Source of the DNA: Siphonodentalium dalli
Taxonomy: Eukaryota; Mollusca; Scaphopoda; Gadilida; Siphonodentaliidae
Assembly: GCA_032622095.1 (NCBI GenBank)
Contig: CP136069.1
Location: forward strand, 86,760,958-86,824,957
Direction: 5' to 3'
Length of the DNA stretch: 64,000 nucleotides
Under the pieces are notes generated by a model that ran no database searches, had not been told where the DNA came from, and saw only the letters and a program-made list of their open reading frames with translations. Positions 1 to 64,000 of the stretch are shown piece by piece (the first letter of the stretch is position 1; the number at the start of each line of letters is the position of its first letter). A program made the translations under genes and the position numbers.

Positions 1-1380
1 GCTGCGGTGCTCAATTGCAGTTACAAACACTGACACCGCGGCCGAACGGCAAATAAACCGCGGTGTCAATGGACACTTATTTTGTCCAATGGGGTATGTG
101 TCTCTCACTTGAATTTCAGAAAATAGCCTATTATATGAATTAGAGTCATAATGGTATTAAAGTCCTCATTTCCAGCAGGATAAGCATAATCCATTGAACC
201 AAAAGATATCTGACAATAACTTATAAGCATTTCCAATCCATACATACATGTATATACCGGTACAAATTTCCAAAGTTATGCTTGGAGTAACTTGATCAAA
301 TTGACCTCTCAGTAAAATTCAAAATACTGACTCAAAGAGCCCTATATTAACTTTCAATGCAATGTTTTTTCCAGGGGGAAAACGTACCCTGACCATCGGC
401 AGAGTGTCACCCACTGTCCCCCTCCCAAACCTTCCTCCGCTCAGGCCTTAAGGATATGCCTTCGGAAAATCATTGCCCAAAAACCAGGTGTCCCCAAAAA
501 ATCCCTGGATTTTTCACTGTAACAGAGTCCACAAATCATATCTCGTTTTGCTCAGGGATGCTGCATCTGGCCCCGGATTTGGGTTTATGTCGAGCCGATT
601 GAAAGTTGGAGAAGGACAAAAATGTATCTGAGGGTGAGTCTATTTGGCCTTTTTGTAGAGGAGAGGCCATTCAGTTGTTTCATAGAAACATGTAACTGGT
701 GGGGTATCAGGTGTTGGTCCAGTGCTTTTTCCCCCAACATATTCAGGACAATAGTGTCGTCTGTGGATGGGGGTATCCCATCCACCACATAGGAGGTTGA
801 GAGAAATAGTTTGTGATTTCACAAGGTTGTTATTTTAATTTGGAGCAAACATGACACCAATGAAAATAACCAATCTTGCAGCGAGTAGAAATGGACTGGT
901 GATTTAAAGAGAAGCCATGTTTTGGTGCCCCTAGACTATGATAAACATTTAACTAATATGATGGCAGTGTGCATAGACCGAGTGGGCTAGGAATGGTGAC
1001 AACCGGGTTGAAGTGTGATGGCGGCGATCATGTTTTCCGATTAGGAGAAAAGTGAGTGTATGCTAACCCCTTGAACTACTAGAAGATAAGATGTCCCAAC
1101 ATACCACCAATTAGTCCTACTAGTACCTACATTGTAGTTGCTACTTTTGCGGTTGATTGACTGTACATAACACCTATGGTATTATGGTATATCACTATGT
1201 GTAACAATATCACATTCAAGTCACTCAGTTTATTCTTCTTTTTTTTCTGGAGGAATGCAAAAATTATTCCCCCCCCCCCTCCACTTAAACAAGTTGCCCG
1301 GCCATCACCGTGACCATGATTTGTGCAATCTCACTCGTTGTCACCTCGATCACTGTCGCTAATCGGGTCGTTGTCATAAT
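1..1380. other. No gene seen
   Basis: Only short unconvincing ORFs on both strands; no splice-bounded exon, RNA gene or clear inverted repeat was recognised. This stretch should be intron (or beyond) of the phosphoglucomutase gene whose first coding exon lies at 5828-6073 on the minus strand. A short C-run is present near 1270. Confidence 0.5.
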
Positions 1381-2836
1381 GTTTTAAACATAGATGCACA
1401 CTGTGTGCATGTCTGTATACAAAAATGCATACCAGTCTCGCGTAGTGTCACGTGACATACCGGTAGTGTTTTCTACATAAATGCACACGTGTTGATATTT
1501 TTTGTAAGTTCATCCTCTTCTGTTCATCGATCAAACAACCATGCAATTCTTTGGTCCCTGTTTTAAACTAAGAATAATATGTGACCAATGATCCGTTTTA
1601 TTGCAGTTTCGTCATTGTGATAAAATAATGCCTTTATCAGATTCAGAAGAAAAATAGTTATGAATTGAAGCAGACGGCAATTAGTTACAGCAACATTTTA
1701 ATCTCGCACCGACTGAGACTGGTTTGCATTTATTTATACACAAATGCACATGGTGTGCGTTTATGCATAAAACATTACAATAATGACCTATTAGCCTCAC
1801 TGTCCTCAGACGTGTCACCGAAAGATTACCGCCAGACCAACATGTCCTTTAATATGTGACCAATCTGTCAGATTCACATGACATATCTTGAGCCATGTAG
1901 TGTAAACTATATTGTATAAAATCAACTCTATCATAGCATCACCATGATCAGGCATCACTTAATTTAGTTAATCAACATCACTCAATCATCTGCCTGACAG
2001 TAATGCTGATGGTTTTGTTGTCATAACATTTTATAAATAAATGCATACTCCATACCATGTATATATCTGAATACATAAATACACAGCATGCAGTCTCACG
2101 TAATGTCACGTGACAGGGGTCATTGTCGTAGTTTTCTACATAAATGCACACAGCCCTCTTAATTCAGATTGTTTGGCTTCGGCAATCCGCTACGGCAACA
2201 GTATGCCGTGGCCCAGTTTGCTTCAGCAAATTGCTTCGGCAATGCTGATTGCCGTAGCCAATTATGAAGACTGTGCGCACGTGTTGATTTAAAGTTCAAT
2301 TTCGTCCATTCACCGATCAAACCATGCACTGATGCAGTCCAATAGGTCCCTGTTTAAATTTTAATACTAAGATCAATAATGACAATATGTGATCAATGAT
2401 CAATTTTATTGCAGTTTCGTCCTTCTGTCCTGATAGTCACACCGACTGAGACTGGTGTGCATTGATGTATACATAAATGCACAAGGTGTGCATTTAAATA
2501 AATTTTAATGTATATAGAAGTTGAAATCATAAAAATGTTACGCAAACGATCATGCACATCACTGGCAGTGGCACTGCGCAGCTAATGGGGGTCACTGTCG
2601 TAACGTTTTATACATAAATGCACACCGTGTGCATTTATGTATACATAAATGGGCACCAGTCTCAGTTGGCGCGAGATTGAAATTTTGCCGTCTGCTTCAA
2701 TTCATAACTATTTTTCTTCCGAAGATCTGATAAATTCACTCTTCTATCACATTTATAATGACGAAACTGCAATAAAACTGATCATCGGTCGCATTTTGAT
2801 CTTAGTATTAAACAAGTACCGAATGATCTGCATGGT
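1380..2836. repeat. Palindromic 'ATAAATGCACAC' repeat region
   Basis: Contains many copies of a palindromic module built on TGTGCATTTATGTATACA and its reverse complement, for example near 1385-1440, 1735-1765, 2040-2100, 2453-2490 and 2613-2650. The segment 1495-1680 recurs in inverted orientation at 2640-2836 and continues at 4247-4300, so the two form arms of a large inverted repeat. The second arm is broken by a LINE insertion (2837-4246), and further pieces occur at 4290-4385 and 5715-5760. No coding capacity is seen. Confidence 0.6.
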
Positions 2837-4246
2837 TCTTTATCTGTAGCTGTAGGATGTCCGTGCAGGGGCCAATGCTGGCCTTAGGCGCACGGGGAGG
2901 AAGGTGGCTCTGTTTTTAGATTTGATCCTGGAGGCTGCGACGGATGGAATTCTCGAGGAACAGTGATCTTGCGGAGTGCCCTTAAGAAATCCTCTGGATC
3001 ACTGGCGCACACAACAGAGTCATCAAGGTTGTTCCATTCGATGGTCGTTTTAGCAAAAAAGGAGTGTTTGTATTGGTCGCAGCTAGTACGCCTGAGTTGA
3101 AACGGTCATTGGTTATTGTAATCCTCCTTTTCGACGATGTTGTTGGTTAGAAAGTCCGGGAAAGATGTTGCAGTGATTTTCCTGCTTTCTTTTTTTGGTG
3201 TCAGGAAGTCATCTACATTGAGAGCTGGCACCATCCCCTTCACTATCTTATAGAACTGGGTTAGCTTAATCTCTCGACGTCTTTCTTGAAGTGATGGTAA
3301 TTCCATTTCATTTAGCATGTCTGTTACGGAGACGCCCATTTGTCTGTAGTTGTTTTTGATGAATCTGGCGCCCCGTCGTTGTACTTTCTCTAATGATGTT
3401 ATGTCTTTCTGTTCATGTGGGTCCCATACTGCAGCTCCATATTCTAGTATCTGCCTGACTAGGGCGATGTGGGCTATCTTCTTGCACTTCTCCGGCGCGT
3501 GTCGAATATTTCTGCGGAGGAGTCCCAGAGTGCAGTTTGCTTTTTTTGTTATTTTCCTCACATGTGCTGACCAAGATAAATCGTCGGTGATGGTTAATCC
3601 AAGGTATTGTGTATCATGCACGGATTGAAGGATGTCGTTATTCAGTTTGTACATGTGCGACGATTTATTCCGAGTGCTCATGACGAAGCATTTTGAAGTG
3701 TTAAAATGCATTCCCCATGCACTTGCCCATTTTTCAAGTGGTTTTAGGTCGTCTTGGAGGATCTTGTGGTCTTCCTGCCTTGTGATGTTGCGGTATATGA
3801 GGCAGTTATCTGCGAAGAGTCGTATTTGGGATTTGACGCAATTTGGTAGGTCATTGGCGTGTACAAGGAACAGCAGAGGTCCTAATACAGTACCCTGAGG
3901 AACACATGATTCAACTGGAACATACAAGGAGTAGGTTCCGTCGACTGCGACCCGCATGCGCCTTTTGGTCAGGAAGGATGTCAACCAATTTTGGATGTTA
4001 CCCTGGATCCCGTAGTTTTCAAGTTTGTGCAGTAGTTTGTTGTGTGGAACCGTGTCGAAAGCTTTTGAGAAATCGAGGATTGCTACATCTGTCTGCAATT
4101 TCTTGTAGGTCCTCAGTTGTTGTTAATAACTGTGACGCACGAGTAGCCTTTTTTGAATCCATGATTTAGCTTTGTTAGGATGTTACTAGTATGTTTGTCC
4201 AGGTGGTCCAGTATGTGGCGGCAAACTATATGTTCCATTATTTTGA
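2837..4246 (-). mobile_element. 5'-truncated non-LTR retrotransposon (CR1/Jockey type)
   Basis: Carries the reverse transcriptase remnant at 3106-4098 and about 270 bp of 3' sequence. The borders come from comparison with the uninterrupted inverted copy at 1495-1640. Sequence matching that arm stops near 2836 and resumes near 4247, so about 1.4 kb was inserted into the repeat. The 5' border falls inside the reverse transcriptase, as expected for 5' truncation. I could not define a target-site duplication, so the ends are good to about 10 bases. Confidence 0.75.
3106..4098 (-). pseudogene. Reverse transcriptase remnant of a non-LTR retrotransposon
   Basis: The open frame of about 330 codons covers the palm and thumb of a CR1/Jockey-type reverse transcriptase. 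Motif A is visible as DFSKAFDTVPHNKLL near residue 9, motif B as PQGTVLGPLLF near residue 67, and a later motif as YLGLTITDDLSW near residue 165. The catalytic motif C reads LFADNCLIY, so the second of the two metal-binding aspartates (normally FADD or YADD) is Asn. Upstream similarity (HGFKKGYSCVT near 4150) continues only after a frameshift, and the endonuclease is absent. It is therefore a dead 5'-truncated copy. Assignment to the CR1/Jockey group is from family knowledge; the exact clade is not resolved. Confidence 0.85.
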
Positions 4247-4386
4247 TTGATGAACGGAAGAAAATGAACTTACAAAAAATATCAACACGTGTGCATTTAT
4301 GAAGAAAACACTACGACAATGACCAGTGTCACGGGACACTACGCGAGACTGGTGTGCATTTGTGTGTACAGAAATGCACACAGTTA

Positions 4387-5709
4387 TGGGAGGCCAAATT
4401 CACATTTAATAATTAATTGTGCTTAAGCGCAATCAATTGCGCTTAAGCGCAATCAATTGCGCTTAAGCGCAAATAATTACGCTTAAGCGCAAGTCATGGT
4501 TATATGTAACAAAACACCCCTGGTGAATAAATAGGTTTCTCCATAACTTAGCATTAACTCCAATTGACATGTCACTTCTTGGTTTCATTGGTTTGGATGG
4601 GTAGGGAGCTAGCCCAACTTCTTTATCAAAATGGCTGACTCGCAATAGTATCACCTTCTGTTTTAGTTGGAGCGATTCGTGATAGCATTATATTATCTTC
4701 GGTATATATTAGTTGGGGCTACTTGCAATAGCATTACTTTCTGTATTAGTCGGGGCGAGATTTATTTTCTTCAATTTTCGAGTATACAGGCACACCATAT
4801 GAGGGAAGCAAGCCCTCGGTGACACCACATTCACACTATATGATCATGGAAATACTATAGATTTGTGCAAGAGCTGCTGATTTAATAAGAAAAACTATAG
4901 AGCTTCAGGACTGAGACACCAAAGCTCCAGTAATTACACACCATTTTTTGGACAGGGATGCTGATAATATGAAAATAGGGTTTTTTCCCCCTGATTTAAG
5001 TCAATAAGTAAACCATACAGTAATGCTCTAATTAATCGACTCCTTAACCACAGCAGAATTATGGATAACTTTTCAGGATTTAGTCGGAAATATGGCTTGT
5101 TGCCATTCATCGGAAAGCTCTTGAGAGCTTTTCGATGAATGGCAACAAGCCATATTTCCGACTAAATCCTGAAAAGTTACCCATAATTCTGCTGTGGTTA
5201 AGAAGTCGTTTAAATAGAGCATTACTGTATGAGGTAAGAAAGCCCTCATGCAGTGACACCGCATGCATGTATAGGATATTACCATAGTAAAGGCTAAAAT
5301 CTGTGCAAAAATACATTAAAAACATCAACAAAACATTACTAGAGTTCCGGGAAGGCGACATCAATTCTTTGGATAGAGGGATGCTGATAATATGTAATTA
5401 GGGGATTCTCCTTGTTGAACACATACTCACATTTTGACTGTTGAGTACAGGTCAAAATTAGCCCAATGCTCATCTTGTGTTGCTAGGTGATACACCAGGT
5501 CATGCTAATAGTTTATGGGTAGGTTAGATAGTAGTCACAATTACGCTTAAGCGCAATTGATTGCGCTTAAGCGTAATTAATTACGCTTAAGCTTAAAATT
5601 AGATGCCCTATTTGTGCTTAAGCACAATATGTGGTATTTGCGCTTAAAGTTAAGCGCAATCAATTGTGCTTAAGCGCAATTCATTATTAAATGTGAATTT
5701 GGCCTCCCA
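4387..5709. mobile_element. Inverted-repeat element with GCGCTTAAGCGC palindrome arrays
   Basis: Both ends begin TGGGAGGCCAAATTCACATT in inverted orientation and are flanked by TA (4385-4386 and 5710-5711), fitting a TA target duplication of Tc1/mariner type. Inside each end is a run of the 12-base palindrome GCGCTTAAGCGC separated by AATTAATT-like spacers (4410-4492 and 5540-5690). No transposase ORF is seen in the 1.3 kb, so it is non-autonomous. A separate hairpin element (5018-5227) is nested in it. Confidence 0.75.
5018..5227. mobile_element. Hairpin MITE, family A (full copy)
   Basis: Almost perfect palindrome of 210 bp starting CAGTAATGC and ending GCATTACTG, flanked by TA on both sides (5016-5017, 5228-5229). 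The two arms meet at a short centre near 5118-5125. TA duplication and CAGT ends fit a Tc1/mariner or pogo-type non-autonomous element. Other copies in the window are at 10018-10128 (half), 40487-40699 (full), 52637-52749 (half) and 57111-57300 (rearranged). Confidence 0.85.
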
Positions 5710-5818
5710 TATATACAGTATGAATCTATGATACACAGTGTGCATCTATGAATTAAAACATTACGACAACGACCCATTGGCAGCACTGCATCAGCGACAA
5801 GGAGAATAACATAGTTTA

Positions 5819-6088
<270 letters not shown>

Positions 6089-6389
6089 TTATCCTAAAAT
6101 CCTGACGGTTATTGCGGGTTAACGCAAACTTTATACCAAACGAAAAACTTCAACAACAATCGCCGGAGACGACCTTCCTTCCACTGCATCGAGTTCAAGG
6201 CCAACTCTAAATATAGTAACATTGTCTGCATTGGTGTGGGATTGGCAGGGACGCTATTTCGTAATCGCGGGCACCTGTTGATCTGGAGGTAGTCGGCCTA
6301 TACTTGATCATTACTCGCAGTCGCACGCGTTAGCATTTACGCTATTAGCCACAACATTTACTAGACAGGTTTCAATCAAAATTTCAAAT

Positions 6390-6846
6390 TTCTATAGCCT
6401 AGGCTACCCCTCCAGGGACATCTAGGTTCTTCGTTGTGGGTGGGGGAGGTGTGCCCCCTTTGGAATTTACAACTGCACCCCCTTGGACCAGGCTAAAATC
6501 CCTGCGTGTCCCATAAGTAAATAGTTCCACGAAAGAAAGGAAGGGGTTAACACTTACCTAATGTGAGGGAGTGGGTAATATGTACAGATTACAATAATTT
6601 ACATGACCAGATGGATCAAAATCTGTAGGGTCCTGTGAGTTCCACACAAGGCAATGGGTAGTTAATTTTCTGTTTAGCATTATTCATGGTTGTAAGAAAA
6701 ATAGAGGTAGATGTTAATTATTAATTAATTTCTTGTGTGGAGGTGGTCCATTGTGTCCCATATTATAATATTTTATATGCATGTTTTATCATGCTGCACT
6801 CATACACTGCTGCCTTGCATAATTGTGTATGTTGTCTCAGATAGTA
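6390..6846. other. Upstream of phosphoglucomutase; no gene seen
   Basis: Non-coding DNA upstream of the minus-strand phosphoglucomutase start. It contains short G/C-run text (6420-6490) resembling other decayed repeat debris at 11200-11400 and 55810-56250, and no credible ORF or splice-bounded exon. Confidence 0.4.
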
Positions 6847-8700
6847 CCGGTGTAACAGTTTATCTCCCCCCCCCCCTGGGTATCTCCCCCCCCCCCCGCC
6901 CTGGGTATCTTCCCCCCACTCATATTTTTTTTTTCCCTCACTTATTTTATATTATTATGGTAAGAAATGCCGAGAAAACTATTAAAAAAAAAAAAAAAAA
7001 AAAAAATTATTTTGAAGTTTAACTTAACCCCTCACACAATAGCATAAATATGTCAAAATATTACCTTTTATCGTTTATTTTGCTTTATATTGTCATGAAA
7101 TGGCGAGAAATTAACTTTATATGAGAACAATTTAATAGAGTAAGAATTTGGGGTGGGGGGGAAATATCCAGGCCTGAGTATTTCCCCCCCCCCCCCCCCC
7201 CCCCCCCCCACCCAGTGGATATTTATGACAAAAATTAAACGTATTATTTTATTGCTTAATTTGATTTATATAGATATGAAATGGCGAGAAATTAACTTTA
7301 TATGAGCAAAACTTGATAGAGTAAGAATTTGGGGTGGGGGGAAGATACCCAGGCCTGAGTATCTCCCCCCCCCCCCCCACCCAGCACCTACATATGACAA
7401 AAATTAAACGTATGATTTTATTGCTTAATTTGCTTTATATAGTTATGAAATGGCGAGATAAACTTATATATATATTTTTTTTAATTCTGCTGCTGGGTGG
7501 GGGGGGGGATACTCAGGCCTCTCCCCCACAAAAGTTAATTTCTGACCATATCATGACTATTTAAAGCAATAAAATCATACGTTTAATTTTTGTCATATGT
7601 AGCTGCTGGGTGAGGGGGGGGGGGGGGAGATACTCAGACATGGGTATCCCCCCACACCCCAAATTCTTACTCAATAAAATTGTTCTCACATAAAGTTAAT
7701 TTCTCGCCATTTCATGACTATATATAAAGCAAATTAAGCAATAAAATCATATGTTTAATTTTTGTCATAAGTAGGTGCTGGGTGGGGGGGAAGATACTCA
7801 GGCCTGGGTATCTTCCCCCCCCCCCCCACCCCAAATTCTTACTCTATCAAATTGTTCTCACATAAAGTTAATTTCTCGCCATTTCATGACTATATATAAA
7901 GCAAATTAAGCAATAAAATCATATGTTTAATTTTTGTCATATGTAGGTGCTGGGTGGGGGGGGGGGGGGGGGGAAGATACTCAGGCCTGGGTATTTCCCC
8001 CCCCCCCCCACCCCAAATTCTTACTCTATCAAATTTTTCTCATATAAAGTTAATTTCTCGCCATTTCATGACTATATAAAGCAAATTAAGCAATAAAATA
8101 ATACGTTTAATTTTTTCATATGTAGGCGCTGGGTGGGGGGGAAGATACTCAGGCCTGGGTATCTTCCCCCCCCCACCCCAAATTCTTACTCTATCAAATT
8201 TTGCTCATATAAAGTTAATTTCTCGCCATTTCATAACTATATAAAGCAAATTAAGAAATAAAAACATACGTTTAATTTTTGTCATATGTAGGTGCTGGGT
8301 GGGGGGAAGATACTCAGGCCTGGGTATCTCCCCCCCCCCCCCCTCCCCCCCCCCCCCCCCCCCCCCGCCCAAAATTTTTACTCTATAAAATTTTGCTCAT
8401 ATAAAGTTAATTTCTCGCCATTTCATGACTATATAAAGCAAATTAAACGATAGAATCATAAGGTAATATTTTGAAATATTTATGCTATTATTGGGTTAAG
8501 TTAAACTTCAAAATAACCACACACACAAAAAATAAAATAGTTTTCTCGGCATTTCTTACCATAATAATATAAAATAAGTGAGGGAAAAAAAATGTACGAG
8601 TGGGGGGGAAGATACCCAGGGTGGGGGGAAGATATCCCGGGGTATGTTCCCCCCCGGGGGGGGGAAGATACCCAGGGGGGGAGATATCGTGTTACACCGG
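6847..8700. mobile_element. 1.85-kb palindromic element with poly-G/poly-C tracts
   Basis: The outer ends read CCGGTGTAACA and TGTTACACCGG in inverted orientation, each flanked by TA (6845-6846 and 8701-8702). The interior is a series of roughly 190-bp units. Each has a run of 8 to 25 G or C, a GATACTCAGGCCTGGGTATC palindrome, then 'AAATTCTTACTCTATCAAA' and 'TTTCTCGCCATTTCATGA' text. Units on the left half (6950-7560) face opposite to those on the right half (7580-8500), so the whole folds as one giant inverted repeat. No protein is encoded. The tracts would be prone to G-quadruplex formation and to replication or assembly error. Confidence 0.7.
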
Positions 8701-8702
8701 TA

Positions 8703-10017
8703 CTTACAGGTATATTTTACTAGCTGGGGTACTCGGTGTTGCTCGGGTAAAGAATGAGTAAATTATTAGTCCCTATTCCAGGAGACACCCCATGGAATTA
8801 AGTTACCCATATTCTCCCTCCATATATTCTAAGCTGACTGTAAACGCTCTTTATGTCTACTTGTTGCCACTTTAAGTCATCTGATACGCTCCACTGCATC
8901 TATCCCATGACAATAATTGGGTTAAGTTACCCATATGTACCAATTTCCCACAAACGGTATATTGTAATCAGATAATAAACACTCTTTATTGATCTTATAA
9001 TAATGCATAGCATCTTTCCTCTCACATTCCGATTAAACCAAAAGTCTTTTATGCTGGATATTAGAAATGATTCCAAATTTTAAGGCGATATTTAGTTTGA
9101 TACATGGTACTGTGGTATACCATAGCATTAATACGTGTGAATTTTTTTATTAAACCACAAGGCTGAAATCACATGGGCGAAAACAGCATGGTAATATGAG
9201 TGATAACATTATATTTCATAACACATTATGCATCTGGGGTATTTTGTCACTTTTTGCACGAAGAAATTAGTTCAACATTTAATCAGTGCAAAAAAAAAAT
9301 TGAAAATATATGGCTGAAATCATGGTTTAATTGAAAAAAAAAAATCCAAGTTTTGGAGAAAATATACCAGGGTGAATTTTGTTGAAACAAGCTGCATGAG
9401 CTGGTAGCCAAGCAAAAACACCAGGGGGATTTTTGTAAAAATACCAGGAAATATTTACATGTTCCAATTCATCTGGGTGAATATACTTGGGTTAAATACC
9501 TTAGTGATTTTAACAAATTTAAATTTTTTATTGGGGTCAACATCTTTTTGATCAAATATCGCTAATGATCTTTGGATTTAGTCATGCAAAGAGTAACATC
9601 CAAGATGGCTGCAGGCGGCAATGTTTTTCATCAAAAATTGTTAAATTTTGATAGCTCTCATCTAGAGGTGATCCTAAACATGCTTGTAAATTTTCAAAAC
9701 AATTATCCAATAAATGCGGACTGCAGGGTGTGACAATGGATTCCAATTTGAAATTTGAGATGGTTACTGAAGGCCATGTTTTTCTAGAATTTTGGAAAAA
9801 ATTGATGGCTCGATCCCATCCAGAGATCAACCTCTGAATGTAATGTGTTATTGGGGGATATGGTGCTGTGGCTGTTGGGGTGCCCCCAATGACCACATCA
9901 CCGTATCCCCAGTAACACACACACACCCACTACATTGATTTGTTATATTTATATAACTTTTATAGATGATTTATGCCCATAAAAAGCTGAGTGTATTCTT
10001 ATTTATTTTCACAAAAT
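8703..10017. other. No gene seen
   Basis: AT-rich non-coding DNA. 9580-9640 holds a decayed fragment of the 'AAGATGGCTGC' satellite module (full arrays at 13700, 29180 and 35310). The one 114-codon minus ORF at 9582-9926 overlaps that fragment and has no recognisable domain. Confidence 0.45.
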
Positions 10018-10128
10018 CTCAGTGAGAGTTTTCCGATGATTGGCAACAAGCCATATCTCCGACTAAATCCTGAAAAATTACCCATAGTTCTGCTGTGGTT
10101 AAGGAGTCGATTATTTAGTGCATTACTG
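10018..10128. mobile_element. Hairpin MITE family A, single arm
   Basis: Contains the centre (CTCAGTGAGAG) and the right arm ending GCATTACTG|TA, but the left arm is missing. It matches the right half of the full copy at 5018-5227 with scattered substitutions. Confidence 0.8.
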
Positions 10129-10236
10129 TAGATGATTCCTATATTCAATGACCTGAATGGAATGTGCAGATAATAATGTTATTTGAACATTCCCCAAGGG
10201 AAATATTTGTCAGTGAAATATGAAAGAAGTCATTAA

Positions 10237-10467
10237 CCCTTCATCACTGGAGCTTCTTGAAATTTTTTGAAAACCATGTGCCAATGCATTCTCTTATATA
10301 TGCGAGTCTCCCATAGGGAGTCTCACATATGTAAGAGTATACATTTGCCTAACAGTATTTACTTTGTAAGCCAGTGCATTCTATCATATATGTGAGGCTT
10401 GCATATATAAGAGAATGCATTGACACAGGATATTGAATACACAAGTGCAGCTCCCGTCATGAAAGGG
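10237..10467. mobile_element. TTAA-type double-hairpin MITE, family B, copy 1
   Basis: Flanked by TTAA on both sides (10233-10236, 10468-10471); ends CCCTT...AAGGG. Inside are sequences of the type CATTCTCTTATATATGCGAG and their reverse complements, forming hairpins. TTAA duplication and CCC-starting ends are the hallmark of piggyBac-like elements; the short length and absence of an ORF make it a MITE. Confidence 0.8.
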
Positions 10468-10730
10468 TTAAAGAGTTAAACAAGTATTTCAACACACTCT
10501 TCACATACTGGTATACCGTTGATACATGTTTGGAGAAGCTATGAGATAACAAAATTCCAGATATAAAAAAGTTACACCACATCTGAGCAGACCCAGAGTT
10601 AATTACCTCGTCAGTGTATGTGTACTGCTCAGTACAGACCTATTTATAGTAAGTAGTGAACACATGTATTAATAGTGAATGAACACACCACCAGTTACAT
10701 AGAATGACTCTATTACTATTCAACTATTAA

Positions 10731-10968
10731 CCCTTTCATGATGGGAACTGTGCTGGTGCAGCATTAAAGATCCTGTGCCAGTGCATTCTCTTATATATGC
10801 GAGTCTCCCATAGGGAGCCTCGCATATACAAGAGAATGCACTGGCTCAACTGGTCAAGGTAAATATTGCTAGGCCAATGTATTCTCCGATAGGGAGCCTA
10901 GCATATATAAGAGAATGCATTGCCACAGGGTTTTCACATAATTTCAGGAAGCTCTAGTCATGGAAAGG
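10731..10968. mobile_element. TTAA-type double-hairpin MITE, family B, copy 2
   Basis: Starts CCCTTTCATGATGGGA after TTAA (10727-10730) and ends TCATGGAAAGG before TTAA (10969-10972). It has two internal palindromes, each about 65 bp, built on GCATTCTCTTATATATGCGA and its complement. It serves as the best reference for the family layout: end, hairpin 1, AAGGTCAAGGTAAATATTG linker, hairpin 2, end. Confidence 0.85.
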
Positions 10969-11816
10969 TTAATGGCAAATTGAGTGAGAATTACATTAAG
11001 AAGAAGGGGCAATTTTTTCCATTCCTGCAACACAGAGGTGACATGAGGTTATTCTTCAGCAATACCTGACTGTTTGTACTTCATTTTTAAATGTTAACTG
11101 ATATTGGTGTTAATTTCAAAATAATACCAAAAAATAATTTACGATAAAAAACAGTTGCATTGTCATGGTATATCAGTTGTGTTACACTGGTCCAATCTGG
11201 GACATTGCTAGATGGCTTTGTTCGGGGTTTCCAACGTAGAAATCGCAATTTCGAAATGCCCCAACCTGAGGATGAAATGTCCCCAACTCTAGGAAACTTC
11301 AATTGCACCCCCCTTAATTTGGAACTGATACCTCAAAATGTCCAACTGGTCAGAATATTCAAATCCAGCAATGATTGGAATGTTTCCAACTGATAACTAT
11401 TTCAGTCTAAAATTCTGACAAAAAGTGGGAAAACAGTCAAATTTTGGTCCACATGTTTCAAATAACTCATTTTACACTAAATTGCAAACCACAAATCATC
11501 GGAACAATATCAACCTGTTTTCAGTCTGAAATTTATAAATGTTGCTGATTTGGGTATGAAGCTTCCAACTGTTGAAAATTTTGATGAAAATAGCATTCTC
11601 CAATATTCTCTTTGAATACTGCATGTGTAGGAGATAGTGGGATGAAAAATGAACTCAATCTGATGTTGATTAATATATAATATTTCAACATATATGTAAC
11701 AAAAATATTATTTAAACCTGAAATGATTTCTGATAAAAATATAAAATACAATTAAAAAGCACCAAGAATAACAGAAGGTTTAGAGGTATACATGTATGTA
11801 GTAATATGGGCTTTAA
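10969..11816. other. Decayed repeat debris; no gene seen
   Basis: 11160-11600 contains text on 'CCCAAC' and 'TCCAACTG' motifs resembling the decayed block at 55810-56250. It may be an old inverted-repeat element but no ends could be defined. No credible exon. Confidence 0.35.
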
Positions 11817-12791
11817 AGGCCCACTTAATTTTCGAACCCCCAGATTACATTATATAAAATATATGCCATATTTATATATACCATTTGAAACAGGAAGCTC
11901 CAAAACATTGTATTATCAACTTATCCGTTGTAATAAAGTGTGGACATGTTGTTTTTGTTGAGTTGCCAACGCGTTTTGTCATCAAGATTGAAGTAAAAAT
12001 CAGTATTATTTTCTATGCAGGGGGAATAACTCTATATATTAAAGATAGAGTTATTCCCCTTCCATTGAAAAAGTTTGAATTCTGTTGCATTCTGGGTGCC
12101 AGAGGGGGGAAGTCTTCAGCAGTTTTTTATTTCTATGTGGGCATCTTCTGAGACACAGATGTTTCAAATAGTGAATTATAGTATTTTAATCATATTTTAT
12201 GGCATAGATTGTTATCAAAACCGTATATCAAGTCACTATAAAACAAGAGCATCGCTAGGGCGTGGCAAAATATGCCCTTTAGCCATTTCGAATGGTACTA
12301 TCGCAAAATAAGATAATACTTTGAGCTTACATTTGAAGAAAATCTGATATACCCCTAATTTCAATGCCAAGTCGAAAAATGGCTATAACTCATTTAAAAA
12401 TAATTCGACAGAACCTATATTCAAACTTGGCCTGTAGTTTTAGCTGGGAAATACACATACCAACTTTGGTTCAGATCAAATAATCCAAACTGGAGTTATC
12501 GGTCGGAAACAAAAAATGTTAACAGACGATCAAATTCTAAGTCGAAAAAGGGCCGTAACTCATGTAAAAATAATTGGACGGAATCCATATTCGAACTTGG
12601 CCTGTATCTTTAGCTGGGAAATACACAAACAAACTTTGGTTCAGATCAAATAATCCAAACTGGAGTTATCGATCGGAAACCAAAAATGTTAACGGACGGA
12701 CAGACAGACGGACGGACTGATAACATAATACGACCTTTTTTCAAAAAGGGCGTATAAAAAATAATCGGTGACTCGAAAATTAAGTGGGCCT
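11817..12791. mobile_element. TTAA-flanked element, family E, copy 1 (with inner insertion)
   Basis: Ends are AGGCCCACTTAATTTTCGA and its inverted counterpart TCGAAAATTAAGTGGGCCT, flanked by TTAA (11813-11816 and 12792-12795). Compared with copy 2 next door it holds an extra block of about 515 bp (12243-12757). The right TTAA is shared with copy 2. Confidence 0.8.
12243..12757. repeat. Insertion of a 'GGGCCATAACTC'-type repeat inside family E copy
   Basis: Begins ACAAGAGCATCGCTAGGGCG and ends near AAAAAGGGCGTATAAAAA. It has two tandem modules containing AGTCGAAAAA(A/G)GGC and 'TTTGGTTCAGATCAAATAAT', then a GACGGACAGACAGACGGACGG tail-like tract. Such modules are common in bivalve genomes (general knowledge). 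It is absent from the neighbouring family E copy, so it is a later insertion. Confidence 0.6.
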
Positions 12792-12795
12792 TTAA

Positions 12796-13262
12796 AGGAC
12801 CATTTAATTTTTGAAACCCCAATTCACATTATGTAAAATATATGCCATACTAGTATTATTTACCATTTGAAAGAGTAAGCTCCAAAACATTGTATTTTCA
12901 ACTTATTCGATGTCATAAACTGTGAACAGGTTGTTTTTATTGAGGAACTGGCATCTGTTTTGTGGTCATGTTTATGCACAAAGTCAATTATTTTCAATGC
13001 AAGGGGAATAACTCTATATATTTCATTGAAAATACATCTTCAGTTTATATTCTGTTGCATTCTGGGAGCCAAAAGGGGGGGGGAATTATTAAATTATTTC
13101 AGCTATTTTCTATTACTCTATGGAAACCTTACGAGACACAGACATTCCAATTGGTGATTAATTATAGTATTTGAATCATATTTTATGGCATAGATTGTTA
13201 TTAAAACCGTATATCAAGGCATTATAAAAAAAAAATTGGTCACTCAAAAATTAAGTGGGCCT
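12796..13262. mobile_element. TTAA-flanked element, family E, copy 2
   Basis: 467 bp between TTAA (12792-12795, shared with copy 1) and TTAA (13263-13266); ends AGGACCATTTAATTTTTGA and CAAAAATTAAGTGGGCCT. Same orientation as copy 1. Internal text closely matches copy 1 outside the inner insertion. Confidence 0.8.
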
Positions 13263-13699
13263 TTAAGTAGACAGGTAACAGAATTCTCTTAAATCTAAAT
13301 CAGCCCAGAAAAACTAAGCCAGCATATAAAAACAAGATTACATGTATCTACATGGAAAAAATGAAAAAAACAATTTTATACAAATAAATGTCATTGACTA
13401 TGAATTTAGATCACAATGATCTTGATGAAAAGACAAACTAAATATAAATATTTACATAGCCGATCTGTGTTACACTAAATCCTGTTCAGTAATTGGTCAA
13501 CAGCCAATTGGATCAGCCGTTTCGTACCCCCAAAAACACAGACCATAAAAATGAACAAAACATGGTTGACCTAATCTGACCTAATCACTATAAGCGGTCA
13601 TCAGAATAATTTGGCGTACTTTTAAAAGTTCAGCCGAATTGCATCTGAAGCCAGTTATCGTTGCTAAGTGCTTGGAAATCTTATAATGTAAATGTCAAC

Positions 13700-14670
13700 A
13701 GCTATCACAAATTTCATAATGATCTGACCGCAAGTATGACCAGCAGCCCATGCCAAACAATTTAGTCATGCAAAGAGTCAAATTCAAGATGGCTGCCGGT
13801 GGCCACGTTTTATAGCAGAATAGCCCCAAAACGACTTGTTCCCATCTACATATCAACATTATCATCCATGACACATTTCATGATGATCCAACCAAAGGCA
13901 AGATCTGTAGCCCATGCCATTCCAAAGTATTTAGTCATGCAAAGAGTTAAATCCATGATGGCTGCTGGCAGCCATGTTTGATGGCCGAATGACCCCAAAA
14001 TGACTCGTTCCCAACTACATGTCAATATTAACATCCACGACAAATTTCATGATAATCAGACGAACACTCCAGGCTGTAGCCTGTGCTAATGGATTGAATT
14101 TAAAAATCCAAGATGGCTGCCGGCGGCCATGTTATTTGCCGAGTGACCCTAAGATGACTCGTTTCCCATCTGCATATCAATATCAACATCCATGACAAAT
14201 TTCATAAAGATCTGACCAAAGGTACGACTTATTATTATAGCCCGTGCCAAAGGATTTAGTCATGCGAAGGATAAATTCCAAGATGGCTGCCGGTGACCAT
14301 GTTGTATGGGCAAATGATCAAAAAATGACTCGTTCCCATCTACGTTTCGACATTAATATCCACTACAAATTTCATGAGGATCAGACGAACAATTTGGCCT
14401 GTAGCCCATGCTAATGGATTGAATTTTGAAATCCAAGATGGCCAATGGCAGCCATGTTTTTTGGCCGATTGACCCCAAAATGACTCGTTCCCATCTACAA
14501 GTCAATGTCAACAGCCATCACAAATTTCATAATGATCTGACTAAAGGTACGACCTGTAGCCCATGCTAATGGAAATTGTTGATGGACGTCTCCACACTCA
14601 TGCACGGACGACAGATACCAACACATGGCAATAGTTAAACTTTACAAAGTAAAGTTGAGCTAAAAATGTG
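13700..14670. repeat. Satellite-like array 1 ('AAGATGGCTGCCGG' units)
   Basis: About six head-to-tail units of roughly 165 bp, each reading in order 'AAGATGGCTGCCGGCGGCCA', 'ACTCGTTCCCATCTACATGT', 'ACAAATTTCATAATGATC', and 'GATTTAGTCATGCAAAGAGT'. The array ends in a distinct module (14578-14670) containing 'ACAAAGTAAAGTTGAGCTAA'. The same module closes the array at 35310-36765, so the arrays are probably the body of one transposable element family rather than true centromeric satellite. Confidence 0.75.
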
Positions 14671-16530
14671 CTGCATGAGCGCGTCTCAAATTCTTGGCAG
14701 ATTTTGTGAAAATAAATAAGAACAAATGCAGCTTTTTATGGGAATAAATCATCAAAAAGCTATATAAATATAAGAAATGAATGCAGTGGTTCCATGTGTT
14801 ATTGAGGATACGGCGCTGCATGTGGCTGTTGGGGGCACATTGGTTAACAGGCTCACACAAGTTTGTTGCCATGCGATGTGAACCAGAGGTGCAAGTTGTT
14901 ACTTGTGCATGTCATAGATTGTCATTTATAGATTGTAGCTTAATTGTAGTTTACTGACATTTAGGTTGACATATTACTTTATTTAATTGAACAAATAAGG
15001 GATTTAGGAGAGAATACCTCATAATAGTGCAGACCCTTTCCAGTTGTGTAGATGTTGACATCAAGAACTTAAACTTGTAAACATAATCGGTCTGTATTGT
15101 TCAGGGAGAAGATTAATTATTTTATTGAACAATATGAAGCAAAAATAAACCAAATTGAATTTCAAAGAAAAGTAGAAAATAAACGAGAGGCCGATCACGA
15201 TCGGCAGATGTTTAACCCATACCCCGGCGATAGCTATAACTGATAATTTATCAAAGATATTATCACAGGTATCCATATATCAGCACCATCTTGAATTCAA
15301 TAGCTCAAATAATTTGTCTTAAGAAGGAGTTAAAGTATTTGGGGTTGCGGAGGGGGGGGGGGGGGTGTTTTAAATCTAATAAATCTGTCCTTATTCATCC
15401 AAGGACCTGTCTATGTGAGATCCAATGGTTTAGTTATTTCTGAGGATACGTTTATAAGTTGAAGTTAACTCAATGGAAGCAAAACTATTAAATATCTATC
15501 TCTGCCACTTTTGACCTACCAGCTATTCAAATCTCATTCACTTCTAAAGAGAAATTATAATTAGTTGACAAGCCAGACTGCTTAGAACATGTGAGATTCC
15601 ATCTCATATTTAATTTGAACTTTAATGACACCCCCACCCCCATTCTTCCCAGTTGTTATTTGTTTATCAACCATGTCAAAAATGCATGTAGTTTATACAA
15701 TGCAAAAGTGTTATATATATATTAATGTTATACAGCCATTATATGATGAGGATGCTGGCCCCTATGACCCCTAAATCGAAAAGATTACCATAGTTAATAT
15801 AAAGGAAAGTAAGTAGCACTCAATCAAATGCTTTCAAGACATAACAATATTTTACAAGTATCTTGGAGACTAAAACACATAACCTTCACTGTTAATATTT
15901 TAAGTGCTCTGTGGCCCCCAAAATTCAGTCAACCATGACAATATGAACAGATGGGAAAATAAGGTTCCTGGCAATATTAACATCATCTGCCATATTGATT
16001 TTCAAAATAATGCATCACCTATAATCTGTAAGCATATTCAATTGGTGTCTTATTGAGTGTTCATTAACTAATGTTGGAAACTTGGAAAGGGTTAATTATT
16101 TTCTAAGCATATCAATGGAATATAGAAGACAATTATATAGGTCAGGGGTCCATTATCAGACAGCCTGTAATGAAATTTCAAAATAGGATAAACATGAGTC
16201 TCATGTCATTTGTCAAATTTGACATATGATAAACAATTAGCTGTTTATCTTGGTCTCCATCTAACCACTGGCCATAGCTCTGTAGCATATGTCATTACTC
16301 ATTTCATTTCATTTGATGCAACTATTGCAATAAGATAATAAAATCTTCATATTTTCAATACAGGGCATCATACCTAAGTAATGGTATAAAACTATCAAAA
16401 TACATGTAGAATGTTCATTTATAACCCTGGTTCAAGAGTATACGGGTTATTTAATCAAGAGCAAAATCCATACAAAGGAAGAGTGAGCTGAGGAAAACCT
16501 AGGTAAGACATATCAGGTAAATCAGGGTAA
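14671..16530. other. No gene seen
   Basis: AT-rich non-coding DNA with a poly-G run near 15350-15365. No splice-bounded exon, inverted-repeat ends or RNA gene recognised. Confidence 0.4.
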
Positions 16531-16539
16531 ATCAGAAGA

Positions 16540-17660
16540 AAAGTATTTGAATTATTGAATCGGTAAGAAAGGGTAAATTATTTCTAAACCGATCAACCAA
16601 TCAAAACCAAAAACTATACAGGTGAGGCAAATGTCATCATAATTAAACCTGAATATAAAATATGAACACAATCGGACAAACCAAAGACCTATGTGGGAGT
16701 TAATAAGCTCTAGGCCAGTACAGTGAGCTGTGAGATCAGACAGATTAATAGCACATCAAATTGGACTGTGAGACTTTATAAAAATAAACTAACACTGCAG
16801 AACCCAGATTCTGACAGCCAAGCTCCATCAATCACTTATTGCCAGTGCTGTTTGTCTGCCTGGACAAGCAAGAGGGAATGTTATCATTATATTTCTAATA
16901 GAGTTGTCCACCACTCCACCATATAGATTTAACCAGTGTATTACATGTAACTACATTATCAGTTACTTGAATTATAAAGGGCCATAACTCTGTTAAAATA
17001 TATCGGATCAAACCCAAATTTGAACTTGATCTGTATTTTGGGGTGAGGACCACATGTACCAAATTTGTTGTTGATCAGATGAAAAATGTTTTGAGTCATA
17101 GCAGCTTGCGTGAATTCTAAGTAAACATAAGAGTGAAAAGGGTTAATTAATAATACCAAAAACCATACATATGAAGACCATGCTAAGAAAAACCTAGGTA
17201 AGAAATATGAGGCAGATCAGAAGAAATATGTTCAACTTATTGCATTGGATAGCATGTGTGTGAAGGGTTAATTATTCTCTAAACTGATCAACTAATCGAT
17301 ACCAAAAACTATACAGGTGAGGGGTGTGTCATCATAAACTTACATATCAAATATGAAAGCAATCGGACAAAAAATACTTTGGTTATAGCATCGGATAGCT
17401 CATGCCTATGTGCGGATGTAAAGTGTTAATAATTTCTAAACCGATCAACCGATCGATACCAAAAACTATACAGGTGAGGAGTGTGTCTCATCGTAAACAT
17501 GTACATAAAATTTGAACACGATCCAATACAAAATATTCGAGAAATCGAATCGGATAGCAAGTGTCTACGGACAGACGGACGGACAGACGGCTCGACAGAC
17601 GGCACGACAGACGGACGGACGAACGATGGATGGTTGATCCGGACGTCGGCATTATGTGTA
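16540..17660. repeat. Diverged tandem units with GACGGACGG tail
   Basis: Repeated units share 'TTCTAAACCGATCAACC', 'ATACCAAAAACTATACAGGT' and 'ACACAATCGGACAAA' text (near 16585, 17130, 17285, 17440). They end in a tract of GACGGACGGACAGACGG copies (17565-17625). 16975-17110 contains the 'GGGCCATAACTCTGTT' module also seen at 25060-25330 and 57480-57935. Confidence 0.55.
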
Positions 17661-17717
17661 CCATACATGGTATGGGTACACATAAAAATATATATATATA
17701 TATATGAAAGATATTAA

Positions 17718-18150
17718 AAGCCCACTTAATTTTTGAACGCCCAGATCACATTATATACAACATATTCCATTTTATATACCATTTGGAAGAGGAACCAAAA
17801 ATATATATATTCTACAGGAATACGGAACAGCTGTGGCCTAAGAGTATCCACAAAGTGACAGAGATTCTCAGATACACACAAAGACTTCGCCCGTTATTTA
17901 CCCCAGAATTCACAACTAAGAAATAGAGTTATTCCCCTTCCATTAAGAATAATAGACTGGGCGTCCAGACCAGATCGAAATTAAGCACAGAACATACTTC
18001 GGGACCTTGACAAAAATAACATGTTCACAGTTTAATTGACCAAATAAAAGTTGATAATACAATGTTTTGGAGCTTCATCGTTCAAACGGTATATAATATG
18101 GAGTATATTGCATATAATGTGAACTGGGGATTCAAAAATTAAGTAGGCCT
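17718..18150. mobile_element. TTAA-flanked element, family E, copy 3
   Basis: Left end AAGCCCACTTAATTTTTGA after TTAA (17714-17717); right end CAAAAATTAAGTAGGCCT followed by a mutated TTAC. The internal sequence corresponds to copies 1 and 2 but is more diverged and partly inverted in the middle. Confidence 0.7.
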
Positions 18151-18308
18151 TTACAGTGATTGATCACAGGGGTCCATAAATGTTTTTTTTAATTTTAATG
18201 TTCCCGGACACCTGTGAGGTGTACATAACTCAATAAATTAATGTCAGATTACAATAAATCAATGTCAGAATAATCAGCCTGGTTGTTCTTAAAAAGAAGA
18301 TGTTTTAA

Positions 18309-18430
18309 CCCTTTCAGTGCCAGGTCCGATTTTTGTATCAACCCATATACCCTGTGCCAATGCATTCTCTTATATATGCGAGTCGACCATAGGTCGCCTC
18401 GCATATATAAGAGAATGCATTGGCCTAACA
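18309..18430. mobile_element. Chimeric TTAA-type MITE (family C end joined to family B hairpin)
   Basis: Begins after TTAA (18305-18308) with CCCTTTCAGTGCCAGGTCCG, the end of family C (intact copy at 28879-28979). At 18357 it switches abruptly to a complete family B hairpin (CCAATGCATTCTCTTATATA and its complement). No right TTAA end is found. Confidence 0.65.
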
Positions 18431-18666
18431 ATTTTTCATCATTTGTTATTATTTTTTACAATTTTTTACAATTTTAATAAAAAAAAATTATATTCTTTAA
18501 CAGACTTATTTTGTAGGTTTAGTGCCAGGGAATCTTACAGTTTTCATGGGCATCAAAATTATTACTATGAATACTTGGTGATAGTTTTGAGTTATAACAT
18601 GCCCCTAAGGTTTTATCCTCTAATAGTCACAACCATTAAAATTGCCATAAACAGAAAGAACATTAA

Positions 18667-19111
18667 AGATGCATAATCTGATTTAACGCTCCCAAATTAC
18701 TATTCTTTGGCTTCGGGGGTAAACAATATTTGATTCAAGTCAAGGAACCCACCCTTCTAAGATCAGAGTGATCAGATATCAATTTTTTTAATTTGTAATT
18801 TCTCGAGATGTGCAATTTTTACAGCCTGGTAAATAGTCGTCAAACCGACGGTCTCGGACAAAATTACAGATGAAGATGGATAACTCTAAAATCAAGAGGC
18901 TCTGGATGTCAGCAATTTGACAATCCAGTCAGATTTCGTTGAACAAAATGTTGATAAATAACACGTTTTGGGCAATTTTATACTATAGTTGACTGTGTTT
19001 AGCATTACTTTTGGGCTACTAACTGATTCTGATAACTGAAACGGCATTTCATAAATGTTTTTGTTGTTGGTATCTGATGATATGGGGACCATCAAATCTG
19101 ATTGAGTACCT
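18667..19111. mobile_element. TTAA-flanked MITE, family O, copy 1
   Basis: Lies between TTAA (18663-18666) and TTAA (19112-19115). Starts AGATGCATAATCTGATTTAA and ends near TTGAGTACCT. A matching copy with clearer ends is at 58194-58624; both share 'AATTACTATT', 'TTTGGCTTC' and 'CAAAATGTTGATA' text in the same order. Confidence 0.7.
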
Positions 19112-19489
19112 TTAAAATATAGACAGACTTTGTTCTTATACAAATCAAAAATATCTCGTAACTAGTATGTTATTGTCAAGGATGTACGCTTTGTTGTGTA
19201 AACACAAGCCAAAAATGTTACAGAACCTGACTTTTTATGCGATATTTATGATATAAGGTATGGTATAAGAACAAAATGTGTCTATATTTTTGTGTACTGT
19301 CTGTGTACACTACAATATCTTTCAATTTTTTTCATTAATAATGTGCAATATGAGATATTGAAATATTTTGTTGGTGAAACAAATGTGACATGACAAATGT
19401 GCTTTTCAATAATACACAGAAAGGTAGTTTTCCCTATAAACAAGCCCAACAAATGAGCAGATCTGAGATATTGTTATCTAATGCCTAAT

Positions 19490-21926
19490 CACCTCCTGTG
19501 AACCCGTCCTGTACAGCGAGGTAGCAGTGGTTGTGGTACTATGTAAATATGTTGGCAGTGGACCCCAATCACACCAGTAGCTTTTAGAAGATAGCAGTGG
19601 TGGTCCAGTCCAGTGGAGAGGTGGGTCCAGACCGGTCAAATCATTATAATATACCTTAAATGGAGGGAATTGTGTTAAATCTTACTTTAGTATACGTGTT
19701 TGTTACAGAAAGCATAAAGTTACTGCTGGGCAAGCTTGTATTAAACTCTGGATATCATATATAATACATTGTATGCATATTGTTGAAATGTGTTAAATAT
19801 TGCCAACTATAGGCTAGTGTATGGCGATTCGCGACCTATTATTATCATGACATATTATTTTCAACTATAACAACTGGTTATGCTGTATTTTAAACAAACG
19901 ACTGGTATGTAGAGTTACAGAATTACAAATGATTTATTTTAAACCATCTGCCAGCACTTAAGTCATGGAAAGTGTATACCATGTGACATCATCATGATTG
20001 AAAATAGTTACGTTTGCATATTTGCCTGATACATAGTCGCTAACTCAAGCACATGCCGATCAGGGTATTCTCTGGTGATGGTGGAATCCGTACCAGTTAA
20101 CCCCAGTGGGCCAGTAGCTAGGCAGACATCTACGCATTACAGCAGTTTGCGAACCAGTACAGTACTGAACCACCATGGGTGGACCGGTCCAAAGCGGTCC
20201 AATAACATCGGTCCATTCCGCATCCCTAGCCCATTCGTATGTGGATTTTATGAGGATGGGTTGTGTATTGGTGTTTCAATACTGGGAGTTCAGTCTTAAC
20301 CCCATGCACAAGGCAGGGGAGTATACTAACCTACTTCGAGCCATTGTCTGAGGAATATCTCACTCATATTCAGATATTGAACATGTATTAATAACAATAC
20401 TATAGGCATAACACAGTGTACTAATAGAATCTCCATTAGACTTAAAACCACCTACAGCTGTTACCATTTGATAGATTGCAACCACTGCAAGCAGTTTACC
20501 CTAACCACTGCGAGCAGGACCATTCAACAGTTTCTTTTATTTAAAATAAAGAGCAGTTAACTAAAAATGTATTACTTGCCATTCAGAATACAAGTATCTG
20601 GGAACAATTACTAATGAACTATTTGAATATTTTTTTTTTTCTCCAAAGATAATCAATATTTTCTTGTTAAAAATGGGATATAGGTAAGAACATAAATGGT
20701 GGAAAATCAATGTTATCTCTAAATGGGTGTTAACAAAAATGCAGTGTATCCTGCATAGGTTCTTTAGAAGATCACTAGGCTGCTAACATGTACTAAGATC
20801 TAGATAATTTGTCATTGCCGTGTGTTTCTACCATCCATGTGTGGCATTTGCTAAAAAATTTCTACCCAACTGTGCCCAGCAACCAGGATCTTAACCACCG
20901 CTACCTCACTGTTCAGGACCGGATCACAGGGGGTGTAGGGATCTGCGAATCGTGGATTTTGCATCGAATCGAATCTTGATATCGAATCTTCTTCCTGGTA
21001 TCGACATCAAATTGAATCTCGAATCGAATCAGCTAGTGATTAACATTGTTTACCAGTGTTTATTTTGGTGTCTCATGACAAAAAAAGACTGCAAAATTCA
21101 ATAGCTACATTATTTGATAAAGATTTGACACACTTGGACATGGGTACACCCTTCAGCTATATAATTGTTTCAGTCAGATACCAATTGTAGTTATCTGTTA
21201 AACTTTTCACCCCAGAATATATCAAACACCTACATCACAAATTCACAGTAATTATCTTCATGGAGGGGGTCTCAGAAAACAGACATAGATTACAAGTGTT
21301 AAAAGTTATCAACAAGATTAAATGGATTGAAACTTATGCAAGGCACTCGATTTCCCCGGGAAATAGAAACTGAAAGTAGAAAATTTCTAGGAATTCTGCC
21401 GGCAGTGTTGCAGACAACTGATCGCACATAATGACATCCATTTAAGAACGTAATAGACCGATTGTTCTAAGGTTTCTGTTCATTCCAATCTATGTTTTGT
21501 CGCCCATAACGGCAGCTGCGCGCAAACATTGAATTTTATTCATATAATCTGAATTGGATATCTGAAGTTCTAAACATAAGGTAATCAGTTGAGTTCCAAA
21601 TCTACCGATCACGCACAGTGTAGACAATTTATATAGTGTCGATACATATCACAAATATATGAGGCGATTGACCACCATCACGGGTTGCGATCGAAACACA
21701 TACTTTACATAATGCACGTCTATTCTGAACGGCATACATTCAAAATTACCTACGTTGGCAACATTGTGCTTCAATATTTTCAAGATGCAAATAACGAGAC
21801 AACACCAAAGTAACACCGATTCGAAAATATCAGAATCAGCGGACTGATTCGGTGTCGATCTCGAATCAGGTGCCCGATATCGACATCGAATCGAATCTCG
21901 AATATTCGCAGGTCCCTAAGGGGGTG
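19490..21926. mobile_element. Inverted-repeat element (CACCTCCTGTGA ends), carrying a nested hAT-like element
   Basis: The left end, CACCTCCTGTGAACCCGTCC, is matched in inverted orientation by 20880-20935 over about 45 bp at roughly 80% identity. The flanks show a CTAAT duplication (19485-19489 and 21927-21931) once the nested element at 20936-21918 is removed. About 1.45 kb without the insertion; no transposase ORF. The superfamily is unclear; CA-starting ends and a 5-bp duplication do not settle it. Confidence 0.65.
20936..21918. mobile_element. hAT-like non-autonomous element
   Basis: Starts TAGGGATCTGCGAAT and ends ATTCGCAGGTCCCTA, flanked by a perfect 8-bp duplication AGGGGGTG (20928-20935 and 21919-21926), the size made by hAT transposases. 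Subterminal regions are dense in ATCGAATCGAATC motifs on both sides. No ORF. Confidence 0.85.
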
Positions 21927-21931
21927 CTAAT

Positions 21932-22980
21932 ACAATATTGGGACTGGGTTTCTGTTTTAATTGATATAAAAATAAAAGATATTACCACTGTGTGAATCAA
22001 TATATGAGGTAGAGATGTCAGTTGTGTGAAATGTTTTATTCTTCAAATGTGTCGAAGCAAATTTCATTCATAGCCCTTGAAACTGGATGCAGCAATTATA
22101 AATTTCTTAGCACAATAACGGCTACATAAATAGTCCAAGTTTCTTTTGACTAAAACCAGCTTGTGATATTGTTGGTAGAGATGATAGTTGCAATCGAAGA
22201 TCAGACTCCTACGACGTTCAAGATTCGATTTGAAGTGAAATTCAATTACAACAATATTTACATAACCTAAACAGATTGCAAAACTCATTTGAACTCATCA
22301 AGAGACGTCAGCTTATACCCGACATTCCAGGCAGTAAACATGAAAGCATGGTCATATTGAAAGAAATTGTATGATGTAAATTAACCTCTTTGCTGCTAAA
22401 TGACATTATGACGTTATTACCATTTTCCAGTGGAAAAATATAATGGGAATATTACAAAATCCATAAAAGTGACTCAGTTGAAAGGCTATTATCGTTCACA
22501 ATCGTGGATCATCATACACTGTTTGAACTTCGAGTTCAAGATACAGTCATTCCGATGCACCAACCTCTGAGTTGAATTTATGAATAATGGCCTACTGCTA
22601 GTGTGCTGAAGTAGGTCTTATGGACCATATATCACTCATAGCGGTGAAGAGGTTAAAAAATACATACATCGCGAAGGGTCTAGTGCAACAAGTGATTAAC
22701 CCTTTCTATACTAAATGGATTCTCCAGTAGTCATTATTTGGTGCAATGGAATGTTAATATCCGAAATTGTTACTGGGGGAGGGGAAGCTGAACGTTGCCG
22801 ATTATTCTTTTCGTAAACATTGATAAACCAAATAATTGGCAAATAATAATTATGTGGGATTTTTATGTATATTTTAACATAACATTTAGATAAGACATCA
22901 TAACGACTGTGATATATCACTTTTTTTTTAGAAAAATACGCCTTATTGATCCATAGCATATTAAAATTAATTACAAATGA
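21932..22980. other. No gene seen
   Basis: Non-coding. A TTAACCCTTTCT end-like sequence occurs near 22698 without a partner. No credible exon on either strand. Confidence 0.35.
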
Positions 22981-23059
22981 CAAAAACTTCTGCCACTGGA
23001 TCTGGCTGGGCATTATACTATGTTGTATCAAGCCTCAGTTTAGTGTGCTTATCATTTGC

Positions 23060-23400
23060 AGGCTAGCATCACTTCATTCACCCTCTGGGGACCTCATTCT
23101 CCTCTGGAAAGTTTCTTTATTATCAAATTTCTATAGAGTCTTCTTTACATAGATTCTATTTCTTTTTTTATTTAGTTTCTCTATATCCCCAAATTGACAG
23201 ACAACACATTGCATAATCGAGGTTCCCAATGGGTGTACATCACAATATTCACCATCTGAGTCTATGTCTCCCATAGCATATGAGGCCATGCATCATGAGG
23301 ACCCCAGAGGGTACATTTGGTGATGCTAGCCCACTATGCGGGATAGCATCACTAAATTCACCTCTGGTGACCTCATTCTGCAAATTACAGGCAAACTAAA
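23060..23400. repeat. Family D inverted-repeat element, copy 1
   Basis: Family D has palindromic ends of the form GAATGAGGTCCCCAGAGGGT / ACCCTCTGGGGACCTCATTC followed by TAGTGATGCTA / TAGCATCACTA. Here such ends occur at 23060-23105 and, paired, at 23295-23390. Further copies are at 25977-26345, 26515-26614 plus 27742-28040, 52945-53035 and 55298-55692. Confidence 0.6.
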
Positions 23401-24004
23401 CTCAGACTTGATCTAAATCCAGCATTTAGATATCACAAGCTGATTTTAGTCACATGAAACTTGGACTATGGGTATATACACTCATTATCCATTTAATACA
23501 TGTATTACCACATACACCCATTATCCAGTCTCATTAAAATAAGACGACTGTACAAGCTACGCATTCGGCACTAAATAACCAGGAATGCCATTACTTCCAA
23601 GAAGTATTACGACAGTGTGTCAGCCAATCAAAACATTTAATGGTAAAGTGACGAAGCCAATCAGGTGATTATCGGAATTCCTATACAGAGACTGAGATTC
23701 CAGTGAAACTCGACACACAGCTCAAAATATTAACGTACTAAATTTTCTGTCACGTTGCTTATTTTGACAATGTTTACAAATATAGAGATTGCGGCAACTA
23801 ATTAAACATCAAAAAGTGTCTATGAGGAGTTCATTCCCAAATTGACCAATAATAATAGCAAGGAGAACAGAATAAAGTGTATCCAAGAATTTCAACAGTT
23901 AATACCATATTCACGAGGGTAATACGAATGATGTTGAAATCATTCATACTCTGGAACGCGTAGCTTGTTCAATTTTATAAGACTGCCATTATCCTTGACT
24001 ATCT
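23400..24004. other. Likely 3' UTR of the BTB-HTH gene
   Basis: Lies immediately downstream (minus strand) of the stop codon at 24005. The nearest plain AATAAA signals on the minus strand are at 23172-23167 and 23120-23115, about 830-890 bp past the stop. Extent is inferred. Confidence 0.3.
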
Positions 24005-24945
24005 TTAAATTCTGTCATTTGGCGGTGGACCTCGCATTCCAGTGTTAATTTCATACAAATACATAGGCCTGACATCATCACAATTAACTTCCTCATGATT
24101 GCTTGATGAGGAATTACCAAACTCTGATCCTGAAAAGTCATTTATGTCTTGAAATCTACGTCGAGTATCAATGCCGGGTTGAGTGTTGAATTCATGACAC
24201 CGCAGTTGAGAATCCATGGATGGCGACCCAGTCCAATTTGCCTGATTGCTGGGGTCAACAAGTCCATCAATTGTTTTAGGCACATTAAAGTAACTTTGCA
24301 TAGGTTGTGGTTCACTATCGTTTGTGTCCTTAGATCGGCTCTCACTATTATTACTCAGATGTGGTTGAGATAATATTCCTGAATTGGAAACAATTGGTTT
24401 ATGATCAGCGACATCGGACCCCATTAATGATCCTGATATTGTATTATGTCTTTTCCAGGCAAACACAGTTTCATATGGAAGCCTTAGCCATGATGCTACT
24501 TCCGAAACTGAGTTGGTTACTAAAAGTTCTTCCGCTAGTTTTTTTTCAGCCACAGACATCCCTGAGTCTCTGGATATATTAGACATTTTATCGACGCCAT
24601 CCTGACACGATTCTGAGGTACCTTTCTTGTAATTTGATTTTGTACCTCTCATTTGGTTAGGAATAGGCAAATGTGTTCTATTTCTATAAATTGAGTCATA
24701 TGATGGTGTTTCATCAGTGTTTGACATGAAGATCTCTGGTCGAGAAAATTGGTTTACTTGACCACAAACTTCTGTATTCCTTGTAATTCCAGGAGAATCA
24801 CATTCTGTATTGGATGAAGCCGGGATGGACACTTTGTCAGGAGAATCAAGCTTGTCGGAAACAGGTTCTTCATCACTGTCCAAACAAATTACATCTTCTT
24901 CTTTCTTGATGGTAAAGAGCACCTGGTGTGTTTTTGGCAATGATC
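24005..24945 (-). CDS. BTB-HTH gene, terminal coding exon (HTH 6, SUMO motifs)
   Basis: An acceptor TTTATAG|GA is followed by an open frame of 312 codons to TAA. The exon needs one base from the previous exon, matching the phase-1 donor at 25712. It opens with TIKKEEDVICLDSDEE: a psi-K-x-E sumoylation-type site (IKKE) immediately followed by a hydrophobic-acidic SUMO-interacting-type motif (VICLDSDEE). About 130 codons in is a sixth helix-turn-helix, from MSVAEKKLAEELL through SVSEVASWLRLPYETVFAWKR, with the leucine/tryptophan spacing of Psq/CENP-B HTHs. The rest is Ser/Asn/Asp-rich and probably disordered. A nuclear DNA-binding role is inferred from the domains; no ortholog is named. Confidence 0.85.
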
Positions 24946-25059
24946 CTATAAATATCAATTAAACAATTACTATTTTAATCATGTCTAACAAAGGGTAGTA
25001 TCACTAAATTCACCATCTGGGACCATATTCTGAAAATGAAAGACTCGAGTTATCATCCA

Positions 25060-25330
25060 GACAACGAAGTAATCGTCAAAATATATACCAAGAAGGCGGA
25101 TAACTCTCATAAAATTTATCAACCCCATGTTCGAACTTGACCTCTATTTTCATGTGATTGATTACCAAATTAAATTTTATAGCAATCAGATAACTATAAC
25201 TAAAGGTTTCATCTGCCTATCAAAATAAACATCAAATTCTAAGTCGAAAGCAGGCATAATTCTATCAGACATACTTGGACTGAGACAAAATTCATATTTG
25301 ACTTGTAATTTCAATAATTCCAAGGTCGCG
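25060..25330. repeat. Diverged 'CATAACTCT'-type repeat fragment
   Basis: Intronic text resembling the molluscan-style modules at 57480-57935 ('GGATAACTCTCATAAAA', 'TTCGAACTTGACCT', 'TTCTAAGTCGAAA'). No coding. Confidence 0.45.
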
Positions 25331-25427
25331 CAGGAACAGTATTTTATATTAAAAGGAACGAAACTATCGCATAAGGAAAAGGCATGTGTATTAAGCAAGC
25401 TGTTCTCTGTTCGTCAGCACAAATCCC

Positions 25428-25603
25428 TATTGGAGACTCGCATATATAAGAGAATGCACTGGCTTACGAAGTCGAGGTAAATTTTGTTAGGCCAATGCAT
25501 TCTCTTAAATATGCAAGGCTCCCTATGGAAGACTTGCATATATAAAAGAATGCATTGGCACAGGGTTTTTGCAAAATTTCAGGAAGCTCTAGTCATGGAA
25601 GTG
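25428..25603. mobile_element. TTAA-type MITE family B, left-truncated copy
   Basis: Keeps part of hairpin 1, the linker, all of hairpin 2 and the right end before TTAA (25604-25607). The left end is missing. It sits about 100 bp downstream of the exon 12 donor in an intron of the BTB-HTH gene. Confidence 0.75.
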
Positions 25604-25711
25604 TTAAAATTCTGGTCTCATTGTCCTCCGGTTGAGGTTAATGTCATCTATGGTGTGTGACGTCAAAGTGATTTGGCTTATGTGGAGACAATGAAAAAGA
25701 TTTAGACATAC

Positions 25712-25920
25712 CTTTTTTATGTACAGTAACCGCTCTATTTGTCAGACTTTTTGTTATACTAGCTACATGGTTTCGAGCTTTTCTTCTCCATAAGTGTAGA
25801 GTTGCAACTGGAATGTTTATCTCAAGTGATATCTCAGTCAACTTTTTGCCATCTCTGATCATCTGCATCGCTTCTTTCATTTCATCATCTGAATACTTCC
25901 TTCGTTTTCTTTTCTTATAG
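25712..25920 (-). CDS. BTB-HTH gene, exon 12 (HTH 5 with basic stretch)
   Basis: Acceptor GTCTGCAG|C and donor AAAG|GTATGT bound a 209-nt exon entered with two bases of a codon already used and left in phase 1. It begins YKKRKRRKYSDDEM, a lysine/arginine cluster suitable as a nuclear localisation signal and often found N-terminal to a Psq/CENP-B HTH. The HTH follows: MKEAMQMIRDGKKLTEISL then INIPVATLHLWRRKARN, giving three helices with the expected TL-x-x-W recognition helix. It is the only HTH exon entered in this phase. The same entry phase is supplied by the donors of exons 1 and 3, so direct BTB-to-exon-12 splicing is possible. Confidence 0.85.
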
Positions 25921-25976
25921 CTGCAGACAATTTAAAGGTTGATTAGAGGAATATACAAGCTTTGATACAGTGTGTC

Positions 25977-26345
25977 TGTCATTTGCAGAATGAGGTCCCC
26001 AGAGGGTATATTTAGTGACACTATCCCGCATGGCGGCTAGAATCACCAAATTCACCCTCTGGGTACCTCATTCTGCTGAGGGCTCAACTGCTATGGGAGT
26101 CCTAGGATCAGATTGAAGTTCCCCAGTTGATGTTGTTGATGGTCACCCATGAGTCACCTTGATTATGCAGTTTATCTTCTGCAAATTAGGGGGGAAGAAA
26201 CAGAAGGGGAAAAGTAACAATGTTGATTTGAGACCATAGATACTTCCCATAAGATGAGGCCTTATCAGAATGAGGTCCCCAGAGGGTGAATTTAGTGATG
26301 CTAACCAGCTGTGCAGGATAGCAGCAATAAACTCACCCTCTTGGT
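25977..26345. repeat. Family D inverted-repeat element, copy 2
   Basis: Paired ends at 25977-26080 (GAATGAGGTCCCCAGAGGGT then ACCCTCTGGGTACCTCATTC) and again near 26268-26345, with the internal text 'GAAGTTCCCCAGTTG' and 'TTGATTATGCA' also seen in the copies at 27742-28040 and 55298-55692. Confidence 0.65.
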
Positions 26346-26514
26346 TTGAATGAACCATGTCTGTTTAATATAATAATGTGAATTGGTCGATTGTGGTTCG
26401 GAATAACAGTGGCATAGTTAGACCCAATTATTGGTAGTCAAGAGTATTTTGTTTCCTTAGAAAGGTGAGTTGTAATTTAAATGCTATATTTTTGCAATCA
26501 GGTCTGAAAATATG

Positions 26515-28040
26515 TGCCAGACATTTGTAGAATGAGTTCCCCAGAGGGTGAATTTAATGACCCTACCCCACACAGCAGGATAGCATCACCAAATTCATCA
26601 TCTGGGGACCTCATCAGGCCTCAGCTCACAAGGCGACTCGGGCGAGATTGTCGCCTTACTGTCGCTGACTTCGCCTTATCGTCGCTCTAAGGCGAAATCG
26701 AAGTCGCCTTCAATTTTAGGGGGAATTTTATTTTATTTTTTTATTAAGTTTTTTTTCCGGACATGTCTGGACATGTCCGTATATAGATGAATTGTGGCGG
26801 CCATCCCAAAAAGAAACAGACGATGCAGAGCCAAAGACCCAAGTGTTTAAAATAAAAAAATAAAATATGACCTATTGTTTTGTGTTGTTCAGTATTCCGT
26901 CGCCTTTGTTCCCTTTGCGGTAATGAATGTTAATCACGAATGTTTTGACACACTGAAAACACGATGAGATGTTCGCATCTGTGTTGTTACTGACCATCGT
27001 GAGTGTCACAAATAAATGTTTTAATTAACTTAAAAGACCGCCGTCCCGCTTTTCAGATATAAAACAATTACGACATTATCAGAGTATGTACCAGGCGCTT
27101 CGGAAGTTCGTTTCTGACTTTTTGAAGAGACCGCGTCGGACTTTTTGAAGAGACCGACTTCCGTAAATAAAATAATGTCAAGTTTATTGCTTTAATCGGA
27201 TTATACCAGTGATGTTGGCATTAATTAAGGGAGGCCATTAATTAATAAAAGCTTTTGCAACTCCTTTGTTAGTTAGTCCTTATTGTTTATTTTAGCGGAC
27301 ACCCCCATTACAGCCGTGACCAAATTAAACTTAAAAAGTTACATGCATCATGATTCAGACTGTACAAACGTATCTTCCAAGCTGCAGTCTAGGAAATAAT
27401 ACTACTTTCATTTAGTTAAAAAAGTTACTATTTACTGTAACTTGATAATTGTCTTGCTTAAATGATAGCTACACAAAACATTTCCAAAAATTTTAAATGT
27501 ATAATAACAATTAATTAAGCTAATTTCAGATAAAGTCAAATTTTTTTAGTTTTATTTGTTTAATATTTTATCTTTTTAAATTTGTTATTGTCAGATGTTA
27601 TAAAATAAAGCGATATTTGAAAATTGTCAATTTTTGGTAGTCTCCCCACCCTGAAGTCTCCCTAAATTTCCTGAAGTCTCCCTAAATTTCCTGGAGGGAG
27701 ACTTCAAGTCTCCCTGTTCTGGACCCCTAGGCTGAGGCCTGGACCTCATGCTGCATGGCTTCTGCTATCGGAGCCCTAAACTCAGATTTAAGTTCCCAGA
27801 TGGTGAAGTTGGTGATGTGTACCCATTGGGCACCACGATTATGCATCATGTCATCCCCCATTTGGGGATGCAAAGAAACCAAACTAAAAACAAACAAAAC
27901 TTTCTAAAAAACACTTTTTTGAAAATAAAGATAATTTCCAGACAAGATGAAGCCAAAGCAGAACAAGGTCCCCAGAAGGTGAATTTGGTGATGCTGACAC
28001 TCAATGCGGGGTAACATCACTACATTCACCCTCTGTGTAT
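26515..28040. repeat. Family D element copy 3, split by a hAT-like insertion
   Basis: Left part 26515-26614 has the GAATGAG...CCAGAGGGTGAATTT end; the right part 27742-28040 resumes the family text after the insertion at 26615-27741. The insertion duplicated the family D word GACCTCAT. Confidence 0.65.
26615..27741. mobile_element. hAT-like non-autonomous element with AGGCGA/TCGCCT motifs
   Basis: Starts CAGGCCTCAG and ends CTGAGGCCTG, flanked by the 8-bp duplication GACCTCAT (26607-26614 and 27742-27749). The left subterminal region is crowded with AAGGCGA and TCGCCTTA repeats (26630-26710), typical transposase-binding-like arrays. 1,127 bp, no ORF of note. Confidence 0.85.
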
Positions 28041-28295
28041 AGGCCATTTTACAGATAGCGAGAATGATGCATTGTGGGCCAGAAAGTATCCAAACAAAGC
28101 CACGTGCTTTACGGCCGCATGCATTTACTATGGGGGATTTAGGGTGGGTCTATAAAACTAATTATAACTTTGGTATCTGTCATAGTTTATGCGAAAATTT
28201 TTAAACATATATCAGGGACATGTACCCCTTCATTTTGTAAATGTACGGCACCATATCTTGAGGCCTGTTTGCATTGTCATCTAATTAATACGTAC
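28041..28295. other. Intronic; no gene seen
   Basis: Unassigned intron sequence of the BTB-HTH gene between family D debris and the candidate exon 11. Confidence 0.35.
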
Positions 28296-28392
28296 TCTAT
28301 GTTTATGTTTTTAACTGAACTGTGATTTCTCATGTTCATTTGATGGTCAGAATGCACTGCTTTATCAGGAGTTACATCTTCAGATTCGTCAT
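28296..28392 (-). CDS. BTB-HTH gene, candidate exon 11
   Basis: Acceptor CATTGTAG|AT and donor AGA|GTACGT enclose 97 nt with exactly the phases needed to link exon 10 (leaves in phase 1) to exon 12 (enters in phase 2). The peptide starts DDESEDVTPDKAVHSDHQ and is acidic and polar, similar in character to the acidic start of the terminal exon. The donor is non-ideal and no domain is present, so this rests mainly on phase fit and composition. Confidence 0.5.
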
Positions 28393-28589
28393 CTACAATG
28401 TGAAATGGACTACAGATTACAATCCTGACACGCAAATAAACATAAAATTCTTCAGCAGGAAACGGTTCACGTCAAAGTGGCTGAATCCCTTCTTTTTGCA
28501 TGGTTTCATTCAAATAGTTACCAAGGAAGTATCAAATGTGCAAAAAGTCACACAGCATCTCAAAATCTAAAAAACAACATGATTTTAAA

Positions 28590-28693
28590 TTAGTCGTCTA
28601 TTAATTCTATTATTACAATCATTGTTTGTTTGTGATTTTCGAGTGAAATTTCAAAGGCATTTGAATGTATATTCTGCCCGCTTTCAGTATTGA
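28590..28693 (-). CDS. Possible alternative terminal exon
   Basis: A good pyrimidine-rich acceptor (TTCCGTTCTTCTGCGGCAG|TC) opens a frame entered in phase 1, the phase left by exon 10. It runs 34 codons to TAA and ends QTMIVIIELIDD, which matches the hydrophobic-then-acidic pattern of a SUMO-interacting motif. No in-phase donor is obvious before the stop, so it would be a shortened C-terminus. The frame stays open upstream to 28862, but no better acceptor is seen. Could be chance. Confidence 0.35.
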
Positions 28694-28878
28694 CTGCCGC
28701 AGAAGAACGGAAACTTTGAGATGTTGGGTGGCCATTTTTTGCACAATTTGAAGATTGTGCATGGAATTTTACATGTTTGGAGTTCCTGGGTAGCTTTTTG
28801 CATGAAACAATGACCGATTCAGCATCAATATGTGGGTTTACAAGCATACAAAGAAATAGCATAAAACAAATAAATTAA

Positions 28879-28979
28879 CCCTTTCAGTGCCAAGTCCGAT
28901 TTTTGTATCGACCCATATTGACCAAAAATGATCAAGGAAATATGGGTTGATACAAAAATCGGACTTGGCACTGAAAGGG
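28879..28979. mobile_element. TTAA-type hairpin MITE, family C
   Basis: 101-bp near-perfect palindrome, CCCTTTCAGTGCCAAGTCCG to its inverted copy, flanked by TTAA (28875-28878 and 28980-28983). The central loop is only a few bases. CCC ends plus TTAA fit a piggyBac-like non-autonomous element. The left end of the chimera at 18309 is the same family. Confidence 0.85.
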
Positions 28980-29179
28980 TTAAAAGATCAACAGAAGTTT
29001 TTTTTTATTTACTGTATTGTATCTACGAGTAAAAGAAATTATCTTTGAATGTCACAAAAACTCAACAAAAACAAACATGAAAGTGTCAATGACACTGTAG
29101 CTCAACTTAGGTAGGGGAATAATTTAATGGTTTACAGTAAATGGAGAAATAGGAAAGATGCTGATTGAAATGTCTTACC

Positions 29180-29545
29180 TTTGCCAAAGGATTTAGTCAT
29201 GCAAAGAGTTTTTTGGCCGAACGACCCCAAAATGACTCGTTCCGATCTACATGTCAATATTAACATCCATGACAAATTTCATGAAGATCCTACCAAAGGT
29301 ACGACCTGCAGCCCGCACCAAAGGATTTAGTCATGCAAAGAGTAAAATCCAAGATGGCTGCTGGTGGCCATGTTTTTTGGCCGACAGACCCCAAAATGAC
29401 TCGTTCCCATCTACATGTCATTATTAACATCCGTGACAAATTTCATGTAATTCTGACCAAAGCTACGACCTGTAGCCCGCGGGAAAGAATTTAGTCATGC
29501 AAATAGTAAAATCCAAGATGGCTGCTGGCGGCCATGTTTTTCAGC
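29180..29545. repeat. Satellite-like array 2 ('AAGATGGCTGC' units)
   Basis: Just over two units of the same 165-bp module as at 13700-14670, with 'GATTTAGTCATGCAAAGAGT', 'ATGACTCGTTCC' and 'CAAATTTCATG' landmarks. It lacks the closing module. Confidence 0.7.
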
Positions 29546-30390
29546 ACTCTTCTAAAACAGATTGTACCTAAATATGAACTCTTTAATGAATCTGTTATGA
29601 TTAGGTACGTGAAATAACTCATATAATTAGAGTGCTATATTGCCCAAACATGTACCTCCCCCCCTTGTTTTTGGAAGCAACATCCCAGGTGGTGCCATTC
29701 AATTCAGAATTGCGAGCGAACCGAGCAATTCTCTGTTCTTCATCCGTCAGTTCTAAGAATCCAGCCGATTTGAGATGCGAGGAGACTAACTCCCTCTCCG
29801 CCTTAGCGACATAACGACCTGCACTGGAGGAGGCCCACTCCAAAGATGGCAAGACAACCAACATTAAGAGTTTAACTAACTGCTGTTCACCAATGCAAAT
29901 GGCAGATAACCTGATGCCCAATCTGTGGCACAGGTATCAAATGGAGAGCCCATTAGCCCAAATGGGTTATACAACTATAAGCGAGTCAAGCCATCGGATC
30001 AGAGGGAGCCCCCACCATCGCATGCTGCAGGTGGTCATGCCCAAGCTAATATCCTGGCCAAGCTGGAGGGTGGGGAGAGGTCATTTTTCTCCGATCCCTT
30101 CACGGAGGAGTGGCAGGCAAGGCCGTGTCGGTAATGCGAGCGCGACCAGGGGGACTCGGCGCTTTACCTCATGGGTACGGCCCCTGCCCTACGCTTAAGC
30201 TAGGTGTCGATACGTACGCACGCGATTTTGGCAGCTTTAGCGCCCAGAACCGCTAGCGTCTGGTGGGGGCCAAATGGCCTGGAGGTCCCAAGTACCCCGG
30301 CAGCTCCACCAGATGTATCCCCACAAATTGGTTGAACCGTCGAGACGTAACCGGAGGAGCGTGAACTGGTCCTGCCCTTAGAACAGTTAT
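29546..30390. other. Unassigned, possibly retroelement-derived
   Basis: Minus frames give peptide stretches such as SAGRYVAKAERELVSSHLKS and DEEQRIARFARNSELNGTTW (29619-29921). They look coding in composition but match no family I can name with confidence; interrupted frames continue toward 31700. A decayed gag-like region is one possibility. Confidence 0.25.
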
Positions 30391-30394
30391 CACA

Positions 30395-30895
30395 CGTTCA
30401 CATGTCCCTGAGGTACCTATGTATCACAATATACACATTGCGTATATATATATATAAAATGATATAATATATATATCCGGGGGATATACATATTAAGTTT
30501 TCCTCATGAGACCATGTCAGAAGGCCCTTCCAAAGCTGCGCCCATCAATCTAATGGCGGAGCCAGATCACAGCTCCCTGTCATGATCCAACGTATCACTA
30601 AATATAGATATACAACCCCACAGAGAACATGTCTCATGTCTCTGAGGTACCTATGTATCACCGTTTCACAAGATATCATTGCAGAAACCCGGTGACACAA
30701 ATCTTTCGCATATATAGATATATAAAATGATATAATAGATATATCATGGTGATATATAAGTAATCATGAGATCATGTCAGAAGACCCTACTAAAGCTGCG
30801 CCCAACAATCCAATGGTCGGAGCCAGAGCAGAGATCCCTGGCACAATCCAATGTATCATTAAAGATATATATATAGCCCCTCAGAGAACATGGCC
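30395..30895. repeat. Two tandem copies of a ~250-bp unit
   Basis: Copies at about 30395-30622 and 30632-30892 share 'CTGAGGTACCTATGTATCAC', a TATATA/GATATAATATATAT tract, 'GACCATGTCAGAAG', 'AAGCTGCGCCCA' and 'CAGAGAACATG' in the same order. Function unknown. Confidence 0.7.
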
Positions 30896-33732
30896 GAACA
30901 CCGCAGGTGACCAGAGCATCCAATGAGAAAGCAAACCGCTACTCTCAGGTGCCAAAACAATAGTGTCGGTACGAGTATTAATTTTGGAGAAATTTCCCAA
31001 CGAGCACCATCCTTTTGAATGGAGACAGACAGCAAAATGTGCAATCACAAGTATTATGTTCAGCCTAAATCCACACACATTACTATTATTAGGCCATCAC
31101 GACCACTAGGCACCTGAGAGCAGTCCGCGTTCCCAGCGGAATACCCACCGCGATCCGATTCTAAGAAATGAAGGTGCGCCTTCTACAACCGAAATCAGTT
31201 CAAATGATGTAAAATGTAGTCAGATGATGAACACAGGTAAATTTTCACGGTCACCATACGGAATATTCAGGTCTGAGCCTCTGCCCCCCCAAACATGCAG
31301 CAGAACGACCTAGGTGTGTGATAGGTCAGTTAGTGTGAAGCATGCAGCAAACTAGGGGAAGACCTGCTCTAAAAATGGCTCCCCTAGGAAGGAAACGAAT
31401 TAAATTATCATCCTCCTAGTAAAGGATACACATCCCTTTATAATGTTGTTTTATTTTAATTTGAAGAGCCAAGATAGAGAGGAACTCCCCCGACCTAAGT
31501 GGTCCCGCTTATGGCATGTTTAAGGAAGAGAGGACAGCATAGACCGAAATGCGCAGTTGGCAGCATGGCTTCAGGCCCTTATGATCGGGCATCTGTGCCA
31601 TGGGGATGGGATGCCACTCGAACGGGGTGGTCCCCTGCCTGCGTCTTAGGAAAGGTCGGTAATGCTGGTCAATGAGCTTCCTCGAAAGCTTATCTGGACA
31701 GCGCAAACTTCTTTGCCTGTTTTATTGTCTATGTGCCAGATAATCAAATTGATATGGGCAATAGAAGTATGAAGAGCCATGCTGATGGCCTCTTGTCGGA
31801 AAGGCTATTGGCAGTGGTCGTGGGACACATGGCAATATAAATGCTTTCCATGTAAATATGCTTCATTCGTGTGTGAAGTACCGGTATATTCGCCATATCA
31901 ACGGTATGAAAGGTCGGGACACGTATATATTTTAAAATTCATTGAGACTCCAACTAGTCCATGAATACATTCAAAACACCTACCATGCCCTTTATGAACA
32001 ATGCATGCTGTATTGGATGTACAGCCTGTTCTTGTACCAAGCTCACATTTGATATGGTTACTTGCCATAAATAATGTCTCCCCCCACCTTCCTCGTCTTG
32101 GAATACCACTGCTATTATATCGTTATTCATTGGGGAACGTCATCCAGGCCACGGTCGCCAGTTATTGCCAGTGGGCCAGTTACATGTACCTGGAGGGGTC
32201 AAGTCACCACGATTCTAATCGTAGTAACCCAGCCCCCCCCCCGCTTCTTTTCGGTAAACCTACACAGGAAGGAAAGCAATTATGTTTGTATTCCGGAAGG
32301 AGACACCATTTAGTCGAGAAACAACCCAGCAATTTTGAAAGGATGGGTTAATTTTGGATACAATTCAGAATAATAACTAAAATCTGGAATTGAGACAATA
32401 GTGAAACTGTCATCACGATTAATTTTAGTGTCATGCTTGCAATCATTAAATGCTAGCAGTTCAAAATTTTACAGTGAAGTTGAAGCACTGTACGAGAATC
32501 GAATCATGTACTCAACAGAATTCTGACTCCTGTCAGATGTCAATCCCTGTCTGAAATTAATGACACTTAACGAATCTTAGTACGACAACAGTCATTATTT
32601 TTCTGATATTGATAAACTGTAGTTTGATAACTTCAAGCGTCGACCAACACATCTAAATCATAGGAGACATGTGTGACAGTATTAAAACAGAAAACACAAA
32701 GTATTTTGTGAAAGCATGTTGTTTTGATGAGATCTAGTGACTCCAGTAGTGTTCTGTAACATGCACACACCTCGGTGTGTACATGGGTCAGCCATCAAGT
32801 TTTTATTGTCCACACCCGATCGCACAGCGTAGTGCACCCACGACAACATACCTGAACAAGTGTTGTAATGGGGAAAGTCGGCATTTGCATTCGGATTTTA
32901 TTCAGTAATCTCGAATGGGACTTGTTATAACACTTGTCCAATATCAATCTCTGTCAATTTATTAAAGTAATAATGACACTACTGTTTATACATTGATAAA
33001 CCCAGATGTAAATTGTAATCAACTTTTAAGTTCAAATGTGACCAACACATCTGTATCAGTTGTATTGAACCATAAAACAACAAAGTATTATGAGAAAGAA
33101 TGTTGTTCATAACATTATGATAGATAGCGTCAGTAGCGATGGTAATTATTGCTAAATAAATGTCCACACCTAAATAAATTCCCACGAAATTAGGAGACTT
33201 CCGGTAGCGAATCACGTGGCATTTATATCTGACAAATTATATCATACCTTATAGGTTCTATAATAATTACATAGATGCATTGCTCACAATAATCTATGCG
33301 CCTCGCAAGGCCTTGAAATGGCGGCTGATTATGGCGAAATGTCGATTTTCATATTCGAAATTTTTAAGTCAGCCGCCTTTTCGAAAACCCGGACAATTTG
33401 TATGTTTGAAGCGAAACGGTCCGTGAATTCGAAACAATAATTCTAAAAACTAACGCGTAGGCGACCAGTAATTATTGTATCGATAAATTGAATTTGTTGT
33501 CTAGTTGTTAAACGACAAATTCGGAAAAATACTCGTTCGGTTCGTAGCAGAAAATAAACTGGCGAATTCAGTCGGTTATATTGGGACTGCGCATGCGTGA
33601 CTAATCCGAGCAAGACCGCGAGGTATCGTAGGCGACCACAAAAAAGTTAACCCCTTTTCTACTATGGTTTTACAAACGCAGGACATCTATCCATATAGTT
33701 CAGTGTGAACGGCTTCTTTAGCGGAAATATCT
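30896..33732. other. Intronic; no gene supported
   Basis: Intron of the BTB-HTH gene. Several 60-116 codon ORFs on both strands (31509-31706, 31779-32351, 32979-33215) show no recognisable domain or splice-bounded structure. 33230-33620 has short near-complementary stretches that may be an old inverted-repeat element, but ends were not resolved. Confidence 0.35.
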
Positions 33733-34152
33733 ACATGGACGGACAAAAAACCCGCATTTCCAGATAAATAAAGGAGGATAACTCAACACAACAGAAAATG
33801 TGAACAATGTTATTTGACCCTCTTTTGAAAGCAGTTGTGATGGTGAATCTAACGCCTTCACAGATACAATGTAAATGATGGGCTGCAGCTGCTTGAACAT
33901 TTTAATAGTAAATTGCCGGCATTCAAATTTCAAAGCAATGCAGTCCTTTGAATATTCCATAAGCCATTCATGTCATGACTGGTTTGACACTCACTTTTAC
34001 TGTTCGTATTGCTTGTTGTCGGCAATGCCAAAAACAGTGGTCCCCATCAGGGTATGATCTTCCTCTTCAGACCACTATTTTTGCATAGTAGGCTCCAAGC
34101 CATATAATATTTATATTATACATGCATTCCACAATATATAATGTTGCTCTAC

Positions 34153-34365
34153 CTGCTCCCTTTAAATTTCCTCTTTGTGTTATCAGAGTTTTGAGAGAAA
34201 TCTTGAGCTTTGCCTTTGGTATATGTTTGGAATATTTCCAGTTTCGAAGTGTACATAGTTTCACTCCTGTTATTTGAGATACGGCTGCCATACTCATCCC
34301 TCTTTTCATCAGATCTGCTGCTGCAGTTCGTTGTTCTGTTGTGTAGATTTTCCACTTAGACTGAC
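34153..34365 (-). CDS. BTB-HTH gene, exon 10 (HTH 4)
   Basis: Acceptor TTCCAAACAG|GT and donor GCAG|GTAGAG bound a 213-nt exon that begins and ends in phase 1. It encodes KWKIYTTEQRTAAADLMKRG, then MSMAAVSQITGV and KLCTLRNWKYSKHIP: a three-helix Psq/CENP-B-type HTH with the TL-x-x-W recognition helix. A lysine-rich tail (KAKLKISLK) follows. It is the sister of exon 9, produced by the local 1.3-kb duplication, and differs from it by a handful of residues plus a shorter tail. Open frame and splice sites are intact, so it looks functional. Confidence 0.85.
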
Positions 34366-34514
34366 CTGTTTGGAAAATAAATTGTAAAATAAACAAGAGG
34401 TTGTTGCACCACTGGCAAATCCCCAAACAAAATTATGAACAGGACATAACCCAAGACGTTTCCTAACTGAAGAATGAAGAAAATACAAACCTCATTTTAA
34501 TAGGCACTTTTTAA

Positions 34515-34720
34515 CCCTTCCATGACCTGAGCTTCCTGAAATTTTGTGAAAAACCTGTGCCAATGCATTCTCTTATATATAAGAGAATACATTAGCCTAA
34601 CAATATTGACCTTGACCTTGTAAGCCAGTGCATTCTCTTATTTATGCGACGCTCCCTATGGGAGACTCGCATATATAAGAGAATGCACTGGTACAGGATC
34701 TTTAATGCTGCACCAACGCA
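34515..34720. mobile_element. TTAA-type MITE family B in duplication copy A
   Basis: Left end CCCTTCCATGACCTGAGC after TTAA (34511-34514), a shortened first hairpin, the linker and the second hairpin; the right end is lost after TTTAATGCTGCACCA. The same truncation is present in the copy at 38027, showing it predates the duplication. Confidence 0.75.
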
Positions 34721-35309
34721 CCGATAAAAGCCTAGATATCCCAATTCCCGATTCCCAACCGGACACCGGCCAAGTGACATGGAAATTCTTATTCTTATTT
34801 TCTCTCGTCTGTGTGTTCGATGCATTTGACTGAGTGCACGGAGCAGGATGTTGGTTCCAACTGTGAGTGCACTATGAGTTCAGTGTCCATGATACTTATT
34901 AAGAGATTCATATTTTGGGTAAAAAAATATTATATCTCTGTCAAAGATATCTTGGACACTGAACTATTGGTTACAATTATAATTCTTGAAAAGGAGGCGG
35001 CCACGAGGCAGATAATCAGACTATGTCTGTGAAAAAACACATGCTGAAGCTGCAACTAGAGGTCCCAAATGGAAAAGGTTGTCAGGCCTCGAGCAAATGG
35101 CATCAATGTATATATAAAGCTGACCTTCTCAAATGTACACCAAACATCAACAATGATAAAAACAAAAAAATATTTAGTAGCTACAAACCGCTGTCCAATT
35201 TAAACCAAAATACCTTCACTGCATTATCATCATCATCACCATTATTATATTACCCCAAAGTTATAAAACTAACTCATCTCTCAGATGTCCATATTCAGTT
35301 CAGTAATCC

Positions 35310-36765
35310 AAATTATGGCATCCCGACCAAAGGTACAACCCGAAGCCTGTGCCAAAGGATCTAGTCATGCAAAGAGTAAAACCGAGATGGCTGTCGGCGG
35401 CCATGTTTTATGGCCGAATGACCCCAAAATGACTCGTTCCCATCTACATGTCAATATTAACATCCATGACAAATTTCATGATAATCAGACGAAAGTCGGA
35501 CCTGTAGCCCGTGCTAAAGAATTGAATTTTGAAATCTATGATGGTCACTGGCGGCCATGTTTTTTGCCAAATGATGCCAAAAACACTTGTTCCAATCTAC
35601 ATGTCCATGTTGACATCCATGACAAATTTCATAATGATCCAACCAAAGGTACGACTTGAAGCAAGTGCCAAAGGATTTAGTTATGCAAAGAGTAAAAATC
35701 AAAATGGCTGCCAGTGGCCATGATTTATGGCCAAATGACCTCAAAATGACTCGTTCCCATTTACATGTCAATATTAATATCCATTACGACCTGTAGCCTA
35801 TGCTAATGAATTGAATTTTGAAATCCAAGATGGCCGCTGGCAGCCACATATTTTTTTGCGAATGACCCAAAATGACCCGTTCCCATTTGCATGTCAATGT
35901 CAACAGCTTTGATAAATTTCATAATGATCCCACCAAAGGTACGACCTGTAGCCCGTGCCAAAGGATTTAGTTATGCAAATTGTTAAATCAAAGATGGCTG
36001 CCAGCAGCCATGTTTTATGGCCGAATCACCCCAAAATGGTTCGTTCCTATCTACATGTCAATGTCAACAGCCATGACACATTTCATAATGATCCGACCAA
36101 AGGTACGACCTGTAGCCCATGCCAAAGTATTTAGTCATGCAAGGAGTAAAATCCAAGATGGCTGCCGGCAGCCAAATTTAATGGTTGAATTATCCCAAAA
36201 TGACTCGTTCCCATCTACATGTCAATATTAATACACAACAAATTTTTTAATTTTCCGATTATCAGACGAACACTCCGGCCTGTAGCCCATGATAATGGAT
36301 GGAATTTTGAAATCCAAGATGGCCACTGGCAGCCATTTTATTTTTGCCAAATGACCCCGAAAAGATTTGTTCCCATCTACATGTCAATGTCAACAGCCAA
36401 GACAAATTTACAAATTTCATAATGATCCAACCAAAGGTATGACTTGTAGCCTGTGCCAAAGGATTTAGTCATGCAATTTTGATAACTATGACAAATTTCA
36501 GATGATCAGACAAACAGTATGACCTGTAGCCATGCTAATGGATTGAATCTTGAAATCCAAGTTGGCCAATGGCAACTACGTTTTTTGCCGAATGACCTCA
36601 AAATGACTCGTTCCCATCTACATGTCAATGATCCGCCACAGGTACGACCTGTAGCCTGTGCTAAAGGAAGTTGTTGACATACGAACACATGCACACACAC
36701 ATGGACAACGGATACCAAGCCTTGGCAATAGCTCAAATTTTACCAAGTAAAGTTGAGCTAACAAT
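35310..36765. repeat. Satellite-like array 3 ('AAGATGGC' units)
   Basis: Eight to nine head-to-tail units of the 165-bp module, some truncated, ending in the closing module with 'CCAAGTAAAGTTGAGCTAAC' near 36755. It lies between the two copies of the segmental duplication, so it may have been the substrate for the unequal exchange that duplicated exon 9/10. Confidence 0.75.
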
Positions 36766-36885
36766 GGGCAGATAGGGACCCAAATAATGAGAACCTCTGC
36801 AATTCTCTCTTCCTTAAGATCAGTCATTCAAATAATGGTTAAAAGACATTAGTAGAAGAGCTGGACAGACAAACATTGTGAAAAA

Positions 36886-37251
36886 TTTACAAACTAGTAG
36901 GCCATAACTCATGCGAAAAAATGCTAACAATGTCATTGGGCACTCTTTTGAATATAGTCATGATGGCAAACCTCCATACAAACTTTCATTCAGATCTGAT
37001 AACCCATGAATGAGATATCTACATGGACAGACAAAAACCTAAATTTTTCAGATATATAAAACGGATATTTAAACACTTGAACAGAAAATATGAACGTCAT
37101 TTGCCGCTCTTTTGAAAGCAGTCGTGATGGCGAACCTCCATACAAAATTTTATTCAGATCTGATAACCCATGGGTGAGATATCTGTGCAGATGGTGAACC
37201 TCCACACCAAACTTCATTCAGATCCTATGACCCTTGGCCCGTGATTCTCTG
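36886..37251. repeat. Diverged repeat units before duplication copy B
   Basis: Repeats 'CTCCATACAAA', 'TCAGATCTGATAACCCATG' and 'GAGATATCT' two to three times. It resembles the left border sequence of both duplication copies ('ACATGGACGGACAAAAA'). Confidence 0.5.
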
Positions 37252-37648
37252 CATGGACGGAGAAAAAACCCGCATTTCCAGATAAATAAAGAAGAATAAC
37301 TCTACACAACAGAAAATGTGAACAATGTTATTTGCCCCTCTTTTCAAAGCAGTTGTGATGGTGAAGCTAACGCCTTCACAGATACAATGTAATGATGGGT
37401 TGTAGCTGTCTGAACACTTTAATAGTAGATTGTCCACGTTCCAATGCAATGCAGTAGTTTGAATATACCTTAAGCCATTCATGTTATGACTGGTTTAACA
37501 TTCACTATTTGTATTACATGTTGTCAGCAATGCCAAAACCGTGGTCCCCATCAGGGTATGGTCTTCCACTTCATTTTTGCATAGTAGGCTCCAAGCCATA
37601 TAATATTTATATTATACATGCATTCCACAATATATAATGTTGCTCTAC

Positions 37649-37876
37649 CTGCTCCCTTTAAATTTCCTCTTTGTGTTATCTGAGTTTCTGATGTCTTTTG
37701 TGGATTTTTGTGAGAAATCTTGAGCTTTGGGATATGTTTGTTATATTTCCAGCTTCGAAGTGTACACAGTTTCACTCCTGTTTTTTGAGATACGGTTGCC
37801 ATACTCATCCCACTTTTCATCAGATCTGCTGCTATAGTGCGTTGTTCTGCTGTGTAGATTTTACACTTAGACTGAC
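37649..37876 (-). CDS. BTB-HTH gene, exon 9 (HTH 3)
   Basis: Same acceptor (CCAAACAG|GT) and donor (GCAG|GTAGAG) as exon 10; 228 nt, phase 1 in and out. Encodes KCKIYTAEQRTIAADLMKSG, MSMATVSQKTGV, KLCTLRSWKYNKHIP, then a lysine/asparagine tail five residues longer than in exon 10. It is a Psq/CENP-B-type HTH for DNA binding (family inference). The phase-1/phase-1 structure means it can be added, lost or skipped without changing the frame, which fits it being a cassette. The only striking oddity is Cys in place of Trp just before the first helix. Confidence 0.85.
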
Positions 37877-38026
37877 CTGTTTGGAAAATAAATTGTAAAA
37901 TAAACAAGAGGTTGTTGCACCACTGGAAAATCCCCAAACAGAATTATGAACAGGACATAACCCAAGACGTTTCCTAACTGAAGAATGAAGAAAATACAAA
38001 CCTCATTTTAATAGGCACTTTTTAAC

Positions 38027-38230
38027 CCTTCCATGACCTGAGCTTCCTGAAATTTTGTGAAAACCCTGTGCCAATGCATTCTCTTATATATAAGAGAATA
38101 CATTAGCCTAACAATATTGACTTTGACCCTGTAAGCCAGTGCATTCTCTTATTTATGCGAGGCTTCCTATGGGAGACTTGCATATATAAGAGAATGCACT
38201 GGTACAGGATCTTTAATGCTGCACCAGCCC
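38027..38230. mobile_element. TTAA-type MITE family B in duplication copy B
   Basis: Parallel to 34515-34720, with TTAA at 38023-38026 and the same loss of the right end. Confidence 0.75.
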
Positions 38231-38544
38231 ACCAATAAAAGCCTAGAGATCCCAATTCCTGATTCCCTATTGCCAACTGGAACATCGGCCAAGTGACACG
38301 GGAATCTGTCATTCTTATTTTCTCTACTCTGTGTGTTCGATGCATTTGACCGAGTGCACAGAGCAGGATGTTGGTTCCAACTGGGAGGGCCCTATGAGTT
38401 CAGTGTCCAAGATACTTATTAGGAGATTCATATTTTTGGTAAAAAAATATTATAACTCCGTCAAAGATATCTTGGACACTGAACTGTTGGTTATAATTAG
38501 AATTCTTGAAAAGGAGGCAGCCCACAAGGCAGATAATCAGTATA

Positions 38545-39954
38545 AGGGTCTATTCTCATTGCACACGCGCGTGCGATTAATCGCAGCGTTTTTTAAGGTG
38601 CGTGTTAACATAACACAGAGCGATTCGTGATCAATTACCTTCCTCAAACAACCACGTCCTATTCGTGACCAATCATCTTATGCAATCAACCTCGTCATCG
38701 AAATAGCCGTTACAGAGAATGGCATGGTTCACTCGGTCACATATACTATCCGGGTACAGTCATTCTCATAACTGATGGGCGATAAAATAATAAATGAAGT
38801 ACGGAAGGAAAATGGCTTGGAAAGAAGTTTCCAACGATAGCTAGCATCAGTGGTGATTTTTGTAGAATTCAGTCGAATTATATTACCTGTCAGTCTCGCG
38901 CAACACTGTACCCAAGATTGTGAGTATATAGATTGATAGTAATGTGCCGTTTAGCATGTGCGATCACTGATGATAAGCCGCCAATGGCGATCAAATTGAA
39001 ATCAATCGCTCATGCATGCGAACAGCATCCTGGCGACAGAATTCGACCTGAAACGCTGCATGTGTGACTCTTAAGGTCGAATTCTGAGTCCCATCACTTA
39101 TTCTATTTGAATGGTGGTTCGTCAATTATAGTACCCGCGTTGTCGCTGTTGCCAGCGGCTATACAAATGAGCACTCGGTGATGGGGGAGGGGGGTCTGAA
39201 GAAAAAAATGTTCATACACAGGGTTGAACATAAAAATCCCTCCCAACCATGGGTCTATCATCCTCCCTACATGCAAATCTATTTGTTTTTCTCCCAACAA
39301 ATTGGGGTCTCATCCCCTCTTTCCCCATAATTTTTACTGGATATCATATGTTTGAGTACTAATGTTTTAAATGAGCTTTATTCAGAAAGACGATTTTTGT
39401 CAGACCTAGCTAACTATAAGGTAAAACGTTGAAAGATCTAATTCAACCACTTGAATCGTACACTTTTGATAATCGTGAGTGATAATAACAATTATATACA
39501 TAAAACTCCTGTAATCTGGGTTGTGATCGTACTATATAGTGTTATATACATTTCAAGCTGGAATAAAATATGCATATTTATGCCCAACTACATGGAATTG
39601 AACCCTCTATTTCTAATTATAATTAGCTAGATATAATTGTGTCCTCAAAACTTATGTCATTTTGATGGCATGGCTCGTTATACTCAACTTATACCTGAGT
39701 AAATCTAACTGAGGAAATTAAAGTTAATGTGTCATCATATATAGGCCTGTATGTGGTCACCCCAACCGAAAGTACTTTATCATCCTCCAACCTACCCTAG
39801 ACCTGTGTATGAATGTGTTCGTCAGACCCCACCCCTATTGGGGGAACTCTTAGCAGTGGGAGGAAGGAATGCCATCGAACACACATATAGAGCCGCTCGA
39901 CCTTAAAAAACGCTGCGATTAATCACACGCGCGTGTGCAATGAGAATAGACCCT
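38545..39954. mobile_element. Inverted-repeat transposon inserted in duplication copy B
   Basis: Terminal inverted repeats of about 53 bp begin AGGGTCTATTCTCATTGCAC with one mismatch, flanked by TA (38543-38544 and 39955-39956). The matching empty site is present in duplication copy A near 35008-35020, so the insertion postdates the duplication. The TIR contains the palindrome ACGCGCGTG. No transposase ORF. TA duplication suggests a Tc1/mariner-like mobiliser. Confidence 0.85.
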
Positions 39955-40023
39955 TAGTCTGTGAAAAACCACATGCTGAAGCTATATCAAGAAGTCCCAA
40001 ACAGAAAAGGTTGTCAGTCTGTA

Positions 40024-42660
40024 ATGCCAAGTCTCGATAGGCCTGTGTAAATGTGGACCTTTGGGTCCAATAAGCAGCAGCTCATTTAACTCTTAAGAGC
40101 AACTGAGCCCCCAATAACCCATGATGCATAAACAGCGCGTACTTGGTGTGCCCTAATGTTCCTGGAACGGAGGTGTCTAGGATCAATTTGTTCATAAGAG
40201 ATGGAGATAACTCAATCATGCAGGACCCTAATAGGACAAAGTGACTCATCACGAGCCAAAATATAAACAGACGAATGAGATATTGAGGGACGCTGAGAGA
40301 ATGCCCAAAGACCAGAATGAGGTAGGGGCCCCGCGATTGTAGCCGAAATCCAGGGGAAGCTGACCATGCGTGCAAGTCGGTAACTCTGGGACCATAGCCA
40401 AAACAATGAGAAGCACTTTGTGAACCCCCTCCCCCCAGCAAGATCTCTGTAAAAGGATAAGGAACCAGGGGAACCTGGAGAAGATACAGTAATGCTCTAA
40501 ATAATCGACCCCTTAACCACAGCAGAATTATGGGTAACTTTTCAGGATTTAGACGGAAATATGGCTTGTTGCCATTCATCGGAAAGCTTTCGGGGAGAGC
40601 TTTCCAATGAATGGCAATAAGCCATATTTCTGACTAAATCCTGAAAAGTTACCCATAATTCTGCTGTGGTTAAGGGGTCGATTAATTAAGCCATTACTGT
40701 AGAAACATGTTGAACCAAGACTGGCTGGCTTTGGACAATGGAACACAAATTGAAGAGAGCATTGTGCCCTCCGGAGTGTTAGTAATGAGACGATTACCAC
40801 ATGAAGATGGTTGGGAGGACTCTGAGTAATCAGACAAGCTGGACAATCTGTCGAGCATTGTCTCGATGTAGATGCTCCAGTTTGGACCGAGGAACCCGTA
40901 ATGTTGGAGAGGAGGCAAGAGGAGGCAAAGGCCGGCAATCCCGACATCAAAACCTCTGCTGTGAGAGGACGAGAAGATCCTGATTGGAGTCAGAAGAGCT
41001 TTTTGCTCCTTTTGAGTGAGTGCCCTTCTTAGTGGTAGTCCTTGACAATCCCAGGACGTATTCAACACTGGGATTGATTCAAGGCGACAGTATTAGCGAT
41101 GTCAAAGGTGCAATCTTCTGACTGCACATGGTCCAAATTTTGAGCCAAGATGTGGCCCCCAAGCAAGGACGGTTGCACCGTGTCGGCTGAGCAGCATGCA
41201 TGCATTACCAGTCATATGTGTGAGTATCAGAGAATGTTCCGATCAAACTAGAGCAGAGCCTGCAATGGCTGAAGCCAGTTCAGTGAACATCCATCGTCTG
41301 CCGTTCTGCGTAGAGGCTGTGGAGTCCGCGACTACAAACGAAGAGGAGGCATGCCCACCAACCCTCTCCGTGGAGGTGTTCTATTGTCTTCCTGATATAG
41401 TGGGGGGGGCCCTTTCAGTCCTTTAAGTATGTAAAACATATGAGTGCCACCAATTGCAGACACGTTATGAGATTTTCGAGCTGCGTTGGTGGAAGTTGAA
41501 ATAAATAATAATTATCCAAAAATTTCTGTTAGAAAAGATAATATAATGTTAGCTAAAACAAAAAAACAAGGTATGTAATAAACCATATCATTAATCCGTT
41601 TGAATACATGTTGGTACAGAAAATAAATGAAAAATTTAATGAAAATCATTTACATCCTTCACTGCAATACATGCATGATACATGCTTGAATGTCATAAAG
41701 TGATGAATCAGACTAAGGGTCAATGTTGTTGACAGTTGGCTCAAGAGACCTCATTGTAGCAGTGAATATACATGGTATTATACCAAGTTTAAGGACCAGG
41801 AGACCTCAACTGGGATCCGACAGGAAAACAGTTTGCGTCCATCTAAAATGTGGATTGGAGATGGCATTTGTGTTCCGACTAAATTGTCAAATAATTTCCA
41901 AATTTGCTATTCATCCACGAATATTAATTTGCAGCAAATAATGGCAAGTTGCCTATTCTCATTGTCAACATGTGGTTCTGGTCATAGCAAGTTAGGTCCC
42001 CTGATCCCTATAAGTTAATCACAACAATGCGGCAGAACACGCATATTTTCCGAGAAGAGCTGTCAATCACGCAGCTAGTTTCGGTTCCACATGTGCTATA
42101 GTGCGCCTTGCAAATGAAGGACCAACCCATCCGAAACTGTCTCCACTGTGGAGGAACCCCCGGATGGGAAAGTCTAACTCGGACATGCATTGAATGCTTC
42201 CAAATCCAGGGGAAGTAGTGACTGCACGTCTCTGATTCCTTGAGGCACCGTCCATCAAGGACGATGGAGAAGAAAGGCAAGCATCCCGACTAGGTCGCCT
42301 GGTTCTGAGGAACAAATTCTGGTGCCTCGATATTTAAGTTAGCCTGTGGAGGTTCTGACATAGGAGCCAAAAAAGGTCAGGAACCTGAAGGCCAAGCCAC
42401 ATTGGAGGTGGATAACAGGGATACTTGCTTGCCCCAAAACCTGGAGGGACAGAAGCCAGAAAAGATCTGAATGGAGGACAGACCGAAGCCCGAGACAGAG
42501 GCAGTGGCAGGGGACACATTGAACTGTGATGGCAGTATTGAATAGCATTTTGCAGCAATGGGTTAGCAGAAATTGGAAATTTGCTTCACACTTTGCGAAG
42601 TGAATCCTGTTAAATCGAGCCCTGGGAGATAATCGAGGAGCCATTTTCAGCCACCCATCC
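40024..42660 (-). mobile_element. Decayed DIRS-type (tyrosine recombinase) retroelement
   Basis: Broken minus-strand frames run from about 42660 to 40024. The clearest part is the 3' end: ARDESLCPIRVLHD (near 40230), then RAHQVRAVYASW (near 40130), then LDPKVHIYTGL (near 40050). This order matches the tyrosine recombinase of DIRS elements, including the His-x-x-Arg box (HQVR). In-frame TGA and TAA codons interrupt it. Upstream pieces at 40694-41068 and 42008-42315 plausibly derive from reverse transcriptase/RNase H, with lower certainty. A family A hairpin MITE is inserted at 40487-40699. Confidence 0.6.
40487..40699. mobile_element. Hairpin MITE family A (full copy) inside DIRS remnant
   Basis: 213-bp palindrome CAGTAATGC...GCCATTACTG flanked by TA (40485-40486, 40700-40701). 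Nearly identical in layout to 5018-5227. Confidence 0.85.
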
Positions 42661-44606
42661 AAATGTAATCAACGTCTAGTCTCATGAAGGCTAATTTATA
42701 TGATCAAGAAGGAATGGGAAATAATATTGGCCCAACTTTTATCTGGCACCCTGGAGTAGAAATAATGCTACAATATTCATTCCAAATTCCATTTGATTAA
42801 GTCTGTGGACCTGACTATTCCAACAGAGCTAGTAACTCACAAATATATAGAGCATGCCTCTGGGTATAAAATGATATAAATTATAAGTCTGGCTCACTGG
42901 ACTACTTTGATTTTGATAGGTTGTACACTTCCAAATCTTTGTTCACGCCAATGGATGAATAGTTGATCAATCGAAGCCGCAGGTCACCACGTGCAAACCA
43001 CACCCAGTACAGGGCTCAAAATACTATGAGAATCCAAAGTATTATTGAATTTAATCTGAGTGTAATGCTCGGGGGGGGAAAAATTCAAGAAAAGCGACAT
43101 TGTTTTTTTTTTAATGTATACATCTGCAGCGCGTGTTCATTGAAGCAATGCGTTACTCAAATTGCAGCGCAAACAATGACTATACATAATGTTTAATGAA
43201 ATAGTGAATAAGAATAAGTGACATATTCCTGCATCACGTGGCCAGTGTTCCGGTTGGCGATTGGGAATCGGGAATCGGGATCTCTAGGCTTTTACTGATA
43301 CGCGATTAAATATGACATGCCGAATTATAACTTTTTTGAATTTCTTCTAAGAATGCGGAGCATGAACAATATAACCAATAGTTCACTGTCCAAAGATACC
43401 CTGTGTCAATGTATTCTCTTATTTGTGCGAGCAACACGGCAGCCCGCTAAAGCGGGCATGATGTAATTTATGTTCATCCAGCAGCCCGTTTTGTGGGCAG
43501 AGCTCAATTTTTTGGAGTAATACAATATTTCCAGGAATATACAAATAATTTTATTTGTAGCCACTTGTATATCGTTAGGGTGATATTCGGTATCAATACT
43601 AATTGATTGGTGAGTACTTATACCTAACATGTACCACCATCAAGACGTTTTCCAGGCCTAAATATAGACAGCATCTGTATGACGTCACAATTACTAATTT
43701 ACTATTTGTGGTTTACTACAATTCATTGACGCAAAACTGCCAACAGGTGTCTTGTTTTGTGTCACATTCCGATTTGGTTTACTATTGTTTATATTAAACA
43801 AACCTATATACTGATAACATTATTGTTAAGTTTATGAAATAAAGATGATTATGTTGACCTTTCTAACAATGTTTTATTTGTGGTATCCGTCTATTGTCTC
43901 CTGGAAAAGTGCGACTTCAATAACAATAGTTGCATCTGCATGTTATAAACATGACATTCATAAACATTTCGGAAACCCAATCAGGACATTGGCAGTTGTT
44001 TTAGTTGAAAAGTTACTCATAATTCATCAGCATAATGACAAGTATATGCATAATTATGGCTCTAAAATTGCAAAATGTTGGAAATATGTCTATTTCGGCC
44101 AAATAATGTCTTTTTGGGAATACCCGGTTCTCGCCTTTGATGAAGCAATTAGGTTTAATAAACCATTTGGTAAAATATTTGAAACCACCAGGGTAATCAT
44201 CACAATTACGTATATATATGTGACACATGCAGATAATTGATACATACATGTGTGGACACATTGTTATTTGAAGCTGATATCCCAGATACAGGTAATACAA
44301 CTATAGTGCATATTGGGATTCAACGACCTGGTCAGATTTCACCTGTGCACACCTGACATATAATTTTGAGGTGACGTCACCAACTGATATATAACACAAA
44401 GTGAAGTACACTTTAAATAATACTAACATTAATAAAAACATGTAGTTTGCCATATCGGACAGCATTCTAAAGGTAATATTGAAGCAATACATCAGGGACA
44501 CAAAATTCACAAGTGGCTAAGGCAGCGGCTCAAGAAAATATTGGGCCAATGTATCCAGGGCAGAGCATAGTTTGTGTGAACAGTGCCTGAATGTGCTAAT
44601 CCTCAC
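42661..44606. other. Intronic; no gene supported
   Basis: 43250-43430 is a rearranged, inverted fragment of the 34720-35000 / 38230-38480 duplication sequence together with a stub of the family B MITE. A 131-codon plus-strand ORF at 43845-44240 has no recognised domain and unremarkable AT-rich composition. Confidence 0.4.
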
Positions 44607-44651
44607 CTTGTTTTGAAGGCATTCCTCCTATGCGGACACATGATTCAGATC
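44607..44651 (-). CDS. BTB-HTH gene, candidate 45-nt microexon 8
   Basis: AAAAAG|GA acceptor and CAAG|GTGAGG donor enclose 45 nt in phase 1 at both ends, encoding SESCVRIGGMPSKQ. The phases fit between exon 7 and exon 9, but the pyrimidine tract is poor and the peptide does not complete the interrupted HTH 2. Low to moderate support. Confidence 0.35.
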
Positions 44652-44949
44652 CTTTTTGTACATTGTTATTCACATTTCTCTGCTGCATATAAGCCCTCTT
44701 TTTCTTGTTAATAATAGTATACCTCCAACCAACCAGTGTACCTTCATGGACAAGAATCATGTTAGTGGGAATTCATACTGTGAATGTGGGGAGATTGAAC
44801 CTGTAGCTCACTTTTTTACACTACTGAGCTCGATTTAAAAATGATAGAAAAATAAACATGGTAGCTTGAAAATGAAACTTGAAATGAAAACATAACTTAA
44901 TGGTTCTCACGATTTATCTATGGATGAAAATATCCAAAAGTTTGTAGTA

Positions 44950-46790
44950 CAGTAAAACCTCTCTAAACCAAACACCCTTTGGACCGGCCCTTCTGTTCGG
45001 TTTAGAGAGGTGTTCGGTTTATAGAAAATCGCAAAACCATCAGAATATATTGCCGCTGTCGGTAAGAGTTATCGAGAACAGAACACGTCTGTGCTGATTA
45101 ATTAAACTTTATTCAATAAACTACAAAATACAACAAAAAATAAATTGCAATAGATGAACATGTTATAATAAGACATAAATATATGTACAGATAAACCTGG
45201 AAACACGGAAATGATACATTTTACGGTGTTTCGCGATTTAAAAAAATGTTGTTGACGGTAGATTTCAACTCTGATCTGTCGTTTTCCCGATGGCTCATTG
45301 ATTAAAACTGTGATGGTGAAAATAAACCACCAATCTGTACTTTTAGCTAATTAGGCCAAAAAAAAAAAGTTTTTTGGTTCTCGGGCAATTTTTTTTTCAA
45401 ATCAATGAGGGAGGGAGGGTTTTATTTTTATTTTTTATTTTTTTCTGCGCATAGTAAGCATGGACAAAGATACCTTCCTCTGTCTAGTAATAACCAGAAA
45501 GGTAGAGGGAACTGTTATGCATATAAACTCATTTAGTCTTATATAAAAATGACATTGTACTACCAGTGTATGACTGGGATTACCTAACAATATATAATGC
45601 CCCTGACATTAACTACTGTTATTGTTGTCTAAAAACTGATAACTCCCCATTCTAATATGTGATCCTGAATTTAGTCCTGTGCCTTTCAATTGTATAAAGT
45701 TACAATTAGTGTAAGTTGTTCACAATGACTAATTGTAAGAAGAGCATGAGGATCAGCTAATCATTTTCTTAATTGTAGTCATCTACTTTATGTTGTAAGC
45801 CTGCAAGTCACTTTTTAACACATTACATGTTAGAGCTCAATGCACACTAATATTCAACACATATCTGCTATGGACATGTTGATTAAATCCCCAAAAAAAA
45901 TTTTTTTTTTTTTTTTTTTTCAAAATTTTTTTGTCGTAACATCGGGCATTGCAATAAAAAGGCCTAATGCGGCCCTTTTTATTCAATGCGGCGGTGCCTG
46001 AGAACCAAAACCTTTTTTTTTTTGGCCTTAGTGTTTAGTTTTGACAATTGTTGTACAAACAAAGAGTCCATTCCAGCGCAATAACTGATGTAAAAACAAC
46101 GTGTCGCTGCTCTAATTATCTGTTAAGTCACCTTTGTTCAATCAATTTGCGAAATAAGCAAACATGTATCTATGTGTATCTGAAGGTGGTGCAGTGCAGT
46201 AACAAATTCTGATTTAGGCGTATCCAATTAGACACCTGTTGTTTTATCCATTTCAAAGCTTCGCCGAGACAAAATACCGCTAATTAAATTGGTACGCTTA
46301 TTCAATAGTACGAAAGTAAATTACCTATGTGCACATGCGTTCGCCTGGTATCCCTTTCGGAATTTATTTAGAATAAGATTAAATATAAATACGGACGTAT
46401 CTTTATATTATCAGGCATTATATTCGTTTTAATTTGTAATTAAATTTGATTAATTTAACAAGAACACTTCGTCCGTTTGTAACTAACTGTGACGGTGATC
46501 GGGGTCAGACACAGGTCAACACAAAAACGGAAACGTTCACATCATTACCTTTTAACTGATTGCGTTCGGTCTCTTCCATCACTTTCAGCGTTCGGATTTT
46601 GGAGGTAAACATTAGTGTATTTGTTCACGTATGGACTAATAAAGCCGTCCGGAATTCGGAGTACAGAGGTTTCGGATTACGGAGGTAATCATTAGTGACA
46701 ATGCACTTGGGTAAATTTGGGACCGAACAATTCGTTCGGATTGGAGAGAGATTCGGATTGTAGAGGGTCCGGATTGGAAAGGTTTCACTG
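44950..46790. mobile_element. Pogo/Tigger-like element K (CAGTAAAACC ends)
   Basis: Ends CAGTAAAACCTCTCTAAACC and inverted GGTTTCACTG, flanked by TA (44948-44949, 46791-46792). Subterminal text 'TTCGGTTTAGAGAGGTGTTCGG' and 'GGATTACGGAGGTAATCATT' is typical of pogo-type MITEs with CAGT ends. No transposase ORF. A Harbinger-like element is nested at 45354-46027. Confidence 0.8.
45354..46027. mobile_element. PIF/Harbinger-like MITE nested in element K
   Basis: Ends GGCCAAAAAAAAAAAG and CTTTTTTTTTTTGGCC, flanked by TTA on both sides (45351-45353, 46028-46030), the 3-bp target typical of PIF/Harbinger. Inner ends pair as 'GGTTCTCGGGCA' with 'TGCCTGAGAACC'. 674 bp, non-coding. Confidence 0.75.
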
Positions 46791-47151
46791 TACTTACAAA
46801 CAAATTTCGCAACTAATGCTGTGATTTGCGCAATGTAATCTACAGTACATGCAATGTATCTTCTTATAACAGTGAAACAGAAGACCTAACTATCAATAAA
46901 GTGTACTGGGCCCAGCGACTATGAGATCAGACACAAATGTTTTCATATATACATGTATAAGCAGCAACGGTAATGATTTGAATCTCATGAGTACATTCTC
47001 ATCATAAGTAATGTCATATAATCATTCATGTTTAGGAAATGGCCACAATAAGCATCCACTCATTGCCAAATCCATTTTCTCACTGTTGTGTTTATCATGT
47101 ATATGTAATAATATGCAGTATGAATGAGAAATAAGATATGTTTACACTAAC

Positions 47152-47271
47152 CAACATTGACTCCAGTTGACTTGGCTATGGTAGCCATATCCTGTCCAGA
47201 TATGATTAGCGATATGGCTTCTTCGCGCTGCTTATCATTATACTTTCTTGGGCGGCCACAGGTTTTCTGTT
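47152..47271 (-). CDS. BTB-HTH gene, exon 7 (HTH 2, split)
   Basis: Acceptor CATTTAG|AA and donor GTTG|GTTAGT define 120 nt in phase 1 at both ends. Encodes EQKTCGRPRKYNDKQREEA, ISLIISGQDMATIAK, STGVNV. The GRPRKY start is an AT-hook-like basic lead into a Psq/CENP-B HTH. The exon stops just before the recognition helix, where TL-x-x-W is expected, so that helix must be supplied by another exon that I could not identify. If spliced straight to exon 9, the fold would be incomplete. Homology to the other HTHs in the gene is clear from the GQDMATIAKSTGV / GMSMATVSQKTGV match. Confidence 0.85.
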
Positions 47272-47637
47272 CTAAATGGAGGTATGTTCAAGTTTTCATT
47301 AAAGATTATAAACAACAATGTTAATATTAAAGTAGGAATATCTCATTTTGAATCGCAGTGTTTCAAAACTAACGCAGCATCAGGATTAATCCATGGATTA
47401 ACCTTTAATGACTCGGTACATGGGGAAAGTTCAAATAAAAGAATCATCAAATGATCATAGGGGGTTAGGTCCTACGAGGTTATGTATTTTTTTCAAGCAA
47501 CAATGTTCTGAATTATGGTAGCATGACCTTTAATTCCATCATATTCCTGAGTTATAAAATATTTAATCACAATCTTAAAAGTTTCAAAATGGTCTATCAA
47601 GATATGATATAATATTCCTATTGTCATACGACTTTAA

Positions 47638-48176
47638 CCCTTTCATGACTGGAGCCTCCTGAAATTTTGTGAAAATGCTGTGCCAATGCATTCTCTTATA
47701 TATGCAAGTGTTCCATATGGAGCCTCGCATATATAAGAGAATACATTGGCCTAACAATATTTAGCTTGACCTTGTAAGCCAGTGCATTCTCTTATATATG
47801 CAAGTCTTCCATATGGAGCCTCGCACATATAAGAGAATACATAGGCCTAACAATATTTACCTTGACCTTATAAGCCAGTGCATTCTCTTATATATGCAAG
47901 TCTTCCATATGGAGCCTCGCATATATAAGAGATTACATAGGCCTAACAATATTTACCTTGACCTTGTAAGCCAGTGCATTCTCTTATATAGGCGGGCTCC
48001 CTATGGGTATTAGAAATTAATTATGTTATTTGTGTTATTATGATGCTTAAGATATATATGTGTGTTATTTTCAATTGTGCAGCTGTCATACATTTGTGTA
48101 TTGCAATAAATATATCTATCTATCTATTAAGAGAATGCACTGGCACAGTAGCTGCTACACTCCCATCATGTAAGGG
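47638..48176. mobile_element. Expanded TTAA-type MITE family B (hairpin unit amplified)
   Basis: Flanked by TTAA (47634-47637, 48177-48180). Instead of two hairpins it has at least four, because a unit of about 105 bp (hairpin, AACAATATTTACCTTGACCT linker) is repeated in tandem. The last unit is interrupted near 47990-48130 by sequence ending in a TCTA repeat. Confidence 0.8.
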
Positions 48177-48225
48177 TTAAATTGTCCTTTTGGGTTGTTA
48201 CAAATATAAAAGAGCAAAACATTAC

Positions 48226-48288
48226 CTTCAGGATGGGAAACGGATATATCCACTTCCCACTTGATGCACTTGTTACCAATAAAACTTT
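48226..48288 (-). CDS. BTB-HTH gene, exon 6 (63 nt)
   Basis: Acceptor ATTATAAAAG|AA and donor GAAG|GTAATG enclose 63 nt in phase 1 at both ends, encoding SFIGNKCIKWEVDISVSHPE. It links exon 5 to exon 7 in frame. IKWE fits the sumoylation consensus psi-K-x-E, as does IKKE in the terminal exon. Short and domain-free, but splice signals and phases agree with the chain. Confidence 0.6.
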
Positions 48289-49175
48289 CTTTTATAATTA
48301 AAGGTTTTGCGCAGATTAACATGTTGTCAATATAGGCCGATCGCTCAGTGAGGGTCCAGGATGACGTAACCTATTTTTGGCATCATGTGGGGGTTGCGTG
48401 CCATGATTCGTCAATAAAATTTAATATACTGTAACTTTGTATTATGAAACCTGGTGATAACTGTTATCGGCCATGTCACAGCACAGATAACTACTGAATT
48501 TATCCTTTCCTTGTTTATATAAAATACAGAGTTCTATTTTAAATTAACATGACAGTCAACGACTGTTGAGCTGCTCACCAGATTACAAAGACTGAGAAGA
48601 CTGAGACAGTAAAGTCTACTACAGTCTATACAGTTCAAATCTACTTTAAAACATGATATCAACTTCTCGCTCACTCCCACATATACCAAACTAAAAATTT
48701 CATAACAACTGTATATTTTTATCTATGAAGCTGTCATGATGCCAGCCATCATAATTGTTTGAAGGGGCATAAGGGGTTTACAGTCATCAATAAGAAAAAA
48801 ATGGAAATATATATATATACTTTTGTTATTATTTTCATTGTCGATAATTGTCTAATGATGAGATGTGACATGTCACAACCTTTGTTATCTAAACAATATC
48901 GTTACAGTGCCAGCCATTGTTTCAACAAACAATTGAGAAACTTCTGACACAATCATGAATATTGACTTGTATATTACAAAAGATCATACAAATGAATATT
49001 ATTCCAGAAAACAGATTTTCTATTGTAAAGTGGTTTAGATATCATTGGAAACATCCAAATTTGATCCTATAACCCAGGGAATGGGGCGTTTTACATATAT
49101 ATTCCAGGAATCAGGGAATTAGTAACAGGATTCCTAGATGCCTGTTTCGATAGTGTTTCACTCTATCATGGAGGC
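48289..49175. other. Intronic; nothing recognised
   Basis: No repeat ends, ORF of interest or exon recognised in this intron segment. Confidence 0.4.
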
Positions 49176-49769
49176 TAGGGCTGTAATATTTTTTCACGAT
49201 ATCTGTGTATGGCGATTTTTCCTGATGATATTTGTATCACGATACAAATTTCCATAGATCGCGATATGCATATTTCTACATCTCGATATATATTTTACCA
49301 ACTACTGAGTATATCTACAGTTCTTTAGTGACTGTGAGTATATAGTCAAATCATTCAAACCTAGAAAACAAATGATATGACTATATAATCCCAATAGGCT
49401 GATAATTTGAGTATGTGCAAAGGTTTCATATAATCATATAGAATTTCCATATCTTGGAATCAATACTTGTCTATTTGATAATGTATAGATCTGTTGTGCA
49501 TTTATGGATCATCACAGTAAGAATAAAGTATTGGTAACCTCATTATGTAATCATTGCATGTATAAACACCTGCACATAAGCTTAGATGGTATGTTATATG
49601 AAAAGAGACATGACATTGATTATCATTACAACACCCCACCATTAATCACTTCAGGCTAAATTATTAAAAAATTTGTATGTATAAAGTAAATCACGATATG
49701 CATATCGAATCGGGGGAAAAAACATGAAAAGTATTTTTATTGTAGCAGGGGCATATCGTGGCAGCCCTA
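49176..49769. mobile_element. hAT-like MITE (TAGGGCTG ends)
   Basis: Starts TAGGGCTG and ends CAGCCCTA with subterminal CACGATATC / GATATGCATATCG motifs, a common hAT MITE pattern. The 8 bases on each side do not match, so the target duplication has been lost or one end is displaced. Confidence 0.65.
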
Positions 49770-49868
49770 TAGAGATATGTTCAAGATTTTATTCAATAAT
49801 ATAAACAATGCAAATAAAGTACAGAATTTAGATTTGAAACAAAATGTTTTTTAAACTAACACATACTA

Positions 49869-50378
49869 CTCTAGTAGCTGAGGGCGTTTTGTATGCACTT
49901 TTTTGTCCAGAGCAAAACTTGGAGGTCAATCTCATCCAATAATGGTACAGAAATTATACCTATATGTCGCACCGATGGATATAGATCAATAAAATTTGAA
50001 TTGGGGGCTCAGCTTTGAGATAAAAGTGCTGAACCCCAAAATTGGGCCCTTAAAAATTGATTTTTTTTTGGTTTTTGGCAATTATCTTAAAAACCATTGA
50101 CTTTTGGATATGAAAATGTATTACTGACCCCCCATAACGTGGCCATTCTGCACATTTTGAGTGGTCACACGACCCCCTATGTCCAACGGTTCTGGAGATA
50201 TAGTCACGGCGGGTGGTAGTACTTCGCTCAAAAAGGGGCGTGGCCATTTGACCCATTTCGCCCTCAATGGGAAATGTGTCACCAACCAAATATTGTTCGT
50301 GTACCGTCAATTAGTGGATTCGTGAAGAGTTTTGCTCTGGACATAAAAGTGCATACAAAACGCCCTCAGCTACTAGAG
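49869..50378. mobile_element. TA-flanked MITE with ~50-bp inverted repeats
   Basis: Left end CTCTAGTAGCTGAGGGCGTT continues to 'GTCCAGAGCAAAACTT', and the right end is its inverted copy ending GCTACTAGAG. TA flanks at 49867-49868 and 50379-50380. It lies only 28 bp downstream of the splice donor of exon 5 of the BTB-HTH gene. Confidence 0.8.
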
Positions 50379-50406
50379 TATACCAGAGTAATCATGTTAA
50401 AGTTAC

Positions 50407-50674
50407 CTTTCTGGTTGACAGGATTCATAGATATGTTCTTGGATTGTGTTTCACTCTGCTCAGTGTTCACTTCCTCATTTCCAGAACTTGAGAAATTTTT
50501 CTTTCTCATACCTTCTTGAGTGCTATTATGTCCTGCTTTATTTTTCCATTCCTGCAAAGTTGCAGAAGGTATACCGACTAATCGTGCCAGTTCTTTGGGG
50601 CGTGTTGTGTCTAACATACTGATAACCTCTGTTCTGTCAATATTAGGGTAACGATCCATACCAGACATCTTGGA
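50407..50674 (-). CDS. BTB-HTH gene, exon 5 (HTH 1)
   Basis: Acceptor AATATTTTAG|TCC (phase 0) and donor AAAG|GTAACT (phase 1) bound 268 nt. Encodes SKMSGMDRYPNIDRTEVISML, then TTRPKELARLVGIPSATLQEWKN: a compact HTH with the ATL-x-x-W recognition helix, closest in pattern to HTH 5. A lysine- and serine-rich linker (GMRKKNFSSSGNEE) follows. The exon receives its frame from exon 4, which also ends in phase 0. The internal Met could serve as a start in a shorter transcript lacking the BTBs, but no promoter evidence was found. Confidence 0.85.
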
Positions 50675-50735
50675 CTAAAATATTTAAATTAAGTTAATGT
50701 CACAAACAATAATTAAGATTTATTTAAATATAGTA

Positions 50736-51692
50736 AAGTAAAACCTCTCCAAACCGAACTGACCATTTTGTCCAGTTTAGATAGGTGTTCGGTATATAGG
50801 AATCATGTCACCATTGGATCAATGTCTCCGTTAGCAAGACATAACACAGCATCTTTAATAGATGAAACCTCAGGCGACACCAATTGAATGACAAACCCAC
50901 CGATAACTAATTGCGCACAAAAAACTTGCAAGCTAAAATATTGATACAAATAGACCCTATTAATTCAATTCTAAGCTGAAAATTTCCAATACAATTAGCA
51001 TTCAATATAATTTGTTTGTTGAATAATACATTGTCCACCTAAAATTGTTAATAAACTACTAAAACTGTCCACAAAACTCTACCAGAACGGTGCTAAAACA
51101 AGGAATGTCGTGCGTACTACCTCGAAAATAGGCAATTTCAAATAGGAATAAAAGTAAGATTGAAAAAAAATACTTTAATGATTTCCATAATGATTTACAT
51201 GTATCCCTTATTTATGGAAAACTGAAGTGTTTATTTTATAGTTGTACAGTGGTTGTGAACACCACATGACAGTTCAACTCAGCAGCTAAACTGGTATCAA
51301 AACAAAATCCCAACATTTAAATCTCCTGCGAAGTCTCAGTCTCAATCAATAAGTGAAAAACACTGGGATATCTAATCAGACACCAGCTTTTACTATTCGG
51401 TTCAAAGTATTCACCGAACAAAAGATCACTAATAAGATTGGTATGAAAGATAACTGTATGAAAACATATGTCAACGATATGAACATATGTTTGGATTCCT
51501 AAGATAAAATGTCATGTGTATGGTCATTAGCAACTAAAACTGTTGTCCGATATTCGGAGTACAGAGGTTCCGGATTACAGAGGTAATTATTGGTGACAAA
51601 GCACTTAATTGGCTTAATTCAGGATTAACAAAATAGTTTGGTGTAGAGAGGGATCCTGTTTACAGAGGGTCCAGTTTGGAGAGGTTTAACTG
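50736..51692. mobile_element. Pogo/Tigger-like element L
   Basis: Ends AAGTAAAACCTCTCCAAACC and inverted GGAGAGGTTTAACTG; TA at 50734-50735 and a mutated CA on the right. Same family as element K (shared 'GGTGTTCGGT', 'GGATTACAGAGGTAATTATT'). 957 bp, non-coding. Confidence 0.8.
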
Positions 51693-51961
51693 CATGTGTA
51701 CAGACCTCTTCATGGCCATAATCACAACATAAATTTTATAAAACACAAATTTCAAGACTATAAATAGCTTTTTTGTGTATAAAATACACATAAAACCTAA
51801 GATTGGGTATATCGTTACTATATAAAGGCTTTATAATATGATTTATCTCTGATGTAGCTGAGAGCAATTCACAGAGAAATCTCTTAGTTGAAATGAAATT
51901 TTTCTTGATTGAGGGTATTACAAAATAGAGTTTTCCTTGTGTTACACTCTGAAATGTTTAA

Positions 51962-52212
51962 CTTTTTCTTGATGGGAGCTGAGCTGGTGCAACATTAAAG
52001 ATCCTGTGCCAGTGCATTCTCTTATATATGAGTCTCCCATAAGGAACCTTGCATATATAAGAGAATGCACTGGCTAACAAGGTCAAGGTAAATATTGTTA
52101 GGCCAATGTATTATCACATATTTGCGATGCTCCCTATGGGAGACTCACATATATAACAATGTATTGGCACAGGGTTTCCGCATAATTTCAGAAATCTCCA
52201 GTCATGGAAGGG
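51962..52212. mobile_element. TTAA-type MITE family B
   Basis: Between TTAA at 51958-51961 and 52213-52216. Two hairpins with the AAGGTCAAGGTAAATATTG linker; right end 'AGTCATGGAAGGG'. Confidence 0.8.
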
Positions 52213-52636
52213 TTAAGCAAGATTTCTGTTCTAAAAATAGCTCCTTTTACTGTCCCGGGAATATGATAAGAAATTCTGATATTAAATGATTGAAGCTTTC
52301 ATGGACAGGTGTCCTTGATTGATATCTGCTATTTTATACCCCGGAATCTGTTTAAAACTTGCTAGGATGTTGATCTTATTATATGAACATTTCCTATTAA
52401 AGGTATTAAAACTACTCACCAATGAGTATTTAGCAAAGAAAATGTTTAGATAGAGTCACAAAAAAATCAGATTTATTTAAGCAGATTGATTCTACTAGTT
52501 CCAATAATGATAAACGGTTAACACTTTGGAGGGTAGAATGACTTTCATAGCACCATGCGACTGGCTGGTGGAGTGCACATCAAGTATAAGGAGTTATGAT
52601 AACACTGAACTGACTGAACGTCCAAATTTTGATATA

Positions 52637-52749
52637 CAGTAATGCCCTAAATAAACGACTCCTTAACCACAGCAGAATTATGGGTAATTTTTCAGGATTT
52701 AGTTGGAAATATGGCTTGTTGCCATTCATCGGAAAGCTCTCACTGAGAG
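52637..52749. mobile_element. Hairpin MITE family A, single arm
   Basis: Left arm from TA|CAGTAATGCCC to the centre CTCTCACTGAGAG; the right arm is missing. It is the mirror case of the half copy at 10018-10128. Confidence 0.8.
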
Positions 52750-52944
52750 AGCAATGACGATGGCCCCTTATTGTGTTGCTATGGACAAATCATATAAAAG
52801 AATGCAATAGAATGTCAATAGGTAAATAATAGCTAGGCTATTTCAATCTTTGAAAACAACAAAATGGTAGGCACAAAGTTTAGGTTAAGCATCATATGTT
52901 ATCACAGTAAGATTACGAGGTGCCCCTCACTTCCATCAAGCCTG

Positions 52945-53035
52945 AGTTTAGTGTGCCCAGTTTAGTATGCTGGATAGCGTCACTAAATTCACCTTCTGGG
53001 GACCTCATTCTGAAAATGACAGGCACCTTATACTC
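52945..53035. repeat. Family D fragment
   Basis: Single end 'TAGCGTCACTAAATTCACC' with 'GGGGACCTCATTCTG', flanked by inverted copies of GCCTGAG / CTCAGGC. It ends 44 bp beyond the donor of exon 4. Confidence 0.55.
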
Positions 53036-53078
53036 AGGCTTGACTTCCATTCTAAAGCTACTCAGTATTATAATTTAC

Positions 53079-53301
53079 CTTTGGTGTATGATCACTTCTC
53101 GGTCCAACTGAATCAACAAAAGAGACAGTCTTGCTGGATTCAGATGAACTTGACACCACAGTGCTGCTTTCTGGTACAACAGCTGAATTCTCTTCGACCA
53201 TTTCCGCCTGATTAGGAGTGCAATCTGGTCTGATTTCTACACTGATTTTCTCCTGTGTTTCTGTTCCCCTTCCAACCTGGCATGGACTATCTGTTGAATA
53301 C
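53079..53301 (-). CDS. BTB-HTH gene, exon 4 (acidic/Ser linker)
   Basis: Acceptor ACAATCTTTTCAG|G and donor CAAAG|GTAAAT bound 223 nt. It enters after two codon bases, matching the donor of exon 3, and leaves in phase 0, matching exon 5. The 74 residues run YSTDSPCQVGRGTETQEK ... EENSAVVPESSTVVSSSSES ... and are Ser/Glu-rich without a domain: a linker between BTB and the first HTH. Confidence 0.8.
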
Positions 53302-54390
53302 CTGAAAAGATTGTAACAATCAGATTCATTTGGCTGTCGGATGGCAGGCAATAATATTAATTATTATATGATCATAAGTTTCTTTCCCCAATTCCTATGT
53401 TAAAACGTAACGAAAAAAATCGAGATATCTAACGATGTTCACCTCATTAATCAAAGAAGAGGTTAATAACAGTTCTGAATGATGTCAGATACTTCAGGGG
53501 TGAACATAACTTATTATCAGACCTGAAAATCGATAGAATTTTCCCAGCGACGTTCAACGTCACAACGTTTTGTCCAATCAAAGCGCGTTTCATATAATAA
53601 AACAGTTATCGCATTGTTTCTTGGTTGACACCAGGAATTGTCAGCCCTTGGAAGTCAATATTCACCTCGGCTACGGTCATGGTGAATATTGACTTCCTCG
53701 GGTTGACAATTCCTCTTGTCAACCAAGAAACAATGAGATAACTGTATATTATGCATACTTAACCCTTTGAGGAGTAGAATGATGTGCACGTCGCCGTACA
53801 GTTCGCAAGTGGAACGATATACATATATATGTCATTTCAGGAAGTGCCATTTTTATGTAGACATAACTTCAATTAATCATATAATTTATATATGAATTGT
53901 AAAGGAGATATTTTGATTAACATAATATCCCAATGTATAAGTGCAATAGATTATGTTAGCACTTTTTATCAGATTCTAGCTGATTCTAGTGTATAAATAG
54001 CACAGTTGGAACAAGTGCCACACCTGAAAGACATTATAATGTTTGGTATTGAATCTTCTATACATTTATTTAATATAGTTTTGATGTTTTAGAGGAACAA
54101 CAATAATTATTTTGCTAATTTTTCAATAACAAAATGAAATAAAAGGTCACCCATATAAGGTGGCTTTATTTGACTTGTGGCTTTTTAGAAATGAAAAGAT
54201 TGATTCTGGAAACAATCATTGAATCAACTTCCAACTGTTCATGCAGGTGGATTTATGATTGAAACATATAATAAAGAGTTGATTTTTTTCTTTCGTTCAG
54301 TCAAAACAAAATGTGCATGGATGGATAAGAAACGTTTATTTATTTTTGAATAGAAATAGACAAAGTATCTACGACTGTGACATCACATAA
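53302..54390. other. Intronic; one long hairpin
   Basis: 53598-53746 is an inverted repeat of about 150 bp, from ACAGTTATCGCATTGTTTCT through GTCAATATTCACC to its inverted copy ending GATAACTGT, likely a small MITE. The remainder shows no gene. A TTAACCCTTTGAGG end near 53759 lacks a partner. Confidence 0.5.
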
Positions 54391-54394
54391 TCTA

Positions 54395-54560
54395 TTGGGC
54401 TAGATTTTGAAGATCCTGGGTATCCTAATCAATCCTGGGTAATGGGCACCCTAAACAACATTTCAAGATCCTGGGTACTAAAATCAACATTTCAATGATC
54501 CTGGGTACTGTAATCAACGTTTCAATGATCCGAGTACCATAATCATAATAAAAATATACG
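54395..54560. repeat. Short tandem repeat, ~34-bp units
   Basis: About four units of 'GATCCTGGGTACT' plus 'AATCAACATTTCAAT' with drift. Confidence 0.65.
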
Positions 54561-54584
54561 AACTTGACAATTCGGCCATATTAA

Positions 54585-54813
54585 ACCTTTCATGATGGGA
54601 GCTGCTCTGGTGCAGCATTAAAGATCCCATGCCAGTGCATTTTCTTTTTATGCATATATAAGAGAATGCACTGGCTTACAAGGTCAAGGTAAATATTGTT
54701 AGGCCAATGTATTCTCTTATATATGCAAGGCTCCCTGTGGAAGACTTGCATTTATAAGAGAATGCATTGGCACAGGGTTTTCCAAAATTTCAGGAAGCTC
54801 CACTCATGGAAGT
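54585..54813. mobile_element. TTAA-type MITE family B beside BTB exon
   Basis: Left TTAA at 54581-54584; two hairpins and the linker; the right end has lost TTAA. It ends 49 bp from the donor-side boundary of exon 3. Confidence 0.75.
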
Positions 54814-54861
54814 TTGAAGGGGAAGGTTGCAGCTGGACGTTTCTATATAAAACTGACTTAC

Positions 54862-55256
54862 TGTACACTTTGTTGGTCTTTTTGGTTCTGTACATCACTT
54901 TTTGGTTGTCCTACATCAACATTGATACACATTGAGCAATCTATGTAAGCTGGCAGTGAATGAAGGTTCACATCAACCGGACAAGGAAGAAGCGAGTTGC
55001 CATGGCAACTATGGTAATCCTTGTTATAAGATAAACAAAACTGTTCCAATCCAACAACGTTCACCGATTGATTAATCTTCCAAATGTCCAGGCAGTTCTC
55101 GCTTGTCAATGAAACTCTTCCATCATACATGTAGCTTACCACTGCGTTGACTGCTTCCATACTTACATCATCTGGTAACTTAATGTCAATGAATGGACCA
55201 TTGAATATAAACCTGTCACCTAGATTACAAGCAGCTTGCATTACAATTTTGTGAAG
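54862..55256 (-). CDS. BTB-HTH gene, exon 3 (second half of BTB 2)
   Basis: Acceptor GTTCTTTTCAG|CTT (phase 0) and donor TACA|GTAAGT (phase 2) bound 395 nt. Encodes LHKIVMQAACNLG, then IDIKLPDDVSMEAVNAVVSYMYDG, then SLTSENCLDIWKINQSVNVVGLEQFCLSY, the central and C-terminal helices of a BTB/POZ domain, a dimerisation and co-repressor or Cullin-3 adaptor fold (family knowledge). The post-BTB tail (HSLPAYIDC...VDVG) parallels that of exon 1, so both BTB exons descend from one duplicated unit. The final phase 2 allows splicing to exon 4 or, alternatively, directly to exon 12. Confidence 0.92.
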
Positions 55257-55297
55257 CTGAAAAGAACAAAATAGCTGTGTTGACAAGCCTGCAATGG

Positions 55298-55692
55298 TGC
55301 CTGTCATTTGGAAAATGAGGTCGCCAGAAGGTGAATTTAGTGATGCTATTCCACATTATGGGCTAGTCACCAAATTCATTCTGATTTAGGCCTTAACTGC
55401 CATGGGAGACCAAGGATCATGTTGAAGTTCCCCAGTTGGAAGTTGGTGATGATCTCCAATTAGTCACCTCGATTATGCATTTTATAGTTTGCAAATTAGG
55501 GGATATAGAAACTTGCCAGAATGGAAAAGTAACTAAAAAACAATGTTAATTTGAGACTATAGATACTTCCCAGAAGATGAGGCCTAAGCAGAATGAGGTC
55601 CACAGTGGGTGAAATTGGTGATGTTAGCCCACTGTGCAGGATAGCACCACTAACTTCACACTCTGGGGACCTCATTCTGCAAATGACAGACA
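55298..55692. repeat. Family D inverted-repeat element, complete-looking copy
   Basis: Runs from GCCTGTCATTTGGAAAATGA to TCATTCTGCAAATGACAG, with inner text 'GAAGTTCCCCAGTTG', 'TCGATTATGCA' and 'TGCAAATTAGGGG'. It is the best guide to family D length (about 395 bp). Confidence 0.65.
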
Positions 55693-55799
55693 CAATATTT
55701 GCAGGCTTGTATGTTGAATGCATAAAGAAGAGCTGGAAATCATTTTCATAGTTTTAAATACTAATCTCTAAACCAAAGTGTTATGATACTCATTTAAAT

Positions 55800-56260
55800 T
55801 TAGTTCACACCCAGGGACACGGTGACAGGGGTGGGGGTGTTGGGAGTGGACTTGTCTCACCCTCCCAACTTTGTCAACATTTTTTTAAGTTGGAAATCTC
55901 ATGAATGACACATTAGTTGGAAATTTCAGACCAATATTAGGTTTAAATTGTTCTCATTGTTTGATTTTACAACCAGTAATTAGTGAGGAATTTTTTAGAC
56001 TGACAGTTGTATATTTTCCTACTTGAAATGGCCATCAGTTAGAAATATTACAACCTTGGGGCGGGTGTGACAGGTTTGAAACTTCTAACAGTTGGAATGA
56101 TTGTGGAATCAGTTGCAAAATTCCAGCTCAATGGGAGGGGGAGGCAGCAAATGGAATTTCATGTATTGAGAGTTTTGTCTGGTCAAGGGGGGGGGGGGGG
56201 GGTGAAGGTGCAGTTGGAAATATCAAGTTGGCCACCCCCCCCCCACACAATAGAGACCTT
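55800..56260. repeat. Decayed repeat block with G-run
   Basis: Contains 'CAGGGACACGGTGACAGGGG' at the left and 'CATGTCCCTG' at the right as weak inverted ends, 'TTGGAAAT' repeats and a G-run at 56188-56202. It resembles 11160-11600. Confidence 0.35.
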
Positions 56261-56827
56261 CTAGCCATGTCCCTGCTCCTACCACACATGGCCATCTATC
56301 TGGCAAAGCTACCACAATATGAAATGTTTAAACTGCGTATATCACAATAAAATATGGAGGAGAACTCTTGTTAAAATTTGAGGATTATACTGGATTATTA
56401 GGAACACTTTTGAGCAAAAATGTTTTGTAACTCATCAAATATATTTTAAGGTACTCTCCTGGCCCCATATACTTCATTTGTGTACTCCATAGATGATGCA
56501 CCCAACCATATTAAAAAAGTAAAATAATAAATCTACCAACGTATTGACTAAAGCCTCCTTGGAAGTTTATTGAAATACCTATCTGACATTGATGATAGGG
56601 CCATTGTTAATTATCACTCTCATAGTCTGCTTTTGAAACCAGTCCCAAGATTTGTTTTCTTTTTACTGGTGATCACTTTCATAGTCATCTTTTCATTCAA
56701 TGATGGGGACTCTATTCAATGTGTATATGGTATAGATATTCATAATGTCAGTATGTAAGGAATACATTTTGTTTGTAGCAAGTGTTAAGATAATTCAAGA
56801 AATTTTGCATTTGAAATTTCATTTTAC

Positions 56828-56963
56828 CTTAACTGTGCCATTCTGATGGATCCAGATAGCATCACAAAGTATGTTATTTCTCCACATATTACCAAGTCGA
56901 GACATCATCCGAAGAGAGTGACTATTATCAATATAGAGGCTTGCAGCGAAGGAGCCAGTAGAT
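56828..56963 (-). CDS. BTB-HTH gene, exon 2 (first half of BTB 2)
   Basis: Acceptor ATTTCTTTCAG|A and donor TTAAG|GTAAAA bound 136 nt. Encodes STGSFAASLYIDNSHSLRMM, SRLGNMWRNNILCDAIWI, HQNGTVK. The HSLR..SRL...CD pattern is the N-terminal helix and first strand of a BTB domain, and joins in phase 0 to LHKIVMQAACN of exon 3 at the usual 'HK-VL-A' point. The acceptor expects two codon bases from upstream, exactly what exon 1 (63672-64000) provides. There is no in-frame ATG before the BTB in this exon, so an upstream exon is required. Confidence 0.9.
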
Positions 56964-57110
56964 CTGAAAGAAATTTGTAACATAATATGATCCATTAACA
57001 ATTTTGTGAATCCCACATTCCAATCACCCCCAAAATTGGCCAAATCACATGAAAAGCTGAGAAATCAAAACATGTTCAGCGATGTATTCAGGGTTCCTGA
57101 CCTCCAGTTA

Positions 57111-57300
57111 CAGTAATGCTCTAAATAATCGACCCCTTAACCACAGCAGAATTATGGGTAACTTTTCAGGATTTAGTCGGAAATATGGCTTGTTGCCATT
57201 CATCGGAAAGCTCTCCCTGAGAGCTTTCGGATGAATGGCAACAAGCCATATTTCCGACTGGAGAGCTTTCCGATGAATGGCAACAAGCCATATTGTTTCG
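57111..57300. mobile_element. Hairpin MITE family A, rearranged (three arms)
   Basis: Starts TA|CAGTAATGC; left arm, a partial right arm (to 57256), then a second partial right arm (57260-57295). The outer end of the right arm is missing. Confidence 0.75.
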
Positions 57301-57479
57301 GAGGACAGTCAGAAATATATATATATGCAACTCGCGATGTCCCGTTCTTTATGATACATTCACAAGAGAATATATGCAGCTCATTGCTCTTGTCAATATA
57401 TAATAAAAGGCCGTCCGGCCACAGTGTCCTCTGAAAAAGTGGCTTCATTTGGGGCATCAATTTGATTGAGATATGATCA

Positions 57480-57935
57480 CACAAACTAAAGTTATCATCC
57501 GGAAACCAGACATTGACAGGATTCTAAGTCGTAAAAGGGCCATAACTCTCACAAAAATGGGCAGGGAAAACCCATATTCGAACCTGACCTGTATTTTCGG
57601 CTGATAAACTATCATACTAAATTTGATTCAGATATGATCACACAAACTGAAGTTATCATCCGGAAACCAGAAAATTACAAGATTCTAAGTAAAAAAAAAG
57701 GGCCATAACTCTCGCAAAAATGGGCCGAGCAAACCCATATTCGAACTTGACCTGTATTTTGGTCTGATAAACTCAACTATAAAATTTGCTTTTGATCTAA
57801 TAAACCAAACTAAATTTATCATCCGGAAACCATTTCCAGACGCACACACGGACGGATGGCTAGACGGACGGGCGGTACGACGGACGGACGGACACCGGCT
57901 ATTTTAATAGTCCCCCGGGGGACAATTATATTTAA
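57480..57935. repeat. 'GGGCCATAACTCTC' tandem modules with GACGGACGG tail
   Basis: Three modules each with 'CATCCGGAAACCAGA', 'GATTCTAAGT', 'GGGCCATAACTCTC', 'CCATATTCGAAC'. They end in 'GACGGACGGGCGGTACGACG' and then 'CCCCCGGGGGAC'. A widespread molluscan-type dispersed repeat (inference). Confidence 0.6.
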
Positions 57936-58190
57936 TAGAACATCGCGAGCCGTGTATAATGATGAACTAACAACATATATTGAAAAGAACAATGCGCTGC
58001 ATATATTGGCAAAGTAACTGCATATAATGACGAACTAACTGCATTTATTGACTAACTAACTGCATATACATGTATTGACACAAATTAGCTGCATATATTG
58101 ACCAATTAACCACATATATTGTAAAAGTAGCTGCATACAATGGCAAATGAGCTATATATTGATATATTAATAAGATATATTGCATGAGCT
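57936..58190. repeat. Diverged 'AACTGCATATATTGAC' tandem repeat
   Basis: Irregular units of about 28-30 bp alternating ACTAACTGCATATA and TTGACAAA-like text. Confidence 0.5.
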
Positions 58191-58193
58191 TAA

Positions 58194-58624
58194 AGATGCA
58201 CAATCCGAATTAACGCTCCTAAATTACTATTTCTTTGGCTTCAGGGGTGAAAAATATTTCATTCGAGTCGAGGAACCCATCCATCAAAGCTCAGAGTTAA
58301 CAGATATCTATTTTTGAAATCTGTTAGAGTTAACAGATATCGATTTTTGAAATCTGTTATTTTTAACCACCTGGTATATTTAAGGCCTGGCAAATATTCG
58401 ACGAATGCCGACTGACATACTCTCGATACCAAATTGCTTCGGAACAAAATGTTGATATATAACACTTTTTGCTGCTTTTGGGGCAATGTTATACTGTAGT
58501 TGACAGTGGTTAGCATTATTTTTTGTCAATTAGTCGATACTGATAAACTGAAGCGGCATTTCAAGAAATGTTGTTGTTGTTGGAATTTGATGATATGGGG
58601 ACACTTGAATCGGATTGTGTGCCT
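58194..58624. mobile_element. TTAA-flanked MITE, family O, copy 2
   Basis: Starts AGATGCACAATCCGAATTAA and ends AATCGGATTGTGTGCCT in inverted match, between TTAA at 58190-58193 and 58625-58628. Matches 18667-19111. Confidence 0.75.
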
Positions 58625-58775
58625 TTAACATAAGTCAGCTGTGGCGTTCCATTGCTATGATGATGTTCTGATGGCGGTGACGATGACGGGCGGCAACGAT
58701 GGTAATGATGACAATAATGCTGCTGATGATGTGCTGATGATGGTGGTGATGATGATGATGATGGTGAAGCCGATG

Positions 58776-59632
58776 GTTATATTGTGTCGCAAGGATTATA
58801 GGATTTCATTTCTATCCAATAATGCCATTTTTTAGTATATTTTTCAATATCGTTTCCATGGTAACAGGTATTTCTCATGGTATTGGGCATTTTCGGCAGT
58901 TTAATCAAAATGCATTTTAAGTAGACCTATGCAGCTATTTCACTACGCATAAATTATTACTGTTACCAATGTAGTACATGTACCTAATAAATGTTCCAAT
59001 TACAAAATTATTGCATTTTTGGTAAAAATCACCATTTTCACCACAAAATGGCAATAAAACCCTTATAACCTATATGTGCATCCTGTTTAATAGTGGTTGG
59101 AACATAGTTATGGTTGAAGAAGGGTTTGAGACATCTATAACGCGTTGCAATATTATGTTTTGCTTCATTACACGCTTTAAATGTCCGGTTTATGGACAAA
59201 ATTTCATTATTTCTGATTATTTGACGAAATTTGGTCCGTTTCCATGACGACAGCTGAATAAACCTCAACAGTGACCCTATGAAGAAGTCTGGATTAAAAG
59301 TGCATGTCATAGAAAACAAATTTCAGAAAGTTATATTGTGTTGCAAGGGTTATTGGACTTCATTTCTTTCCAATAATGCCATTTTTTGTATTTTTTCAAT
59401 ATCGTTTCCATGGTAACAGTTATTTCTTAGGGTATTGTGCCTTTTCGACAGTGTTATCCAAATTAGTTTGAAGTACCCGTATGAAGCTATCACAATATGC
59501 ATAAATTATTACTGTAACCAATGTAGTATCTAATAAATGTTCCAATTCCAAAATTATCGCATTTTTTGCAAAAATCAACAGTTTTTACCCCAAAATGGCA
59601 ATAAAACCTGCATAACCTATATGGGCATCCTA
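58776..59632. repeat. Direct duplication of a ~300-bp unit
   Basis: Units at 58776-59085 and 59330-59632 share 'TTATATTGTGT', 'CAATATCGTTTCCATGGTAA', 'TACCAATGTAGTA' and 'CACAAAATGGCAATAAAACC'-type text in the same order, separated by about 245 bp. 58660-58770 is a GATGATG-rich tract. Confidence 0.7.
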
Positions 59633-60077
59633 GTAACTACTGGAGTAGTTGGAAAATAGTTATCGTGGAAAAATAACATCAAGAAATTATCTTCAACATA
59701 TGTTTCTGTCCTGGAATGTGCTTAAATTCTTTTTTACTGTCTGCTGAAGGGTTTTTTCTCAAAATGCGTCTACATTGTTTACATGCCGTTTCCATGACAA
59801 CGGCACCACTTTCAAAGTTTACAGCAGGGCCGAACATGAAGCTGACATCTTTCATATGATCTATAATTTTTCCGTGTGTAAAAAAAAATTAAACTCGAAA
59901 AATAAGCCCTGTTGGGGCCAAGACCGCTCCTCTATTAGGGCATTACTGTACAACAACAAAATCTAATTTAAATTAGCACAGTTTTATGCTTTGTTCAGCA
60001 TAATAAAATGGTCAAAACCTTCAGTATTCTAACAGTTAACCCTTTCATGATGGGAGCTATGCTGGTGCAGCATTTAA

Positions 60078-61955
60078 CCCTTTGAACCCTGGCTCCCCAC
60101 AACGATCGACGCCATGACCCTGGGCTCCCAGTGTTATTTTTGAATTATTGTAGACTGTGTTCAGGCGCAATCTGTTGGTTCTGTTTAAGTGATGCCACAG
60201 ATCTGAAACTTTACATGTATGTTCCCCATGGACCACTGAGTATTTTTAAGATCGGTATACATTGCCACACGATCACGCCCTGGCAACGGTTGCTATGCAA
60301 CTACCCGAAATTTAAAGTAAAATGCAATTATAGCTTTTATCGATGTATTTCAGCCCCAGGAAATGGCGTTTTCAATGCAGCCAATGCCCCATTGTGAAAT
60401 TTTATATCTATTATATATTTTGAAAGATCTGTGTGTGTGTGTGTGTATGTGTTTGTTTGTGTGTTTGAAATCGATGGACTCCAAAACGACTAAGCCAATT
60501 CCGATGAAATTTGGTATTTGGATGTGTTTTCGGCCGGAGACGAACATAGGCATATTTATTTGTCCGTGCGAGGTCAACTTTTCACGTGCGGAGGTCAAAT
60601 CTATTTTTACGCCGTTTTTGCGCTAATATATTTCAGTTCGGTGCTCACAAATCGATTCGATATAGCGCGAATAATAAATTGCCAGTCATATAATTTGCAC
60701 GGTTAGAATCTGTGTGGCTTCATCTTTCCAACGATATATAATATGTATGTATCCGCTTTAGTTATCTGCCTCAATTATTAGGTACAAGTGGTACGGGGAT
60801 CTTTTATCAGGATAAAATCACTGCGTAACTTCTGACGTCGTCAGAGGTCATAAAGTTAGATTACGTTAACTCTCACCCTGCCGATGCATTTGACTGTGTC
60901 GCGTTAACTCATCACCGGACGAGGTATCCGCAAATGACATTGGGCTATATATCTCGGAAACGGGTGTAGCTATCGACTTGAAATTTGGTATGTGAATGTA
61001 TCTTGCCCCGGATACGAATTTTATCGGGTCGCCGAGCACGTGCGACACCAGCTTCGCGCATGCGCAGACCAGATCTAGGAAACGGGTGGAGCAATCGACT
61101 TGAAATTTGGTTTTTGAATAGCCCGGACGAAGTCGGGTCACCTTCTAGTATATATATATATGGCCAGATGAGTGAGTCTGACTTTTGTTTATAGAAACAG
61201 TTGCTAAGCAGATACCACAAATAATTCAATGACACATTGCCCTGAGCATTCAATTGTATTATGCCCCATTTTAGACATTTCATAGGCGCGTTTTTCCGAA
61301 ATCACATGACGAGCATTTCGGTTGGTCTCGTTGACAATCAACTACCAGAGTGCATCATCCCTTTGGGTGTACTGTCCACACTTATTGAAGTTGGTACATT
61401 CTTTGGTCCCGGCATCTCTTTCGGTGTAAAGGTATGTGTAACAAACAAATTTGTGTCCCTTTTCCAGGTATGGACATTATGATCATCGTGGCTAATTGCA
61501 GGTATGAAGACACGCCCCCCCCCTGCCATGCCCACTACCTCGACATAAGCTCCGCCGACTAACACAACACCTCAACTGCCCCATACATTGATCTCTTGCC
61601 GAAACAATGCCACCCGCTGCTGGAGCAACTGACGTCTGAATCTCTCCCAGTGCCACTGTGCTTTCATTCTCCCATTTTAACTCTCAACTGCTGTATAGTC
61701 ATCATCTAAATCTTCCGCGTCTGATTCCAAAATTTGTCGGACCACCACTACCGAAAATGTTCTAGGCTTCATAATTCATGATGTTGTGTGTTTAAGCACA
61801 ATAGCAACAAGATACAAACAAAAACATAATTATTGGAGAAGCAGACGACCATGTGGCGGTCGGTATACAGCCGGTTCAGCGGCCAGTATACTGGCCGCTT
61901 GGATATTTGGAGGTTCACGCTGCGGCCGGTCTTCCGGCTGCTCGAGTTCAAAGGG
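60078..61955. mobile_element. piggyBac-like non-autonomous element inserted in a MITE
   Basis: Ends CCCTTTGAAC / GTTCAAAGGG flanked by TTAA (60074-60077, 61956-61959). The empty site is known from the intact family B copies, which have a single TTAA (GCAGCATTAAAGATCC) at that point. 1,878 bp; interior has a GT-repeat (60430-60470) and two blocks of 'GAAATTTGG' text, but no transposase. Confidence 0.85.
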
Positions 61956-62041
61956 TTAAGATCCTGAGCCAGTGCATTCTCTTATATATGCGAGTCTCCC
62001 ATAGAGAAAGCGCTGGCTAACAAGGTCAAGGTAAATATTGT

Positions 62042-63065
62042 TTTTTTATTAGGGGTTTGGGAAGGGGATCCCGGGAGGATTTGAATGGGCAGTATGCCCT
62101 TTCCTACAACCCACTTAAATGTGATAGATGAATCATGAAATGGTTAAACATTTGACATGAAGGTGAAATGAATATGAAAAAAAAGATGATCTAGATATTA
62201 TGATTTTTTTTTCCTGTTTGCTGTTGTTGTGTTGTTGTTGTTGTTGATTCCATGGCATCTATCTGCTGACGGTGAGCTTTACTGTCCTCAATCATCTGTT
62301 TTGATGAGGCTATGGATTCCTGTGCAGATCTTATGAGTTCTTGTGACTCAGCGGATAGATGGCTGATGTTGTTGCTGGTGCTACTAGTCCAGGTGTTGTT
62401 GTTGTCGCTGCCCGTGGAGATGGGGGACACCGGGTTTAGATGGAATTCCGGTGTCCGAGGTGGTAGAGTGTCCATCTCCACATCGAAGCTGGCGGCAGGC
62501 ACGTCCGGGGTGGTGTCGGCATCCCTGTCTCCGCTTGCCTCAATGACGACGGCAGGGACATCCGGGGTGACAACAGCGTCCCTGCTAGCTGGTGAGATGT
62601 CGTCAACAACCGCTTCAGCAGCCAAGTGGGGGGAGCTGGAAGACTCTCAGCTCGCCCCTGTCTCCACTTGGCTCTTCTTTCGGCATCCTTTCTCATCCTG
62701 GAGGGAGTCTTCTTCTTCCGCCTCTTCTTCTGCTTCTGGTCCAAGTCGCCATACCAGATGGTAGGTCCCTGGTGGAGTCCAGCTTCCGAGGTACCGCCAG
62801 CAGAGCCTCCTTTAGCCTGGGCTAAAGGTATCCACAATGTGCAATCTATCCAAGGCCGCGACCACAGCAGAGGGGATTAGCTGCATAATCCTCTGCCAAG
62901 TCCAGTCAACAGCTCACTCCGAATCGCTCGGGCGGCTAAGTTCTTTTCAGAACGACCACACGACTCACAAGCGATCCGGGCTCAGCTAGCCGGAACAACG
63001 ACAAGATGCAGAGCGAAACTTTGCAACCTGCCCGCTCAACAGCTAACGAATGAATATAATTATAT
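62042..63065 (-). mobile_element. 1-kb retroposed element carrying only a gag/ORF1-like reading frame
   Basis: Perfect 9-bp target duplication AAATATTGT (62033-62041, 63066-63074), placed in the linker of the family B MITE. The plus-left end TTTTTTATTAGGGG is, on the minus strand, an AATAAAAAA tail, so it was inserted by target-primed reverse transcription with the coding strand minus. No reverse transcriptase is present. Confidence 0.8.
62191..62840 (-). pseudogene. ORF1/gag-like frame, frameshifted
   Basis: The upstream part (62837 down to about 62640) encodes a basic stretch, KKKTPSRMRKDAERRAKWRQ, of the type seen at the start of retroelement ORF1 or gag proteins. The frame then shifts to the 144-codon ORF ending at 62191, which is Ser/Thr/Asp-rich, contains SAESQELIRSAQES and ends with a Gln run. 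The pieces belong together only with a frameshift near 62630, so the copy is probably inactive. The exact element family is not recognised. Confidence 0.5.
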
Positions 63066-63237
63066 AAATATTGTTAGGCCAATGTATTCTCTTATATATG
63101 TGAGGCTCCCTATGGGAGACTAGCATATATATGAGAAAGCATTGGCACAGGTTTTTCACAAATTTCAGGTAGCTCCATTCATTGAAGTGTTAATTCACAA
63201 AATAATGTAAACTAATTAGCCACAGCAGAATTATGAC

Positions 63238-63480
63238 TGGTGCTTCCTGAAATTTTATGAAAACCCTGTGCCAATGCATTCTCTTATATATGCGAGTCTC
63301 CTATAGGGAGCATCATATATATAAGATAATACATTGGCCTAATAATATTTGCCTTGACCTTGTAAGCCAGTGCATTCCCTTATATATGCGAGCCTCCATA
63401 TGGGAGACACACATATATAAGAGAATACACTGGCACAGTGTCTTTAATGCTGCAACAGCACAGCTCCCATCATGAAAGGG
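63238..63480. mobile_element. TTAA-type MITE family B, left-truncated
   Basis: Two hairpins, linker and right end CATGAAAGGG before TTAA (63481-63484). On the left it abuts a family A arm fragment (CCACAGCAGAATTATG at 63221-63236). Confidence 0.75.
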
Positions 63481-63484
63481 TTAA

Positions 63485-63671
63485 ATTAAAAGAAATAACT
63501 ATTGATAAGATAATGGTTATAACCAAAATGATTGAAGACAAATTTACAATAAAGATGCGCATTATAAAATTTATCTTTAAAACATATTGGATACAACTAA
63601 ATATCCTTACTAGCACTAGAAACAATACAAATTTCTCTTTTAAGTACATAATAAAACATTGCGGGACTCAC
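63485..63671. other. Intron start below exon 1; nothing recognised
   Basis: Short AT-rich intron segment. Confidence 0.4.
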
Positions 63672-64000
63672 CCTACAGCATCTAAACTCAAACACTGTGT
63701 GTACATAGAAAGTGAATGATCTGACTCCGGATAATCTTCTGAAAGCAGTGAAGAGCCACACTTCTCTTGGTAAACTTTGTTGAACGCCAAGCAGCAATGA
63801 TCCAATTGGTCGATCTTCAGTAGTTTGTTGATACTCCAGATATCCCGGCAGGTATCACTAGTCAGTGTTACTGTACCATCATATATGTAGGAGACCACTG
63901 CTCTCGCCACCTTCTGGCTTACTTGGTTCATTGAACTAAAGTCTATGAATGACTCCTGAAACACTGCATTTCCACCAATGTTACAGGCAGCCCGTAGCAC
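63672..64000 (-). CDS. BTB-HTH gene, exon 1 of window (second half of BTB 1; partial)
   Basis: Runs off the window edge and ends at the strong donor TAGG|GTGAGT, leaving in phase 2. Encodes VLRAACNIGG, then VSQKVARAVVSYIYDGTVTLTSDTCRDIWSINKLL (as two stretches), then DQLDHCCLAFNKVY: the second half of a BTB/POZ domain. It aligns along its whole length with exon 3, including the region after the BTB (SLL...HSL..Y..C....VG), so the two exons are paralogous duplicates. Exon 3 starts only three codons before the equivalent point, so this exon's acceptor should lie about 9-12 bases outside the window. Its phase fits exon 2 exactly, giving a tandem-BTB protein, or it belongs to an adjacent paralogous gene. 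Confidence 0.85.

Follow-up and report, generated by a model that had tools for sequence, protein, structure and literature searches.

Insect Pipsqueak carries four psq repeats, and to our knowledge the known BTB-HTH factors have one BTB each. According to passages of one paper, the insect BTB-Pipsqueak proteins (Pipsqueak, Bric-a-brac) combine a BTB and HTH DNA-binding domains in one protein, the TTK-type BTB is defined by an FxLRWN motif, and human BTB transcription factors carry C2H2 zinc fingers almost exclusively (PMC11426971). In a mollusc, Octopus, BTB-associated CENPB-type factors join a BTB to a CENP-B-type HTH, and the passages describing them mention no tandem BTB or HTH array (PMC10027918). 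Tandem BTBs occur in RhoBTB, where they may pair within one chain (PMC1257465). In Drosophila lola, a common BTB part is described as joined to different C-terminal DNA-binding exons, mostly zinc fingers (part of PMC1947980).

The locus studied here probably holds one gene of about 46 kb whose product, some 1,098 aa long, comprises BTB1, BTB2, a linker, six spaced HTHs (HTH1 to HTH6) and a tail with a SIM-like motif, and would be a multivalent nuclear DNA binder. No description of two BTBs with an HTH array was found in open-access literature text; to the sequence-only reading, two BTBs followed by six HTHs was not known as described. Like the BTB-Pipsqueak proteins, the predicted protein has a BTB plus several HTHs. 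However, it has two BTBs and not one, FxLRWN is absent by eye from the joined BTB1 and BTB2, HTH_psq is unmatched, and the HTHs lie on separate cassette exons. The earlier label "Pipsqueak-like" holds for the plan only, since Pfam HTH_psq does not match these domains. lola likewise has a BTB part ahead of numerous exons that encode DNA-binding modules, but its variable exons are alternative and C-terminal, whereas those found here are internal, symmetric and encode HTHs. Compared with the Octopus factors, the HTHs here stay under the CENP-B_N cut-off wherever that profile was listed.

The window is the whole stretch of 64,000 nucleotides on contig C9; a paralogue lies on C3, another contig of the same genome. 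On the minus strand of the window, 12 exons were joined into a 1,098-aa frame with a single stop, at its end, and GT-AG at 11 of 11 introns. Eleven of these exons touch the window and exon 1 lies outside it. Thirteen phase-consistent minus-strand exons had been proposed; the strand and the phase chain stood, and the count was corrected to these numbers. The exons and their HTHs are:

70399-70274, minus strand: exon 1, ATG and first half of BTB1, about 6 kb past the window edge
63672-64000 (full exon 64012-63672), minus strand: exon 2, second half of BTB1, phases 0 to 2
56828-56963, minus strand: exon 3, first half of BTB2, phases 2 to 0, C3 counterpart with identical phases
54862-55256, minus strand: exon 4, second half of BTB2, Pfam BTB 6.3e-5
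53079-53301, minus strand: exon 5, Ser/Glu-rich linker, inferred exon, phases 2 to 0
50407-50674, minus strand: exon 6, HTH1 (50525-50659) and linker, phases 0 to 1, weak acceptor
47152-47271, minus strand: exon 7, HTH2 (47156-47260), shortened at the donor, Pfam HTH_7 2.3e-5, above cut-off
37649-37876, minus strand: exon 8, HTH3 (37725-37868), phases 1 to 1, Pfam matches under cut-off
34153-34365, minus strand: exon 9, HTH4 (34214-34357), duplicate of exon 8, phases 1 to 1, Pfam matches under cut-off
28296-28392, minus strand: exon 10, the least certain of the model, a short linker with phases 1 to 2
25712-25920, minus strand: exon 11, HTH5 (25764-25907), phases 2 to 1
24005-24945, minus strand: exon 12, terminal, 317-aa open frame with SIM-like VICLDSDEE, psi-K-x-E, Ser/Asn-rich stretch, HTH6 (24431-24568) and stop codon

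For the exons proposed earlier at 63672-64000, 56828-56963 and 54862-55256, the splice sites at the stated ends are plausible and the phases agree. Splice sites were scored with weight matrices written from recall; the HTH1 acceptor, the HTH2 acceptor, the linker at 28392 and the terminal acceptor were weak or not top-scoring. For exon 7, a phase-0 acceptor scored slightly above the phase-1 acceptor chosen in the model. For exon 10, an alternative acceptor at 28424 scored higher, yet it would break the phase chain. The ORF at 29936-29622, tried as an extra exon, was omitted because its end also occurs, broken by stops, in the C3 locus. An Rfam scan at gathering scores and a tRNA scan of the window found nothing.

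Both BTBs are full BTB/POZ domains above the Pfam cut-off of 20.5 bits. Joined across the intron, exons 1 and 2 matched Pfam BTB at 1.8e-10 (41.4 bits, profile 2-105 of 110), and exons 3 and 4 at 2e-7 (31.6 bits, profile 3-105 of 110). Exon 2 alone reached 7.9e-4 (20.0 bits, slightly under the cut-off), and the Pfam scan of exon 3 alone gave no match. Joining over the predicted introns improved the E-value of BTB1 from 7.9e-4 and that of BTB2 from 6.3e-5. Half of BTB1 and a full BTB2 had been read before; their positions in the window were right, and BTB1 itself is whole, with its first exon beyond the edge. A genome search with the exon residues of BTB1 alone gave 8 places at E<=0.001, namely the four BTBs of the C9 and C3 genes plus four more that are 29-37% identical. 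The top PDB sequence matches of BTB2 were the transcription-factor BTBs ZBTB17 and BACH1. Duplication of a two-exon BTB unit probably gave rise to the BTB pair. Two tandem BTBs are shared with RhoBTB and BTB-ankyrin proteins, but here HTHs follow the BTBs, and from the assumed start onward no GTPase or ankyrin part is seen in the model. The start was assumed at ATG 70399, which opens into BTB1; a strong acceptor upstream of it at 70429 leaves space for further upstream coding exons.

Six HTHs were located on the minus strand as previously stated, and HTH2 proved incomplete. It is without its last helix, and its frame ends directly past the GT donor at 47152. When the interval between HTH2 and HTH3 was searched by pattern for the completing piece, 4 rows came up, none convincing, and a hidden exon there is unsupported. 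An HTH profile was searched against every frame of 20 aa or more from either strand of 104 kb on C9 and 130 kb on C3. It gave 17 domain matches at iE<0.01, six on C9 minus, eleven on C3 plus and none on the other strands, a result that is partly circular because the profile was iterated on these loci themselves. In the first pass, with six seeds, five non-seed exons scored 5.5e-9 to 4.6e-5 and one scored 0.0025. The C3 four-HTH exon (0.6) and C3 HTH11 (0.22) were hardly, if at all, better than chance rows (0.44 to 0.9) and entered the profile after iteration only; the four-HTH exon is supported independently by Pfam HTH_28 (1.5e-6). Among scored candidates, the HTH queries matched these clusters and C9:188.6 Mb only, and the genome matches of HTH5 were confined to the C3 clusters and C9:188.6 Mb.

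Judged by profile scores, the HTHs appear to resemble transposase-type HTHs. Curated cut-offs were passed by C9 HTH2 (HTH_7, 24.9 against 23.8), C3 HTH2 and C3 HTH5 (HTH_Tnp_1, 27.9 and 24.5 against 24.1) and the C3 four-HTH exon (HTH_28, 28.6 against 25; HTH_Tnp_1, 26.2). For C3 HTH4, Terminase_5 was the sole cut-off passed. Nine of the 14 scanned HTH exons, as well as the C3 terminal frames and the C9:188.6 Mb frame, were under every HTH-family cut-off of Pfam; HTH5 matched HTH_7 at 5e-4 and HTH_Tnp_1 at 1.4e-3, both under cut-off. Profile searches for BTB, HTH_psq and CENP-B_N had been proposed, and of these only BTB passed its cut-off, in both domains. Membership of the psq family was rejected: HTH_psq (PF05225) matched 42 places genome-wide at E<=0.001, none of them in C9:86.76-86.83, C3:187.65-187.79 or C3:188.49-188.77, and no psq row appeared in the Pfam scans of the C9 and C3 exons. 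CENP-B_N was below its cut-off of 21.2 wherever listed, with a best score of 18.1 bits (C3 HTH3) and 14.1 bits for C9 HTH1. PDB profile matches were weak (CG11849, E 0.0066; CENP-B, 0.0099), and bacterial GerE (0.0053) ranked higher. The structure model, of HTH5, has three helices with a mean pLDDT of 75. Its fold Z was 6.8 to 2r0q and 2rn7, 6.7 to Tn3 resolvase and 6.1 to Tc3, and homeodomains reached 6.3. Foldseek with this model gave no match at E<=0.001, with LCoR and CENP-B among the rows without significant E-values. The fold searches put the HTH in a broad trihelical class only.

The exon 5 linker had no Pfam match, and its best C3 sequence match (E 0.37), like that of the exon 10 linker (E 0.56), was not convincing. 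A tblastn search for C9-C3 linker homology gave 46 rows, 23 per strand, with a best E of 0.26 besides the C3 query self-match and nothing convincing. A composition search for Ser/acidic exons returned 5 rows on the C3 coding strand, of which 54932-55019 of the C3 piece has the expected 1-to-2 phase, and 3 rows on that of C9. The opposite strands gave 0 rows on C3 and 2 on C9, both antisense to the terminal exon, and the C9 linker exon 28392-28296 was missed. The Ser/Asn-rich tail reported before is present; its SUMO motifs, both in the terminal exon, come down to a single psi-K-x-E (IKKE) plus a single SIM-like stretch (VICLDSDEE).

The paralogue is the strongest support for the layout of the C9 gene. 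On one strand of C3, two BTBs are followed by eleven HTHs in order, and the C3 gene has eleven or twelve HTHs in total against six in the C9 gene. The four BTB exons match those of C9 in phase, and the introns within the BTBs match in position and phase. C9 HTH1 and C3 HTH1 are reciprocal best matches, as are C9 HTH6 and the terminal HTH of C3, which lies in an open frame of 1,137 aa at C3:188.637 Mb. The C3 terminal exon is known solely from an inverted block about 0.9 Mb away, in a region with a 100-N gap and inverted copies 98-99% identical. An in-frame stop lies immediately before the likely start at BTB1 on C3. The C3 model is still incomplete, since the candidate exon preceding HTH1 ends in phase 2 and HTH1 begins in phase 0. 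The BTB exons of C9 and C3 differ with an excess at third codon positions (44/34/72 differences by codon position in the second half of BTB2). Because the C3 gene repeats the plan, what is seen appears to be a genuine gene family that is expanding and not a chance chain of ORFs. The earlier proposal of one gene with two BTBs and many HTHs receives good support from this colinear paralogue and the clean in-frame model.

After HTH1, the cassettes HTH2, HTH3, HTH4 and linker plus HTH5 are each 1-to-1 in phase, and skipping them kept the frame intact in 15 of 15 combinations. In the C9 and C3 genes, the best donor was phase 1 in 11 of 13 non-terminal HTH exons. Such frame neutrality points to an array that grew by exon duplication and that may also yield combinatorial isoforms. 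The HTH3/HTH4 duplication seems recent, with 89.8% identity over 1,316 aligned columns. In the young HTH copies, dN/dS was near or >1 on few sites (0.14/0.20 and 0.048/0.026). Positive selection on the HTHs was set aside, with too few changes and p=0.098 for the divergence of the HTH3/HTH4 exon (20/213 differing aligned sites) against that of its introns (65/1,054).

The symmetric cassettes, the in-frame skips and the phase-1 donors would also fit a single locus with many isoforms, in which constant BTB exons are joined to varying HTH cassettes and no single protein has all six HTHs. lola offers a precedent (PMC1947980). However, symmetric phases are also expected from exon duplication alone, and the internal HTH exons are flanked by candidate acceptors and donors, unlike the alternative 3' exons of lola. 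We consider this explanation possible, though somewhat unlikely. Two or more adjacent genes lying head to tail, one for BTB-BTB and at least one for HTHs, seem improbable. The 46 kb span with long repeat-holding introns, and the C3 inverted copy, in which HTHs and the terminal exon are present and no BTB was found, are in their favour. The exon 4 frame also reaches a stop just beyond the donor, so a BTB-only product is possible. Nevertheless, the phases chain from BTB2 via the linker to HTH1 and the terminal exon, and the BTB-BTB-HTH1-HTH2 order is preserved on C3 across about 40 kb. Just as doubtful is the view that the C9 gene is a decaying or relaxed copy and C3 the working gene. The shortened HTH2 could mean partial decay, and the HTH3/HTH4 exon has diverged at least as much as the introns (p=0.098), but the entire 1,098-aa frame is open although, in all six exons that were compared, dS to the paralogue either exceeds 1 or is saturated and not computable.

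The single gene with two BTBs and six HTHs is the preferred reading. Its exons, domains, open frame and candidate splice sites can be read directly from the sequence, as can the BTB exons and HTH order shared with the paralogue; that the entire chain is transcribed, that the HTHs bind DNA, that the BTBs pair and that the protein is nuclear are inferred. The HTH array probably arose through duplication of frame-neutral exons. The protein would most likely act in the nucleus, where its BTBs may form intra- or inter-chain pairs and bring in cofactors. Its HTHs may bind DNA multivalently, so that the protein would read clustered sites, perhaps as a repressor or an architectural factor; such binding is plausible. 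It is a more speculative idea, and on balance an unlikely one, that the two genes form a family with a tandem-BTB head and an HTH cassette array (six; eleven or twelve), grown by exon duplication and combinatorially spliced. If it is true, a single locus could supply numerous multivalent DNA readers, comparable to zinc-finger arrays but built from HTHs, which possibly track fast-changing genomic repeats. An expanding, exon-modular HTH array behind a double BTB would be a new type of construction for proteins that bind DNA multivalently, and it would raise the question of whether non-zinc-finger DNA-binding arrays evolve by exon duplication and isoform choice.

The source assembly comprises 2.23 Gb in nine contigs; the window is C9:86760958-86824957, and the locus was read there and in 40 kb past the window edge. 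Minus-strand frames were inspected, candidate exons were compared with Pfam, and splice sites were given scores by simple, ad hoc weight matrices. The first half of BTB1 was found outside the window at 70399-70274, opening with ATG. Because a strong acceptor by weight-matrix score lies at 70429, further coding sequence 5' of 70399 is possible. The gene on contig CP136069.1 (C9) is modelled with 12 exons of consistent phase. The first leaves in phase 0, and the rest run 0-2, 2-0, 0-2, 2-0, 0-1, 1-1, 1-1, 1-1, 1-2, 2-1, ending with the terminal exon. Joined, they give 3,297 bases and 1,098 residues with a single, terminal stop, and GT-AG was present at 11/11 introns. The sequence-only reading had proposed 13 exons in consistent phase, encoding half of BTB1, a full BTB2 and six HTHs. 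The phase chain, both BTBs and the six HTHs were retained; the exons number 12, BTB1 is complete, and HTH2 lacks its last helix, its exon stopping at the donor.

Several acceptors had close competitors by weight matrix. An alternative phase-0 site for HTH2 scored 5.8 against 5.2 for the site used; for exon 10, the short linker, 28424 scored 7.9 against 6.3 at 28392 (used); and for the terminal exon, 24804 scored 7.0 against 6.0 at 24945 (used), both in phase 1. The HTH1 acceptor was weak (4.2). An in-frame stop lies just beyond the exon 4 donor. Elsewhere in the window, three features were observed:
5816-6088, minus strand: exon of an ordinary phosphoglucomutase gene, on the same strand as the BTB-HTH gene (Pfam PGM_PMM_I 2.2e-11; PDB phosphoglucomutases to 9e-24)
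3106-4122, minus strand: open reverse-transcriptase frame of retroelement origin (Pfam RVT_1 1e-22)
around 62390-63055: a roughly 650-bp repeat that has at least about forty copies, 74-90% identical, across all nine contigs

The BTB search proposed earlier for the joined translation succeeded. Joining the halves improved the Pfam BTB E-value from 7.9e-4 to 1.8e-10 for BTB1 and from 6.3e-5 to 2e-7 for BTB2, both over the cut-off. The closest PDB relatives of BTB2 by sequence were ZBTB17 and BACH1. A BTB1 genome search (E<=0.001) returned, among the best-scored candidates, eight places: the four BTBs of the C9 gene and its paralogue on another contig (C3), and four others 29-37% identical. In the C9 and C3 genes alike, BTB1 and BTB2 are each split by a phase-0 intron in the equivalent position, as expected if the pair arose by duplication of a two-exon unit.

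The HTHs were highly divergent. Of the initial set of 17, the 16 other than truncated C9 HTH2 shared a single invariant column, a tryptophan near the end, and the C3 terminal HTH, found later, is without it. Five of 14 HTH exons passed some Pfam HTH-family cut-off and nine passed none. The HTH5 model, built with the other four intact window HTHs aligned to it, has three helices (mean pLDDT 75), and its structure matches were broad, including resolvases, Tc3, paired and homeodomains. The suggested Pipsqueak likeness was not borne out for the HTHs themselves and holds only for the general plan of BTB plus several HTHs: HTH_psq matched 42 genome places at E<=0.001, none within the HTH clusters among the best-scored candidates. 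Apart from the C9 and C3 clusters, the best-scored candidates in genome-wide HTH queries were limited to fragments at C3:188.49 Mb and C3:188.77 Mb plus one tandem pair at C9:188.6 Mb.

The C3 paralogue starts at about 187650740 on the plus strand and has the same plan (BTB1, BTB2, HTH1, HTH2, further HTHs; eleven HTHs in total), with BTB exon phases identical to those of C9. No exon linking BTB2 to HTH1 in phase was found, so the chain is incomplete. Its later HTH exons are:
C3:187713716, 187718521, 187728242 and 187748262 (or 187748367), plus strand: best acceptors of the single HTH exons after HTH2
C3:187753430-187754231, plus strand: exon holding four HTHs
C3:187755924, plus strand: last HTH exon found in the BTB-bearing copy

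The HTH part at C3:187.71-187.77 Mb has an inverted copy at 188.64-188.70 Mb, about 0.9 Mb away and 98-99% identical, introns included, in the larger aligned pieces. This is either a recent duplication or an assembly artefact. The inverted block carries an open frame of 1,137 aa (C3:188637022-188640432, minus strand). A SIM-like stretch, IDLDSDDE, lies close to the start of this frame, and an HTH at its end; this HTH and C9 HTH6 are reciprocal best matches (score 108; next listed 53). No terminal HTH was found in the 20 kb after the BTB-bearing copy, a stretch that includes a 100-N gap (187774616-187774715). With eleven HTHs in that copy, a gap after it and a terminal HTH known from the inverted block, the C3 gene likely has twelve. 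Copies of C3 HTH1 and HTH5 also lie at C3:188493001-188499500, where the HTH1 copy looks broken because it departs from HTH1 before its end.

C9 HTH1, HTH2 and HTH6 scored highest with their C3 counterparts in conserved order, reciprocally for HTH1 and HTH6; C3 HTH2 scored better with other HTHs than with truncated C9 HTH2. C9 HTH5 was nearest to a C3 HTH5 copy and C3 HTH3, and C3 HTH7-11 were nearest to one another. HTH3 and HTH4 belong to a duplicated stretch, introns included, that aligns over 1,316 columns at 89.8% identity. Phase 1 was the best donor in 11 of 13 non-terminal HTH exons of both genes, HTH3 and HTH4 not being independent; the exceptions were C3 HTH1 and the four-HTH exon. 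HTH2, HTH3, HTH4 and linker plus HTH5 are frame-neutral, and 15/15 skip combinations stayed open through to the stop. These comparisons fit descent of the two genes from a BTB-BTB-HTH ancestor, with separate multiplication of the middle cassettes in each. Locus L022 (C9:188593501-188600500) holds two near-identical HTH frames at 1638-1922 and 5930-6220 (plus strand), 4.3 kb apart and related to HTH3/HTH4 and C3 HTH2, with no close BTB relative nearby among the matches listed.

Between the C9 and C3 BTB exons, third-position differences were most numerous; dN was 0.39-0.55, and dS either exceeded 1 or could not be calculated. For young duplicates, dN/dS was about 0.7 (HTH3/HTH4), about 1.9 (C3 HTH5 copies, eight changes) and about 0.7 (C9:188.6 Mb pair). 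The exon-versus-intron divergence contrast was not significant (p=0.098). Young HTH cassettes may be under weak constraint; the data do not establish positive selection.

No description of two BTBs with an HTH array was found in the open-access literature searched, which included PMC10027918, PMC11426971, PMC1257465, PMC11267843 and PMC1947980. RhoBTB also has tandem BTBs, and the within-chain pairing proposed for them (PMC1257465) may occur in the C9 protein. Unnamed predicted orthologues may well exist in eukaryotic protein databases. In their families, BTBs like these are known for pairing and cofactor recruitment, and HTHs like these for DNA binding. From this family knowledge, we believe that the best reading of the C9 product is a multivalent DNA-binding regulator, which would act through pairing BTBs and DNA-binding HTHs.
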